Source of the DNA: Saccoglossus kowalevskii
Taxonomy: Eukaryota > Hemichordata > Enteropneusta > Harrimaniidae
Length of the DNA stretch: 64,000 nt
NCBI RefSeq assembly: GCF_000003605.2
Contig: NW_003122411.1
Location: forward strand, 53,979 to 117,978
Direction: 5' to 3'
Positions 1 to 64,000 of the stretch are shown here, piece by piece (positions within the stretch are counted from its first letter, which is position 1; the number at the start of each line of letters is the position of its first letter). The translations under genes and the position numbers were made by a program. The notes under the pieces are model-generated. The model was not told the origin of the DNA, made no database searches, and saw nothing but the letters and a program-made list of their open reading frames with translations.

Positions 1-3000
1 AACTACCGGGTAATACCAAACTTGACTTGAGATGAAAAGATTAAAAACAATTGGATAACAAATACCACCAAGAATTAAACAACGACAACAATAATGACAA
101 GGAAAGATATTGTTGCACATAATATACCTTCACCTGACACCAACAATAATGCTCTCATTTACAATTCACATCACATTCCCATCTTCCACATGCACAGCAC
201 AGACAATAACAATAATACTCTGGCCATGGGCTATCATTTACAAGTCCATATTGGCAAAAAAAAGTTTAGTGATGCGAGCCACTTGTTTTTTGTTAGCCAT
301 AATCTGATCTTTGTTTCCAAAAAAACAAATTGATTGATTGATAAAAAGGAATGCATCATCAGAAAAAAAGATGAGATCACATTATAAGAATAACACATTA
401 AACAGATTGACACATTTTAATTGATTTCAATTTGATAGTTGTTACGATATACACACACATCACTTTATAGATTGCAATAAAGCTTCAGTCACAAAGGATG
501 AAGTGTGTTTTTTAATCAATTTATTGAGAGAGGGACTATGAATTAGCGATATTTCACTGAACAAAAAATTAAAAATACATTGAATTGGCAATTTCCCAGA
601 ATGGACCGACAATTGTCTGTAATTAACACTAGTTTAACTGCCATGAGGATTATGATTAGAAACAGATTATTTACAGACGAAACAAACGGCTAGCTTTTAT
701 TTATTTATTCTAATGAACACCCGAAGATATCAGGAGTTCAACTTATACAAGACACATATATAAATTGAACAGAATGCTTTCAACACATTTAAAAAATCTA
801 TATTCCCTCTGATTCAGCAATTCATTTCGCCACAGTTTTGCAATACCGTCAAATGGAAACAAGACCTCGATCTGCAAGCTGATTGGTCAATAACAGCCAC
901 AAGGACTGGTGCTATAAATAGCTTGATAGAGCAGTAAGACTTGAGTGAATATATATGCGGCAGATTGTTGTTGCTGAAGGCATAATCATGGATAGACTGA
1001 AGTATACTTAGCAGGAAAACATAGAATACCTTTTGGTTATTAATACAATTCCCAATATATATATTCAGTCTCTAAGCAGTATACATGCAACACTACCCGA
1101 GGACTTATTAACACTATGCACGAATGCGTAGGCGGTGTATGCATTTATTTTTCATCAACGGGAATAAAAAAGCATTTTCTTCTTACATGTAGATTGCATA
1201 CGACAAAAAAAAAAAAATTGTAGCACTGTCAAATAAAACAATTTTTTTAAATGAGTGCTATAGTTTTTCTCACCAAGATTTTGGTGCTAAATTTTACATA
1301 TATTTACATAAATTTTTCTATAAACTCATTTCTTTGAATTTTGACCAAATGGACATAATTTCTAATTAAATATTCTAATTAGAAATTCTAATTAATTTTG
1401 TGATGGGTGAAAAAAGCTGACGTTGGAGTTCAAAGATCAAAGTGTTAAAATTTAATTTAAAAAAAATAAAATAACAAATATAAAATAGGACTGGCATCTA
1501 TCTACAGATGGGATAATTGCCCCAGATTGGAGAATTCTTCAGGGTAGAATTATTTTACTATTTATTGCATTATTTTATTATTTATTGCATTATTTTATTC
1601 CACATATGGTATAGCCTGAAACACTTTTACGACAATTATCAAATTCCAATAACGCATATATTCATGAATAATGAAGAACTCCCCCCCCCCCCAAAGTACT
1701 GATCGAGTAGTAAACTGAACATACTTATTTTCCAGAAATTATTGATTGGTTTCACCCTTAGCGTTAAAATAAATGAATACATGCAAGCAACTCGTGTTGT
1801 TGTGTACTGCACGGTTATGCAGCAGCTCATCTCATGCAACAAAAGCTGACACCCTCAGGAGAACGGTAACTCACAAAACCATGAGGAAAAATTTCCTATG
1901 AGTCAGCTGTGAGTGGTAACATAAACTACATGAAAACAATATGAATAATCACGGGGGGAAAAAATACTCTTGTTTGTTATTCAAATGAAAAAAAAAAATT
2001 GTTTTGGCAGGCAAGTAGTTTGAAAGGATTTATATATACACATTCACAATTTTATATTAGTTTATGAAGAAAGGGCTAAAAACACAAAAATCAAAGACAA
2101 GGCTATAGAATATAAATAATGGTACAAACTATGTCTGAAACTTTCATTCGCATCCCGATTGGTAGAATAAAATATCACAACATTTTGATAAAATTTAATA
2201 GGATTAAATAAATAAATTGTCAAACGATCCAAAATTTGAATGTGTAACCCCAATATTTCTTTACTCCCGGTATTGTATATTCCGCCTTGCTCACATAAAT
2301 TTACATATAAACAGTCTAGCATTGCAATAAGATATGGAAGCGACGTAAAAAATGGGAGCGAATCTGTAACATCATAACTAACAAGAAAGGAAGCGGCTTC
2401 ACATAACTAGGTAAAATATAGTAAAATCGTGTTTATTATTATGATTTATTTGGTTCAAACTCGATAAATTACATTTGGTTTTCAATGAATTGTGTATTGT
2501 AATTGAAGTTATCTGATACTGTGTACATATGAAGATTTGGACATTCACCTCTAGATAGTGGAATCAAACACCTGAGTGAACAGCAGTCTCTTATCATAGT
2601 AGTGAATACTGAATACATGAGATAATAAGAAACAAACAAACAAACAAGGCTACATGCACATATTAATCAATTCATAGTTGAGAGCATAAATGAAAACAAA
2701 AAGACTCTGTACTCTGTCCATGTTGGTTCTAGAGTGTTCCAATTCTCTACAGAAATAAAACTTTGCAAGTAATCTATACCTAACACTCAAAAGTTATTAG
2801 ATCGCAAATACATGTATAAGTAAATATGGTACCTCAAATGAAAGCGACTACTGATTACAATGAACAACGGTCTGTTCTGAACAAACATTGATTCCTTGCA
2901 TGCAGAGTTGTCTAAAACAGGAACACATCATTATGGTAAATTCAAACATGTCTTGACGTGACATGACAAGAGTTCCCGTTGTTCAAAAAAACAAAAATTA

Positions 3001-3089
3001 GTTACTCATTTTAAATCAGAAGTTAAATTGTTAATACGCGTGACATGATGTATAATGTAGTTGTCAACTTTGATTGCAATCAGTCAAGG

Positions 3090-3255
3090 CAAGTCAGAGA
3101 TACGTCTCTGGAACAGCATTCATTAAAAACAAAATGTCTGCCAGTCGGTCATTTTGAATCTGAGCTGAAAAACAAAATGATATGCAGCAAGGTCTCATTA
3201 CCACCAAGTTTGAATGCAATCCATCTATACACAGCTGAGATCCAGTTTTGAAATT
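3090..3255. repeat. Copy of a dispersed repeat family (GATGTGCAT / AAGTTTGAA type)
   Basis: Contains a characteristic succession: a phrase like CTGCCAGTCGGTCATTTTGAA, then AAAATGATATGCA, then CCAAGTTTGAATGCAATCCA. Related copies occur near 12,140-12,610, 39,225-39,420, 58,975-59,170 and 62,755-63,060. Copies are strongly diverged, so this is an old family; I do not recognise its class. Confidence 0.5.
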
Positions 3256-6200
3256 GCAAAGACACGTATTTTTGCCCCAAAAATACAAAAATTAAACCAT
3301 CACTAATCAAATTGGGAAACAAATATAATTGGGATCTGTTTTTTTTTTCATAAAAGACACAATAAATGGCACAACACTACTGAATAATTGAAAATATTTT
3401 TAAAAAATCTGTTTCACTAGGTATACAATTTAACAGCTAACCTGCAAACACTAATCTGTAAAACTCTCTCAAATGTTAATAAGGACTTACCCAATAAGAT
3501 ATTTTAAACACACTGGTGAATTAATTGCAATTCTCAAAGCATACAGAGTTCTGGGGGTTACCTAAATCAATATTGACTGAATAAATACCAATGCACAAAA
3601 ACGAATTTAAAGAAGAAGTAAACGAAAATCAATGGAACTCACGACAGATTTAATTAAGAACAGTAGGTATTTATGTTCTATAAAAAGGACCATCTTTTGA
3701 AGTGGATTTTTTTTTTATTATTCATTGTAAAATGTACAAATGCATTTCCTGTAGATGTGAAATATTTATATATGACGAATGAGAGGGTTATGGTATTAAT
3801 TTTAATTACTGACGAGGGCAACTGCGATTTACAATTTGTCTAATATTAGTTGATTATTTGCAAATAATGTGAAAACTTCTGCTAGTATGTAGGTCACAAT
3901 TAAAGTATTCTTTTCAAAACAAGGAAACATAATAGAATCCTGTGCCATTGGTTCAAATCAGAGCCACTAATTGCCTAGCCAATCGGAGGACTAGACTTTT
4001 AGTTTTTAGATATTTCATGAAAAGTCATAAAATGATGGACGTTTTGCCAGAAATTACAACCCAATAATAGCTATTTAGAATTATTGGTAGACAACATCAA
4101 CTGATATATAAATTCATCACCTGATTAATTATAAGAAATTATATTCAAGTCGTATGTCTGGCCAGGGGCTGATGTGATTGCCAAGTGAATAAATATGCCG
4201 TCTTTTACTTGTTTTATCATGCGAGGTGAATTCTGCCTTTAAGAAGTATAATCTGATGCCCCTACAAGTTCGTTAGGTCGGAGTAGCCATTGTGCTACTG
4301 GGGTAAATTTATCCATTTCTGCCTAAAGATCCATCATTTTTTTTTATTTCATAAAATATTTCAAACCGTAAGTATGTCCAGGTTGTATTTTTACCGATAA
4401 GTATAACAAGTTTTTCTTGAGAATGAATTTTGACTAAAACTGCTCAAACCTTCAATACAGCACTGAAATAGCTTTAATATGTATACTCCAGCAACCTTTG
4501 ATAAAAGAAAACCTGAAAAGTCAGTCTCAGAAGAGCTTTTTGTGATGGCAGAAAAATATTTTTTCCCCAAGTCTGCATCTAGATATACATGTAATTCAAA
4601 GTGATAACACTGACGACGAAGCATCACACTAAACTGACAACATATGACCTACATCCTGAGACAGATTAGTAATTCATCAATTAAAAAAAAAAAATAGTAC
4701 AACGGCTAGCATGAATAGGCATCTCAAAATGTCGTATCAATTTCAATTTGAATAAAATAGTATTCCCATAAGGTAATTTGGAAATTGCCTTACGCTGATC
4801 AGTGAGGTAATCATGCAGTGGCAGCTAGACTTTATAAATACCATTCTATTAAACGAACTACCGAATTCAAGGCTACGAATTTCAGGAATTCTTGTTTGAA
4901 CAGCCATTTTGACTAAAATATTTCTCTGAAATTCGCATCATCATAGTGTAATTGATGTAAACGACATATGATTTATAAATTGTTTTCAGGATTTTTTTTT
5001 TATTTCTATTTTAATATTCACAGTAGAAAAATAAAATAAAAATTTGCAGTTGTGGGGTTTTAAATTGCCTATCTTTATTCCAAATCATAACAAAACTGTT
5101 TCATGTCGCTATTGTTATCAAAGAGACTGACTGAATTATAAATAAAGGGATCCTTGTTTAAATATTTCTGTTTCTGTGAAAACAAATAAACATAGCTATG
5201 ATTTCTAGTCACCAATAATAAACCATATATATAATTTCCTGATGATTGACAACTACAATTGGATACAGTAATTTTCGAAATCAAGCTCACATCCATTGAG
5301 AAGACAAAATATGCAGGATTCAGGTAAAAATTGAAGATATTTATAAATTATCAAATATTTATTCCTATATAATACAAATTATTATTCATAGCAGAACAAG
5401 GAAAGCCATATACACACAATAAATTATAACTCATGGAAGCAACATTTAACCTCTATTTGACCTCTCAGCTTTGTCTGATTCAATAAATACATATGCATGA
5501 AGGTATCCATGAACCTGACAGTGAAATGTCAGCAATTTCAAATCGGATTAACATATACATGAAACAGTATTTTTTTTATGTGTTTGAATAAGACCCTTTA
5601 TTAATATTTTATTAGTTTTATTCCCTTGTTGACATACGTTAAAATTATGGTGCAGAGTTATGCGCCACTCGCATATTTAAAAAGGGTTATTTTAGCACCC
5701 CAGCTGGAATACCCACAGTAACAATTCTTTTCATTGTTATCAAATACAACATCTACAACAGGATGACATGGGACTACACGCCTAATGGAGATAATAAACA
5801 TTTTGACATGTAGCATGACACTAAGCAACATTCTAACCGGAAGTATCTTGAGTGCGCAAGTTTTTTTTTTTTTTTTCACTCAATTTGTCTTTAAAAATAC
5901 ACAAAAGCATAGCATGTCACCCTGACTGAAAAAATGTTATCAGTACTCTTTAAAAACCCAAGGGACCTTTTACAACTTGCAATTTTTTATAACTTAGAGA
6001 TGAAAACGACAGCAGATTGTAACAAGGATACCTGGCACTGACAATGACTGTGTATACCCAATTAGCGAGCAAAAATGATAATGTAAATTGGACATACAAC
6101 CGAGCACCCCCAGGGACTACCCAATAAACAGAAAAAAAGTACAATAACATAATAGGCAACCTAGATTTTAAAATTCCTTAGTGACATGTACTTTATGAGT

Positions 6201-6383
6201 AACTTTGATGAAAAAAAAATAAAAAATATATGGGCGATATTTTGAGAGCCAATTTCTGCAGAAAATGCTGCTACTAGCCGGCCGGGAAAAATAAATGCCA
6301 CTGTCAACAGGGAAACTTGAGATAACTTTAACAAATACATAACATTCTACTGTAATTTGAGGACAAGCAAAATATAATACGTG

Positions 6384-6595
6384 TACTGTGAAATACTTTA
6401 TTTTAGCTGGAATTAATTTTCGCTGAAAAGACTTTTTGGGTGTTTTGTGTGGAATTTATTTTCACTGATTTTTGACGAGTTGAAGGTAAAATATAGGAAA
6501 AAAGGTATATTTACTAGATTTTACTTTCACTGAATCATTCCTTCAGCAAAAATAGCGAAAATTAATTCCAAGTGAAAATAAAGTATTTTACAGTA
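6384..6595. mobile_element. Palindromic MITE, TA-flanked (family M1), full-length copy
   Basis: The two halves are inverted copies. The left end reads TACTGTGAAATACTTTATTT and the right end GAAAATAAAGTATTTTACAGTA, so the element is bounded by TA dinucleotides. Other copies in this window: 39,542-39,753 (full length), 61,271-61,411 (truncated), 18,775-18,982 (decayed) and 48,187-48,851 (same ends, different core). There is no coding capacity. TA boundaries would fit mobilisation by a Tc1/mariner-like transposase, which is inference. Confidence 0.6.
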
Positions 6596-9500
6596 CTTCA
6601 GAAACTATGGTGGAGATTGAGTGGCTGGATGGACAAATATCTTTTAACACAATTTTTAAAATGGTTACAAACATTTTTTTTAATTTTTTTTTTTAAATCA
6701 TATTTGTAGTTTGATTGAAAATTTAAGTTACCGGTAATAACATAATTTATCTCTGACAGCAAAAAATAAATCTAGAAATCCATCGTGTAAATCATTCTAC
6801 AAAATTTCATTCACAGTTACCGGGTAGTCCTAGCTTGTTGCCACTGTAAGCTGCTTAGCGGGAGATTTCAACCCTCAAGCAAAGTTGCTAGGAGGAACAG
6901 AAACGGTCATTGCAAGTCAAGTATTTTTCCATTACTGTGTCAAAAGACATACGACAATGCCATGTCCTCGTACTGAGCAGTTGCTTAGCGACAACAAAGA
7001 CAGGAACTCTAGCAGAAAATGTGACTTAGGTGAAAGGTGAAATTTGTGTAAATTTTAGAAATTTATATTTTTTATATTAATTATGAAGAATATGCAATTT
7101 TCGCACAACAAAATGAAACACAGAAAGACAATCTCAATCACAAAAAGCTATTTTATTATTCAGGGCAGTACTGTACCTATTAAGTGTTATTAAGGATGCA
7201 AATATTTCAGCAAAGAGAACGTGTGATTATTCTTGCGCATCTTTGGGACAGAAATTAAGCCAGCTGATGAGATTTTGGCTCACCTGAGAATTCCAACGTA
7301 TAACAAACGATTTTCTAGATTATAGGACCAAAGATTTAGTTTATAGATGGCTAATTTTATCATTACTCATCATGAATTAAACTCCAAGGTTGTGTAGAAA
7401 ATTTGTTGTTCTCGCCAAATGTCAATGTGACATTTGATCATTATTATATCAATAAAATAGTTTCAGACTAAATGTATGTAATTTTCTATTGGCAACAGTC
7501 CTTGGTTGAAATTTTTGAAAGAATGTCAAAAAAAGCTATGTTTTTTCAAAAGTCATAATAATTCGTGAATGTGATGCAACAAATGTTTAAACAAATGTGA
7601 CACTTCTTCTCTCATTTACTGGCTCTTCAAAGAAATAAGGGAAACTAAATTTTGTATGTCAAAATTCCAAAACTCAACTACTGCATGTAATTGCTTAGTG
7701 CAATAAGTGAACCTCATTATAAGTGTATGACATACTAACGAGTAATGGCTACATATTAGCATGAAACATAATTACATATGCGCATATACCATAATGGATC
7801 TCACCCCAAAAAAAAGTGTTTCAAGAATCTAACCTGAAAAAAAAATCAATCTGAAATTATGGAGACGAATCTGAAGATTATACGTTCTTCTCTTTGAACA
7901 GAAATAATTGGAACAGGATAAGCCCCCTCTTAGGGATGTTTAGCTGCCCTCATGTGGTGAAAAACGGAAGTGTAATTTTTTTTTCTTAGTCTCAATAATG
8001 CTACACAATCATGGAAATAACATTACTACATCACTTCCAATAAATAGCTTCATCGACAACATCTAGACACAGCGATAAAAATACAGCATCTATCATCATT
8101 TCAAAGTACTTCCTTCCTTCCCCTTTGCAAAAAAAAAAAATCATGACAAGAACGCTGAATACCATTAAAAGCACTTTAAGCATTATGTGGATTAGTACAT
8201 TACTGTGCAGGAATTTCCAAACATCTGAGACAGAGTAACGCAATTACTGAATGTGAGAGGAACCCAATGTCTATGGTGCTAAAACCATCTCCATTCTTAG
8301 AGATTTTAAAAGATGGAGTGAAGATGCATTAACTTTTAGTAGCCAGTTAATATAAACTGGTGAGGAAGAGACGGTAGATTTAATGAAGTGACGCTGTGAG
8401 GGGGCGTTTGATTAACGCGCAAGATAATTAAATCGTACATGCAAATATAGCTCTTAATTTCGGCATCTATTACAACTAAGTATGAAATATATAAGAGCAC
8501 TTTGACAGGATTGATCACAAAGTGTTTGCGTTGTCTGTTTCCTCCAGACAGAAGACGCACATATTCATTATTGAAAGTACAGTGGATTTACCAATGAATT
8601 TTCAAAGCAGGGGGGGTACAGCTATCAACCAAAAATGCACTCACCATGTATTATTTTTTATTATTTATTATTTAAATCTTTGAATAATGAAAAAGAAAAT
8701 GCATCTTAACATGGTTATTAAACTGAGCTTTGACATAAATACTGAAAATCACAGTAAATATGGTCTTTGTGAAAAACAGCTGTCATATTTTAAAGAAAAT
8801 TCATACATAGAATGTGCAGTGTGTCGCTGAAAGGATTACGGGTACCATTCATTCATAACTTTGCTTGACACACGCATGCTCAACTTTTCCGCAGTTGGAA
8901 AAAGACATATGTAGTGCTTTTGTTGTCCATTCATATTTAAGGTCTTTTAGTACCACCTTTTTTTTTATATATTAGACTCTCAAACGAGCAACTTCTTTCT
9001 GCGTCAAATTATTTCATATTACAGTGTCATACATACATGTGTTTGTTTGTTTAGCACTTATTATCTCCTACTTATCGGTTATTTATTTTAGCACTGTTGT
9101 AATAACACACACCGCCTGCTACGTTATTTCATTCTTTTGAAAAATTAGTTCAACATTCGCATTTTATGATGTAAACAAACCAGAGGGTACATACACTAAA
9201 GTGCAGGTGTCATGTGATCATTGAGCTAATTTGCATACAGATAAAGGAATCCTGTTTTGGCAAGGCTTGACAGGTCAAAATTCGCTAAATTTCTGTAATA
9301 AGGATGGATTTTATTTCGATATGAGGAATGTGCAGCTTAACCTCTAGAATGGCAAAGTCAACTTTTGTCAATCTATTTCTCAACTTTTTTTGTCTCAAAA
9401 TTAAAGCTGCATAAATTTTTTCATTTTTTTTCAAAAATTGTGATCAATACCATGTTGTCTGAAAGAAGCAATGAAATTATGGAAAACTTTCTAAAAATGT

Positions 9501-10636
9501 GCAAAATGTTGGCATTCAAAAGGATTAAAAAGAATAGGTTATTTATTTTTTACCAGACTTGCGTTACACTGCATTGCGTTGCTTGTTCCTGAAACATTTT
9601 AAATAGCATTACTCTTCTCGTGACACTTTTATGCTGCCAACAATAATATATTAAATCACATTCAAGCTGTCATAATCACTGATACAAAGCTTTTAAAAAC
9701 TTGTATCTGGAGAAATTCTAATTCCAAACAGACAGAGTGACGGCGTATTATATACAACAAGATAAACAAAATGATGTTGAAATTTTTTGCATTAATGTAT
9801 TTAAGATATGCGTTTACGTCTTCTAATTGATGTAGCATGTCATAGGTCACAGTATTTATGCGATATTTTGGTATGCCTTCGATGAGTGCCGCACAAGGTG
9901 TTACACTTCTATGTATAATTAACCAACATTGTTGCGGCGCAGTAAAATGGTTGGTCAGTCTGTCTGCAGAAAACACTACTTAAGAATGAGATTCATAATT
10001 TTTTGCTTTGTTTGAATGTTTTTTTTTGTTCTTAGAGCAATTTAAATTGTTGTCATAATAGGAAAACAGTGATATGAAATCTATGCTTGAAATACCAGTA
10101 GGTGAAAAAAAAAACAGTAATAAAAAAGGATTATGGCAAAAAATTTAAGCATGGGATCATGAATAAACTAACTAGAAAATGTATAACACATGAGTGATAA
10201 CAAATTCAGTTTTATTTTTTGAGTGATAATTTTGAAAAAAAATATCTTTATAAACATAGGTCTTATCCCTAATACCAAAGAGAATTAAATGGAGTCCAGC
10301 AGTAATGTATGGTAGGGATAATGGTAACTGGGACTAGCACTAACGTAAAAACTAAAGCTATACTAAACTTATAATAAATACTGAAGTGTCTAATTTAATG
10401 TTATAGTGACAGAGGAATGTGAAGAATCATTCCACGCATGACAATCACATAACCTCAGCTCTGTTTTTTTTTAAGCAACAGTTCAATTCATAGCATACCT
10501 GCAGTTTTTCAACATAAACACAAGTAAAGTGATGTTCAAGTTGCCCATCTCACCCCCCCCCCCCTCCAAGAGAAAGACAAAAAGAGGAAGATTTTCAAAG
10601 AGGAATGAACAAACAAAAATGGTTATTTACTTTTAC

Positions 10637-10696
10637 CTTATTCGCAATCCCTTTGCGAACATCGCTGACCTGTGACAGTTCCAAAACTTGACCATC
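10637..10696 (-). CDS. Gene B exon 3: PLC-beta PH-domain segment
   Basis: The exon is 60 bp (20 codons), phase 0 at both ends, bounded by a CAG acceptor and a GTAAAA donor on the minus strand. It encodes DGQVLELSQVSDVRKGIANK. This aligns with the PH-domain strand of PLC-beta proteins, which in PLCB4 begins EGQVLECSLINSIRSG by my recollection. It continues exon 2 at 16.5 kb in frame. The following exon, which should read roughly DPK then the GRxVCVCSG region, was not found to the left. No stop or frameshift is seen in the three joined exons. Confidence 0.8.
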
Positions 10697-13600
10697 CTGT
10701 AAGAATAGAAAAAAAAATTAAATATAATACCTCTATTAGGAGACAATAAGACATCTAAATAAAAAGGAATAGAGAAAAACTCCTGTGGACCTAAATAATA
10801 ACATTTTTTGTTAAGTGTTCAGCAGGTGATCAGAGTGTGTTATTACAGTGACAAAAACAATACAAATCAATTAATTTGTCAGCCAATCATATCTCAGGTA
10901 CACAGCAGCTACTGGAGGAAAATTTGACCCTGATACTAAAGCCGAGGCATGCGATAAAAGGTCAAAGATCAGAGTCAGAGAAATGTACCATATCAAAACA
11001 ATTACAAATGGTGAATGATGTTTCAGTTCTGAATGTCTCCGGTGAATGAACAGTATACTAGTAAACAAATTATTTACGCAAGGGGAAAAAACTCAATGGA
11101 CAGCTTATGTAATTTGTAATTGGACGTGACAAAATTGACGACATTTAAGTTTTGATGATCCGGCATGGATGTGTATTTATGAACTGGATGTAATAAAGTT
11201 GACGGCATATAAGATTTGACGATCTAGCATGGATGTATTTGTATGAATTGGACGTGATAAATTTGAAGACACCAAAAATTAGACGATTTGGCACAATAAT
11301 TTATAAATACAAAAAAAAATGTATTTATTGTTTACAGGATAGTGATCAGTTTGGATTTAAAATTCAGCATTGGTGTAGTGGAAATGGCAATGCAGTGTTA
11401 CATAGGCTATGTTGGCGACAAAATACATTATGATTTCACAAAAACTAAAAATGTAGATTTTGCATCACACTATATATGTATAATAATCGTTTATTGAAAA
11501 ATGAAAAACACTGCTACGGATGTGTACGTGGTAAAATAATCAGCGTACATGTACATGCGTAGAATGGTGATTTTTAATTTTTTAGTTAAACCATTACTCA
11601 GCTGCATGTTCAATGAATAGCGTTCTTAGTTGACAATAAATCATAATCCAATGTTTTTATCAAACTACAGCATCCAACAGCAGTATTACATGTTTTCATC
11701 CATATTGAATCAGCATTTTTTGAAAACATAGACACACTGCTTTTCTGGCAATGAAATATTTGTTTCTTCTTTTCATAAATAATTCCTCTTTGCTAATAAG
11801 ATTACTGTGTTTTTTTTCTGACTATAATCACTTCAGTTAGTCAGTGTTGAGTCTGCTTAAGTAAATTAACATGCAAATGTCACAAAACCCAGCTAAGTGA
11901 CTATATTTTGATTGACAGATGAAGGAGAGGTTTTGACAAGTATTGTCTGCAAATATGCCATATAACTCAGATTATGAAGACTGATAGGGATTGAAACATA
12001 CAAGATCAGATCGATACGGCTCTAGGTTCATCTTACCACAATGCCGAGGATAATTCTCACCTATGTTTGTTTGAATGTTGACCTACTAGGTAATTGTAAA
12101 GGGCATATGCCTGTCTTAGGGTGTAACGATTTTATTACCAAAATGGCTGCCAGTTGGCCAAATTCAATCAGATCAAAAAAAATAAAATTAGAGGTAACCC
12201 TTCAGATATGTATTCTGTGATATAGCATCTGTGTACCAACTTTGAATTTGTTATTGTATGCCACAGAAACGAATATAGGGAGAGATGAAAAATGGCTGTT
12301 AGTCGGCCATCTTGAACCTGAACTAATATGCACCTGTAAAGTATTGTCACCATATCAAGTTTAATTTAAATTGTCCAAGTCATCGATAAGAACCAATTGC
12401 GAAGTACCGGTATTATTATGATTTCGACCAAATTTACGTCTGGTAAAAAAAAAAATTGGCAGCCAGTCAGCCATAATTGATTGTATCAAAAACAAAATTG
12501 ATGTGCATACTTATGACAGCAGGTATTGGCTTTGTACCAAGTTTGAATGAAATGGCTCTTGACAGACACACAGATGGAACACAGATTGATAAATCTCAGT
12601 TTTTGAACTACCGTAATAGTAAAACAGGAACTAATAAAAAATCTCAACTAAGTCATCCTGTCATAATTGGTAATCTCTAAACTGAAATGCACTTTCGTGT
12701 ATAAAATTCATAACCAGGGAAACATGATAAATACTCTTCTCTGCGTCTTGATCCAATTTATGCATTAGTTCACAACTGGCATAGTTTATATAAAAGTGAC
12801 AAAAAACAGGTCATTGGAAAAATGAAGGACGCAATACAGATTTTTTTTCGTCAATTTTTGTGTTTTATCAGTAGAACATTCTAATCTACACAATATACAT
12901 TTGTACATGTACATACATTAATATTTAATTATGTAAATGAAGCAAAAATATTTGCATTGTAATAATAAGTAACAAAGTATGTAATACCCTGGTACAACAC
13001 AAATCATCTGAATTGAATTACCCCCCCCCCACACACACCCCCCCCCCAAACCAAATAAAGCATGCCATTTCAAACTTCTCATTTTAACTTGACTATTTAT
13101 CTGATGTTGACTGCTAATGGTTGTAAATTTATTATTTTAACATATGACTAATAGGTGAAAAAAAAACACCTCTTCCTGTGACAGTAACAGTCCGAAGTAA
13201 ACAAATATTCAGCTGCGTTACCAGGATATACGTCACAAGGTATTAAAACACTAATTCCAGCAACTAATTGGACTCACAGAAAAATAAAATGGAAACACAG
13301 GGGTTCACTAACTTAAAAGGTTTCATTCAAGGGTTACAAAGAGGATTGCGTGTAAATTATTCAAAAATCTAACGATACATTGAATGTATTTTGACTCATG
13401 AAGGCAATTAAGGTAATCTAAAAACGCACCACCGATGCAAATTAAGGAATTGCTGGAGAGTGCTTTCTATGAAAATTCTAATAGGGAAAAACACTCAGCC
13501 ATCATTGAAAAGCCCAAAAAATGTGTTTTACTCAAAAATAGAATAAAAACTCTACTGCTCAGAATCATTTTCTACAATCTACAAAATGCTGAATAGTATA

Positions 13601-16468
13601 ACAATTATTAAATTGACCTCTGTTCCTAGTGGAGTGGGGCAATCGCAGATTTCATCACGTCACTAAAATGTGAATATGCGCTATGAAATCAACGACCTTA
13701 AATGTCACACAAGTTCAGGACAATTTGTGAATATGCATTTCAAAATCGATGACCTTTAAGGAGAAACTGTCACACTAGTCCAAGAGAGAAATGTCAGAAA
13801 CATGGTAGATTTAATAACTACAATAACGGAAATGTGTATTAATTTAACAGGTTCTGATATGTCATTTAGTGTTATATAACATGCAAAGGTTGTTTAATTA
13901 ATACCTTAAAATACTTCACTTTTGGAGTTCAAATAAAAAATTACTAAATGAATAAGCTATCTACAAATACGCAGCTACTTTTTGTGTTTGATATATGGAA
14001 CTGGTAATCACACTATTATCCTAGTGACCCTAAAATGTGTGTGAATACACTCTGTGGTGCCCCTGAGAAGTAGATGGAGTGAAAACTGACCATAATTAAA
14101 TAACCCTTTTGGGTATAATCAGGTTTAAATTTGGTCACACTATAAATATCACTATTACCCCTATTGGGTGCGTTGTAATATCGCCCCCATTGGGTGCAGG
14201 GGGTGGGTGGGATATCACCCACATACAGGAATATATGACTGTGTGTCCAATCCTATTATTTAAGTACAAACAGTGACTGTCTGAGCTCCATTCTAAGTAC
14301 TGGGTATCTTTACAAACTGAGTACTTGATACAAAGTGAGCAAAAAATTATACACGTAACTGTAGTAAGCATCAGGAACTTGATCTCCAAAGGATCAAGAG
14401 AAAAAAAATGGCAGACATTATGTTTTTATATAAAATGCCCTCGCTATTACAAGAGTATACAGAATTTGGAGGGGGATTAATAGCAATGGTAATTTGACAA
14501 ATATATTTCAATATACATGTTCATTTCAGCTTAAAAATAACTGAGCCATGCATGGAACCACTGAAACAGTCTGTCTGTCTGATAACTGCCGATCCACAAA
14601 AGATGGCGGCGTATATATATATATTGAACACATATTATTAGTAAGGTAAAAAAATTCACAAACCACTTAAAAGACAAATTAAAATTGTGTGGTGTTATCG
14701 TTGAGGATTGTCAATAGCCAGCATAGGTCAATTGTATTTGATTATATTTTAATATTTAATAGAATAGCAAATTTCATTAATTATATCTGTATCTGAATGC
14801 TACGTATGAGAAAAGGCGGCAGCTTAGTATGTATTTTAGCAATCTCGTTTCAATCGATGACACTGTTTCGATAACATGTTTTAATCATGGAACACAATTT
14901 TTAGCTTAAAAGCCATGAATAACAAAACAGTAATCATGTCCGTTTCACTTATTTATGGTAATGACTGTTGTTTATACGGGACAGTGTCACCTTTCAATAA
15001 GGTAATTAAACTCAGATAATATGATAATCATGCTGTCTCATGATGTGTGATATTTAAAGTACAGTCACCTCTGCATTTCGTACTTCTAATGTATTGTAAA
15101 TAAAATTGTTTAGCACAATGCATAAATAATAAAATAATAAAAATATATAATAAAATATTTCTATCCAGGTGAATGTACATGTACAATTGCATCACCATAG
15201 TGTAGGGTTTCAGGGTAATTTAAGCACCCCTATGTTAGCGTAATAATATTTAATTTAACAATTTTTGCTCAAAATATATGTATGTACGAAATTAAAAAGG
15301 ATAAAATATATTCAAATAATATTTTTTCACATAAAGTCATATTAAAACATCACAAGTTGAGGCAAGTTGATATTATTTCAAATTATGTTTTTGAAAATAT
15401 TTTTTACAAGGCAAAGGTAATATTAATGAATTGCCACTCAACACTTACACAGATACATAGATGTAAGTCCAGGTTAATGTAAATGGTGGTACGGTAAGTT
15501 GAGGTAATCCATTGTTGCCATGACAATGTGTGAAAATTGAGAATTTATAATGGCTGTTTTTCAAATTTTAAAACCTTTGAAGCTGGAGGGGGTTTTTTAA
15601 AGCCGAAACAAATGGAAAAAAAATGACATGATCATCAATGTGTTAATTGAGCACTCATTTTTGGTCTGTTTTATTTTCATACTTATCATGTTTATTTTCA
15701 GGTATGCATAATATTTAAAATAACAATGACCACTTAGACAAATTCCATTACCATAGTAGCAGGAGTTACTATTTAATTTTTCTAGGTATGATTATAAATA
15801 CCCTGAGTATTTATAATCATATTCAGAAAATTAAATGGATTAAATAACTATGCAAATAATGTTATGATCATGCTTTATCAATTATTTTTAATCTGTGATA
15901 CCACATACAGAAATGTGTCATATTTTGTAATGTTGTGTGTTGCAACTTTCGCATTAGATAACTAAAAATTATACAGTTTAGCTTTTGGTGCTTACACTTG
16001 GTTATTACTCATCATCGGAACATCATCCTTTATTGCTATGACAACATAGGACAACCAAATTTAATAAAATATAAAATCTTGCCCCAAAACCTAAAAACGG
16101 TAAATTCATAGAATAATTCATGATGATGTATTCGCAGACAGAGGTTTCCCTGTCACAATTTGACATAAATAGTATGGTTCAAGATTTATTTTTAGTTGTT
16201 AAAAAGACTTCACTCTATTGAGCTTATTATTGAACCTATATATATACGGTCTGAAATAATTTTTTTTTAAAAGAAACAGGTACATCAAAATAAAAATATT
16301 TATAAATAGAAATTTTACAGCATAATAACAAATATTCAATCACCGCATTAAAACAAGACTAAAATTTTGTAGGTCCTATTTAAAAAGATAAATTTGTTGA
16401 ATTGGAGGGAGGGAGGGAGGGAGGGAGGAAAATTGGTGGAGCACAAAAATAAGGAAAAATACACTTAC
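10697..16468. other. Gene B intron 2
   Basis: A 5.8-kb intron between PH-domain exons. It contains a decayed tandem of a dispersed repeat at about 12,120-12,610, C-rich runs near 13,020-13,050, and otherwise plain AT-rich sequence. No extra coding segment was recognised. Confidence 0.6.
12120..12610. repeat. Three decayed copies of a dispersed repeat in tandem
   Basis: Three blocks of roughly 130-180 bp each begin with a phrase like ATGGCTGCCAGTTGGCCA (near 12,143, 12,291 and 12,456) and continue with a phrase like TGTACCAAGTTTGAAT. They belong to the family also seen at 3,090, 39,225, 58,975 and 62,755. Divergence is high and no coding is evident. Confidence 0.45.
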
Positions 16469-16549
16469 TCTTGCTTCACTTTTCCACCTAATAAAGAAGC
16501 TCTGCTCGTCGACTTGGTAGAGACACTGCGCTTCCACCGAACATGTATC
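16469..16549 (-). CDS. Gene B exon 2: PLC-beta PH-domain segment
   Basis: The exon is 81 bp (27 codons), phase 0 at both ends, with a CAG acceptor and a consensus GTAAGT donor. It encodes DTCSVEAQCLYQVDEQ followed by SFFIRWKSEAR. The pattern CL(Y/F)(Q/K)VDE-x-x-FF-x-x-W-(K/R)-SE is the strand pair of the PLCB4-class PH domain. It joins exon 1 (ending FDRWDE) and exon 3 (starting DGQVLEL) in frame. Boundaries match where I recall vertebrate PLCB4 being split, supporting a real gene rather than a processed copy. Confidence 0.88.
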
Positions 16550-18774
16550 CTGAAATTAGAAATTTTAAGCCAATTTAAAAAAATAATATTTTGAATAATT
16601 AATTGACAGAGTGGTTTGTGATGGGGTAGAAAAACAACAACGAGGCAATAATGCTATTTGCTAAATATTAATTTATTTCAATTTCTTGTTTAATGATGAG
16701 ATGTATCATTCATAGCAGACTATATTTCAGGGGAAAACTAGGTCACGTTGGCATTTACTGAATTTATTCCATTTCCTTTACATACCGTAGAATGGGAAAT
16801 TATTCCCTTGCGTTTTGATATTTTCAATTTTGTAGTTTGCATACATCGATAGTGTTCATCAGGTTCACTGGGTTTTAATATCGTGCATTTAGCGATCAAC
16901 GGAAATAAAAGCAAGCTAATAAGTAATACGTTTCTAAATTATTGATTTTTTTAAGTTTGAAAATAAAATGAACCTGATTACCAGCACAATACTTTTACTT
17001 TTTGCACATCTTTGTACACAAGCACACATATAAATAGTAATAAGTTCTTCTGCATAATCAACGCATGTTTATGACAAATACTGGAGTTTTATTAAATAGC
17101 AACGCTGGCTCATTTTCACAATGACATAAAAAAAAATTGGACAACGTGATTACAGGACCAGAAAAATGACAGAAATGCCAAATTTATATATAACGTGATT
17201 ACGCCATATTATAAACTGATGCCCTAATTTCATAATATTGTCCAATCAAAAAATGCTTTCAGTTGAAGTCATTATTTTTTTTTTTTACAATTGCTTTTCT
17301 AATGGCTTGGATGGATTGGATTACTAGTATTAATGGTTAACTCAATTCTTCCTCTAGTTAACCCATAAAGAAAACATTATAGTGTCTTATCTGCAGTGGA
17401 GTCCTGATATTACTATCATGCAATATTTATTAGGGATGACCATGAAACAGCTAATTTTCTACTGCTTATTGATTCAGTGGTGAATGACATACTGCACGCC
17501 CACGCTAAGTAAAAGCACGGCTCAACCATCCCAGGGATTGCACTAGTGCATCATAAAAAAAAACGTTATTTGCCCATTGTTTGCTATGTATACAAATGTT
17601 CCCGAAAGTGTTAATCCTGCCGGCTAATGTATTACGTACTCCATGTCTACCTTGAAAGGGGTATTATCACTAACTGTTCGGACTCACGCTTAGACCTGAA
17701 CAAACCAGTGATTGACAGATTTGAAGATTCGTATGGTTGTTTAAAACGTGACTTCTCGTCAGATTTCAGGTTTAAATCTTGATTGCCAAACTAGTAACGT
17801 TGAAATTGTACATATATTCAAAATTCATACAATGGAATATTTAATAAAGTACTCCATACATCCTGGTTATCAAAAAGAATAATTTTATGAAGCACTCAGA
17901 ACAGATACATCACCATCGTGTTCCATTTGAATACTGAAATCTATTTAACACACATACACACCCCCACACCCGGGGGGTGTGCCTTACAGACTGGTGGACC
18001 AAAGCACTGGAATATTGTCATTATTCCAATTTGCATAATCACATATTATATTTTCTTTATGTAATGTGTTATGTGTGTCTATGGTCAAAACCACCTACGT
18101 CATATTTTTTATGACTTAGTATGCGAGAAATTTTGGTTGGAGTGCAATTCTATTGGAGAAAATACTCCGTTAGAGAATAATAATATTTTCAGCAAAAATA
18201 TTTATGTTAAAACACAAACATGAAATGAACAATAATTTTTTTTTTATTTATAAATATGGAAGGTAAATTTTATTTATTATTTGATATAATACCAGGAATA
18301 TTATAAACATTTTTTTTTGCTAAAAAAATACATTTTTAAGGTATATGAGTAGAAAAGCAGCAATAACATAGAGAGTGATTGCTTCCTCTGTTACAATAAC
18401 TGTAAAGATGGGGATCCTGTTTCATGGACCTTTTTTTTAGAACTAGCTCAAATTTCATAAATTATTCCAACTATCACTCAGTTAAATAAATCACAATTGT
18501 CAATGTTATGATGGAGATAGTAGAATTAAATAGCACTCTTCATCATTGGGACATTAGTCGGGAAACCAATTGCATTTAGAAAAACAAATATAAAACAAAT
18601 TAAAGATTATAATTTGAGAAAACCATCCATACTGGGCGATTTATAAATACATATGTGCTGGCACAATGACATATTTGTTTCAAGAACCTTTCATTCGATT
18701 GTAAAGTGAAAAATGCAGCACCCACTGTGAGTGTGACTTTCCAACAAGGCTTAGTGCGAAATATGTACATTGTA

Positions 18775-18982
18775 TATACTACACAGATTGTAAATTACTT
18801 TATTTTCTCCTGGAATTCATTCCTTCATTGGAAATAAATTAATAAATAAATCTATAATTTACACTCAGCTCATCAAAAATCAGTGATATTAATTAAACTC
18901 CATACAAATCAAATCAAATTAAATTAAATCAAACTCCATATAAAACAGTCAGTTTTTAGCAAAAATTAATTCCAGCTATTAT
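18775..18982. mobile_element. Decayed MITE of family M1
   Basis: Contains M1 landmarks in order (TTACTTTATTTT, AATTCATTCCTTCA, CAAAAATCAGTGA, ACTCCATA and GCAAAAATTAATTCCAGCT), but with internal AT-rich insertions and eroded ends. Confidence 0.4.
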
Positions 18983-19771
18983 CAAGTCTGGGCAAACTTT
19001 GTCATTTAGGAAGGGGGCAAGTGGGTCAAGGTCATGCCAATGATATCTCACTCCATGATGTCATTAGAAAGCTGCTGTTACAACTACCTAATAAAGGAAT
19101 AAGCTAAATATAAACTCAAAGTGTCATCATCATTGGCTTAACATTTGGAATGACATTGACAGTCGGCCAGCATAATGTTGGACCAGGGAATCAGCATTGG
19201 CCAGCCCAGCCAATCATAAAATGTCATATTGTTTTGTTTTTTTAAATTTTTGCAAGAAACAATAGCACGGCATGAGGTCTTACTGATAAATATCATTTTC
19301 TGTAATTCAATTATGTGCAATATCGGGTAAATTCAATGAGCTGCTACTAACATTGCATATCCTTGAATTTGGATAGTACATCTCAAATAGATTCTGACAT
19401 GATAACATATTTGGTTATTTGGCCTTGTCATTATTTAGAATGACTAAGGGGTTGTTCATTTGAAAATCCGGGGGTGGGCTGCAAGAATTTGTTTTGTTTT
19501 ATTGCAAATTTTTTAAACACATTTATTTTGAACACTAGACATCAATTTGTTTATTTATACAAATTCTTTTGCATTACACATTCACATTTGTTGTCTTCAC
19601 CCAGGGGCACATTAGTTTTCACTAACCCCCCCCCCCACCCCTCACCCCCTTTTTTCAAATGGGGAACCCCTAATTATCTTTGTAGATTAAATATTTAAAT
19701 TTAAAAAAATGCCTTAAAATAATATTTCAATATTTACTTAAAGGAAAAGGAAGAGTGTGATTAAAAGTTAC

Positions 19772-19855
19772 CTCATCCCAGCGATCAAAATATGCACCAT
19801 TCCTCAGATGATCCGGCACGTTTATCTGCCATTGAAAGTCGTATAATTTTGCCAT
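19772..19855 (-). CDS. Gene B exon 1: start-codon exon of a PLCB4/norpA-class phospholipase C-beta
   Basis: Gene B encodes a PLC-beta, the Galpha-q effector that cleaves PIP2 into IP3 and diacylglycerol at the plasma membrane. This coding part is 84 bp (28 codons): MAKLYDFQWQINVPDHLRN followed by GAYFDRWDE, then a GTAACT donor. Human PLCB4 begins MAKPYEFNWQKEVPSFLQ and continues GAVFDRYEE by my recollection. The shared MAK-x-Y-(D/E)-F-x-WQ start fixes both the class and the start codon. A pyrimidine-rich tract ending in CAAG about 60 bp upstream could be an acceptor, so a separate 5'-UTR exon near 20-21 kb is possible. The gene runs leftward through exons at 16.5 and 10.7 kb. It is a different gene from the PLC-beta at 36-60 kb, because its first exon lies downstream of that gene's stop codon on the same strand. 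Confidence 0.9.
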
Positions 19856-20439
19856 GCTTGAATATACTCCAGCTCAAATAGTTCCTTATATTGCCGATTC
19901 TGCTTAATCCAATTGCATATGCGTGAGCTTGACAAGAATTTAAGATAAATAAAAAAAAATTGCAACAACAATCGAAAAAGAATAAGAAATGTGTATGAAT
20001 AATCCAAGGTATTCTGCAGCTAGTAGATATCAAGGTGGTGGTGGTGATGGCTGTTAAAGTGACATCTAATTCCAAATTGATACAGAAGATGGTGTGAGTG
20101 ATCACAACACTTTGGGTAAATCTTGATGTTTTGAGGGTTAGAGATGAAAAGACACATCTAAATAATCGCTCTTGATACTTGTTCTTGAATTATTACGTGT
20201 ATACCATACACAGTCCGTGTAAATACAATCGTCAAGGTGGTATTGTTGTGGTGAAGATCCTTGTGCTTGCTGCAGTTAGGGGGGGGATGCTTGACGGAAC
20301 CTTGGAACTTGCCCCAGGGGTTGTGTGCCCTCAAGCTACACTGCACAGTGAATTCCAACGCTTTACCCTCCCATTCACAGGGATTTGTCTTATAATATAC
20401 CTGGCGTCGTCTCTGTAGCAGTACTTAGGTGGTGAACAC

Positions 20440-21300
20440 ACACGGGCGAGTGACAAATATCGACCTTGGCCACTCGCGCAGGGCAGTCCTAGATCGACTT
20501 TAATATTGGATGCCCCAGATCGAACTCACTAGACTGATCTGTCGACAAAACAAAACAACGATGTTAATACAAAAATTAGAAATATTGCCACACGCCATAA
20601 ATCAAGATAAATCGTGTCACTGCACAATAAAATAACACCCAGTGATATGGTAAATTTATAAATGTCGGAAGAGAGAGAGAGAGCAAAAAATCTACCGTAA
20701 CATGACATGTTATTGTACGGAAACGGCTATCAAAAATAAACAGCAGTTGGCAACCTGTTTTTGCTGGCGACAGACGTTATGGGAAAATTGCATAATTCGT
20801 ACACTAGGAAATCTTCAAATACTGATCGTCACAGCTCTCGATAGAATCTCTCTAAGCGAATCAATAAGTATGGATAGACAACCTGCAGGCGAGCTACAGA
20901 TTTGCGTCGACTCGACGATGGAACGGCAAAGGGGCCGGGTAGAGCGAACCGGGCGATAATTCGGAGCGCCCCTGTCACTGATCATTGGCGGAAATCACGC
21001 TATAATATTCATCATTAGACGTACCTTACTTTTCCGGTTCCAGACAAACGAGCCTACTGTGTTAAACAGAGGGGTAACGTGCCAAACGAAGGCACCAAAC
21101 GAGAGACTACAAGCCTGGAACGTGGATTGATGTCAGTACCGAGCAGCAGTGAGCGACTGCCCAGGTCGAGCACAGAAATCGACACGATCTGCGCATCTCC
21201 ATTTTGTTTACATTTCTTGACCAATCACAGACGCGACATTTAACGTGCTGTCAAAATAAACAAAAGGCGTCCCTCTTCAGTTTCCCGGCACTCCATCGAC
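20440..21300 (-). promoter_or_regulatory. Probable promoter / 5' region of gene B
   Basis: This stretch is clearly richer in G+C and CpG than its surroundings. It lies 0.6-1.5 kb upstream of the gene B start codon. It contains ATTGG/CCAAT boxes (21,221-21,225 on plus; 20,984-20,988 as CCAAT on minus) and a short GA repeat near 20,670. No convincing TATA box is seen. The 85-codon plus-strand frame inside (20,702-20,959) resembles nothing known and is probably chance. A bidirectional promoter is possible but unsupported. Confidence 0.45.
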
Positions 21301-22399
21301 GGTGATGCACATGCATTGAACTTGGTGTTGAACCTCATATCTCCTGCTTACACCTTTTTTATTGGCGATGATTCCATACAAGCGACAAAATAAACAGTTT
21401 ATTATATTGTTGTATAAACTACAGGTCTCCCAATTTAACGTCGAGGCCATTCTCCATGCGCGGGGTGTTACGAGTCTGAAAATATTAAAACAAAAAAAAA
21501 CAGTTTTTAATACGAAAACCGTTTTTTTTTTTAATTCTCTCTTTTTTCAAACCAACTCATTACATGTAATTGTATTCATGTCTTTACCAATTAGTTAACT
21601 GTTCCCATGACTGCACTGGCTACTTCTCTGAAAGTGTGAGCATTTCTTTTGTTCTGGTACTGTGTACCATACCATGCCTTAAGTACCTTCCATGTCCATA
21701 CCATCACGCAATATCCCCTCCCCACGCGCACAATACATAACTTTTATCTTTTCGTGACCAGGAGAGATATTGAACTTTGGTGGCGCTCTAACGACGAATA
21801 TTTGCATACACACCCCGAATACACATACAGTGAATACATCACAGAAATGCAACACCTATGAACACCTATGAAAATTGAAATTCTCTTGGTTAAAAAAAAA
21901 AAATGTGAAATCACTTTTTTTTTTCTCATTCTTTTCCTGATCGAATAATAGTGTTCATATTCAACTTCAATATTTGTTGCGCAAGCACTGAAGATTCTTT
22001 TTTCTGCTGGTAATTTCTGTTTAGTATGTCTCCCTGTTTTGATTTTGAACTCATGGTTACTTAAACGGAACCGACAGATCGACTCGCTTAAATTTTAATA
22101 GTTTTTCATTTTTAAACATTTTCTTCAATAATTATTATCTGTATGTCTTCAGTTTTATCCTGCCAGTTTTATCCAGTTTTATCTGAGTGTGTCGATTAAT
22201 AGTGTTTCATTATTTTTATCTAATTACGAAGTTATTACGCAATAACATTTACTATTTAGTTGTCTGCCTAATAATGGTATTTCCTTCACAATTCCGTTTC
22301 AATTGATGTGTTCATTACTCGGTTATATTATTTAATCATTTGTCTTTTGATGAAAACATCTATTGGAAATTGAGCCAATTCTCCATAGTATATCCCCAT

Positions 22400-23150
22400 T
22401 ATAAGAGTGAATCGTAAAATGTGTGGTTCTATCTTCTATGTCATATTGGTTATAACTCATGTCTACCCATATCACATCTGTATACCCGTATTGGTATAAT
22501 TAATTTATCAATTGTATTTAATGATAAATAAATTGAACAGAGTTGGACTCAAGTTATAACCTTTTTGGGCCCACGTGTTTTAATGAAATGAGTCTGTTAA
22601 TCCGCCATTGATTTTCACTTTTACTTTACTTTACATACTTTTCATTATAATGGTGTGCATATCACCTGTATTCATATATTTTAATCATTTCATAAACATG
22701 CATTCGTGTCGGACACTGTCAAAAGCCTTGCCCGGATTCACAAACATGCATATAGTATACATGCATACTTTGTCTGCTTATAGTATTTAATGTTCGCTCT
22801 TTCAGAAACTCACTTTTATACCACAGTCTCTCAGGGACTAGTACTAGTACTTTTCAATGTGAATACATTTTCAGTTGCTTGACAACCTTTTCTAAAGCAA
22901 TGCGCATACTGTGTTTTTCCATAAAATGCTGTTATCGTGTAAGAATGTTGTTATCTCTTGATTCAATATATTTAGTACTCGTCTAGTAAACAGTTTACCC
23001 AGACAGATGAATAAGACTATACCTCTGTAATTTGAGAGGTTTATTTTGTTTAAATTGGCCCTAAAACCTGAAATCCATGATTGTGGGAAATTGTGTGATT
23101 TGTATTTATATATTGAAAGAGTTTATATAATACGCCTATGGGAAGTATTT
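22400..23150 (-). mobile_element. Degenerate LINE reverse-transcriptase fragment
   Basis: Reading the minus strand with stops and frameshifts gives successive non-LTR reverse-transcriptase motifs in the right order: (L)SNYRGIVLFICLGKLFT near 23,035, PGKAFDSVRHE near 22,735, VKINGGLTDSF near 22,600, and GYNLSPTLFNLFI near 22,530. These are the NYRGI, A/FDSV and LSPTLFNLFINDL blocks of LINE polymerases. The element is broken by many stops and is certainly inactive. I cannot assign the clade. Confidence 0.65.
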
Positions 23151-24084
23151 ACCATATTTAACAATTTTATTGGATAATTTATCTTTTTTTTCATGTGTTT
23201 ATTTTTTATTTAATTTCGTTTTTTTAGGATTGGTCCAATAATGTCGGTGTTGTTGATCGCGTTGTGTTCCTACTCTTTTTAGCTAATGAGTGATATTATT
23301 TGTTAAGAACAGTCTTATCTGTTTTATCATTTCAAGGTGGATTTAATAATAATTATCAAAAATGTTAACCACTCATTAGGTGCTATTAAATATTTCTGTT
23401 TGTTTACGCAATGTGTCATTGTTCAGAAGATACAGCATTACCCGAGGCACCACAACTGTTCTATCGACTTCTCTGAAATATGGGTTATATCTTTTATTTT
23501 AAAGTGTTGACGATATTGCGTAATATATTTGTGCTTCTACCCGATTGGAGAGTGCCAAGTGAACTTTCCCAGTGAATTCTCGACAGTACGGATGTTTAAA
23601 CTGAGCAGACTACTGTCAAAACAAAGTTTAATTAAATTTTTGAAACAACATCGAAACTGTTTTTACGGAAGTTATCGTCAATTTCGTCATCTAGATTAAG
23701 TTAGAGTTTTTAATTTTCGTCGTTGTGTCAATAAAGCTGCCGAATATTTGTAATGTCAGTTTCCAAAATCTTTAATTTTATATACTAGCGAATTTCGAAC
23801 TCATTCGCGCAACTTACCACCAGCGTTCCATATACCAATAAGCACGGTTAACTGTTGATTAAATTTAGACATCCAACAAAAAAACAAAAAAAGTATGTTG
23901 CCCGTAACTTTAATTCTGTTAATTGTCAGTTGCACATCAATTTGGGCATGGTTTTGCAAAAGTGGGCTTGGCTTCTGAAATATTGGCATGGTCATTTTTG
24001 TAGCTCGATATTTTCGTAACTCCGTGTCCGTAACTCGAACAATTCAGTATCTCCTCTGTGAATCAGTGATAGAGGGGTGGTATA

Positions 24085-24565
24085 CATCGTATTTAAGCAA
24101 CTTTTTTTTTGTTTCTCTATCACAGGTTTCTGATTTGGACCATTTTATGTAAGACTAATAAAATAGACGGTGTTGCTATTGTCCAGTCTAATATTTGCAG
24201 CACGTCTGACACACCGCCAAATAAAAAAACAAACCAAACGCTAAACCCAAATATAGATCTTGTTCAAGACACATCGAAGTGCTCCGAGACACCGTCGCAA
24301 TTATTTGTGTACTTGAATTCCAAGCAGATGTGGAAGTTTAAAGGAATTTAAAAAAATAAAGTCCGAGGATGTTGTTACGCATAGAACTTGAAGGAAACAG
24401 GCAACAAGATGGCCGTTCACCTACAGAAGACGTGGTTAGTAAATTGCGTAATGTTATTGATGACACTTGAATAAAGCACCCATACATGTTACGCCACGAC
24501 TTAATTGGCTTGCATTCATCATCGATCATGCAATTTATTGCAGTGACACGTAATTTTTCTTGAAA
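24085..24565 (+). pseudogene. Coding-like fragment after a strong 3' splice site, unidentified
   Basis: A long T-rich tract ends in CTATCACAG at 24,126, an excellent acceptor. From it runs an open frame of about 75 codons (...KIDGVAIVQSNICSTSD..., ending WKFKGI and a stop), with AATAAA just after the stop. A second coding-like frame starts at 24,369 (MLLRIELEGNRQQDGRSP...), stops after 34 codons and stays open beyond the stop to about 24,560. I recognise no family. It may be a relic gene or transposon exon, or chance. Confidence 0.25.
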
Positions 24566-25293
24566 GTGGTATGTGCATTTATCATATGATAAAGCTGGCG
24601 TATGCCATGCATGTTAATGTTTTTTCTTACTTAGAAAATTGATTAGCAAGTAATTGTTTTTGACTTGTGTCAATGGTTACCGAGCGGTGTGCATAGACGG
24701 CTAGAAAAGAGTGATAAGTAAGGTACCCGGGGAATTACACCAATTAAAATAATTACATTTAGAAAGTGTTATGGAATTTAGGGTTGAAGTCCCGAGAACA
24801 AGTATGCGTGATGGGCCACTCATATGAATTACGTTTTTTTCTAAAAAGTTAAAAAAAAGACTTTGTGCTACATACACAATTATATGAACTAGTTACACTT
24901 ACGCATATATTGGTTACAATTCTAAGGACACAATAGTTAGTAATTCGTCTGTAAAAGCAGTTTGTGGGGATTTGAATTTCCCTGTGCTAATTATCGTTCT
25001 AGTAATTACAGTTTCTAAAATAGATAAATCGCCTGCAATTGGCAAACATATTAAACAATCTGGCAGTTGTCGATTTACAAAACCAGTGGAAGGGGCTTAA
25101 CTGGAGAGAAGTTTGATTGAGGATTGGGTGGCCGCTTAATATACATTAAAGGACGCACGAGCAGTTAAACGTGAACAAGAAAAGACTAAACTCGAGGGAA
25201 AGTAAGAAACATTAGAGCAAGTAGCTGGAATTCAACTTGCCAAATTCAGCCATGACCAACAGTTAAACAATGACACATGTTTGCGAGGGCATT

Positions 25294-25356
25294 ATCACGA
25301 TTTGTTGTCTGCTCAAGGGATGGTGGTCATGACCAGGGCAGACAATAAATCGTGAT
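25294..25356. repeat. Long hairpin (19-bp inverted repeat)
   Basis: ATCACGATTTGTTGTCTGC (25,294-25,312) is inverted at 25,338-25,356 with one mismatch. The loop holds the smaller palindrome GGTCATGACC (25,324-25,333). The structure would fold strongly as RNA or single-stranded DNA. It sits upstream of the Gypsy-type protease relic; function unknown. Confidence 0.6.
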
Positions 25357-25436
25357 GTTGTTAGAATCACCATATGCTATAATGCTAAAATACCTATACA
25401 TTTGTAATGCATGCGTTATAGCTTCCATGCACTCTA

Positions 25437-25535
25437 TGCTATAATGCAGCCTGGCCTATAATGCTATAATGCAGCCTGGCCTATAATGCTATAATGCAGC
25501 CTGGCCTATAATGCTATAATGTAACTCTGATTCAT
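25437..25535. repeat. Short tandem repeat, about 25-bp unit
   Basis: Roughly three near-perfect copies of a unit containing CTATAATGCAGCCTGGCC. Decayed related words (TATAATGC, GCTATCATGCA, ATAATGCATGCGTTATAGC) extend over about 25,375-25,935, so an older, larger field probably surrounds the preserved core. Confidence 0.7.
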
Positions 25536-25939
25536 ATAATGCATGCGTTATAGCTTTAGGCCTTAAAGTGGGCTATCATGCAGTTTCTTTTAACATGGGT
25601 CGTTAGGATACAATAACATGCAGTGTGAGGCGACGGTTTAAGTACCGAATGTTTTTTTTGTTCATAATGCTATAATGCAATGCATTCACACACAGTATAA
25701 TAATAGTTTATTACGGAACTGTAATCTGCTGTGGATACAGTAAGGTAAAAATAGTGTAAAATAAAGCGACTAAAATAACTACAAATTTAAAAGTTCTAAT
25801 AACTACAAAACATCAGAAAGTAATGAAAATACATTAAATAAATCAAAGTAAAGGTAAAGGTTCTCCCTACCCAGGTTTACACAGGCGGTGCTTTGTATAA
25901 TGCTAAAATGTCTACCATGGGCTATCATGCAAAGTCAAC

Positions 25940-26345
25940 CACGGTTGGATATTCATGGCCAAATTACAAGCTAAAAGAGAGGCTGCCACCATTAAGGTGG
26001 AAAATGTAACCCCCTCTCTTGATTCCTGTACACTAGCCTCATCCACCACACACCTACCATCTCAACATGCTAGAAGTTCGCACATATTTGTCACGTGCAC
26101 AGAGGTGATGGAACATGACCTTCATAAACAGGTGGCACAAGTAGAGCTGCCCACTGCTGAAGGCATAGTCAGTAGACAGAAAGTGGTGGTGCTAATAAAC
26201 ACAGGGTGTTCTGGGGTTGTTATTCACTGGTAGACATAGTACCTGTGTACTAACTGATGGTACATAGAAACGAGTCCCTAGAAGGCTTTATTCCTTACAA
26301 CTCTTGAACTGTGCAAGCAGCATGCATGACCAGACCGGGGATGTG
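25940..26345 (+). mobile_element. Ty3/Gypsy-type retrotransposon relic: protease region
   Basis: A 92-codon open frame (from 25,955) ends with VELPTAEGIVSRQK, VVVLINTGCSGVVIHW and a stop. The retropepsin motif normally reads DTGCSGVV here; the catalytic Asp is replaced by Asn (INTGCSG), so the enzyme would be dead. Frameshifted continuation gives TCVLTDGT and DVLIGNV, matching the flap and the (Y)D-(L/V)-I-(I/V)-GN block of such proteases. I saw no LTRs or reverse transcriptase around it. Confidence 0.6.
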
Positions 26346-27039
26346 TTGATAGGCAACGTTTTATGGACTTTCACACTTCACACAAGTGACAGGGTGGTAC
26401 ACACTGTGAAGGTACAGCTCCTGTGACTCGAGTAACACTACATCAAAACATTCAGGGCAGGTGAAATCCCTGGTGACATAGTTTCCAAACATAATTGTGG
26501 GTGCAATTCCCAGCCATACAGTTGATGTGATGAACATGAGTGGTTTGTCTGAGGGACAAAAGTTTAAGAGAGATAATCCACAATCCCCGCCCAATATGGC
26601 ACCAATTCTGTTTTCACTGTGAACATGGATGGCAATCCTGAGGGAAGAATGGCTGAATGTAAGCAGTACCAGATCTCAGGCACTTAAGATCTTGTAGTGA
26701 CCCCCCTGACAGCAAAAGCACCAGAGTTTGAAACTGTATGTCACCAATAAAACAGAGGTGGCAACTGGTAAGTGGAATATAAAAAGGTCTACTATACAGA
26801 AGATTTTGATCGCTTAATTTGATTTTGGATGTGTCCTCAGTCAGTTTCATTTGCATTTTTGTGTGATATTATAAAACTAGGCAATGGCTCGATCTTGGGA
26901 GGCCATTTGGGCATACAGAAAACACACCTTCTGCTGATTTACACAACTATAACTTCGCCTGGTGGTTCTTTGGAGCCACTGATCTCAAATCGAGACAGAG
27001 AGAGTTGAGCATGGGGGCCAGCAACTCCACCCCATAATA

Positions 27040-29560
27040 ACATTATCGCTACAAAAATAACAGCAAGAGAAACGACTTTATCTGGTGGAGGAAGCAAAGT
27101 AGACCAAGCAATTGGACTTATGACAGAGAGGACCAAAGCTGACAGAACATATCAGCCTGATAGCAGAGATCTACTAATGTCAAAACGCCACATGCAAATG
27201 GTAAATGAAATGAAGAGCTACAACCTGAGCTTACAGGGTGCCACAGGGGCAAAATGGACAAAAACAGGAAAAAGGTGAATGAGTACTGGAGATGCCATCA
27301 TCTGATCAGGAAAGTATGATGACATTCATCATAAAGAAGTTGCCTTCATTAATGTCAAGAAACAAACGCCTACTGTATATGAGAATGAGCTCCAAGTATG
27401 AAGTATACCAAGCTTTAAGTTATAGTGGCCTATGCACCAATAGACAACTCTGACGAGGAGGACATATTTCAATTCTACAGCGAGCTCCAAGCAACACTAC
27501 TGATGACATGCAGAGACCCTTTTCTCTTGATCTTTACACAAGAGAATAAAGAAATGTCATGGGGAAACATGGAATAGAAGACATGACTGATGATGGATGA
27601 CTCATAGACCTCTGAGAAGAATATGATCTTGTCATTGGTGATAAATATTTTGTTCACAAAAATGGACATTCCCAGATTGATTACATGATCATTAATGGAA
27701 AATGGAGGCGATCTCTACAAGATGTATGTGTGATGTAATATTCAGATGTTGGTAGTTACCAAGAATTATTGGTAGCAAAACTGGCCCTCGTTTTGATGTT
27801 GCCAAACTGAAAGATCTGTCAACAATGAAAGCATTCTGCATTACTCTGACAAATTGATTCAGCATCCTTTAATATGAAACATCAGTGACAATCAACAATT
27901 TAAACAAGGCTATAACCGAAACAGTGTGGAATCTGTGTGCATAAGAGCGAACACAAGGAAAGCCATTGAGGAGAAAAAATAGAACAAAAAGAAACTGCTA
28001 GATGCCAAGTCATCTAGACCAAAGAAAAGCAGCCCGGCACAGAGAGAAAGACAATGAAATGAAGTTGTCCTGAAGAAAGGTAAACGTCTCTATACAGAGA
28101 GGCTTGCTGGAGAAGCTGATAGAGCAGCAGAGATGGAAGATATGAAGACAGTGTATCTAACCACTGCAAAGTGAGGAGACGAACAGAAACAAAGCATACC
28201 GGTTAAGGCAGAAGACGTGCTAAGCTTGAGAGAAGGAGAGAGCACTTCCACAGGTCCTGATCCACCAACACCAGCTGACATTCTCATGACAGAAGAGGAC
28301 CTACTTTACATGGTTTTCATCGATTTTGATAAAGCCTTGACAGTTTGCACCACAATGAATCCTGTGAGATTATGACATTCAACAGAAATTGGTCAACATC
28401 ATCCAATCCCTGTATGAGAGGTTTGAGTATTGTATCATCCACAAAAACAGCTGATGGGACCATTCAAGAAGAACACCTGAGTGAGACAAAGCTGCATACT
28501 GTCACCGATCCAGTCCGGTCACTGGTAGCATAGTGATTGTCGCATCAGACTCATGATCAGTAGACCTGAGTTCAAATCCTACCTTAGGCTGAACACCAAA
28601 AAGGGTCAACCCCTACCCTGGGTGAGTGTGCCACGGACTCAATGGGAAGGCCAATTCCACTGGCTGAGATTCATTCACTAACGAATGTGACTTTTGGGGA
28701 ACCTTGGTTAAGGTCCGCAGGTGCTTGTGTTCGACCGGGCCTGGTTGACGCCAGGATAGCGCATTAAAATTGCCATTTGATAGGGAGATGGCCACACAGC
28801 CTTGTCATGTAGTCCCAAACAAGAAATGACTTCTGTGGCAAAATGCACTATGTGTCAGCACTAGCACTTGCAAATTGCACTTACAAAAAAAAAGTCTGGA
28901 GAGACAACAGTGACATTCAATGTCCGGAACTGTCGCCTGGCACAGAAAACATTTAAAAAAAAAAAAAAAATACTGTCACTGATCCTGTTCTCCCTGGTTG
29001 ATGCGAAACAGGTCATGAAGAAAAATGCCACAAACAGCAACTCAAACAAACAAACAAACAAACAAACAGTTAATGTCAAGCCTCTTGCTGATTTTCAGGA
29101 ATTTGTATACCTAGGCAGCAAGATGACAATAGATGGTAACTGCGACCAGAAGATCAACACCCAAATCAGCAATCCCAACCAATCGTTTACAATGTTCAGG
29201 CTCATCTGCAGAACCACCACTTTCAGCATTCAAACAAAGATTTGAATGAAGAACTGAAGGCTAGAACATGAGTCATGAAGAACACCATTTAGATGCTTTG
29301 ATGAAGATGGATAGGGCATATCTATCACTTGGCACTCAGCTCGCTTCTCAGGAAAGCCTTATGCTGGACCCTGAAGATAAAAGAAAACAAGGACCACCAA
29401 AGGAAACCTGGCGCAGAACCATAGAGAGGGAACTCAAAGACAAAGGAATATCCATAGACACAGCCCCCAGAGCACCCACAGGCAGAGCCAGGTGGGGATC
29501 TCTTGTCATCGCCTCAAGCGCCAGCAGCCTTGAAGAGGATTGAATGAATGAATTTTTGCG
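27040..29560 (+). mobile_element. Degenerate LINE with CFDP2-like endonuclease and reverse transcriptase, split by a SINE
   Basis: Stops and frameshifts interrupt one recognisable order. Endonuclease: MVNEMKSYNLSLQGATG near 27,200, VVAYAPIDNSDEEDIFQFY near 27,430, YDLVIGDKYFVHKNGHSQI near 27,630, and WRRSLQDV plus SDVGS near 27,705-27,750. Reverse transcriptase: FIDFDKA near 28,320. After the SINE: FQEFVYLGSKMTIDGNCD near 29,095, and the C-terminal tail GPPKETWRRTIEREL ending SSLEED at 29,541. This matches the APE-type endonuclease retrotransposons whose domain is annotated as craniofacial development protein 2-like (RTE-related by my recollection). The 3' end finishes in a short TGAA repeat, as expected for such LINEs. 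Part of the polymerase core is missing. Confidence 0.8.
28512..28970 (+). mobile_element. tRNA-derived SINE inserted into the LINE (full-length copy)
   Basis: The 5' end carries a pol III A box (TGGTAGCATAGTGATTGTC, near 28,524) and B box (GAGTTCAAATCC, near 28,569), so the head is tRNA-like. A central body and a poly-A tail of about 16 nt follow. A 16-bp target-site duplication flanks it: ATACTGTCACCGATCC at 28,496-28,511 and ATACTGTCACTGATCC at 28,970-28,985, with one mismatch. A second copy lacking the A box is at 58,313-58,720. I do not recognise the family name. Confidence 0.85.
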
Positions 29561-29739
29561 AGACTATCAAATTTAACCTGTTGTCCTTTCTTCTTATAGT
29601 CTAAGACTATATACACATGTGTCTGCATCATGTGGAATGCTGAACAATTTTTTGTCTGTATAAAAGGGCCTGCGCGATGTTTTAAAGTCAGTGCCTAACC
29701 AAAAATAAGACCCTCCAAAAGATCAACCAAATTGTATTG

Positions 29740-30010
29740 AACAAATACAGAATAATTTTAAAAATACCATTTATTTGATATGATATTGATTGACTTTAGT
29801 ATAGGCAACAAATGACACCTATTTAAAGACTTAAATAAACAAAGAAATAAATAAATCATCTTAATTGTATTAATAGACAACAAATGACAATTTTTAAATT
29901 TAAAATATAGTTCACCATGGCAACCAGTAAAAATACTAACAAAGCAAGATATTAATTCTTCTAAAAGTTAAAAACTAGCTTTTGTTTATGAAAGTAAAAA
30001 AGATTCACCA
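29740..30010. repeat. Direct repeat, copy 1 (partner at 32,820-33,150)
   Basis: Shares AAAATACCATTTATTT, then an (AAAT)n-like patch, then CACCATGGCAACCAGTAAAA, GCAAGATATTAATTCT and AAGTTAAAAACTAGCTT with the copy 3 kb downstream, in the same order and orientation. No coding is evident. Confidence 0.65.
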
Positions 30011-30410
30011 CAAAGTTTAATAATTCAGTTGTCTCATTTGTGATCTATAAATGGATTAGCTATATGTGATTGAAACTATCATTGAGCATGTGAATAATGT
30101 ATTGACGTGTGATATACCGGTAAGACAGAACACTTGGCACCACTACATATCTCATCCTGCAAGCTATAAATGATGCAGACAGGAAATAATGTATCTACGT
30201 GTGATGGAAACGGAAGATCCGGCACTAATATATATTTCATTTGCAAGCAATAAATTATGCAGACACTGCTAGAATTTTAAACTCAAAAAACACAATGTTT
30301 AATCACAAGTTTGAACCGTGAAGAAAAAATAACTACTTGGCAATTTATGCAGCTTTCAATTTTGGTCAGTGAGTTAGTTATAGTACATGATTATGTGCAG
30401 AATATGTTAA

Positions 30411-30699
30411 AGCACGGTGGTCTTCGCGCTGCGCATGTGTGACATTTGTGTTAGTAAACATTTATTTACCCACAATCCAATGCGCTCTTCAAATGGAATT
30501 TGACCTGGGCGCGACTTGCACTGATTACCGCCGGTGACTCTTTTGATACCCTCCAATCACCTGAAAATTACCTAACTAAAGCTTGGAAAGTTAAAGTCTT
30601 AGGTTGTACTTGTTGATCTGCGCAACAGTCAAATCTGCCATCTTTGTTTATACGAGACCCATATATCTCGCGCATGCGTGGCACAACGGCTATCACCCT
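30411..30699. mobile_element. TTAA-flanked miniature element (family P1), copy 1
   Basis: This 289-bp segment lies between TTAA at 30,407-30,410 and TTAA at 30,700-30,703. It is about 80% alike by eye to the inverted copy at 56,670-56,936, which is also bounded by TTAA. Shared internal landmarks include CCCACAATCCAATGCGCTCT, GACTTGCACTGATTACCGCC and ATCTTTGTTTATACGAGACC. TTAA duplication is the hallmark of piggyBac-type transposition, so a non-autonomous piggyBac-like element is the likeliest reading. Confidence 0.65.
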
Positions 30700-31499
30700 T
30701 TAAAGACATCACTACATTGTTCAGTGTATTCACTTGAACTGTCTATTTAGTTTTATTATCTAGTTTTGACCATATGCCAGAAACTACATTTTGCAAAATT
30801 GTTTTGATCCCTGCAAGACATTTGTTTACATTTAAATGACAGTATCCGTGTTACTCCTGGATCTGGAATTTTTACAAGAATCTAGCATTTCCTTGCAATC
30901 GCCCACACTTGAATAAATAATTTATTCCCCATCTTTAAACTATCGGTAATGAACTTCTCAAGATTGTACTCATTATTTTATTATAAACACACACTTAAAA
31001 CATAGCGTAACTATTACAACATTGCCCATTGAGAATCTAGATTAAATAACAAATGGATGAATGAATGGATAGATGGATTGATACAAACTAGCAATGCACA
31101 GTCTTCTTTTTACATGGCAAAAAGCGAGTATAAAAGTCCTGATATAATGCAATAATATATCAAAACATGCTGGCTACTGGCTAAAATTGAGAAGAACAAA
31201 GAAAATTGTTCTCAAATAATAGTGCAGTAATATATTTAAGCAAAATAAAATAATAGCCAGATTTGAAAAAGGCAGGAAAAGTACTCTGTACTTGTCACTT
31301 TTTATTATCAGTTTACTATATTGATCTAATTGACAAGTCTTGAGAGCTGATTCTTTTTATCAGCAGTATAAACGTTCTTCATTTTGTCCACTTATTTCTA
31401 TGACTAATCAAAGAAAGCTTAGAAAGAACTCCTGTGTGCTGAGAGTATTGGAGACACATTAAAAATTAATTCAAAATTACTTGAACTTGAGATATTGAT

Positions 31500-32580
31500 G
31501 GAAAAGCTTATGCAAATAAGGTAACTACTATGAACAGATTTAAAAGTAAAACTAATAAAGTCTGCACAGAATTAATATGGACAGATTTAATCCAAAATTA
31601 ATCAGGCTGTCTATTGTCCTAGAGCATTTATGTACCAAATTTTTATTCAAATGTGATGTTCAGTACTTGAGATACCAGTATTAATTAATTATGTTAATTA
31701 GGTGATTAAGAAGCATAAATATTTACCAAAAACTAATATGGTGTATAGTCCTAGGTTCATTGAAATGTGATGATGAGTACTCTTTAAAAGTGTCATTAAA
31801 ATCCAATGAGTGGTTCTTTAGACATCAGTGCAAAAGCCATGGAACAGCAAAAAATTAACTAATTATGCAAATTAGGTAATTAATATGCACCATTATTTAC
31901 CCCAAAATTAATCAGGTCTCTGCATAGTCCTAGAAGATCTATGTCGCAAATCTCATTACCCTAAAAACTATCAGGTCTGTAAAGTGTCATATGACATCTA
32001 TGTACCAAGTTTTATTGAAATGTTATGATTAGTACTTGAGATATCAGTGGAAAAGCCAAAAAGTAATTAATCATTGAGCAAATTAGGTAATTAATATAAA
32101 CAGATTTTTACCCAAAACTAATCAAATCTGTGCATTAGTTCAGAGCATCCATGTGCCAAGTTTCATCAAAATCCAATGAGTGGTTCTTAAAATATCAGGG
32201 GAACAGTCATGGAACAGCTTAAAATCAGTTAATTATCATGCAAATTAGGTAATTAATATTCATGGATTTACCCAAAACTAATATAATCTGCGCATTAGTT
32301 CAGAGCATCAATGTGCCAAGTTTCATCAAAATCCAATGAGTGGTTCTTCAGATATCAGTGGAAGTCATGGAACAGCTAAAAATTAGCTAATTATCATGCA
32401 AATTAGGTAGTTAATATGCATGGGTTTTAACCAAAACCCAATCAAATCTGCGCATTGGCCCAGAGCATCTATGCACCAAGTTTCATCAAAAACCGATGTA
32501 TGGTTCTTGAGATGTCAGTGGAACAGATGGACACACATACATGTACAGACACACTAACTGCAAAGACTCCCATTGTGTGC
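31500..32580. repeat. Tandem field of a roughly 160-bp repeat
   Basis: Five to six diverged units repeat GCAAATTAGGTAATTAATAT (near 31,866, 32,078, 32,240 and 32,398), then ACCCAAAACTAATCA, GTTCAGAGCATC, CCAAGTTTCATCAAAATCCA and TGAGTGGTTCTT. Isolated or tandem relatives occur at 37,910-38,180 and 50,150-50,800. Units are non-coding. Confidence 0.7.
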
Positions 32581-32819
32581 TTCGCACACGAGAGTCAAAA
32601 ATGTTTTATTTTAGCTGGAATCTATACAGAGAAATGAGACTGAATCCTGTTATCTGATTGGTGGAAACAACCCATCCATATTAGGAATACGAGTGAATCC
32701 TGCGATCTGATTGGTGGAAACAACCCTGTTGTGTTAGAAATAAGAGTACAACTTCACCAGTATTTGAAACATCTTTTTTGTGTGATGTGAGTTTACCAAT
32801 AATGACAACATTCCGGTAT

Positions 32820-33150
32820 CATTTTGAAAATACCATTTATTTATTTAGAGAATTGATAAGAAAATTAATATTCTGAGCACACAAGGTATATGCTTAAATG
32901 GTTAATATAATATAATCATTGGACTTCTGAATTGATAAATAAATAAATAAATAAATCATATGAACAAATTACACTTATTGAGTGCTTTAAGTAAAGAAAT
33001 AAAATCATTTTCTCTTCTGTGATCCAGCATATTTTAAATTGAAAATATACATCACCATGGCAACCAGTAAAATACTAACAAAGCAAGATATTAATTCTAA
33101 CAAAAGTTAAAAACTAGCTTCTGATTATGAAAATACAAAGGTTCACCACA
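32820..33150. repeat. Direct repeat, copy 2 (partner at 29,740-30,010)
   Basis: See the partner entry for the shared blocks. The two copies flank the TTAA element and the 160-bp tandem field. They could therefore be ends or fragments of a larger element, or a segmental duplication. Confidence 0.6.
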
Positions 33151-33865
33151 GTTCTGACAATTCTAGATACATAATATACAATTTGGCTAATAAGAATATT
33201 TCACAAAATGTAGTAATCTTTCATGTGTCTCGGGAGTAAAGCTACACTATATACGAAGATGACCTTCTTAATTGAATCACCATCCATTGTCTAATTAGTA
33301 GTTATACTGTCTATTACCATGTCTGCATGGGTCCCAAGTGTAAATTATTTGTAAATTCTGTAGCTGTACATTTTAACTGATGAAGTCATTTGTACTTTTC
33401 CATAAAGTATATTCCTTCTATGTACTGGTAAGTACACAAGTGTCATCTTTTAGATGAAGCTCACAAAGAAATATTCATCATCACGTTGTAAATTTCTACT
33501 GGCTGGAATGAATAAAAGAGGTAATTTTACACTTTTAAGAAAAACAAAATAGTCAATATTAGTTCAGCAATTAAACTGGCTTGTAGGCTGAAAAGTCAAA
33601 TAAAATGTCAGTAAATTCATTGATTCCTGGCTTTTCTACTCTATTATACTGCTATTAGCTAGGCAAACAGAGAATGTTTACTTTTCCTGATTGCAATATT
33701 TGATAGCCAGATTCTTGCTTTATCTTATTGAAAGGCATGTCCTTTCGGATTAGCTAAAATTCAAACTTTGTCAGAAATGTGCACAGCTCCCCCTCATGGT
33801 GATATAGCGCCACCAAACTTTCATCTTGAAAATAAATTCTTTTGAATAATTGTAATAATTGTTTG

Positions 33866-35074
33866 TTGGCGATCTGCTCCGCTAGGATTGCCCTTAAAAT
33901 CACTTGTGTGTGTGTGTGTGTGTGTGTGATTTCCAGTGTTTTCATGTATTAATTCTTCTGTGATTTTTTTGGCTTGGCCGATTTCGCTCAAACTTGGCAG
34001 GCAGGTCACACCATCATTCTAGTTATTAGGTAAAATGTGAAAAACAATTTGGCCCATTGTTGTCATAGCAACAGCCAAAAAAATTATTTGTGGATAGCTT
34101 TGTGCCAAATGTATCTCCTCCTACAAATTTATGATAAAACACCTTAGACATAAAACACCTCAGACTTAACTCATACTACTTAGCTTGAGTGTGGGCACAA
34201 AGTTACTATTTGAATATTTGATTATCGTTTTTCATAACCGAGAAATTTCACCAGAAATGGCTTTTTAACTCTTCTGTGATTTTTTTGGCTGGGCCAATTT
34301 GGTTCAAACTTGGCAGGCAAGTCACACCTTTACTCTAGTTAGGTTGTAAAATCTGAAAACAAATTCTGGCCCATTGTTTCCATGGCAACAGCCAAAAAAA
34401 TGATTTTTTTAATACCTTCGCGCCACTCTACATTTCTACGATTAAAAAGCATGGACGTAGCTCATTCCACTCATCTGAGTGTGGGCAAAAATGTACTGTT
34501 TTCATTACCGAGAAAATTGACCTCAAAGTTGGGGTAACTTTTCACCAGCAAAGGCTTTTAACTTCTCAGATTTTTTTGGCTTGGCTGATTTTGTTCATAT
34601 TTGACAGTCAGGTCATACCGTCACTAATTGGAAAAAATGTCTTGACCCACCGCTGCCATGGCAACTGCCGAAAACTGATGTTTGGATACTTTCGCCCTAA
34701 ATTTAATACCAGTCTTGTAATAGCAGTGTTCAAATGATTATTCTTTTTATTTTGGCTATGTTGCGCACTGGTAAGATATCACCGGCGCCGACATTGTTAC
34801 ACTGTATCAACGTAATCCCAACGCAACTTTGAATGAACTGTAAATGCTGTCTCCAATCTAAAAAATACTATCGCAAAACGGTTGGAAATAATAAATGTAG
34901 CAGCAGATTACGTCCTAGTAATAAAAAAATGACTTCTAAAGACTGAACGTTTTTGCAAACTTCGTATACGGAACCCAGTTTTAGTTATAAATTGACATTA
35001 GCTTCACGTTCATGTCCTACCATGGCAACAGCCGAAAACATGTTGCTTTTTTTTTTAGTGGAGCGGATCGCCAA
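33866..35074. mobile_element. 1.2-kb element with inverted ends and internal 300-bp tandem repeats
   Basis: The left end TTGGCGATCTGCTCCGCT (33,866-33,883) is inverted at the right end AGTGGAGCGGATCGCCAA (35,057-35,074), 16 of 18 matching. Inside, about three diverged 300-bp units recur (starts near 33,950, 34,268 and 34,560). They contain TTCTGTGATTTTTTTGGCT, AACTTGGCAGGCA, CATGGCAACAGCC and GAGTGTGGGCA. A GT microsatellite (33,903-33,930) lies near the left end. There is no open frame, so this is a non-autonomous element of unknown class. Confidence 0.55.
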
Positions 35075-36087
35075 CGAGCCTACCGGCTTGTATTTATTTT
35101 AGCCAAATGCGCTGACAAATCCCTGATGTCCCCACTTTTCCTAAAATAGGAATTAATTTCCACAGCACTACAAAGGCCATGAATACACTAACATATAAAA
35201 ATATCAAATCTTGTCAAATTTGTTGAAGTTGAATTTGAATTATTTCAAGACTTCAATTACAAAATTTGGTGTTTTAATGATAAAAATAAACAAGACCCTG
35301 TATTAGGATGTTTACCTAATGCTTAGTTCACTCCATGTTGTTTCACATAATTCTGAAATATTGATAGATTCTTGACACCAATAATTTTGAGAACATAAAT
35401 AGAGTTGTTTAAAAAGGAGTAACAAAAGTTGACTGATGCTCAAGGGTTAATAGAAAAAAATGACAAAATGCTATAAAATTAGCTTTCCCAACTCAATATG
35501 TTCATATTTATCCCATATTTTTAGCTCATTTAATACAAAATTAAGTGTACAAAAATAACATGTAACAAATACAACCTGTAAATACTGTAACAATGACTGT
35601 TTGTGAAACAAAATGTTATTAATACTGTTGTTAACACATGCACCGTAACAAGATATGAAGACAGCACCATTTCTGAATTCAAGATAATTTTCTACTTTCC
35701 ACAACATAACTCTACATTTATAGAGATAAATAAGTATATAAAAAAATTAAAATTACTAGGTGGAAATACTAAAACTCTGATATATTGTGTGACGTACATA
35801 GAGTATATTGTGCTGCGATCAATTAAAGATATGATTGTTTGGTTTAGTGTCAATGAATCATAATTCAAAACACCTGTGTGATATGATTACTATTTTGTAA
35901 AGTGCTAAAACCAGGTTTATGAAAGTTTTTCATTATATATTAAAACCTGTGTTGCATTATATTAAAAAAAGTTAATATTTAATGAATAAGTACATGTGCA
36001 CTAACATGTTGAATTACTTTATGTTTTGTTCATCTGCAGTGTTCCCAGCACAACACCAACAAATATAATCCTGCTTTATGTAAATTA

Positions 36088-36093
36088 TTTATT
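36088..36093 (-). terminator. Candidate poly(A) signal AATAAA next to the gene A stop codon
   Basis: On the minus strand the stop reads TAGGAATAAATAA, putting AATAAA one base after the stop codon. If used, the 3' UTR would be extremely short. Other AT-rich hexamers such as ATTAAA lie further downstream, so the true site is undecided. Confidence 0.3.
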
Positions 36094-36094
36094 C

Positions 36095-36265
36095 CTACGA
36101 TGACAGTATTTCAATTCTATCAATATCATCAATTGACAATTCAGCGCCTGTATCTGTCTCATTGCGATTGTTGACTTCAACGTCTAATAGGCCTTGTTCT
36201 CGTAGGACCTCTCGCTCAAGGTTAGCATTTCGTCGCTTAAATTGATCTTGTATATCTTGTAGTGA
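36095..36265 (-). CDS. Gene A exon 15 (last in gene): C-terminus of PLC-beta
   Basis: The coding part is 171 bp (56 codons plus TAG), entered in phase 0 after a CAG acceptor. It encodes residues 599-654 of the visible product: SLQDIQDQFKRRNANLERE, then an acidic tail with DTGAELSIDDIDRIEILSS. The first part is the basic/hydrophobic end of the distal C-terminal helical domain; the rest is an acidic tail. It ends -ILSS, unlike Drosophila NorpA, whose C-terminal -FCA binds a PDZ scaffold by my recollection. Confidence 0.85.
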   Translation of the reverse strand, partial: SLQDIQDQFKRRNANLEREVLREQGLLDVEVNNRNETDTGAELSIDDIDRIEILSS

Positions 36266-36822
36266 CTGAAGGTGGATAAAATGAGAATGTATGTTATATG
36301 GCTTTCAACAAATGCTTGTTTATGAATGTTAAAAATCGAAGGTCAATTAGTGAAACTGGACAGTCAACAAATTTGTACAGAAGTGATGTACAATTTATAT
36401 TAAAAGAGGAAATAGCACTGATCTGCACAATAAATAAAATCATGACATAGTCCCTGTTTGTTTACAATGAAAGTTCATATAGGTGTACATGTGTACGTAC
36501 TTCCCAAAATAAACATCAGATATAAGTCCGACATAATGACTCAACTTTAGACATTGCAACCATCTGTCATTCAAAGTCAGCTTCTGGCAAAATTGTGTAT
36601 GTTGTGTATTTTGAAACATCAACTGTAGTTAAAATCTTAAAATTGGCAAATAATTCCCACAATTTTTAGAATGAATTCATACCAAGTTGCCATTCTTTAT
36701 CAATTGTGAAACATGGTGACGGCAGATGAACTAGTAATTGCGATGTGTGTCTATCTCAACAGGTTTGTCAACAATATTTCAAAACTAACAACAATCATGC
36801 CATTGTTCATAAATTTGCTTAA

Positions 36823-37745
36823 GGTAGAGATGCAGTTTACCAGACAGGTATTTTAATTAGTTAATTAGGAAACCAAGATGACCTCCCTTGTCCACAAAAC
36901 TATATATTTTCGAAAAGCTTATTGTATGAATTTTAAAATTTTGTTAGTATTTCTTTGTTATGTACACTGTAGTTTGAAATATGCACAAAAATGTGCTTTT
37001 TTGGTCAAAAGTGATGTAAAAAAAATTAGCTCCAAAACCATGCTTCTGTTTCCTGTCAAAATTGGTTTATGGGTACATTTGTTTACTATGAAGAAAGTGC
37101 CGTCTTGAAAACTGTCTACCAGTTGTCAATTTTGTAGGGCAGCAGCTCAAATTTCACTACTTCAAATTTATGCATAAATTAACCCACAGGCTAGTTGTCT
37201 GTAAGATTGTTGTAACACTGTTCAACCAAAAACAATGCTTCGACGGCGTTTTGAAGATAAACACATTATCAATCATTTGTGAAAATTTCAAAACAAAAGG
37301 TCAAAGCGTCTAGGAGCTATTTTTTTTTAAAGTTCTGGGATGTGCACTAAAAAGAAGCTGAGATAATTGCTAATTTGCATAACAATTCACTCAGTAAGAA
37401 GTTTGCTAATGCTCATAATTAAAATGGCTGTAACAATTCCAAATTTAAATGTATTATTATTTTGTAAAAAGTTAAATATAGAGCATAGTATGGAGATCCC
37501 ATCATTTCTTTTTTACACCATGTTTCTTTTTTATTATTCATGTACAGCCTTGCTAAATCTTGCTAAGCATTCAAAAGAGAGAATGTTTGCACCTGTTATC
37601 TATATTTTAAAATCGTTTTTTGAGTATGTTCCACTATTCACAATTCTACAAAATTTTAACAGTCTATAGCCAAGACTGTTTGGATAATAAAATGCAAAAA
37701 AGAAAAAAATTCACTCCCAAGTGCCCACAAACCTGCATCTCTACC
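36823..37745. mobile_element. TTAA-flanked 923-bp non-autonomous element with terminal inverted repeats
   Basis: Flanked by TTAA at 36,819-36,822 and 37,746-37,749. The ends are GGTAGAGATGCAGTTT and AAACCTGCATCTCTACC, inverted with a single mismatch over about 16 bp. The interior is AT-rich and holds two or three unrelated short frames (for example 37,367-37,669), none resembling a transposase. The layout fits a piggyBac-like non-autonomous transposon inside the last intron of gene A. Confidence 0.7.
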
Positions 37746-37909
37746 TTAACTTTATTTAATAGTAAACCAACTTCAAAAGCATATGAAGTATATTGTAATT
37801 AGTGTGCAATTTACGTAATTGAAATGAACGGATCAATTGGAAACATATATCAGACTATCATCTGTACGAGTGATATGCATGTACGATGTACCAAATAAAC
37901 AAACTGAAA

Positions 37910-38180
37910 ACAGTATAATATGTATGCAAATTATCTAATTAATATGCACATTAGTTAGCTATTATCGGACAATTAGCAATCATGCAAAAGTTTCAATGCA
38001 TTTAAGCAACAAAACAAACATACATTAACTGGTTAATTATTATGCAAATTACCTAATTAACATGCACAGATTTGTAAAAAATCAAATCAGGTCTGATGCC
38101 CATAATAAAAGTAGCTGTGCGGCAAGTTTAATTTAAATTCAACCAGAAGCTCTTGAGACAACAAATTTTGACTCAAAATG
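37910..38180. repeat. Dispersed copies of the 160-bp (AATTAGGTAATTAAT) repeat family
   Basis: Two partial units with ATGCAAATTACCTAATTAA, AATCAGGTCTG and a CTCTTGAGACA-like word correspond to the tandem field at 31.5-32.6 kb. Intronic in gene A. Confidence 0.5.
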
Positions 38181-38782
38181 GGCGAGTGGATTGACGAATG
38201 GACGGCCATACAGACAACAGTACATGTATAACATTACCAGCCAAATATTACCACATATGCTGACTATTTCCAATATGAAATAGTTTAATTTCAGTTTAAT
38301 TGAAAGATATTGACAATATAAACTGAATTGCAAGTGTCACTAAAAGAATAGTAAAATACGAATATCACAATGGCTGCACATTCCATAATTTATATGATAT
38401 TTTTTGATTACGTAAGGCTTTTTCCCCATTTTACACGCTTGTAAACTTGGACAAAAACTTTCCATTATGTTATTTTTTTTCAATAAATTTAGTGATTAAT
38501 CAATGATGGTGAATACCAAAATACTTGTTTATGGTTTGCATGAACTTTATGACAAATCAGTGAAATATGTGACATCAACACAAATTGTGGTTTTTGGTGA
38601 AAATAAATTCCAGCGACAAAAAAGTAATTATCAGCATTAATGAAGCTCATACTTATAAATTATCATTCAGTGTAAACATTTGCATCATACATGGGACTCA
38701 TATTGAATAGTACAGGGTGTGATGAGGGATGAAAATTATAATAATTTATAAGCTGATAATAATTAAATTAAGATCAACCTAC

Positions 38783-38869
38783 TTTGTTTTCCTCTTCAGT
38801 CAATTTCTCCTGTACATTTTTCATCGCACGTTCAAGCTGTTTCCTCTTTCTTTCTTGGAATTCAGTCAG
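38783..38869 (-). CDS. Gene A exon 14: distal C-terminal helix
   Basis: The exon is 87 bp (29 codons), phase 0/0, with a TTTACAG acceptor and GTAGGT donor. It encodes residues 570-598, LTEFQERKRKQLERAMKN then VQEKLTEEENK, a charged amphipathic helix. Basic clusters such as ERKRKQ are typical of the PLC-beta distal C-terminal domain, which binds membrane phospholipid and aids Galpha-q coupling. Confidence 0.85.
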
Positions 38870-39224
38870 CTGTAAAGATAAGATACACAGCACTTTTGAA
38901 TTAAACTGGTGCAGTTGCAGTGATTGAAAATGTTGACTGACAGTATTTTGATTTATTTAAACTAAAACTTTTTGTTGTTGTTAAGGTATAAATGTATATT
39001 GAGAAGTCAGTTTAAAGAAATGTTAGCTAATTATACAAGTTATTGAGAATGCCATTTCTACTCTTATACTTAATTGTAAAACAAATGGTCAGAATGTATT
39101 AAAAGTATAAACTTGAATTTCTATAATGTTGCAAGTACAGGAAGCAGATCAGAGTTTACTAGACTTACAACACAATTGGCTATTTTATGCATTTGAGAGA
39201 TATAAGTAGAATTGTGTGAAAAAA

Positions 39225-39420
39225 CGTCTACTGTCGATAGTCAGCCATCTTGGATTGGATATATAATCCAATTCAAGTTTGATCATGTGCATAAACACAA
39301 ATATCAGTGGACCAAGTTTGGTCTGCCGAACTTGGAGATCGTGCTCTGCACAGATAACATTAAAACATGGTGACCAGTTGCTATTTTGTTACCAAGATTA
39401 ACGCCAGTTGTTAATGGCAC
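39225..39420. repeat. Dispersed repeat copy (GATGTGCAT / AAGTTTG type)
   Basis: Contains GATAGTCAGCCATCTTGGA, CAAGTTTGATCATGTGCAT and CCAAGTTTGGTC in the family order seen at 3,090 and 12,120. Strongly diverged. Confidence 0.4.
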
Positions 39421-39541
39421 AATAAACATTAATTCTCATCTTTGATTAGAGGACCAGTTACTGTGACAAAGCCCTACTCGCTGCAAAAACTACTCGCTGT
39501 AAAAGCCACTCATCGAGAAGCTACTATTATCATGTATCAAC

Positions 39542-39753
39542 TACTGTACAATACTTTATTTTCGCTTGGAATTTATTTTCGCTATTTTCGCTGAAAGGGT
39601 GATTCCGTGAAAATAAAATCCAGCGAATATACTTTTTTTCCTATATTTCACATTAAACTCATAAAAAATCAGTGAAAATAAATTCCATACAAAATGCCCA
39701 AAAAGCCTTTTCAGCGAAAATTAATTCCAGCGAAAATAAAGTATTCCACAGTA
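39542..39753. mobile_element. Palindromic MITE, TA-flanked (family M1), full-length copy
   Basis: Ends ACTGTACAATACTTTATTTT and AAAATAAAGTATTCCACAGT inside TA dinucleotides. Same length and landmarks as 6,384-6,595 but in opposite orientation. It lies in the intron between gene A exons 13 and 14. Confidence 0.65.
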
Positions 39754-39891
39754 TGTTTGAAACAAAGACCCAGGAACCGTTGAGAAAATCCATGGGCTGA
39801 TATACAATATATACACAACAATATCACACAAACCCATTTAGACATACTAAAAAATGTATATATCCACATTGCCTTTTTCAATTCAACTTAC

Positions 39892-39949
39892 TGTCTTTCT
39901 GGCTGTTACAGCTTGATTTATGTGTTTCTGCTGAAATTCTCTTTTCAAT
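39892..39949 (-). CDS. Gene A exon 13: distal C-terminal helix
   Basis: The exon is 58 bp, entered in phase 2 and ending in phase 0, with a CCTTATAG acceptor and GTAAGT donor. It completes the split Arg 550 and encodes LKREFQQKHINQAVTARKT (551-569). Helical, Gln/Lys/Arg-rich, consistent with the PLC-beta C-terminal coiled-coil region. Very short, but phase and signals agree on both sides. Confidence 0.8.
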
Positions 39950-41009
39950 CTATAAGGAAAGTTAAAAATAGTATTTTCATTATAAATATGCACGAATCCA
40001 GTTTTTATATTCAATATGTATAAAATACATCAGAAATAGCTAGAAGACACTCCGTCAGCCATGAATACATGATTCTCTGCGTTACAATCTATTATGTACT
40101 GTTTACACCAATATATGACAAGTGCAGGTGACGTACAGTGCGTCAAATTCAAAGGCAACTGGAGACTCAAATTTATGTAACATTACTGCATGTGTTGAAA
40201 GCTGGGTTATGTGTATGATCTTTGTAATTTGAAAAGGACATGTATATACACAAGAAACGTTAAAATCGATGTCAATGGCATCTTGACTGTATTACGGTAC
40301 TTTATGTTCTTGTTAAACAAATTACCATGTATACATCACAGCATAGACCTCCCCTAGGAGATCTATGATTACATGAGTGAACTACGGTTGCCTCTTTCTC
40401 ATTTGTATTCAAAGAATGAACATGTGCAATTTCTTTTTTAATTTTTTTTTATTATCTTGAATCTAAATGCCAGCTCATAAAAGTTTGGTGTTTTATTTGT
40501 TTTCATACATCAAGTATTTCAGAAGTTCATGATCAGTCTACACAACATGATATTTTGGCTGCCCTGGTTTTACTCAGATGATCAAGTTGTTTTTTTAATG
40601 TCACTTTAGTTTAGAATTGCATGTGCTGGTTGTACATGCTATACAAAGAAAAGTTTTAACATGAAAACTTTAGTAAGACCATTCTAATGTGACTTTTCCC
40701 ACATGTTGTATGCTGTGCGTAAGTGATGTAAAGGTGTGAATGGTTTATAAACGAAAAGAGACACAAATATAACATCTGTGATGTTGAATACATATAAATG
40801 CAGGCTCAAATATTAAATCAGCTCAAATCAATAAGTTTTGATGACAAACAAAGTAGTAGAATCATAAAAAACAATGTTTACATAAAATTGGACCACACAT
40901 ATGTAACAAAGGCCATAATGTTGGTATTGCTTTTATAAAGAGAAAAAAATATACAATATGATTGTTTTATACATATAGAATTTACAAGGATCTGGTGAAA
41001 ATGACTCAC

Positions 41010-41105
41010 CTCTGCATTTCCTGTTTGTTTTTAATTCTTTTGTTTAGCGTTTTCATCTCTTCTCGGTTCTGAACAAACATTCTTTTCTGCAGCTCTGATT
41101 CTTCT
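41010..41105 (-). CDS. Gene A exon 12: distal C-terminal helix
   Basis: The exon is 96 bp, phase 2/2, with an ATAATCAG acceptor and GTGAGT donor. It encodes the end of Arg 518, then EESELQKRMFVQNREEM and KTLNKRIKNKQEMQR. Compare the segment of vertebrate PLCB4 rich in EMK, KQ and R before the RVRELN region. Because the phase is symmetric, skipping it would keep the frame. Confidence 0.82.
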
Positions 41106-41406
41106 CTGATTATAAAGATAAGATTGAACATTTTAACACTTTTTTCACAATGATGGTTTTCATGTTGCCAAATCAAATGAAAGCACATATTTTGTGTACA
41201 ACAAGTTACTGCACGCATAACATCAGACAAGAACAACTCGCTTTTAAAGGTAAAAAAAAAAGAAAGATTTTCAAAATGTGAGTATGGTGGCAGTATAACG
41301 CAGCATGAGTGTGCTGTGCGGATGATGCATTTACCCGGTAACATTCCTTCCATTTACAGTAATTTGACTCAAGAAGAGTAAATTTGTTTTATAACCCTGA
41401 ACATAC

Positions 41407-41582
41407 CTTTTGTGAAATTTATCCATATCTTTAAGTTGGTTATCATGTGTGTTCACCATGATATTTCGTAGCAGTTCATTTTTAGCTTGCATATGCTTCT
41501 TTCTCATCTGCTGTTCCAAGTTATAATGCTCCTTGTACATGTCTATCAGTATGTTTGAATGAGTTTTTTTAAGATCTATCAC
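41407..41582 (-). CDS. Gene A exon 11: distal C-terminal helix
   Basis: The exon is 176 bp, entered in phase 0 and left in phase 2, with a CCTTAG acceptor after a T-rich tract and a GTATG donor. It encodes residues 460-517: VIDLKKTHSNILIDMYKEHY, NLEQQMRKKHMQAKNELLRN, then IMVNTHDNQLKDMDKFHK. The block E-LL-x-x-(I/L)-(L/M)-(I/V)-N-(A/T)-H-(E/D)-x-Q corresponds to ELLKKLLINAHEQQTQQLK of human PLCB4 as I recall it. That supports the PLCB4 assignment over PLCB1-3. Confidence 0.88.
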
Positions 41583-41733
41583 CTAAGGAAAAAAAAATAT
41601 ACGCCGCTTTTAATATCACTTAATCTTGATATATATACTGGTATACTCTAAATGCATTAAAGGTAGAAGCTTAGTCCACTCATTATGTTTTAGAAAGTTG
41701 GTCATAAATCACATGACAATGTTCATTGGTTTA

Positions 41734-41953
41734 TTAGGCCAAAAAAAACAACAACTTATGTTGCCCTCAAGTCGGAAAATTGAAAAATTGGGTCGGTCAG
41801 ATTGTTTTTCTTTATTTTTTTTAAACTCGTGAAAACTAAGGGTATCGGTATTGTAAATAGCCGAGGTATATGGGAAAACAAAAACGCGACCCGATATTTC
41901 ATATTTTTCGGTCAGTCGCTGAAGGCAACAAAACATTTTTTTTTTTGGCCTTA
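41734..41953. mobile_element. Palindromic MITE, GGCC-A(n) ends (family M2)
   Basis: The left end TTAGGCCAAAAAAAACAAC is inverted at the right end ending TTTTTTGGCCTTA. The inner words TTATGTTGCCCTCAAG and CGCTGAAGGCAACAAAACA are also inverted copies, with GGGTCGGTCAG facing GGTCAGTCGC. About 220 bp, non-coding. Only one copy in this window. Confidence 0.5.
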
Positions 41954-43029
41954 TGTACAATCATGGAGTTATTGTCTCATGGCACAATAAGTAGAATTCA
42001 CTTGTATGCTACAGTGACGTTTTTTGAGAAACTTGTCCTAATATTTTTCAAAAATCGATATTTTTAGAAGAATTCCATAAAACACAATGTTAAAGAAAGA
42101 ATGCAAAAATTACCCCATCATTTACAATATATGATTTTTCAAGCTTATGATACCAGCCTACAATTTGAGATATGACATAATATCGATAAAATTTTTAAAA
42201 ACCCTAACAAATTTCAGTACCGGCATATGCAATATATTCGCATCAACATAATTAGCATACAAAGTGCACGCAATGATATATTTTATTCAGTGTTATTCTA
42301 GATTGATTCAAAACTCTGACGATAATGACTCATGTCTGTTGATGTCAACCTAAGTGAAAATATCGTTGGGTTATAGTAATAATAAATATATATATAAATG
42401 TCAAGCATTTTGAGCCACAGGAGAAATTAAAACTTGAGAGAAATTAATTGCCATTAAGTTAATATCCGAACATGTAATTCTATGGTCAAAATAAGTGATA
42501 TTTTATTGATTCAGAATACAATAAATGCACTATTTGCACTATTTTAACATTAGAAAAAATATGTTGATGATATCATCAATCCTCTTCCTATTCACCAATG
42601 TGTGCCTCAAGGAAATCAACATATAACTAATCATCAAATTAATTTTGAGTACCGTAATGACCAATTGCCTCACGGGAATGACAACACAGTGTGAAACTTT
42701 CCCAGTTGTCATGGTTGTAACAAAGCCGTGACCTTTCACTTATGTCATAAATCCTATACCCTCTATAGAATTGGATATTTTTAATGGAGTGGCTATAAGC
42801 ACTGCAGCGATGCGTGTAACAAATTTATTTTGATTATCTGTAGCGACTGGGAAACCAATCAAATAACTTCTTATAAACAACATACTCTTTACAATTTGGA
42901 AACCACTTGTCAGTTGAATGAAGTATGGTATTAAACAACTAAATGGTCAAACAGATTATTTTTCATTATTCAAACTATATTGCAGAAATAGTGTTCGTTT
43001 CAAATACTTGGTACATGCAAACATAACAT

Positions 43030-43452
43030 CACGGCAGTGCAAGTAGTAAACCAATTTCTGCTATTTACAAAAATATTCACCAAAATTAGAGAATTAAAGA
43101 TATCATCACGAAATAAACAAATATGAGAAAGGTCCACATGCAGTATCTATATATGTAGTATCAAAGCAATTGGAATTGCGGTTTTTAACAAGAAGCTGAA
43201 AATATCACTTTTTACCACAAATTACAAAAATATTCACCAAAAATAGAAAATTTGAGATTTTGACATGAAAAAAACAAATCTGAAAAAGAACCATCTAAGG
43301 TACTTGCACCATCAAATCAAATTTGAAAACATTCTAACTTGCGGTTTCGAAGAAGAAGTTGAAAATGTAAAGCTGACGACGATAACGGACGACGACAGAC
43401 AATCAGTAAAATGCACAGCTCCGCTGTGTCAACTTTGTCGACAGCGGAGCTA
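43030..43452. mobile_element. Dispersed element ending in an AGCTCCGCTGT hairpin, copy 1
   Basis: Two internal units repeat ACAAAAATATTCACCAAAA, CATCACGAAAT and AACTTGCGGTTT-type words. The 3' end is a perfect 11-bp hairpin, AGCTCCGCTGT (43,417-43,427) with ACAGCGGAGCT (43,441-43,451), followed by AAA. A second copy is at 55,761-56,262. Terminal hairpin followed by CTAA recalls Helitron-type ends, but the hairpin spacing is not canonical. Confidence 0.55.
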
Positions 43453-45585
43453 AATAAAAAAATTGTAGATTTCGTCATGAAATGAGCAAATCCAATAGAG
43501 CTCTCAACACAAGGTAATTTTATGTATTGAAAATAAAAAGCAAAGCATACTAGTTTTAGATTTTCAAGTAGATTAAATATTCTGTTAACTGATGGAAGAG
43601 AAGATTTATTCATTCAAAATTAAATGAAACTTAAATCACTTGTTGAATTCCAGAATGATACATGTCATCATCATTCAATAAAATTCAATAATAATTTTCA
43701 TAAAAAGAAAGTACCGGGGTACATCTGAAACATGACCCTTTGCCTATTTTTAAGACTCGTCTTTTCAACATAACCATGTTGCACGGCATTAATAAATGGG
43801 ATTCAGTGTGCTTATAATGTATTATATTGTAACAGAGCCGAAAATCCATCAAGCTTTTCATTTTCTTTCCCCTCGAGCAATTCATAAACAATTTAACTGT
43901 CTAGCACTATGAGCAGATGGAATACATTAGATGGTTGATGTGATTATATGTCACTAATTATACACAGGACAATATATATCATCACAGACTGACTGATTGA
44001 TTAATACAACAGGGATTAACATGTACCCCGGCAGCAACACAATTATCACTTCAAACAAGTCGTGACATGTGCATTTCATAACCATGACAACAGGAGTTCC
44101 CAAAGACATACATGCATGACGTAAAACAAACTAGTTGGTTTTGCGTTTCTTTTTAATTTGGATGATATTTTTAGATACGCAAGCCTGAAGAGCTATAGAC
44201 ACCTATTATTACTGATGTTAGATCTTTTCTTCTCCTGTGACTTTTTTTGTTGAGTCACTTGATAAAAAGGTTAGGGCTAGAAATCTGAAACTTGATATGC
44301 TCATTCTAGTGCAAATAATTTTCAAATGGTGATCAGCCACTTGTTTTGGCAGATACATGTATCTGAAATTTTGTATTGCCTTTCATTCAGCAAGTTTGAG
44401 TTCAAACCAGCTGAGAACCTGAAACTTGTTGCGCAATGTTATGTACTACGCACATGCACAATTTCAGTTTAGTTTCCTGGAATTGAGAGGAAGCTGATCA
44501 AAGAACTGATTATGATGCTTTGTGGGTAATGTTTTTTTTTTTTTTTTTGCAGCTGCAGTTTTGAGACTTGGCATGAGAATAGGTTCTTGTCTGAGCTATA
44601 AAAATCTGCTTCTGGTCAATCACTTAGCCCATCATCTTGGATTTGACAAAAAATTTCATCATGGGTCTAAAAATCCCAATTTTTTTTCGTAGCATTATTT
44701 TTAGCGGTCATGTGATTTTGGCTGCCATTTTTGATTGAAAGGAACAAAGAACTGGTCATTTTTATTGTGTTGTTTGTAACAGCCTGAAAATCACAATTTT
44801 CTTGTGTGTCATCAGCAAAATATGCACTTCCAAAATTACAAAAAATATCATTAACAGTCTAGTGATTATAGCCACCAAATTGGAATTTGTGGAAAATGGA
44901 ACTTGTGCATTGGTCTAAAATTGGGCATGTTCATTCCACTTTCCTCCAAATATCACATGGCTAGGTCACACGGTCACCGGGTTGGCTGTATTAATATGCA
45001 TAACTCTCATATCTCAAGAACTGTTGCAATAGGAAGATGCAATCTGTGCTATTATGAAAGCATTGAACAAAAGAAAATATACATGACTAACATAAGAAAT
45101 TACCATATATGATCATGTGACCTAATCAATATGCATAAACACATGTCTCATAATATATTCAGAAAACCGTATCTTGACAATCAAACTAGGTATTAAAATA
45201 CATGAAACAAACTGTAGCTCATGGTACTGATCATTTAAACTACCCCAATGACAAGTACCTGACCTCATTATTTATAAAATAGATGCCCTGGACCCTGCTG
45301 TCCTTTATGGCATCAATATTTCTTATTATTACAATTTATTTTTACAACAATCAAACTTATTTTTATAATCAAATTGGACATAAATGACATTTTTTTCATT
45401 TTCACACATGAAAACCAAATTTAAAGACACGAACGTACAGTTAAGTAAATTTCACATTAGAAGATTATTTGCTTAATCCAATGATAAAGCCATGTGCTAT
45501 ATTTGTATTAATGATTAACAGCTATACCAGTGTCTTGCAGGACGAGACTAGGTAATAATTATGAAATGAAATAAAATGTATTTAC

Positions 45586-45655
45586 CTTTTCTTGTTGATC
45601 ATTGAGAATAGTCTGCATCTCCACATCATTCTGTCTCACAGTGTCTGTGAGATTG
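45586..45655 (-). CDS. Gene A exon 10: C-terminal domain
   Basis: The exon is 70 bp, entered in phase 2 (completing Gly 436) and left in phase 0, with a TTTTTTCCAG acceptor and GTAAAT donor. It encodes NLTDTVRQNDVEMQTILNDQ then QEK (437-459). It starts the second long helix of the distal domain. Confidence 0.8.
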
Positions 45656-46460
45656 CTGGAAAAAATAAATTGATGGTGATGAAAGCCCTCGACTGATAAA
45701 ATAATTCTTCCTCAGGTATGGAAAGCATTAAAGACTGATCACGTCAAAACACAACACTTTTTGAGAGGCCATCAGATAATGCTTTATCACACACACAACC
45801 ATCCTAAACATTGAACAAGTTAAACAATCTCTGGCCTGGGTGTACCAAGAGAAGAAATAAAGGATCATTATAACTATAACACAATCTCAAGAATAAGGGT
45901 AAAAGACATCCAAACACAACAATATTGGTTTAAGCGCTTTCCACTACAATATGTGTCCCAGGGTGCAGCAGCCATTAATACTGAAGGCATAGTTCACTCT
46001 TAGTTAGAATAGCCTAAAGCAAAACCTTCGAAAGGTAAGGGTTGGCGTTTTCTGCACATATCCCGTAAAAGAACTTTTGAAAAACTTTTTGTGAGATCTC
46101 TGATCGGCCCGCATCCTAATATCACAAAACTGACTAGAATTAGTTTTGGCAGAAACTATTATGGCAGCCATGTTGTTCAACGCATCATGATCATGCACAA
46201 CCATCCATTTCAACTGTTGCAATTAAGTTTACCATAACAAACTGTTCTAAGATGTTAAATTTGCTGGCTGTCTTAACTGGCAGATTACTACGTATGATGG
46301 AAGGATACTAAACCAATTCTAGCCTCTGATAGCAAACAGAAGGATCAATAAAAAAAAGCACAACCTTGGTTTTATAAATATTAATAATACTGCAGACAGA
46401 GCTATATCGACATTTCTTACATACATTAAAATATAAACTGGATCAGTAAAATTAACTTAC

Positions 46461-46657
46461 CCTTCTTTTGATTTGTTTGCTTTCCTCATTGACTTATGAT
46501 GCCTCTTCTGCAGTCGGTCTTTGTTTCTGTTATGGATGCCTTGTAACTTGGCTAACTGCTGAGTTTGCATCTTTTTCAGTTTACTCTGTACTTTTTCCTG
46601 CTTCTTAATCATTTTATCCAATTCTTTCTGTTGCTTAGAAACTAATTTGACAAATTT
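46461..46657 (-). CDS. Gene A exon 9: first long helix of the distal C-terminal domain
   Basis: The exon is 197 bp, entered in phase 0 and left in phase 2, with a CATATAG acceptor and GTAAGT donor. It encodes residues 371-435: KFVKLVSKQQKELDKMIKKQ, EKVQSKLKKMQTQQLAKLQG, IHNRNKDRLQKRHHKSMRKA and NKSKE. It matches the PLC-beta pattern K-x-x-(V/L)KL-x-KK-x-x-KE-(L/M)-x-x-(L/M)-x-KK and is strongly basic. In family structures this helix packs in the elongated C-terminal dimer-like bundle used for membrane and Galpha-q engagement. Confidence 0.88.
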
Positions 46658-46810
46658 CTATATGCAGTAAATGTAAAAAATAAAATATATTCAATTCTGG
46701 GATCTTCTGCATGTGGTGTCTCATGATGATGAAACTAATGATTTTCGATTTATATTATAAACATTAATTTAGGCAAGGTTGTATTATTTTTTACATTTAT
46801 GATATTCTAC

Positions 46811-46854
46811 CTTATTGGTCTTGATGTCAGTTGAGTTAGCAGCCTCTATTTCAA
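46811..46854 (-). CDS. Gene A exon 8: microexon joining linker and C-terminal domain
   Basis: The exon is only 44 bp, entered in phase 1 (completing Val 356) and left in phase 0. It encodes EIEAANSTDIKTNK (357-370), with a TTTTCCAG acceptor and GTAGAA donor. It corresponds to the acidic lead-in (RIEDLKQ-like in PLCB4) before the long helix. Phases of both neighbours require exactly this length. Confidence 0.75.
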
Positions 46855-48186
46855 CTGGAAAAGAAAAGGAATGTATTTTGGTAAAGTCACGTAATAGTTT
46901 TCTTTATAACACACCATATTCAGATTCTGTATCCAGATTGATTAATACGGTCCTATGGGGTTATACCGGTATATAGTATTAATCTATCCTTAGCACATGA
47001 TGAACTATTCCCAAATTGATTTAGAAATAGTCATCCGTCGCCACATATGTATCAGTGCTGACACCAGTTATGTTCATGAATGATGGCCTTGGATACGCAT
47101 ATTGAAAATGAATCAGATGAAAGAATACTAAGATATTTTTAACCTTTGGGAGTCAGGGAATGACCTTAAAAAACTTATAAATTGTTGGCTTTATTTACAC
47201 TGCAAAACTATCCTAATCACTTCTGTAGCAGGTGACAATTAAGTGCATAAGTTGAACTGAATGCTGCATGTTTTTACTCACATCCCATGCTTGAATATAG
47301 ATTACGGGAAACTAACATTATTATTATGAAATAAATTGTGTATACCACTGTATGTGTTCATTGTAAATTGAGAGTCTGTGTGATATATGATGGGTTACAG
47401 TCTAAGTAGTGTGTATAATTATTAATTCAAGTTGGGTATCAGAATCTGAATATGGTCTGTTATAAAACATGTATTGACTGACTTTATTTTGCTAATAATG
47501 TATGTCCATTTCCCCCACAGGATTTTGAACCATCCACAAAATCAGACTATTTATGAAATAGATATTAAATAGATTTTTGAGACGACTCAAAATACCTTGT
47601 GGGGGAAAAGACATATGCTACTGCCCCCATGGCCAGTCAATATGTGTTCAATATTACACCCCCTAACCAGCAAATCTAATTGATCAAATTGAATATTTCA
47701 GCATTCTCCATGAAAGTGCAATTTCGTTTCAAAGTTGCATATGTTGATTTTGCCATTTCTAATTCTCTCTCGACCTTACCTTGGCAATGCATGGGATTAA
47801 TTTTCCTACTGTACTTACACTATTGCTTGCCACCTCACTGTTGAGATGTGTGAAGACCGCCAAGAAAACTACCTCAAGATTTAGTAAAAAATTGTGTGTA
47901 ACAGTGTCCCTTAAATTCATTGATGGTTCCGCAAGTCTGTTTGGACTGATTTTGTTGTTCTTCTTCTTCTTCATCTTCTTCTTTCTGCCGTTTCTTTGAC
48001 GCCCAGAACTTGAACACCGTTACCTGTAGATTTCTAAAACTTCTGAAACTATGAAAGCTTGGAAACCTAATTTTCAAGATTATGATTGTTGACTCGTTTG
48101 GCAGCCATGTTGGATTGAAATTAAACAGGAAGTGGATATTTGACTATTTTCTGAGGGTCAAGACGATCTGTTTTTTTCATGGCATA

Positions 48187-48851
48187 TACCATGAAATACT
48201 TTATTTACGTAGGAATTTATTTTTCGCATGAGTAATAAAAGGCCAGAAAGCGTGATATTACGTTCGCGTAAAATAGTGTCACCATATACTTTGTTCTCTT
48301 GGTGCATAGATGTCATTGACGCATTGTGGACGAACACGAAAAACAATTTCACACAACATTTGTTTCAGCAACTGCATTCCAAAACTGAAGTTAATAATTT
48401 TGTATAGCATTGCAATGGAATGGGCATTCACCACAGCTGTTGAGATCAGAATTTCCAGTGTCAACACACATAAATCCATTGTGAAAAAATAATGTACTCT
48501 GCGTGGCCAGGATGCATCGTTCTATACTAAGGCACTCAATGAATTAGGTATTTCCAGGTGTCATGGTTCATCTCATTTTATCGGTCTTCTAATCTGCTGT
48601 TCAATAAAACCTGCCTTGATTTACAGTAGTTTTCCTTCAAATGCAACTTCATTTTGAATTTAATGATTTTATGTAATGATTGTGTCTTAATATTTTGTAG
48701 TTTATTTTGCATCTACTTGTAATTGTCTGTGACACTTTCTGTGAAGCTCCTTAATAAATTATGAATATTAAATTAGATGTGAAATTTAATGTCGCGCAAA
48801 ATGACCTTTTGCAAAAATTAAATCAATCCGAAAATAAAGTATTTCACAGTA
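48187..48851. mobile_element. 665-bp element with family M1 ends and an unrelated core
   Basis: The left end ATGAAATACTTTATTTACG and right end GAAAATAAAGTATTTCACAG match the M1 MITE ends inside TA dinucleotides. The core (for example the 48,310-48,500 stretch) is different sequence. It may be a longer relative or an M1 copy that captured or received an insert. No transposase-like frame is present. Confidence 0.5.
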
Positions 48852-49054
48852 CTACCCTTTATGTAAAATAGATATAATTAACAAAAATGCTGAAAAGAAT
48901 GGCTGGTTTGACTGACCTTTCGAGTTTTAATAAGTAAAAACTAATATGTCACATGATTTAGAAGTCATATTGAATAGAATTTAGACAGAAAATGGCTATT
49001 TGATGACGTTCAGAGGGTCTAGGAAATCTGATTATGCCATGGCATACACTTTAA

Positions 49055-49215
49055 AGCGAAAAGGTCGTCACCTACACACACGTGGGAATTGATTCCCAAA
49101 CGATGATAAAAACACATGCTAACAACGCAAAGCCTCATGTGTAGTTGCACGCTTGTGAACAATGACACGCTTTGGCCATCTGACGCATGCGCAGGTGACG
49201 ATCGACTCCCCCGCT
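49055..49215. mobile_element. TTAA-flanked 161-bp inverted-repeat element
   Basis: Lies between TTAA at 49,051-49,054 and 49,216-49,219. The ends AGCGAAAAGGTCGTCACCT and AGGTGACGATCGAC...CGCT are inverted with small gaps. It is GC-richer than its surroundings. Ends differ from the other two TTAA elements, so it is probably another piggyBac-like miniature family. Confidence 0.5.
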
Positions 49216-49539
49216 TTAAATGTACAATAGATATAAGCAATAACCAAAGAAAGCTTAAAAAGAACTCCTGTACATGTACTGAGGATATCGGAGGCATGAA
49301 GTACAATTAAGAAATACTGTATTTACTGTATTAGAAGCACAACTTATAAAACATAAATTGCATTTAATGCATGCACCATCATTGAAGTATTTTGACTACA
49401 GACTTGCCCCAATAAGCACATTGCGCTTCTAATAGAGCAAATACAGCATTTACAAATATAACTGCAAGCAGTGATCAGGCTGGTTCCCAATGGCTATGGT
49501 ATAACAATTATAAATATTGAAATCATCACCATATGACTT

Positions 49540-50130
49540 ACCACATGACCATATACGGTCATCTTTTACCTTTTGTCAAATGCCTTCATTATAGCACTGG
49601 TTTGATGCCCCTAACTGCATGATTGAGTACATTGTGCTTGAGATAATACAGTTCTGTATATTAACAATACCACATGATATCTGTAAAATGCCTTGATCAT
49701 AGCACTGGCTGCATATTCACTATCAGCAGTACCTAGTATAGTTATGCATATTAATTAGGTTACATGACCATATATGGTCATTTGATATCTGTAAAATGCC
49801 TTCATCATAGCACTGCCTAATACTCTAGTGCAGATTAATTAGGTTACATAACCATATATAGTCATTTGATATCTGTAAAATGCCTTCATCATAGCACTGC
49901 CTAATACTCTAGTGCAGATTAATTAGGTTACATAACCATATATAGTCATTTGATATCTGTAAAATGCCTTCATCATACATGTAGCACTGCCTAATAGTTA
50001 TGCATATTAATTAGATTACATGACCATATATGGTCATCTGATTTGCTATATCGCTTCTAAAAGGCCTCCGTTATAGCACTAGCTGCATGTCTTATCTGCA
50101 ACAGCGATTGAGATATTATAGCTATGCATA
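49540..50130. repeat. Minisatellite, 84-bp unit
   Basis: Two central units (from about 49,750 to 49,975) are nearly identical; flanking units are diverged. Each contains TTAATTAGGTTACATAACCA, TATATAGTCATTTGATATCT, GTAAAATGCCTTCATCATAG and CACTGCCTAATACTCTAG. The embedded ACCATATATGGT/AGTCATTT palindrome could form hairpins. Confidence 0.75.
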
Positions 50131-50149
50131 TTAATGAAATTACATGTCC

Positions 50150-50860
50150 TCTTGTCTATGCAAAGTAGGTAATTAGTATGCATGGTTTCAAGACTAATAT
50201 AATCAGATCTGTGGATTATCCAAAAAGCACCAATGTACAAAGTTAAAATTTGATGAGTGGTACTTAAGACATCTGTTGAACACCTATAAACTGGTTAATT
50301 TATGAAAACTAATAAATATGCATATATCGCTTATTTCAGAGCACCAATATATCAAGCTTCTTTGTTAAGGCATTTTTTTGGTAAAATAGGTAATTAATAC
50401 ACACAGATTCCAACTAAAAACTAATCAGGTCTGTGCATTGTTCCATAGCATTTTAAATTTAATTAAAATCTATTGAGTGGTACTTTGGATATCATTAAAA
50501 AAGCTGAAAATTGGTATATTAGTATTCAAATTAGGTAATTAATATACATGGATTTCATAAAAAAAAAAAATTTCGTCCATGGCATCTATGTACTAAGTTT
50601 CACTGACATGGAATGATAAGCTATCCTTGACATAACAGTTGACAAATTAATAATTATTATGCAAATTAGCTGATTAATATGCACCAATTTAAACTGAAAA
50701 TTGATTACATCTGTGCATTGTCCCGTCTAGATCATCTATTATGTCCCAATGTATTTCATTGAAATCCATTGAGCAGTTCTTCAGAGATCAGTGGTAAAAA
50801 CAATAAAAGCTAAATTTTTGAGTTTTTACACTACTTACATACTAACTACAAAGACTCACA
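50150..50860. repeat. Diverged tandem units of the 160-bp (AATTAGGTAATTAAT) family
   Basis: Four or so units carry GCAAAGTAGGTAATTAGTATG- or CAAATTAGGTAATTAATA-type starts, CTAATCAGGTCTGTGCATTG and GAGTGGTACTT. They relate to the field at 31.5-32.6 kb. Confidence 0.6.
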
Positions 50861-51164
50861 CAGAAGTTAAAGACTTTAAAAGTCACATGACCATCTGTGT
50901 TTTTTGTGGTGAAAATGACAAAAAATTCATCTTCTAATGTATGGCTGGCCAACTGACTTGAAGCTCCATCCATATATATCATCTCCTAGGTAACACCTTT
51001 CAAGTTTGAGAAAAGAAAATCAATATGTCATGTGAATAGGCAGCCATAATGGATTAACATTAAACAGGAAGTGGCTATTTGACCACTTTCTGAGGATCTA
51101 GACGATTTTATTATGGCATATACTACCATTTATATACAATATACCGGTATATAAACAATAACAA

Positions 51165-52235
51165 CTTTTAGCCCTTTAGTGGTGATAATTCCAATCACTT
51201 TGCAGGTCTTCTAGTATGTTCGCATCTGTACTCACAAAACAAAGGGAGCCCTCTAGTGGTGATAATTCCAACCACTTTTCAGGTCTTGTATGTTCACATC
51301 TGTACCCACAAAGCAAAGTGAGCCCTCTAGTGATGATAATTCCAACCACTTTTCAGGTCTTGTAGTATGTTCACATCTGCACTCACACTCAAAAGGCAAA
51401 GTGAGCCCTCTAGTGGTGATAATTCCAACCACTTTTCAGGTCTTGTAGTATGTTCACATCTGTACTCACACTTAAAAAAGCAAAGTGAGCCCTCTAGTGG
51501 TGATAATTCCAACTACTTTTCACATGGCTGATTCCAACCTCAAGTGTCATGGCGGACCAAACCAAAGGAGATTAGTAACTAGTAATGGTTCCAGCATTTG
51601 ATTTGTCTATGATGTTTTCATTCTTTGTTCTATTTAACCTTAGTTACTGGATATCAGTGCGTACGCTTGTGGTCGTTCTATGTATAAAGCAGGGTTTTTC
51701 TTCTACTCTCAAAAGTTGCACAAATATAAAACTGTTTTGTTCGTTATCACTTTGCACACTTACAGAATCATCTCAAATAAAAAGGCAGAAAGAATCGGCA
51801 TGGGCTCATAGCAGTAATGAAGACTTGTTCACAGGGGATGAAAATTGGAATGTTTTTAAATTATGTCATTTAGTCACGTGCCTTTGGGCTGGAATCCCAG
51901 TCCAGTGGAGCAATATAGTGACTATTAGTTACCTGCGTCCTACTTCACATAAGACGCCCGTAACCTGTGAAAGTTTCATGTTGCAAGCCCTCTAGTGGTG
52001 ATAATTTCAACCACATTATAGGTCTTGGAATATGTTTACTCACATAGCAAAGAGAGCCCTCTAGTGGTGATAATTCCAATCACTATGACAGGTCACAAAA
52101 TATGTTTCATACCTGTACTCATAGTACAAAGAAATCCCTCTAGTAGTGATAATTCCACTGACTTCGTAGATCTTAGAATATCTTAGCATTTGTACTCACA
52201 AAGCAAAGTGAGTCCTCTAGTGGTAATAAATAAAT
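51165..52235. repeat. Minisatellite, about 80-bp unit, split by a 440-bp insert
   Basis: Nine units each contain CCCTCTAGTGGTGATAATTC, a CAACCACTTTTCAGGTCTTG-like block and TATGTTCACATCTGTACTCA, with CAAAGTGAG at the junction. Five lie at about 51,165-51,530 and four at about 51,985-52,235. Between them 51,530-51,985 is unrelated sequence holding a 136-codon frame (51,585-51,995) that runs into the next unit. That frame is probably chance. Confidence 0.8.
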
Positions 52236-52310
52236 TGCTCTTTGCATTCAACTGACAATGATAATCAGCCAACACTTCCTTATGTGTGATTGCAATGTTG
52301 GGCAGATACA

Positions 52311-52751
52311 TGTCGCATACGACTTATTTACCACTTCCGTGTCACTAAGAATGTTCTAGAACCGTACTGTGTCTGGGTGGAATATTCTAGATTTTTTAGA
52401 AACTGGTTGAATAGGTAATAGAACACTGTAGGAGGCAATAGAAGGTAATGGAACATTCTAGAAATTTGTAGTAAGTTCCAGTCTCATTATGTATGCTGAT
52501 GTAATGGTCTATTTATAGACAGTGGGGGGTATATATAGGGGAGTTGTTCAGCACTTAGTTCAGATCGTAGATCTCGTTGAATAGTAATGGAGTTTAAGTA
52601 TCTAGTCATTGGAGTAGTGGAGTTTTACCACGTTATTGTACTTGATGTTTGCAGAGTATAATAATACCAGTACCAGTTGAAACCTCATCTGTTGGCTCTG
52701 TGTTCGTATTTTATCATCACCGCCAGGGAAGTCTTTCTGTTACTGTTGCCA
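52311..52751 (+). mobile_element. LTR-like segment with heat-shock elements and TATA box
   Basis: Two perfect three-site heat-shock elements (GAAnnTTCnnGAA) lie at 52,349-52,361 and 52,451-52,463; a near-perfect one is at 52,380-52,392. A TATATATA box follows at 52,530-52,537, with an initiator-like TTCAGCACTTAGTTCAG 10-25 bp downstream. The segment starts TGTCGCAT and ends TTGCCA. Just after it comes TGGTATTTGAACCATCAC, which resembles a retroelement primer-binding site (TGGTATCAGAGC class). I therefore read it as a retrotransposon LTR, plus strand, antisense to gene A. The exact ends are uncertain, no second LTR was seen, and a stand-alone stress promoter is the alternative. Confidence 0.5.
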
Positions 52752-52961
52752 TTTTGGTATTTGAACCATCACACCTGCACTATACCAATTACGGTAATAT
52801 TACGTTGCGTGTGACAATACATTGCAGTAAGAACTTATTTTTAGACCATCTATTGATAAACATAGAAGTCCATACACTGATAGTTTGGTGTTTTGATCAT
52901 TATTTAGTAGTATGCAAGAACATACAAGTAGTAATGAAAAACATGACAATTCTTCTCTTAC

Positions 52962-53087
52962 CTGCTTGATCTAGCATTGGAGCACTCTTGGTTCTATGGA
53001 TCTCTTCTTCTGCTATGGAATTACTTGCCATCAGGAGACGTGTATTAGCCAGAGATGATGACCTTGGAACACTATTTTGAACTGAAT
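52962..53087 (-). CDS. Gene A exon 7: Ser-rich linker
   Basis: The exon is 126 bp, phase 1/1, with a TTATTACAG acceptor and GTAAGA donor. It encodes residues 314-355: DSVQNSVPRSSSLANTRLLM then ASNSIAEEEIHRTKSAPMLD and QA. It lies between the Galpha-q-binding helices and the distal domain. The symmetric phase allows in-frame skipping. Motifs such as PRSSS and RTKSAP look like basophilic kinase sites, which is inference. Confidence 0.8.
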
Positions 53088-53342
53088 CTGTAATAAAAAT
53101 AAAAAAATAAAAAATTATTTTTTTGTGACACATGATTAGAATCAGAAAAAAATAATATGCATGGAGAAAAACCATAGTTCGTCTATCAGAAATTTCTCTT
53201 TCCACAACTATGTGTAGGTATGTCAGCAGTTCTACGTGTCTTTAAGTATGAATTGGCCTTGACGACACTGCAATGTCCTTCTACATATTTTCCACTAATT
53301 GTAATCATATGGTAGCTAAATATGGTAATTATAGGCACTCAC

Positions 53343-53607
53343 CTATAGAATGGCCTGACTTAGAACACATTGTGCTTTCTTTCATAGTAAGTAAAGCTTT
53401 GGCATTTGCCTTCTTGGAGCCATATTCTCCATTGGATTTTGTGTAGCTAACACTTGAGCTTCCATTTGATTCCTTAAATTCCAATATTTGTTTACTGTTT
53501 TGTGCTGTATTCGGCTCAGCATTGCCATTCTCTTCATTTCCTGCACCAACAATGTCTTTCTCTGTCGGCATTTTCATTCGACCAAACTGGTCGAGTTGAT
53601 CAGTGTC
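53343..53607 (-). CDS. Gene A exon 6: low-complexity linker
   Basis: The exon is 265 bp, entered in phase 0 and left in phase 1, with a TTTTAAAG acceptor and GTGAGT donor. It encodes residues 226-313, starting DTDQLDQFGRMKMPTEKD and continuing through Asn/Glu/Ser/Lys-rich sequence to KSGHSI. There is no recognisable domain. This linker is longer than the equivalent I recall in vertebrate PLCB4, so the visible product is about 100 residues longer. Confidence 0.8.
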
Positions 53608-54163
53608 CTTTAAAACAAATACATTGACCCTTGCTGTAATAATTGACTGCTTTCATTTTGTGTGTTAAACAACTGAGAGAAGGTGGGAATTCTACAGGGG
53701 TCTTTTCAAAGTAGAGAAGAAGTCTGTTTGTTTGTTTTTTTGTGAAATTTAGCAAAGGTGTTTGAGTTCAAGCTGATTCTAAGTTATAAATTTGAAGAAA
53801 AACAGCCAAATGCATTAAATATTTTCATGAATTTTGAGAAATTATTGAGTAATGCTGTCTGGATGAAGTTTGAAATGTGGTGGACTAGAATGTATTACAT
53901 TTCATAAATATTTATTATTTAGTTTTCCACAAAAATAGACATGAGATGACCAGAAACATATTAAACAACTTTTCCCAGCAGGAAATACCAGTAAGTGTTA
54001 TTTGAAACTTTCTCTATAAAATTTGTCATATGTTCCACAGTTTGAATGTGATCCGTACAGGCTTGTCTGAGATACAAATTGGAATAGACAAATATACAAA
54101 TATCAATTCACAATATAAATCCGTTTTTGTACCGGGTCTGAACAGAGACTAATATTCAATTAC

Positions 54164-54366
54164 CTCGTTTTCAAAATCTTCAGTCAACTCTTGCAACTGT
54201 TTCTCTCGCTTTTCAATCATGTTTTGATAGGCTATTGGATTTGCCAGAGCAGCAGCAAAGTCTGTTAACGTGTCTGGAACGTAGTCTTTGACATTAATTT
54301 TCATAAACAATGTTGGTAGCGTTAATGATTGGTTAGCTTCATTTCGAAGGGATATGTGTCGATAAC
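54164..54366 (-). CDS. Gene A exon 5: end of C2 and Galpha-q-binding helices
   Basis: The exon is 203 bp, completing Gly 158 and ending in phase 0, with a TAATTTCAG acceptor and GTAATT donor. It encodes YRHISLRNEANQSLTLPTLF and MKINVKDYVPDTLTDFAAA, then LANPIAYQNMIEKREKQLQE and LTEDFENE. YRHISLRNE-x-N is the last C2 strand region of PLCB4. The (L)-x-NPI turn followed by a helix matches the proximal C-terminal helix-turn-helix by which PLC-beta binds activated Galpha-q. Confidence 0.92.
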
Positions 54367-55105
54367 CTGAAATTAAACAAACGCTGATTAATATGCTTCA
54401 ATATTAAAAATGACGCAAAATTTATAATAGGTGATTCACCATTCACTGTGAGATCTCACGAACTGTGTGAAAGGCCTGGACCAAATGTTTGTCGTCAAAA
54501 ATCAAACGATTTGATTTTAAATTTGAGATCCCTTTTGTATAGCTCAATGTCGGAATGTCGATTTTCGAGAGGAGAATATTGCATTGAGATACCCTTCCTC
54601 CATCCAAATTGACCATCATCAAAAATGTAAAGCACATTATTGGGTTTGAAAAACCCTAAAAACATTATCATGTTTGTCAAATCCCAAGCACTGTAGCGTT
54701 ATGGCCATAGTTACTCCTGTTTTTACATTTGATTTCATGCATAACTCAGGATCGCAAAGTGACCGAAAAATAGTCTATTTGAAGTAAAAATGTAAGTGGA
54801 GAGCCTTTGGCCTTGTTAGTCAGATTTACAAGTTGCTGACCACAAGTGTGGGTGTTCCACTGCACGGGTATGAGGTACCATAAATAATAAAAATGGGAGA
54901 AACCTCAAATTGTTACAATTCATCATAATATTATTCTATATTTTATTTTCATAATTATTCATACGTCATCCATAGTACGATGTGAAACCCCCCCCCCCCC
55001 CCATCGCAAGACAAATACACTTGTTTGTATATTTCATCTTATACTTGACCGAACAGTAAAATATGTATTGTCTGTGGTGCTGTACAGATTCAAATTTGTC
55101 TTTAC

Positions 55106-55205
55106 CTGGTTGTAGTCCCTCTAATGGGAGAATACGATGACCTATCAATTTTCCATTTTCTTCTAGTACGGCGATCCTCAATACTGCTAAGTTTGGGAGC
55201 ACGAC
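55106..55205 (-). CDS. Gene A exon 4: C2 domain
   Basis: The exon is 100 bp, entered in phase 0 and left in phase 1, with a TTAACAG acceptor and GTAAAG donor. It encodes [19 protein letters not shown] then [15 protein letters not shown]. Human PLCB4 has [18 protein letters not shown] and LIGQRILPLDGLQAG by my recollection; PLCB1-3 read LP(V)xAIR at the end. PLEGLQPG thus points to the PLCB4/norpA class. Confidence 0.93.
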
Positions 55206-55499
55206 CTGTTAAGAATGATATACCATTACATCAAATTAAATACAAGAAGAAATTGATAGCATTCCAAAAAGAAGTTTTTATAGCTAAATTTTTTATTCTA
55301 TACAACAATTTTTTTTGAGCACCAATGGACACACAACAATCACAGCTTTAAATGTCATCTCTGATAGCAGTTGGAATCAATTTAATGGTAGATGCTTTTT
55401 TTTAAAGATAAATGTCAAGTCATATATTAATCAGAACTAAGCATGGTGAAATAAATTATGTAAATTAATATGTAAATTAATATGTACATGCGGTCTCAC

Positions 55500-55664
55500 C
55501 TTTTTAAAAACAAAAGGTTCCTCGTCATATATGGGGCTGATTCCATTTCCTTGCACAGTCTTGGTTCTGAAGCGTTTACGAACAGTGTCTGCTGGCAAGC
55601 CGTACATGTCTACTTCTACGTAGGTACTAACCTTCTTGTCACTCAAAAACTGGCCTGATATAAC
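55500..55664 (-). CDS. Gene A exon 3: first half of the C2 domain
   Basis: The exon is 165 bp (55 codons), phase 0/0, with a CATTTTCAG acceptor and GTGAGA donor. It encodes residues 70-124: [66 protein letters not shown]-x-x-TYVEVDM(Y/F)GLP is the signature start of the PLC-beta C2 domain. The MYGLPADT form favours PLCB4. Confidence 0.95.
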
Positions 55665-55760
55665 CTGAAAATGACAAACACGATGCGACATTGATACTTT
55701 GTAGGTCACAAAGTTGCCTTTATAATTCAAATCTTTAAACAAGCAGCCTGTCGGCTGAGA

Positions 55761-56262
55761 TAGCTCCGCTGTTAGCAATGCACATTGCAATTAAAGAACA
55801 GAAGATATCATTAGAAAATGAACAATATGTATAGTATCAAAGCAACAGGACTTGTTTTCAACAAGAATTCAAAAATATCCCTTTTCACCAAAAATTATCA
55901 GCAAAATTAGATAATTGAAGATATCATCACGAAATAACCACATCTGAAAGAGGTCCACATGTACCCCCGGTAGTACCTATATATGTAATATAAAAGCAAT
56001 CAGACTTGCGGTTTTCAACAAGTCGAAAATATCACTTTTTACCAAAAATGACAAAAATATTCACCAAAATTAGAGAATTGAAGATATCATAAAATGAACA
56101 AATCTGAGAGAGGTCTACCCAAGGTACACATACACCAAGTATCAAAGCATTCAGGCTTGTAGTTTTCAAGAAGAAGTCGAAAAAATAAAACATTGACACA
56201 GACGACGACGGACAATCACTCATATGATAAGCTCCGCTCGACAAAGTCAACAGCGGAGCTAA
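55761..56262. mobile_element. Dispersed element with AGCTCCGCTGT ends, copy 2
   Basis: Starts TAGCTCCGCTGTTAG and ends AACAGCGGAGCTA, so its ends are inverted copies. A second inner copy, AGCTCCGCT (56,230-56,238), forms a terminal hairpin with AGCGGAGCT (56,252-56,260). The interior shares ATCATCACGAAATAA, GAGGTCCACATG and CACTTTTTACCA words with copy 1 at 43 kb. Intronic in gene A. Confidence 0.6.
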
Positions 56263-56669
56263 AAACTGTTGTTAGAGGTTTTATTCAATAGTGGACACAT
56301 TGTCACTTTTTGCATGTTATATACAGCGGCGTAGGAAAACATCCTAATTAACACATAATCTAGACTGATTTGTTCAGATTTACCATTATACCCGTAATAC
56401 ATTGTAACCTTTTCATAACAAACAATTTATAATAGTTTGTTTAATAATTAAATTGACGAGTCCACTGTAAAGAAGCAGATATACTGGTAATGCATGTACA
56501 TTGGGTTCATTATGAGGGAAAGACATGCAATGAGTTTATCATATAATGAAGGACAGAAAACTGTACCTTTGTTTATAAACCAACCACCAGCTTTCATTCA
56601 ATTTCTAATATTTCACAGTGATATGCTCAACACTGACTACGTCCACAATGCATGCATGCATGCTTTTAA

Positions 56670-56936
56670 AGGGCGGTAGTCGTCGCGCCATGCATGCGCG
56701 AGTTATATGGGTCTCATATAAACAAAGATGACGACTTTGACTGTTGAGCAGACCAACAAGTACAAACTAAGACGTTTCCAAGCTTTAATTAGGTAATTTT
56801 CAGGTGATTGGAAGGCATCGAAGGAGTCACCGGCGGTAATCAGTGCAAGTCACGTCCAGGTCAAACCTCATACTTGCGTATTTCATTTGAAGAGCGCATT
56901 GGATTGTGGGAAAATCATTGTGATGACTACTGCGCT
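56670..56936. mobile_element. TTAA-flanked miniature element (family P1), copy 2
   Basis: Bounded by TTAA at 56,666-56,669 and 56,937-56,940. The ends AGGGCGGTAGTCGTC and GATGACTACTGCGCT form terminal inverted repeats. Inverted relative to copy 1 at 30,411-30,699. Overlapping short frames are chance. Confidence 0.7.
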
Positions 56937-57079
56937 TTAAGTGACATACAAAATTGTGGTCGTACTGTGACTGTTCAAAATAAAGGTTAGATAGTGCTAA
57001 TATTATGAAGACATAACATGAGAACAAGTCAGTTTCCTATTTGGCCTGAACAATACCCCTGAAATGTGCTTGAACCAAA

Positions 57080-57740
57080 AATCTATATCCCTTCAATCTG
57101 TTTCATACCACTGAGCATACATTCAAAGTTTGAATGAAATTGGTCAATGCAAGGCATATAAATCTGGAAAAAATTTATTTCCAATCTATTCCTTTGACCA
57201 AAAATTACATATTTTGATTCAAAATGACAACATTTTGGTTGTGAAATTGTATATATCAATATATGTGAAGTTTGAATAGAATTGATCAATGCATTGCCAA
57301 TAACAGGCAAAAAAATTTGTCACTCTACTATTTGACCAAAATGTTATATTTTGACCCTAAAAGACACTTCGATTGTATCAATATATGTAACACTTTTTGT
57401 ATTACCTACCGATATCTGTGAAGTTCAAATTAAATTTATCAATGCATTGCAGACCAAAAATGACATATTTTGACTACCCACCAAAAGACACTCTTAATAC
57501 ATTGTATGTGAATGTTGCTGAAATTGAGCAATGTATTGTCAACAACAGGCAACAACTTTTTGACCAAAAATGACATATTTGACCCCAATATACACTCTTA
57601 ATACACTCTCTCTATCCACATAATGTAAGTAACACATTTTGCATTCCCTATATGTGAAGTTTGAATTGGTCAATACATTGCCAATAACAGGCAAAAAACT
57701 TTTTTTTTTACCAAAATATAATAGCTATTTTGATTCATAT
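57080..57740. repeat. Tandem field, about 115-bp unit
   Basis: About five diverged units repeat TGACCAAAAATGACATATTT, an ATATATGTGAAGTTTGAAT-like word, GGTCAATGCATTGCC and AATAACAGGCAAAAA. The AAGTTTGAAT word relates it to the dispersed family at 3.1, 12.1 and 59 kb. Intronic in gene A. Confidence 0.65.
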
Positions 57741-57869
57741 AAATTTATAAAACATTTATAATGTCCCCAGCATACTTCCCGTCAATGTATCATAAAATTC
57801 ATTTTAACATTGTTCATTATAACAAGGTTACACTGTAGCACTTAGATTAAAACCCGATATTTTTAATAC

Positions 57870-58024
57870 CTTGACGGAGACTGTGCCTGCAACAATGCCA
57901 TCGACAGTTGACTCTGCAAATGGATCAAATCGTCTATTTGAACGTCTCATGAATTCTGGTTTAAGAATATATCCACATCTGCCATTGTATTCAAAAATAC
58001 CCATGTTTAGCTGCATTGCCAAAT
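57870..58024 (-). CDS. Gene A exon 2 of window: end of the catalytic Y box
   Basis: The exon is 155 bp, completing Asp 18 and ending in phase 0, with an AATTTCAAG acceptor and GTATTA donor. It encodes [38 protein letters not shown] and [20 protein letters not shown]-x-G-x-(F/Y)EYNG-x-(C/S)GY-x-LKP-(E/D)-FMRR ends the TIM-barrel Y region of all PLC-beta enzymes. The preceding exon is the 52-bp one at 59.9 kb. Confidence 0.95.
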
Positions 58025-58312
58025 CTTGAAATTGAAATAAAAATGAAATATTAGAACACATACATCTTTTATTATAGTAGCCAATCACACAACTAATAAA
58101 ATAACTACCTTCCCATAACTGGTCATCTTTTGTGCATTTCAACACTTTTGAAAAGCGTAAATGTATATCTGACGTACACTGATGCTCAAAGCCTACTTAG
58201 TAAGTTAAATTTAGAATATTTTTTTTGATTTAAACAGTTTGTCTTTCTTCAAGCAGTTTCACCTATGATTCTATATATATACATACATTGTAAAGAACTA
58301 TTTATACACACA

Positions 58313-58720
58313 GACCTCAGTTCGAATCCTACCTTAGGCTGAACATCAAAAAAGTTGACCCCTACCCTGGGTGAGTGTGCCACAGACTCTTTGGGAAGGC
58401 CAATTCCACTGGCCGAGATTCATTCACTAATGAATGTGACTTTGGGGGAACCTTGGTTAAGATCCGCAGGTGCTTGTGTTGGGCCGAGCCTGATTGACGC
58501 CAGGATAGTGCATTAAATTGCCATTTGATAGAGAGATGGCTGCACAGCCTATATATAGCCACGTGTGTAGTCCCAAAACATGAATATGACTTCTGTGGCA
58601 AAAATGCACTATATGTCAGCGTTTGCAACTTGCACATACAAAAAAAAAGTCAGGAGAGACAACAGTGACATTCAATGTCCAGAACTGTTGCCTGGCACAA
58701 AAAACATTTAAAAAACAACA
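58313..58720 (+). mobile_element. 5'-truncated copy of the tRNA-derived SINE
   Basis: Begins at CAGACCTCAGTTCGAATCC, keeping the B box (GTTCGAATCC) but not the A box. It then follows the body of the 28.5-kb copy closely to the ACATTTAAAAAAC tail. The body includes CTACCCTGGGTGAGTGTGCC, GGTTAAGATCCGCAGGTGCT and ACAGTGACATTCAATGTCC. It lies in the intron between the first two gene A exons. Confidence 0.85.
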
Positions 58721-58959
58721 ACTGATGCTCTAATATAAATCCTCAATATATGTCTTTTTTTCAACCACAATTTTATGATGCAGATGAAATGCATCTGAAT
58801 CTATTCATAAATCATTACACAGAATGGCAGAAATGATCCTACCCATCCACAGTATATGAAGTGTACGTCCCTCATGTATCTCATGAAAAAAAAAAATTGA
58901 AATTTTCAGTGAAATATGGTCAAACAATAAACTTTAAAAATGAAAAACAAATGTACATG

Positions 58960-59170
58960 TACATATTTTTACAGAATGGCCATCTTGAATCAGATCGTGA
59001 AACAAATTGATGTGCATATGTATAATATTATGTATGATGTATGTGTGAAGTTTGATTGTGATTGGTCCAGGCATGTCTAAGATACAGGTACAGGATGCAC
59101 GGACACACGGATGCACAAATGTCAAAAGATAAGTCCCTGTTTTCAGAATGTGTTCGAATGGGGACTATTA
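58960..59170. repeat. Dispersed repeat copy (GATGTGCAT / AAGTTTGAT type)
   Basis: AATGGCCATCTTGAATCAGA, AAATTGATGTGCATATG, GTGAAGTTTGATTGTGATTG, GGTCCAGGCATGTCTAAGA and GAATGTGTTCGAATGGGGAC occur in order. Closely parallel to 62,755-63,060. Confidence 0.6.
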
Positions 59171-59476
59171 TGAACTTGCAATCTAAAAAATAATAGCAAC
59201 AGAAGCGATGATGACATAATTTGTTCAACTTCTATACACCTTTCTTTCATTTCATTTCACCACCAGTTCTCTTTTTTCAGCACAACTTCACAAAATAATC
59301 ATTTATAGTCTGCACTTTCCTTCAGAAAATTGTGAAAAACTGAAAATTCACTCAAATTTTGTCAGTTCGCTCAAATCCATGCAGAAATATTAAAGAATAT
59401 ATCGAAAAAGTACAGAAAAATTTGAGCAAGAAAGTGTGGCAGTGAAAGAGTTAAAGGCAAGACAAAAACTAAATAC

Positions 59477-59886
59477 AAAAATGAATACACCTGGATATGT
59501 GCAGCCCTTCAAATTAAAACCACAGGATGTAGTGTAGAGTAATGGAGAAATGTTTATCAAAAATGAATACACCTGGATATGTGCAGCTCTTCAAATTAAA
59601 ACCACAGGATGTAGTGTAGAGTAATGGAGAAATGTTTATCAAAAATGAATACACCTGGATATGTGCAGCCCTTCAAATTAAAACCACAGGATGTAGTGTA
59701 GAGTAATGGAGAAATGTTTATCAAAAATGAATACACCTGGATATGTGCAGCTCTTCAAATTAAAACCACAGGATGTAGTGTAGAGTAATGGAGAAATGTT
59801 TATCAAAAATGAATACACCTGGATATGTGCAGCCCTTCAAATTAAAACCACAGGATGTAGTGTAGAGTAATGGAGAAATGTTTATC
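59477..59886. repeat. Five-copy 82-bp tandem array with alternating variant
   Basis: Five copies start at 59,477, 59,559, 59,641, 59,723 and 59,805. They appear identical except for one position (GCAGCCC versus GCAGCTC), which alternates C, T, C, T, C. The array begins about 49 bp inside the intron from the donor of gene A exon 1 of the window. The length is not a multiple of three and there is no coding significance. Confidence 0.92.
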
Positions 59887-59934
59887 AAAAAAAATAAATA
59901 TAAAAGTCATATTTACAGTAATTCAAACACTTAC

Positions 59935-59986
59935 CTAAAATTTGGAAATTCAAAGCAACCAACTGACAACCACAGTTCCAGAATAC
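59935..59986 (-). CDS. Gene A exon 1 of window: Y-box segment of PLC-beta
   Basis: Gene A encodes a PLCB4/norpA-class phospholipase C-beta that hydrolyses PIP2 downstream of Galpha-q. This 52-bp exon enters in phase 0 and leaves in phase 1, with a TATTTCAACAG acceptor and GTAAGT donor. It encodes VFWNCGCQLVALNFQIL plus the first base of Asp 18. The motif (I/V/L)FWN-x-GCQ-(M/L)-V-(A/S)-LN-(F/Y)-Q-x-x-D-LAMQ is invariant in PLC-beta Y boxes. The preceding YNKRQMSRIYPKG-type exon was not found to the right, so the 5' half of the gene lies beyond the window or in an unrecognised exon. Confidence 0.92.
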
Positions 59987-61270
59987 CTGTTGAAATACAA
60001 GACGAAGTAATGAAGAAATCAAACTGCAACAAGTGGGACACACCCTGTTATATGATAAACGAGGCTCGCTTGAATGAAGATCTTTATACCTTCCTGTCAT
60101 CAATGTATGATGATTAAAATTCCTAACACGCTTATTTTAACTTGCAAACAGAAACATTACGTGATGTAACAGTGCTTAACACACAATCACTCGTTGAGCT
60201 TTGAAAGAACTTTGACGTATATTATGAATAACACTCAAACAGATGTACGTCATAGTTCAATTCAAATGAGCTAGTCACATGACCATGCTCGTGTTCATTT
60301 GCAAATGTATTCTTACCGGTATATTCGCAATACAATTTTAATTACAATGAGTAATAAACAGGAGATATACCTAATGCTCGTCATACTTCAAACACATTTT
60401 AATCACTCGGGAATGAATGTTAAACAGGAATATGCATGTACAAAAGGCGGTATGAAATGTGAGATAAATTTCCCCCAAAGCCAAACTGTACTGGTAGTAC
60501 CGGTACTAGTAGTTATTTATACACTGTGAATTTATATCCCCCTGGCTTTATTTCTCAATCACTTAGGTTTGCGATATTCTGAAAAATATATTATTCATAA
60601 TCATAGTTTTCAAAAAACACTACGTACGATTTTCTTTGCCCATTTAAGTCTTGTCACTTCAATGCTTTCACTGCACCGGGGTAAATGTCAGGTAGCATGT
60701 GGCATTATCTTAAAATTAGAATTACTGTATCATATAAAATGTCACAGATTGTCTTATTTAATTTTTTTTTTTTTTATATGTGGTAGACACAAAAATATAT
60801 ATATTGTATGTTTATTGTATTTTTGTGATTATTTAATTTTGATTTTGTGTATTTTGATTTCAACAAATTCCTTTTTATCAAGTACCAAAAAAAGACTTTT
60901 TTTTTTTACAGTGATAATCAAGTATTTTTATTATTATTATACATGTATACCGGTATTTCTATGGATTTTGACTGTATATAGTATATATGTAGGATCTACA
61001 GTGAAATCAGAAATTGCATTTTCTATACAAGTCTATATGTTTTAAATAATACGCAGCTGATCAGAGACATCATGCTCGTCTTTGTCTTATTTGTTTCCCA
61101 CTATGATATTTATACATGCAAATATGCATGAATTTATTCATTGCAAGCTTGTGTACTCCTGAAACAGCAGACATATCTCGCCTGTCACCTCCCTTATTTT
61201 CCTCAGCTAAGCATATTGGAAAACATAAATGGAAAAACTTAGTTTCATGATAAATCTAAATGAAAGCAGA

Positions 61271-61411
61271 ATTTTAAATCCAGCGAATATATCTTTTTTT
61301 CCTATATTTTACATGAACTTGTCAAAAATCAGTGAAAATAAATTCCATACAAAACACCCAAAAAGTCTTTCAGCAAAAATTAATTCCAGCTAAAACAAAG
61401 TATTTTACAGC
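61271..61411. mobile_element. Truncated MITE of family M1
   Basis: Matches the right two thirds of 39,542-39,753: ATCCAGCGAATATA, TTTTTTTCCTATATTT, CAAAAATCAGTGAAAATAAA, TTCCATACAAAA, AAAGTATTTTACAG. The left end is missing. Confidence 0.6.
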
Positions 61412-61875
61412 AACATTTGTGAGCAACCATAACAATTAACAGCAATTGTTTGTTCTTTCTCCCATAAATAAACAATTACCTTTGGACCACCTTCTCAAAT
61501 CTTTAATAATTAGTGGCTTTCAAATTGTTCCTGTTCCTAAAGGCTGCCATGGAGATTGTTAATTAATCTATATATATATCAAGGATTTTCTTCATATCAA
61601 ATACTAATGTCCAGTTGATTGAACATCAGATTAAATCTTATCTATATTCAAGGCAATTTATAATTAGACTGCTGTGATGACATCATTGGCCACCGATTAT
61701 CTCAATCAATTATCTCCAATGTCTAATTTTAAATAATCAGATGTGTATTCCTGTATGCCTAATAATAGTGTTATATATATCACAGGATATCTTATAGACT
61801 TGCATACAAGTGGTGCTCGCGTTAGAGATCTTGGCACGTGCTGAGACTAGGGAATGTGCTAAAACTTGTGTGTGA

Positions 61876-61935
61876 CTGATCGGGACCGAGTCAGCCCCGA
61901 AAGATGCTTGGGGCCGAAACGCGGCATGTGCCGAG
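61876..61935 (+). other. Stem-loop cluster with CGAAACG, resembling a decayed hammerhead-type motif
   Basis: Adjacent helices can form: CTGATCGG/CCGAGTCAG (61,876-61,894), GCCCC/GGGGC (61,894-61,914), then CGAAACG, then CGGCA/TGCCG. The order helix - CGAAACG - short helix recalls hammerhead ribozymes carried by Penelope-like retroelements. The CUGANGA core is not intact, so activity is unlikely. No reverse transcriptase was seen nearby. Confidence 0.3.
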
Positions 61936-62754
61936 ATTTGCTGCCTGAACTCTCGACAAAAGCCAAATTCACGTCCTCTGTGGTGAATTTAAGAGAACAT
62001 ATGCTGAACTATACTAGTAGGAAATGATAATGAAGGCAAATGTAGATATACATGGTGGATGCTGTAATAATGAATGAAATGAATGCAAACCGTCGTCAGC
62101 GTCGCATATTTATGTGTGCTGCAACCGCTGTTTTCTTGCAATGCTACATTGACGTGAAAAAAATAATTGTTTTTCAAATCTTCTTTGCCGTTCATGTGCA
62201 CGATGACTCATAATAAATACCATAACGGCAAATGGATATAATTACAATATAGCAATTATTATTATCATCATATCGTTTTCCATGTTTGTGTCAAATAACA
62301 GATCAACGAATGAGGGCGTGATTTTGGCACGAGCTGAGGCGACAGACTTCAAGAAAGTCAACTGTTAATACAACCACAGTCAACGAATAGAACATAGTTT
62401 TTTGTTTTGTGTAGAAAAAGACCCCCTGGGCGTGTGCCCGGATATGACCTCAACTTCTTTATTGTGTCAAAAGTGGGGGGTGGGCGTTTGTCCAGGCATG
62501 GGTTCTTACCCGGATAAGTACGGTACTACCAGTCACTGCCATTTTTAATAAAAACAAGCCATGCATGGCACAGTCCCTGTTAGTTATCAAATTTAAGATA
62601 TATAGTTTTGTTTACAGTAATATAGTTGGAACATAAACAAGTCACAAGTATGGATCCAAAAGATGGTGCTTGATTATGATGATTTTTTAACATTAAAATG
62701 ATTGACGTCTTGTATCTGATCGTCAAACGAGTACTTGTCTATATTGAGAAATAT

Positions 62755-63060
62755 TGCTTTGGAACAGCATTAATTAAAACAAAATAACCACCAGTCGGCT
62801 ATTTTAAATTGGATCTGCAAAATAAAATGATGTGCATCAAGGTTCCATAATGTCCTACGTATGTACCAAGTTTAAACAAAATCCATGATTTTGATGATTT
62901 TTTAGCACAAAAATGGCCACCATTATATTATTATACCATTATGATATTATGTATGATGTATGTGTGAAATTTGATTGAAATTGGTCCAGGGATGTTTAAG
63001 ATGGACGCACAAAGGTCAAAACATAAGTCCCCATTTTCAGACTGCGTCTAAACGAGGACT
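62755..63060. repeat. Dispersed repeat copies (GATGTGCAT / AAGTTTGAA type)
   Basis: Contains ACCAGTCGGCTATTTTAAAT, AAAATGATGTGCATCAAGG, ACCAAGTTTAAACAAAATCC and GAAATTTGATTGAAATTGGT with GTCCAGGGATGTTTAAGATG. Parallel to 3,090-3,250 and 58,960-59,170. Confidence 0.6.
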
Positions 63061-63593
63061 AAACAGCGAAAAATGTGTACATGCAGCATCATAACTCTGA
63101 GACTCTTGGACTGATTTACACAAAATCCAAGGTGTACCACAAAAACGTACAGATACACGTAAATTTTGTTCATGGGTCTGCATATACATGTACATGTTCA
63201 ATATGTTTTTGTGTTACGAACGTACAAACTTACAGACGTACAATTACATTGTAGACTGTAATGAAGTCATTAAGCCACTTGACAACAGATTATCTCTATC
63301 GTATGATTTCATTATAATTCGCCTGATTTGTATGTGTATTCCTAATAATCATACAAAAACAAAACTGACATAAACAGAACATTGTTCAGCGAGTAAAAAT
63401 AAATGTGTGTTTAAATATTATGTTAAACAGTGTTTATGACACAAATCTTGCGTGATTTTTGTTCATGTGACTTCGCAGTTCATTGTTGTTTTCTTCCTGG
63501 CGCCATTTTAAAGTCAATTTCTTCGTTGTTGTTACCTAAATAAGTATTTTATTCATTGATAATTCACTACAAACTCTACCACCTGAATTCACT

Positions 63594-63764
63594 ATGCAAC
63601 GTAACATCGTAACTACTCGAAGCAGAGGCATGAAACGTAAGGCATCCGCTGTCTCGATTGCAAGTTCGTCTACAGAGGCAGTTGATTACTGTACAAGCAG
63701 TCAGCCTTCTACAAGTACGCGATCTCGGAAACTGTCACCTGATTCAGACAACCCTGCCAAATAA
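63594..63764 (+). CDS. Small coding-like frame, unidentified, possible first exon
   Basis: A 56-codon frame begins MQRNIVTTRSRGMKRKASAV, continues with Ser/Thr-rich sequence and ends LSPDSDNPAK and TAA. Its composition is much less AT-biased than its surroundings. Shifting frame at the stop, a further run stays open (KLTLNPSKVQQSCC ... VVQRTSANR) up to AACAG|GTGAAT at about 63,903, a possible splice donor. About 90 bp upstream is CTGGCGCCATTTTAAAG, similar to a YY1-type promoter site. It could be a real first exon with a nearby donor before the stop, a frameshifted relic, or a transposon gene. I recognise no family. Confidence 0.35.
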   Translation: MQRNIVTTRSRGMKRKASAVSIASSSTEAVDYCTSSQPSTSTRSRKLSPDSDNPAK

Positions 63765-64000
63765 AACTGACTTTAAATCCCAGTAAAGTTCAACAAAGCT
63801 GCTGCAAAATGATTTTCAACACCACACCAGATATAACAAGACATGAAATGTCACAGTCCCCGTTATTTGATTATAAAGTTGTACAAAGAACATCTGCAAA
63901 CAGGTGAATAAATATGTACTCTTTGTGGTTACAACTCATCATAAAGTGATTTCCGATGATCTAGTTTTGTACTGACAACTAAAAACTTCCACTGACCCAT

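Follow-up and report, generated by a model that had tools for sequence, protein, structure and literature searches.

A PLCB1-class phospholipase C-beta gene most likely lies head to tail with the start of a PLCB4-class gene in Saccoglossus kowalevskii

Both classes of phospholipase C-beta (PLC-beta) cleave PIP2 on activation by Gq. In flies, the PLCB4 class acts in rhabdomeric phototransduction; the PLCB1 class mediates Gq signaling in general. Drosophila has one gene per class, norpA and Plc21C, as we observe here, and the two fly genes are located on different chromosomes. Humans have three genes of the PLCB1-3 class, compared with the one seen here. On human 20p12, PLCB1 is followed head to tail by PLCB4, as in the locus described below, according to two reports (PMC2480480, PMC4593004). 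The first places PLCB1 at 8.6 Mb and PLCB4 at 9.4 Mb, approximately 0.8 Mb apart, whereas here 16.2 kb separate stop and start (PMC2480480). The second lists rs6140791, at 8,906,575, as “PLCB4/PLCB1 upstream/downstream/intron,” which we take to mean a position upstream of PLCB4 and either inside PLCB1 or downstream of it (PMC4593004). Cnidarians have both classes, beta1 and beta4, so the class split predates Bilateria, and Hydra, unlike the animal studied here, carries three PLC-B1 copies in tandem (PMC9776813). Among the matches listed in the open-licence literature, in titles and abstract openings, no description of PLCB1-PLCB4 linkage outside vertebrates was found.

The stretch of DNA analyzed here (the window) comprises 64,000 nt with an N count of 0 (C1493:53979-117978) and belongs to an assembly of 572 Mb in 4,830 contigs, which served as the genome in the genome searches. 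On its minus strand we observe the C-terminal half of one PLC-beta gene (gene A, 59,986 to 36,095) and, head to tail with it, the first exons of another (gene B, 19,855 to 10,637), the spacer from the gene A stop to the gene B ATG measuring 16,239 bp and being likewise free of N. That two PLC-beta genes stand here head to tail on one strand had been proposed in the initial annotation and is borne out by the exon models and Pfam matches; its coordinates, strand, exon phases, and spacing also agree with the exon model. We assign a probability of roughly 85% to the reading that the window contains a PLCB1-class gene followed by the start of a PLCB4-class gene whose remainder is on a second contig, C223. 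Most likely, then, the locus pairs the two old PLC-beta classes, with one gene broken up in the assembly, and does not consist of two norpA-type genes. Elsewhere in the window, Pfam returned nothing above cut-off for 10 other ORFs, and Rfam (at gathering scores) and ARAGORN each returned 0 matches.

Gene A encodes a PLC-beta of which the window contains the C-terminal half, with 14 exons whose joined length is 1,878 nt, equal to 625 codons with a single, terminal stop; its introns span 153 to 6,107 bp and are GT-AG in 13/13 cases. Two Pfam models score above their cut-offs, PI-PLC-Y at 60.2 bits (cut-off, 28.8) and PLC-beta_C at 39.9 bits (cut-off, 27.6), and the C2 model of Pfam gave no match to gene A at E<=1. 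The PLC-beta chain 3qr0 of the PDB aligns with residues 1-217 over their whole length (322 bits), and a C2 domain is assigned because of this alignment to PLC-betas in the PDB. Exon A1 (59935..59986; VFWNCGCQLVALNFQIL) encodes part of the Y domain, and exon A2 (57870..58024) runs from the end of the Y domain into C2 and is supported by the genomic PI-PLC-Y match at C1493:111929-112021. Exons A3 (55500..55664) and A4 (55106..55205) fall within C2 by the same alignment, and exon A5 (54164..54366) holds the end of C2 and a PLCB1-like proximal linker (KDYVPDT..NPIAYQ). For exons A6 (53343..53607) and A7 (52962..53087), both in the linker, and for exon A8 (46811..46854), the only basis is an open frame with splice sites. 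The distal C-terminal coiled coil is encoded by exon A9 (46461..46657), with further coiled coil in exon A11 (41407..41582). Exon A10 (45586..45655) was placed by a homology match at E 5.0 together with the exon model, exon A12 (41010..41105) by the exon model, and exon A13 (39892..39949), the least certain of the model, by a search of frame, splice sites, and phase. Finally, exon A14 (36095..36265) carries the stop codon. The encoded C-terminal end (36095-36130) reads EILSS and differs from the usual C-terminal PDZ ligand of vertebrate PLC-betas.

No PH, EF-hand, or X exons of gene A were found in the window. Its 5' half would lie in the right flank, where C1493:117,979-167,899 reads as N only. 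A genome-wide census of X domains yielded 18 matches on 8 contigs (C223, C2862, C352, C4339, C4724, C3803, C1737, and C3160), and on the five that were inspected (C223, C2862, C352, C4339, and C4724) no X domain was recognized as that of gene A. Contig C4724, with X matches and no Y match, was considered as a source of this domain and rejected, its letters looking by eye like those of a PLC-gamma.

Gene B is a member of the PLCB4/norpA class. Its start-codon exon B1 (19772..19855; ATG, MAKLYDFQWQINVPDHLRNGAYFDRWDE) and two PH-domain exons, B2 (16469..16549) and B3 (10637..10696), each have a length that is a multiple of three and are open, with GT donors and, ahead of B2 and B3, AG acceptors. 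The chance level for tblastn was taken from the best score in each of 60 dinucleotide-preserving shuffles of the window (median, 20.4; maximum, 26.2), and B1 (40.8) and B2 (31.6) exceed the best score of 60/60 shuffles. Exon B3 is weak when taken alone, with 28.1 against norpA in an alignment that overruns the splice site and 22.7 against PLCB4, within the shuffle range; it was accepted because of its place, its frame, its splice sites, the PH_14 match, and its fit to C223. The three exons together match PH_14 with 65.9 bits over profile positions 2-62 (cut-off, 22.7). Over the 75 encoded residues, identities amount to 38/71 with norpA, 36/75 with PLCB4, and 20/58 with PLCB1, and a tree of these residues separates gene B, norpA, and PLCB4 from PLCB1/2/3, PLC21, and Plc21C with a support of 99/100. 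Placements of gene B with the PLCB1-3 group (AU p 0.0003) or with cephalopod PLC21 (0.002) are both rejected, and a position just outside the norpA-PLCB4 pair is as likely as one inside it (AU 0.458).

Beyond exon B3, 48 kb to the left are readable (C1493:16110-64614), and no PLC-beta exon was detected in them at E<=0.05, a threshold that B3 itself does not reach and at which short exons can be missed; C1493:1-16109 reads as N only. The exons of gene B that the initial annotation had suggested seeking in the flank were not seen in this readable stretch, and their likely place is C223, whose plus strand carries PLCB4 exons from residue 75/76 (12,696) to residue 991 (34,958) by tblastn. The pieces cover PLCB4 residues 75-475 (with gaps of <=9 residues), 543-858, and 914-991. 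Exon B3 ends at PLCB4 residue 75 in phase 0, and exon 4 (C223:12696-12836) begins at residue 75/76, also in phase 0 and behind an AG acceptor, with the two parts meeting to within one residue. In addition, exons 4 and 5 on C223 match PH_14 with 56.5 bits over profile positions 69-131, and joining them to gene B raises the match to 128.4 bits over positions 2-131. A genome search with PH_14 returned C223 only and missed the short exons of gene B. C223 has Y and C2 exons of its own; Pfam matches its X and Y domains, and only tblastn its EF-hand and C2. Joined to gene B, these exons would give one gene with PH, X, Y, C2, and C-terminal coil. The far end of the PLCB4 C terminus was not found on this contig, which contains an N run at 35,292-39,577.

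Judged by these sequence matches, C1493 and C223 most likely carry parts of one and the same PLCB4 gene, with gene B as its 5' end. An assembly break in the third intron of gene B would put the remainder of the gene on C223; the left ends of the two contigs would abut, which would make intron 3 at least about 77 kb long (64,614 + 12,695 bp). A reading of gene B as a three-exon pseudogene had been raised when C1493:16110-64614 gave no further exon and was dropped once C223 supplied exon 4.

The initial annotation had also allowed for a misassembly or a rearrangement in which the 5' end of one gene came to stand after its own 3' end. It would suit such a single shuffled gene, with gene B as the 5' end of gene A, that the window parts of the two do not overlap. 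However, gene B continues in phase on C223, which has its own Y and C2, gene B is of the PLCB4 class and gene A falls outside the norpA-PLCB4 pair, and there are zero N between them. We hold this explanation to be extremely improbable, and it was discarded on account of the continuation and the completed PH_14 on C223.

A different possibility is that gene B represents a stray 5' fragment copied beside gene A, with the true exons 1 to 3 of PLCB4 in the unread start of C223. The N-only stretch C223:1-4010 leaves room for them, another set of exons 1 to 3 could hide either there or in C1493:1-16109, and the readable 48 kb past B3, short exons aside, would be as empty as observed. Yet the gene B exons are open and bordered by the expected splice sites, and a genome search with the 75 residues at E<=10 found, in the readable stretches, 3 places, which are the three exons on C1493. 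PLCB4 residues 1-74 gave no match in C223:4011-12695 at E<=0.5. This makes a stray copy quite improbable, and one PLCB4 gene divided between two contigs remains our preferred reading.

Two further features of C223 were observed. The exons at C223:25416-25572 and 25690-25834 are consecutive, homologous PLCB4 exons (TTNIHPLLSSLVNY..) of 157 and 145 nt in the same phase, and, located before the Y domain, they have the appearance of alternative exons used in a mutually exclusive manner. Downstream of PLCB4, open frames at 54594-55298 (+), 62901-63329 (-), and 68060-68452 (+) resemble by eye a B3GAT-type glucuronyltransferase, the UIM region of ataxin-3, and a NEK-type kinase, respectively.

The class of gene A was addressed with an unrooted tree and with trees rooted on the outgroups delta1, zeta, and gamma1. 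The unrooted tree sets norpA and PLCB4 apart from gene A and all the rest (100/100), and trees constrained to pair gene A with either of these two are rejected (delta lnL 48, AU p about 1e-8). In the best trees of four rooted runs, gene A groups with the PLCB1-3/PLC21 class (SH-aLRT/bootstrap, 89/68, 100/65, 87.5/69, and 87.4/66), this class being ahead of the PLCB4 class by a delta lnL of about 5; in one of these best trees norpA and PLCB4 are split up at weak nodes. Gene A as sister of all is compatible with rooted analyses (AU p 0.158 and 0.202). Gene A falls outside the vertebrate PLCB1/2/3 clade with supports of 97 to 100, which, for a single gene of this class, suggests a non-vertebrate animal.

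Pairwise identities over 215 residues of gene A are 148 for PLCB1, 140 for PLCB4, 139 for Sepia PLC21, 138 for Loligo PLC21, and 134 for norpA, to which are added 134/214 for PLCB3 and 159/220 for Plc21C; norpA and PLCB4 share 157/217. At 8 columns where norpA and PLCB4 agree against PLCB1, PLCB3, and both PLC21 sequences, gene A sides with the PLCB1 class at 6 and with the PLCB4 class at 2. At 23 columns that separate norpA and PLCB4 from PLCB1 and PLCB3 without regard to PLC21, it agrees with PLCB4 at 10, with PLCB1 at 8, and with neither at 5, with corresponding control counts of 8, 8, and 7 for Sepia PLC21 and 3, 13, and 7 for PLCB2. The proximal linker scores 132 against PLCB1, 79 against PLCB4, and 78 against norpA.

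The genome's own PLCB4 provides a yardstick: over the core, the C223 gene is identical to human PLCB4 at 186/220 positions (85%) and gene A at 140/218 (64%), and gene A and the C223 gene share 138/218 (63%), so that the C223 gene is closer to human PLCB4 than to gene A. Gene A as sister of the C223 gene is rejected with a delta lnL of 83 when Plc21C is included and 60 when it is left out. Because of this yardstick, and because both classes are already present in cnidarians, gene A is best read as a member of the PLCB1-3/PLC21 class, to which it most likely belongs.

The initial annotation had assigned both genes to the PLCB4/norpA class, and the phylogeny that it called for upholds this label for gene B and withdraws it from gene A, which does not stand beside norpA or PLCB4; the PLCB1-3-class gene that it had thought the animal might also have is most likely gene A itself. 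A tandem duplication that produced two PLCB4/norpA-class genes would fit with exon A3, which is 72% identical to PLCB4, and with the distal C-terminal region of gene A, which scores 274 against PLCB4, 243 against PLCB1, and 157 against norpA and in the PDB reaches 47.6 bits with 6ird_B, a PLCB4 chain, compared with 13.4 for PLCB3 and 13.3 for norpA. In addition, a position of gene A on the stem of the PLCB4 class is compatible with the rooted analyses (AU p 0.157, 0.056, 0.071, and 0.083). Against this, the placements beside norpA, PLCB4, or the C223 gene are rejected by delta lnL values of 48 to 83, so that a tandem duplication of PLCB4 inside the clade of the fly and human genes is rejected, and a PI-PLC-Y census of the genome (8 matches on 5 contigs) gives, besides gene A on C1493, one other PLC-beta locus, the PLCB4-class gene on C223. 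A second PLCB4-class gene therefore appears improbable. The Y domains on C4339, C2862, and C352 were judged by their tblastn scores not to be PLC-beta.

With gene A read as PLCB1 class and gene B as PLCB4 class, their head-to-tail order is probably a retained ancestral linkage, as opposed to a recent duplication or a single shuffled gene. Gene A and the C223 gene are not closer to each other than to their orthologues in other phyla, as recent tandem duplicates would be. Three of the four introns between A1 and A5 lie at the codon and phase of introns in the C223 gene, which has two more in this region. An old tandem duplication would have produced the head-to-tail order that is also seen as human PLCB1-PLCB4. 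We lean toward a duplication before the vertebrate-invertebrate split, with order and linkage kept here and in human, perhaps through regulatory DNA that both genes share, located in the 16 kb spacer and the long introns. The genes past PLCB4 on C223 are unlike the human neighbors, and LAMP5, probed as a conserved neighbor on C223, gave a single weak match that contains a stop (E 0.013), as might be expected if genes A and B had come together by rearrangement at a later time or by chimeric assembly of the contig. However, order and orientation equal those of human PLCB1-PLCB4, and the two genes represent two classes of one family, which makes a secondary adjacency unlikely, if less so than the other alternatives, and retained linkage the reading that we favor.

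Several repeats were observed in and between the genes. A tandem repeat (59476-59891; unit of 82 nt, 5.1 copies, 98% matches) is located in the intron directly after exon A1 and ends about 44 bp from the donor of that exon. Further tandem arrays at 51170-51522, 49745-50042, and 32078-32526, with units of 83, 84, and 160 nt, lie in gene A intron sequence and in the spacer between the genes. A dispersed repeat joins 28599-28966 in the spacer with 58348-58721 in the A1-A2 intron (two blocks; identity, 90-91%), and an inverted pair is formed by 6384-6598 and 39539-39753 (88%). The dispersed and inverted repeats are possibly mobile elements.

By analogy with the described members of each class, it is plausible that the PLCB4-class gene acts in rhabdomeric phototransduction and the PLCB1-class gene in general Gq signaling. 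For annotation, a second norpA-type gene becomes needless, and PLCB4 may be annotated as one gene over two contigs. If confirmed in more phyla, the kept linkage would trace the origin of both PLC-beta classes to one tandem duplication and would date it. Under the same condition, it would become testable whether shared cis-regulation keeps a gene of rhabdomeric vision (PLCB4/norpA) and a general Gq effector together.
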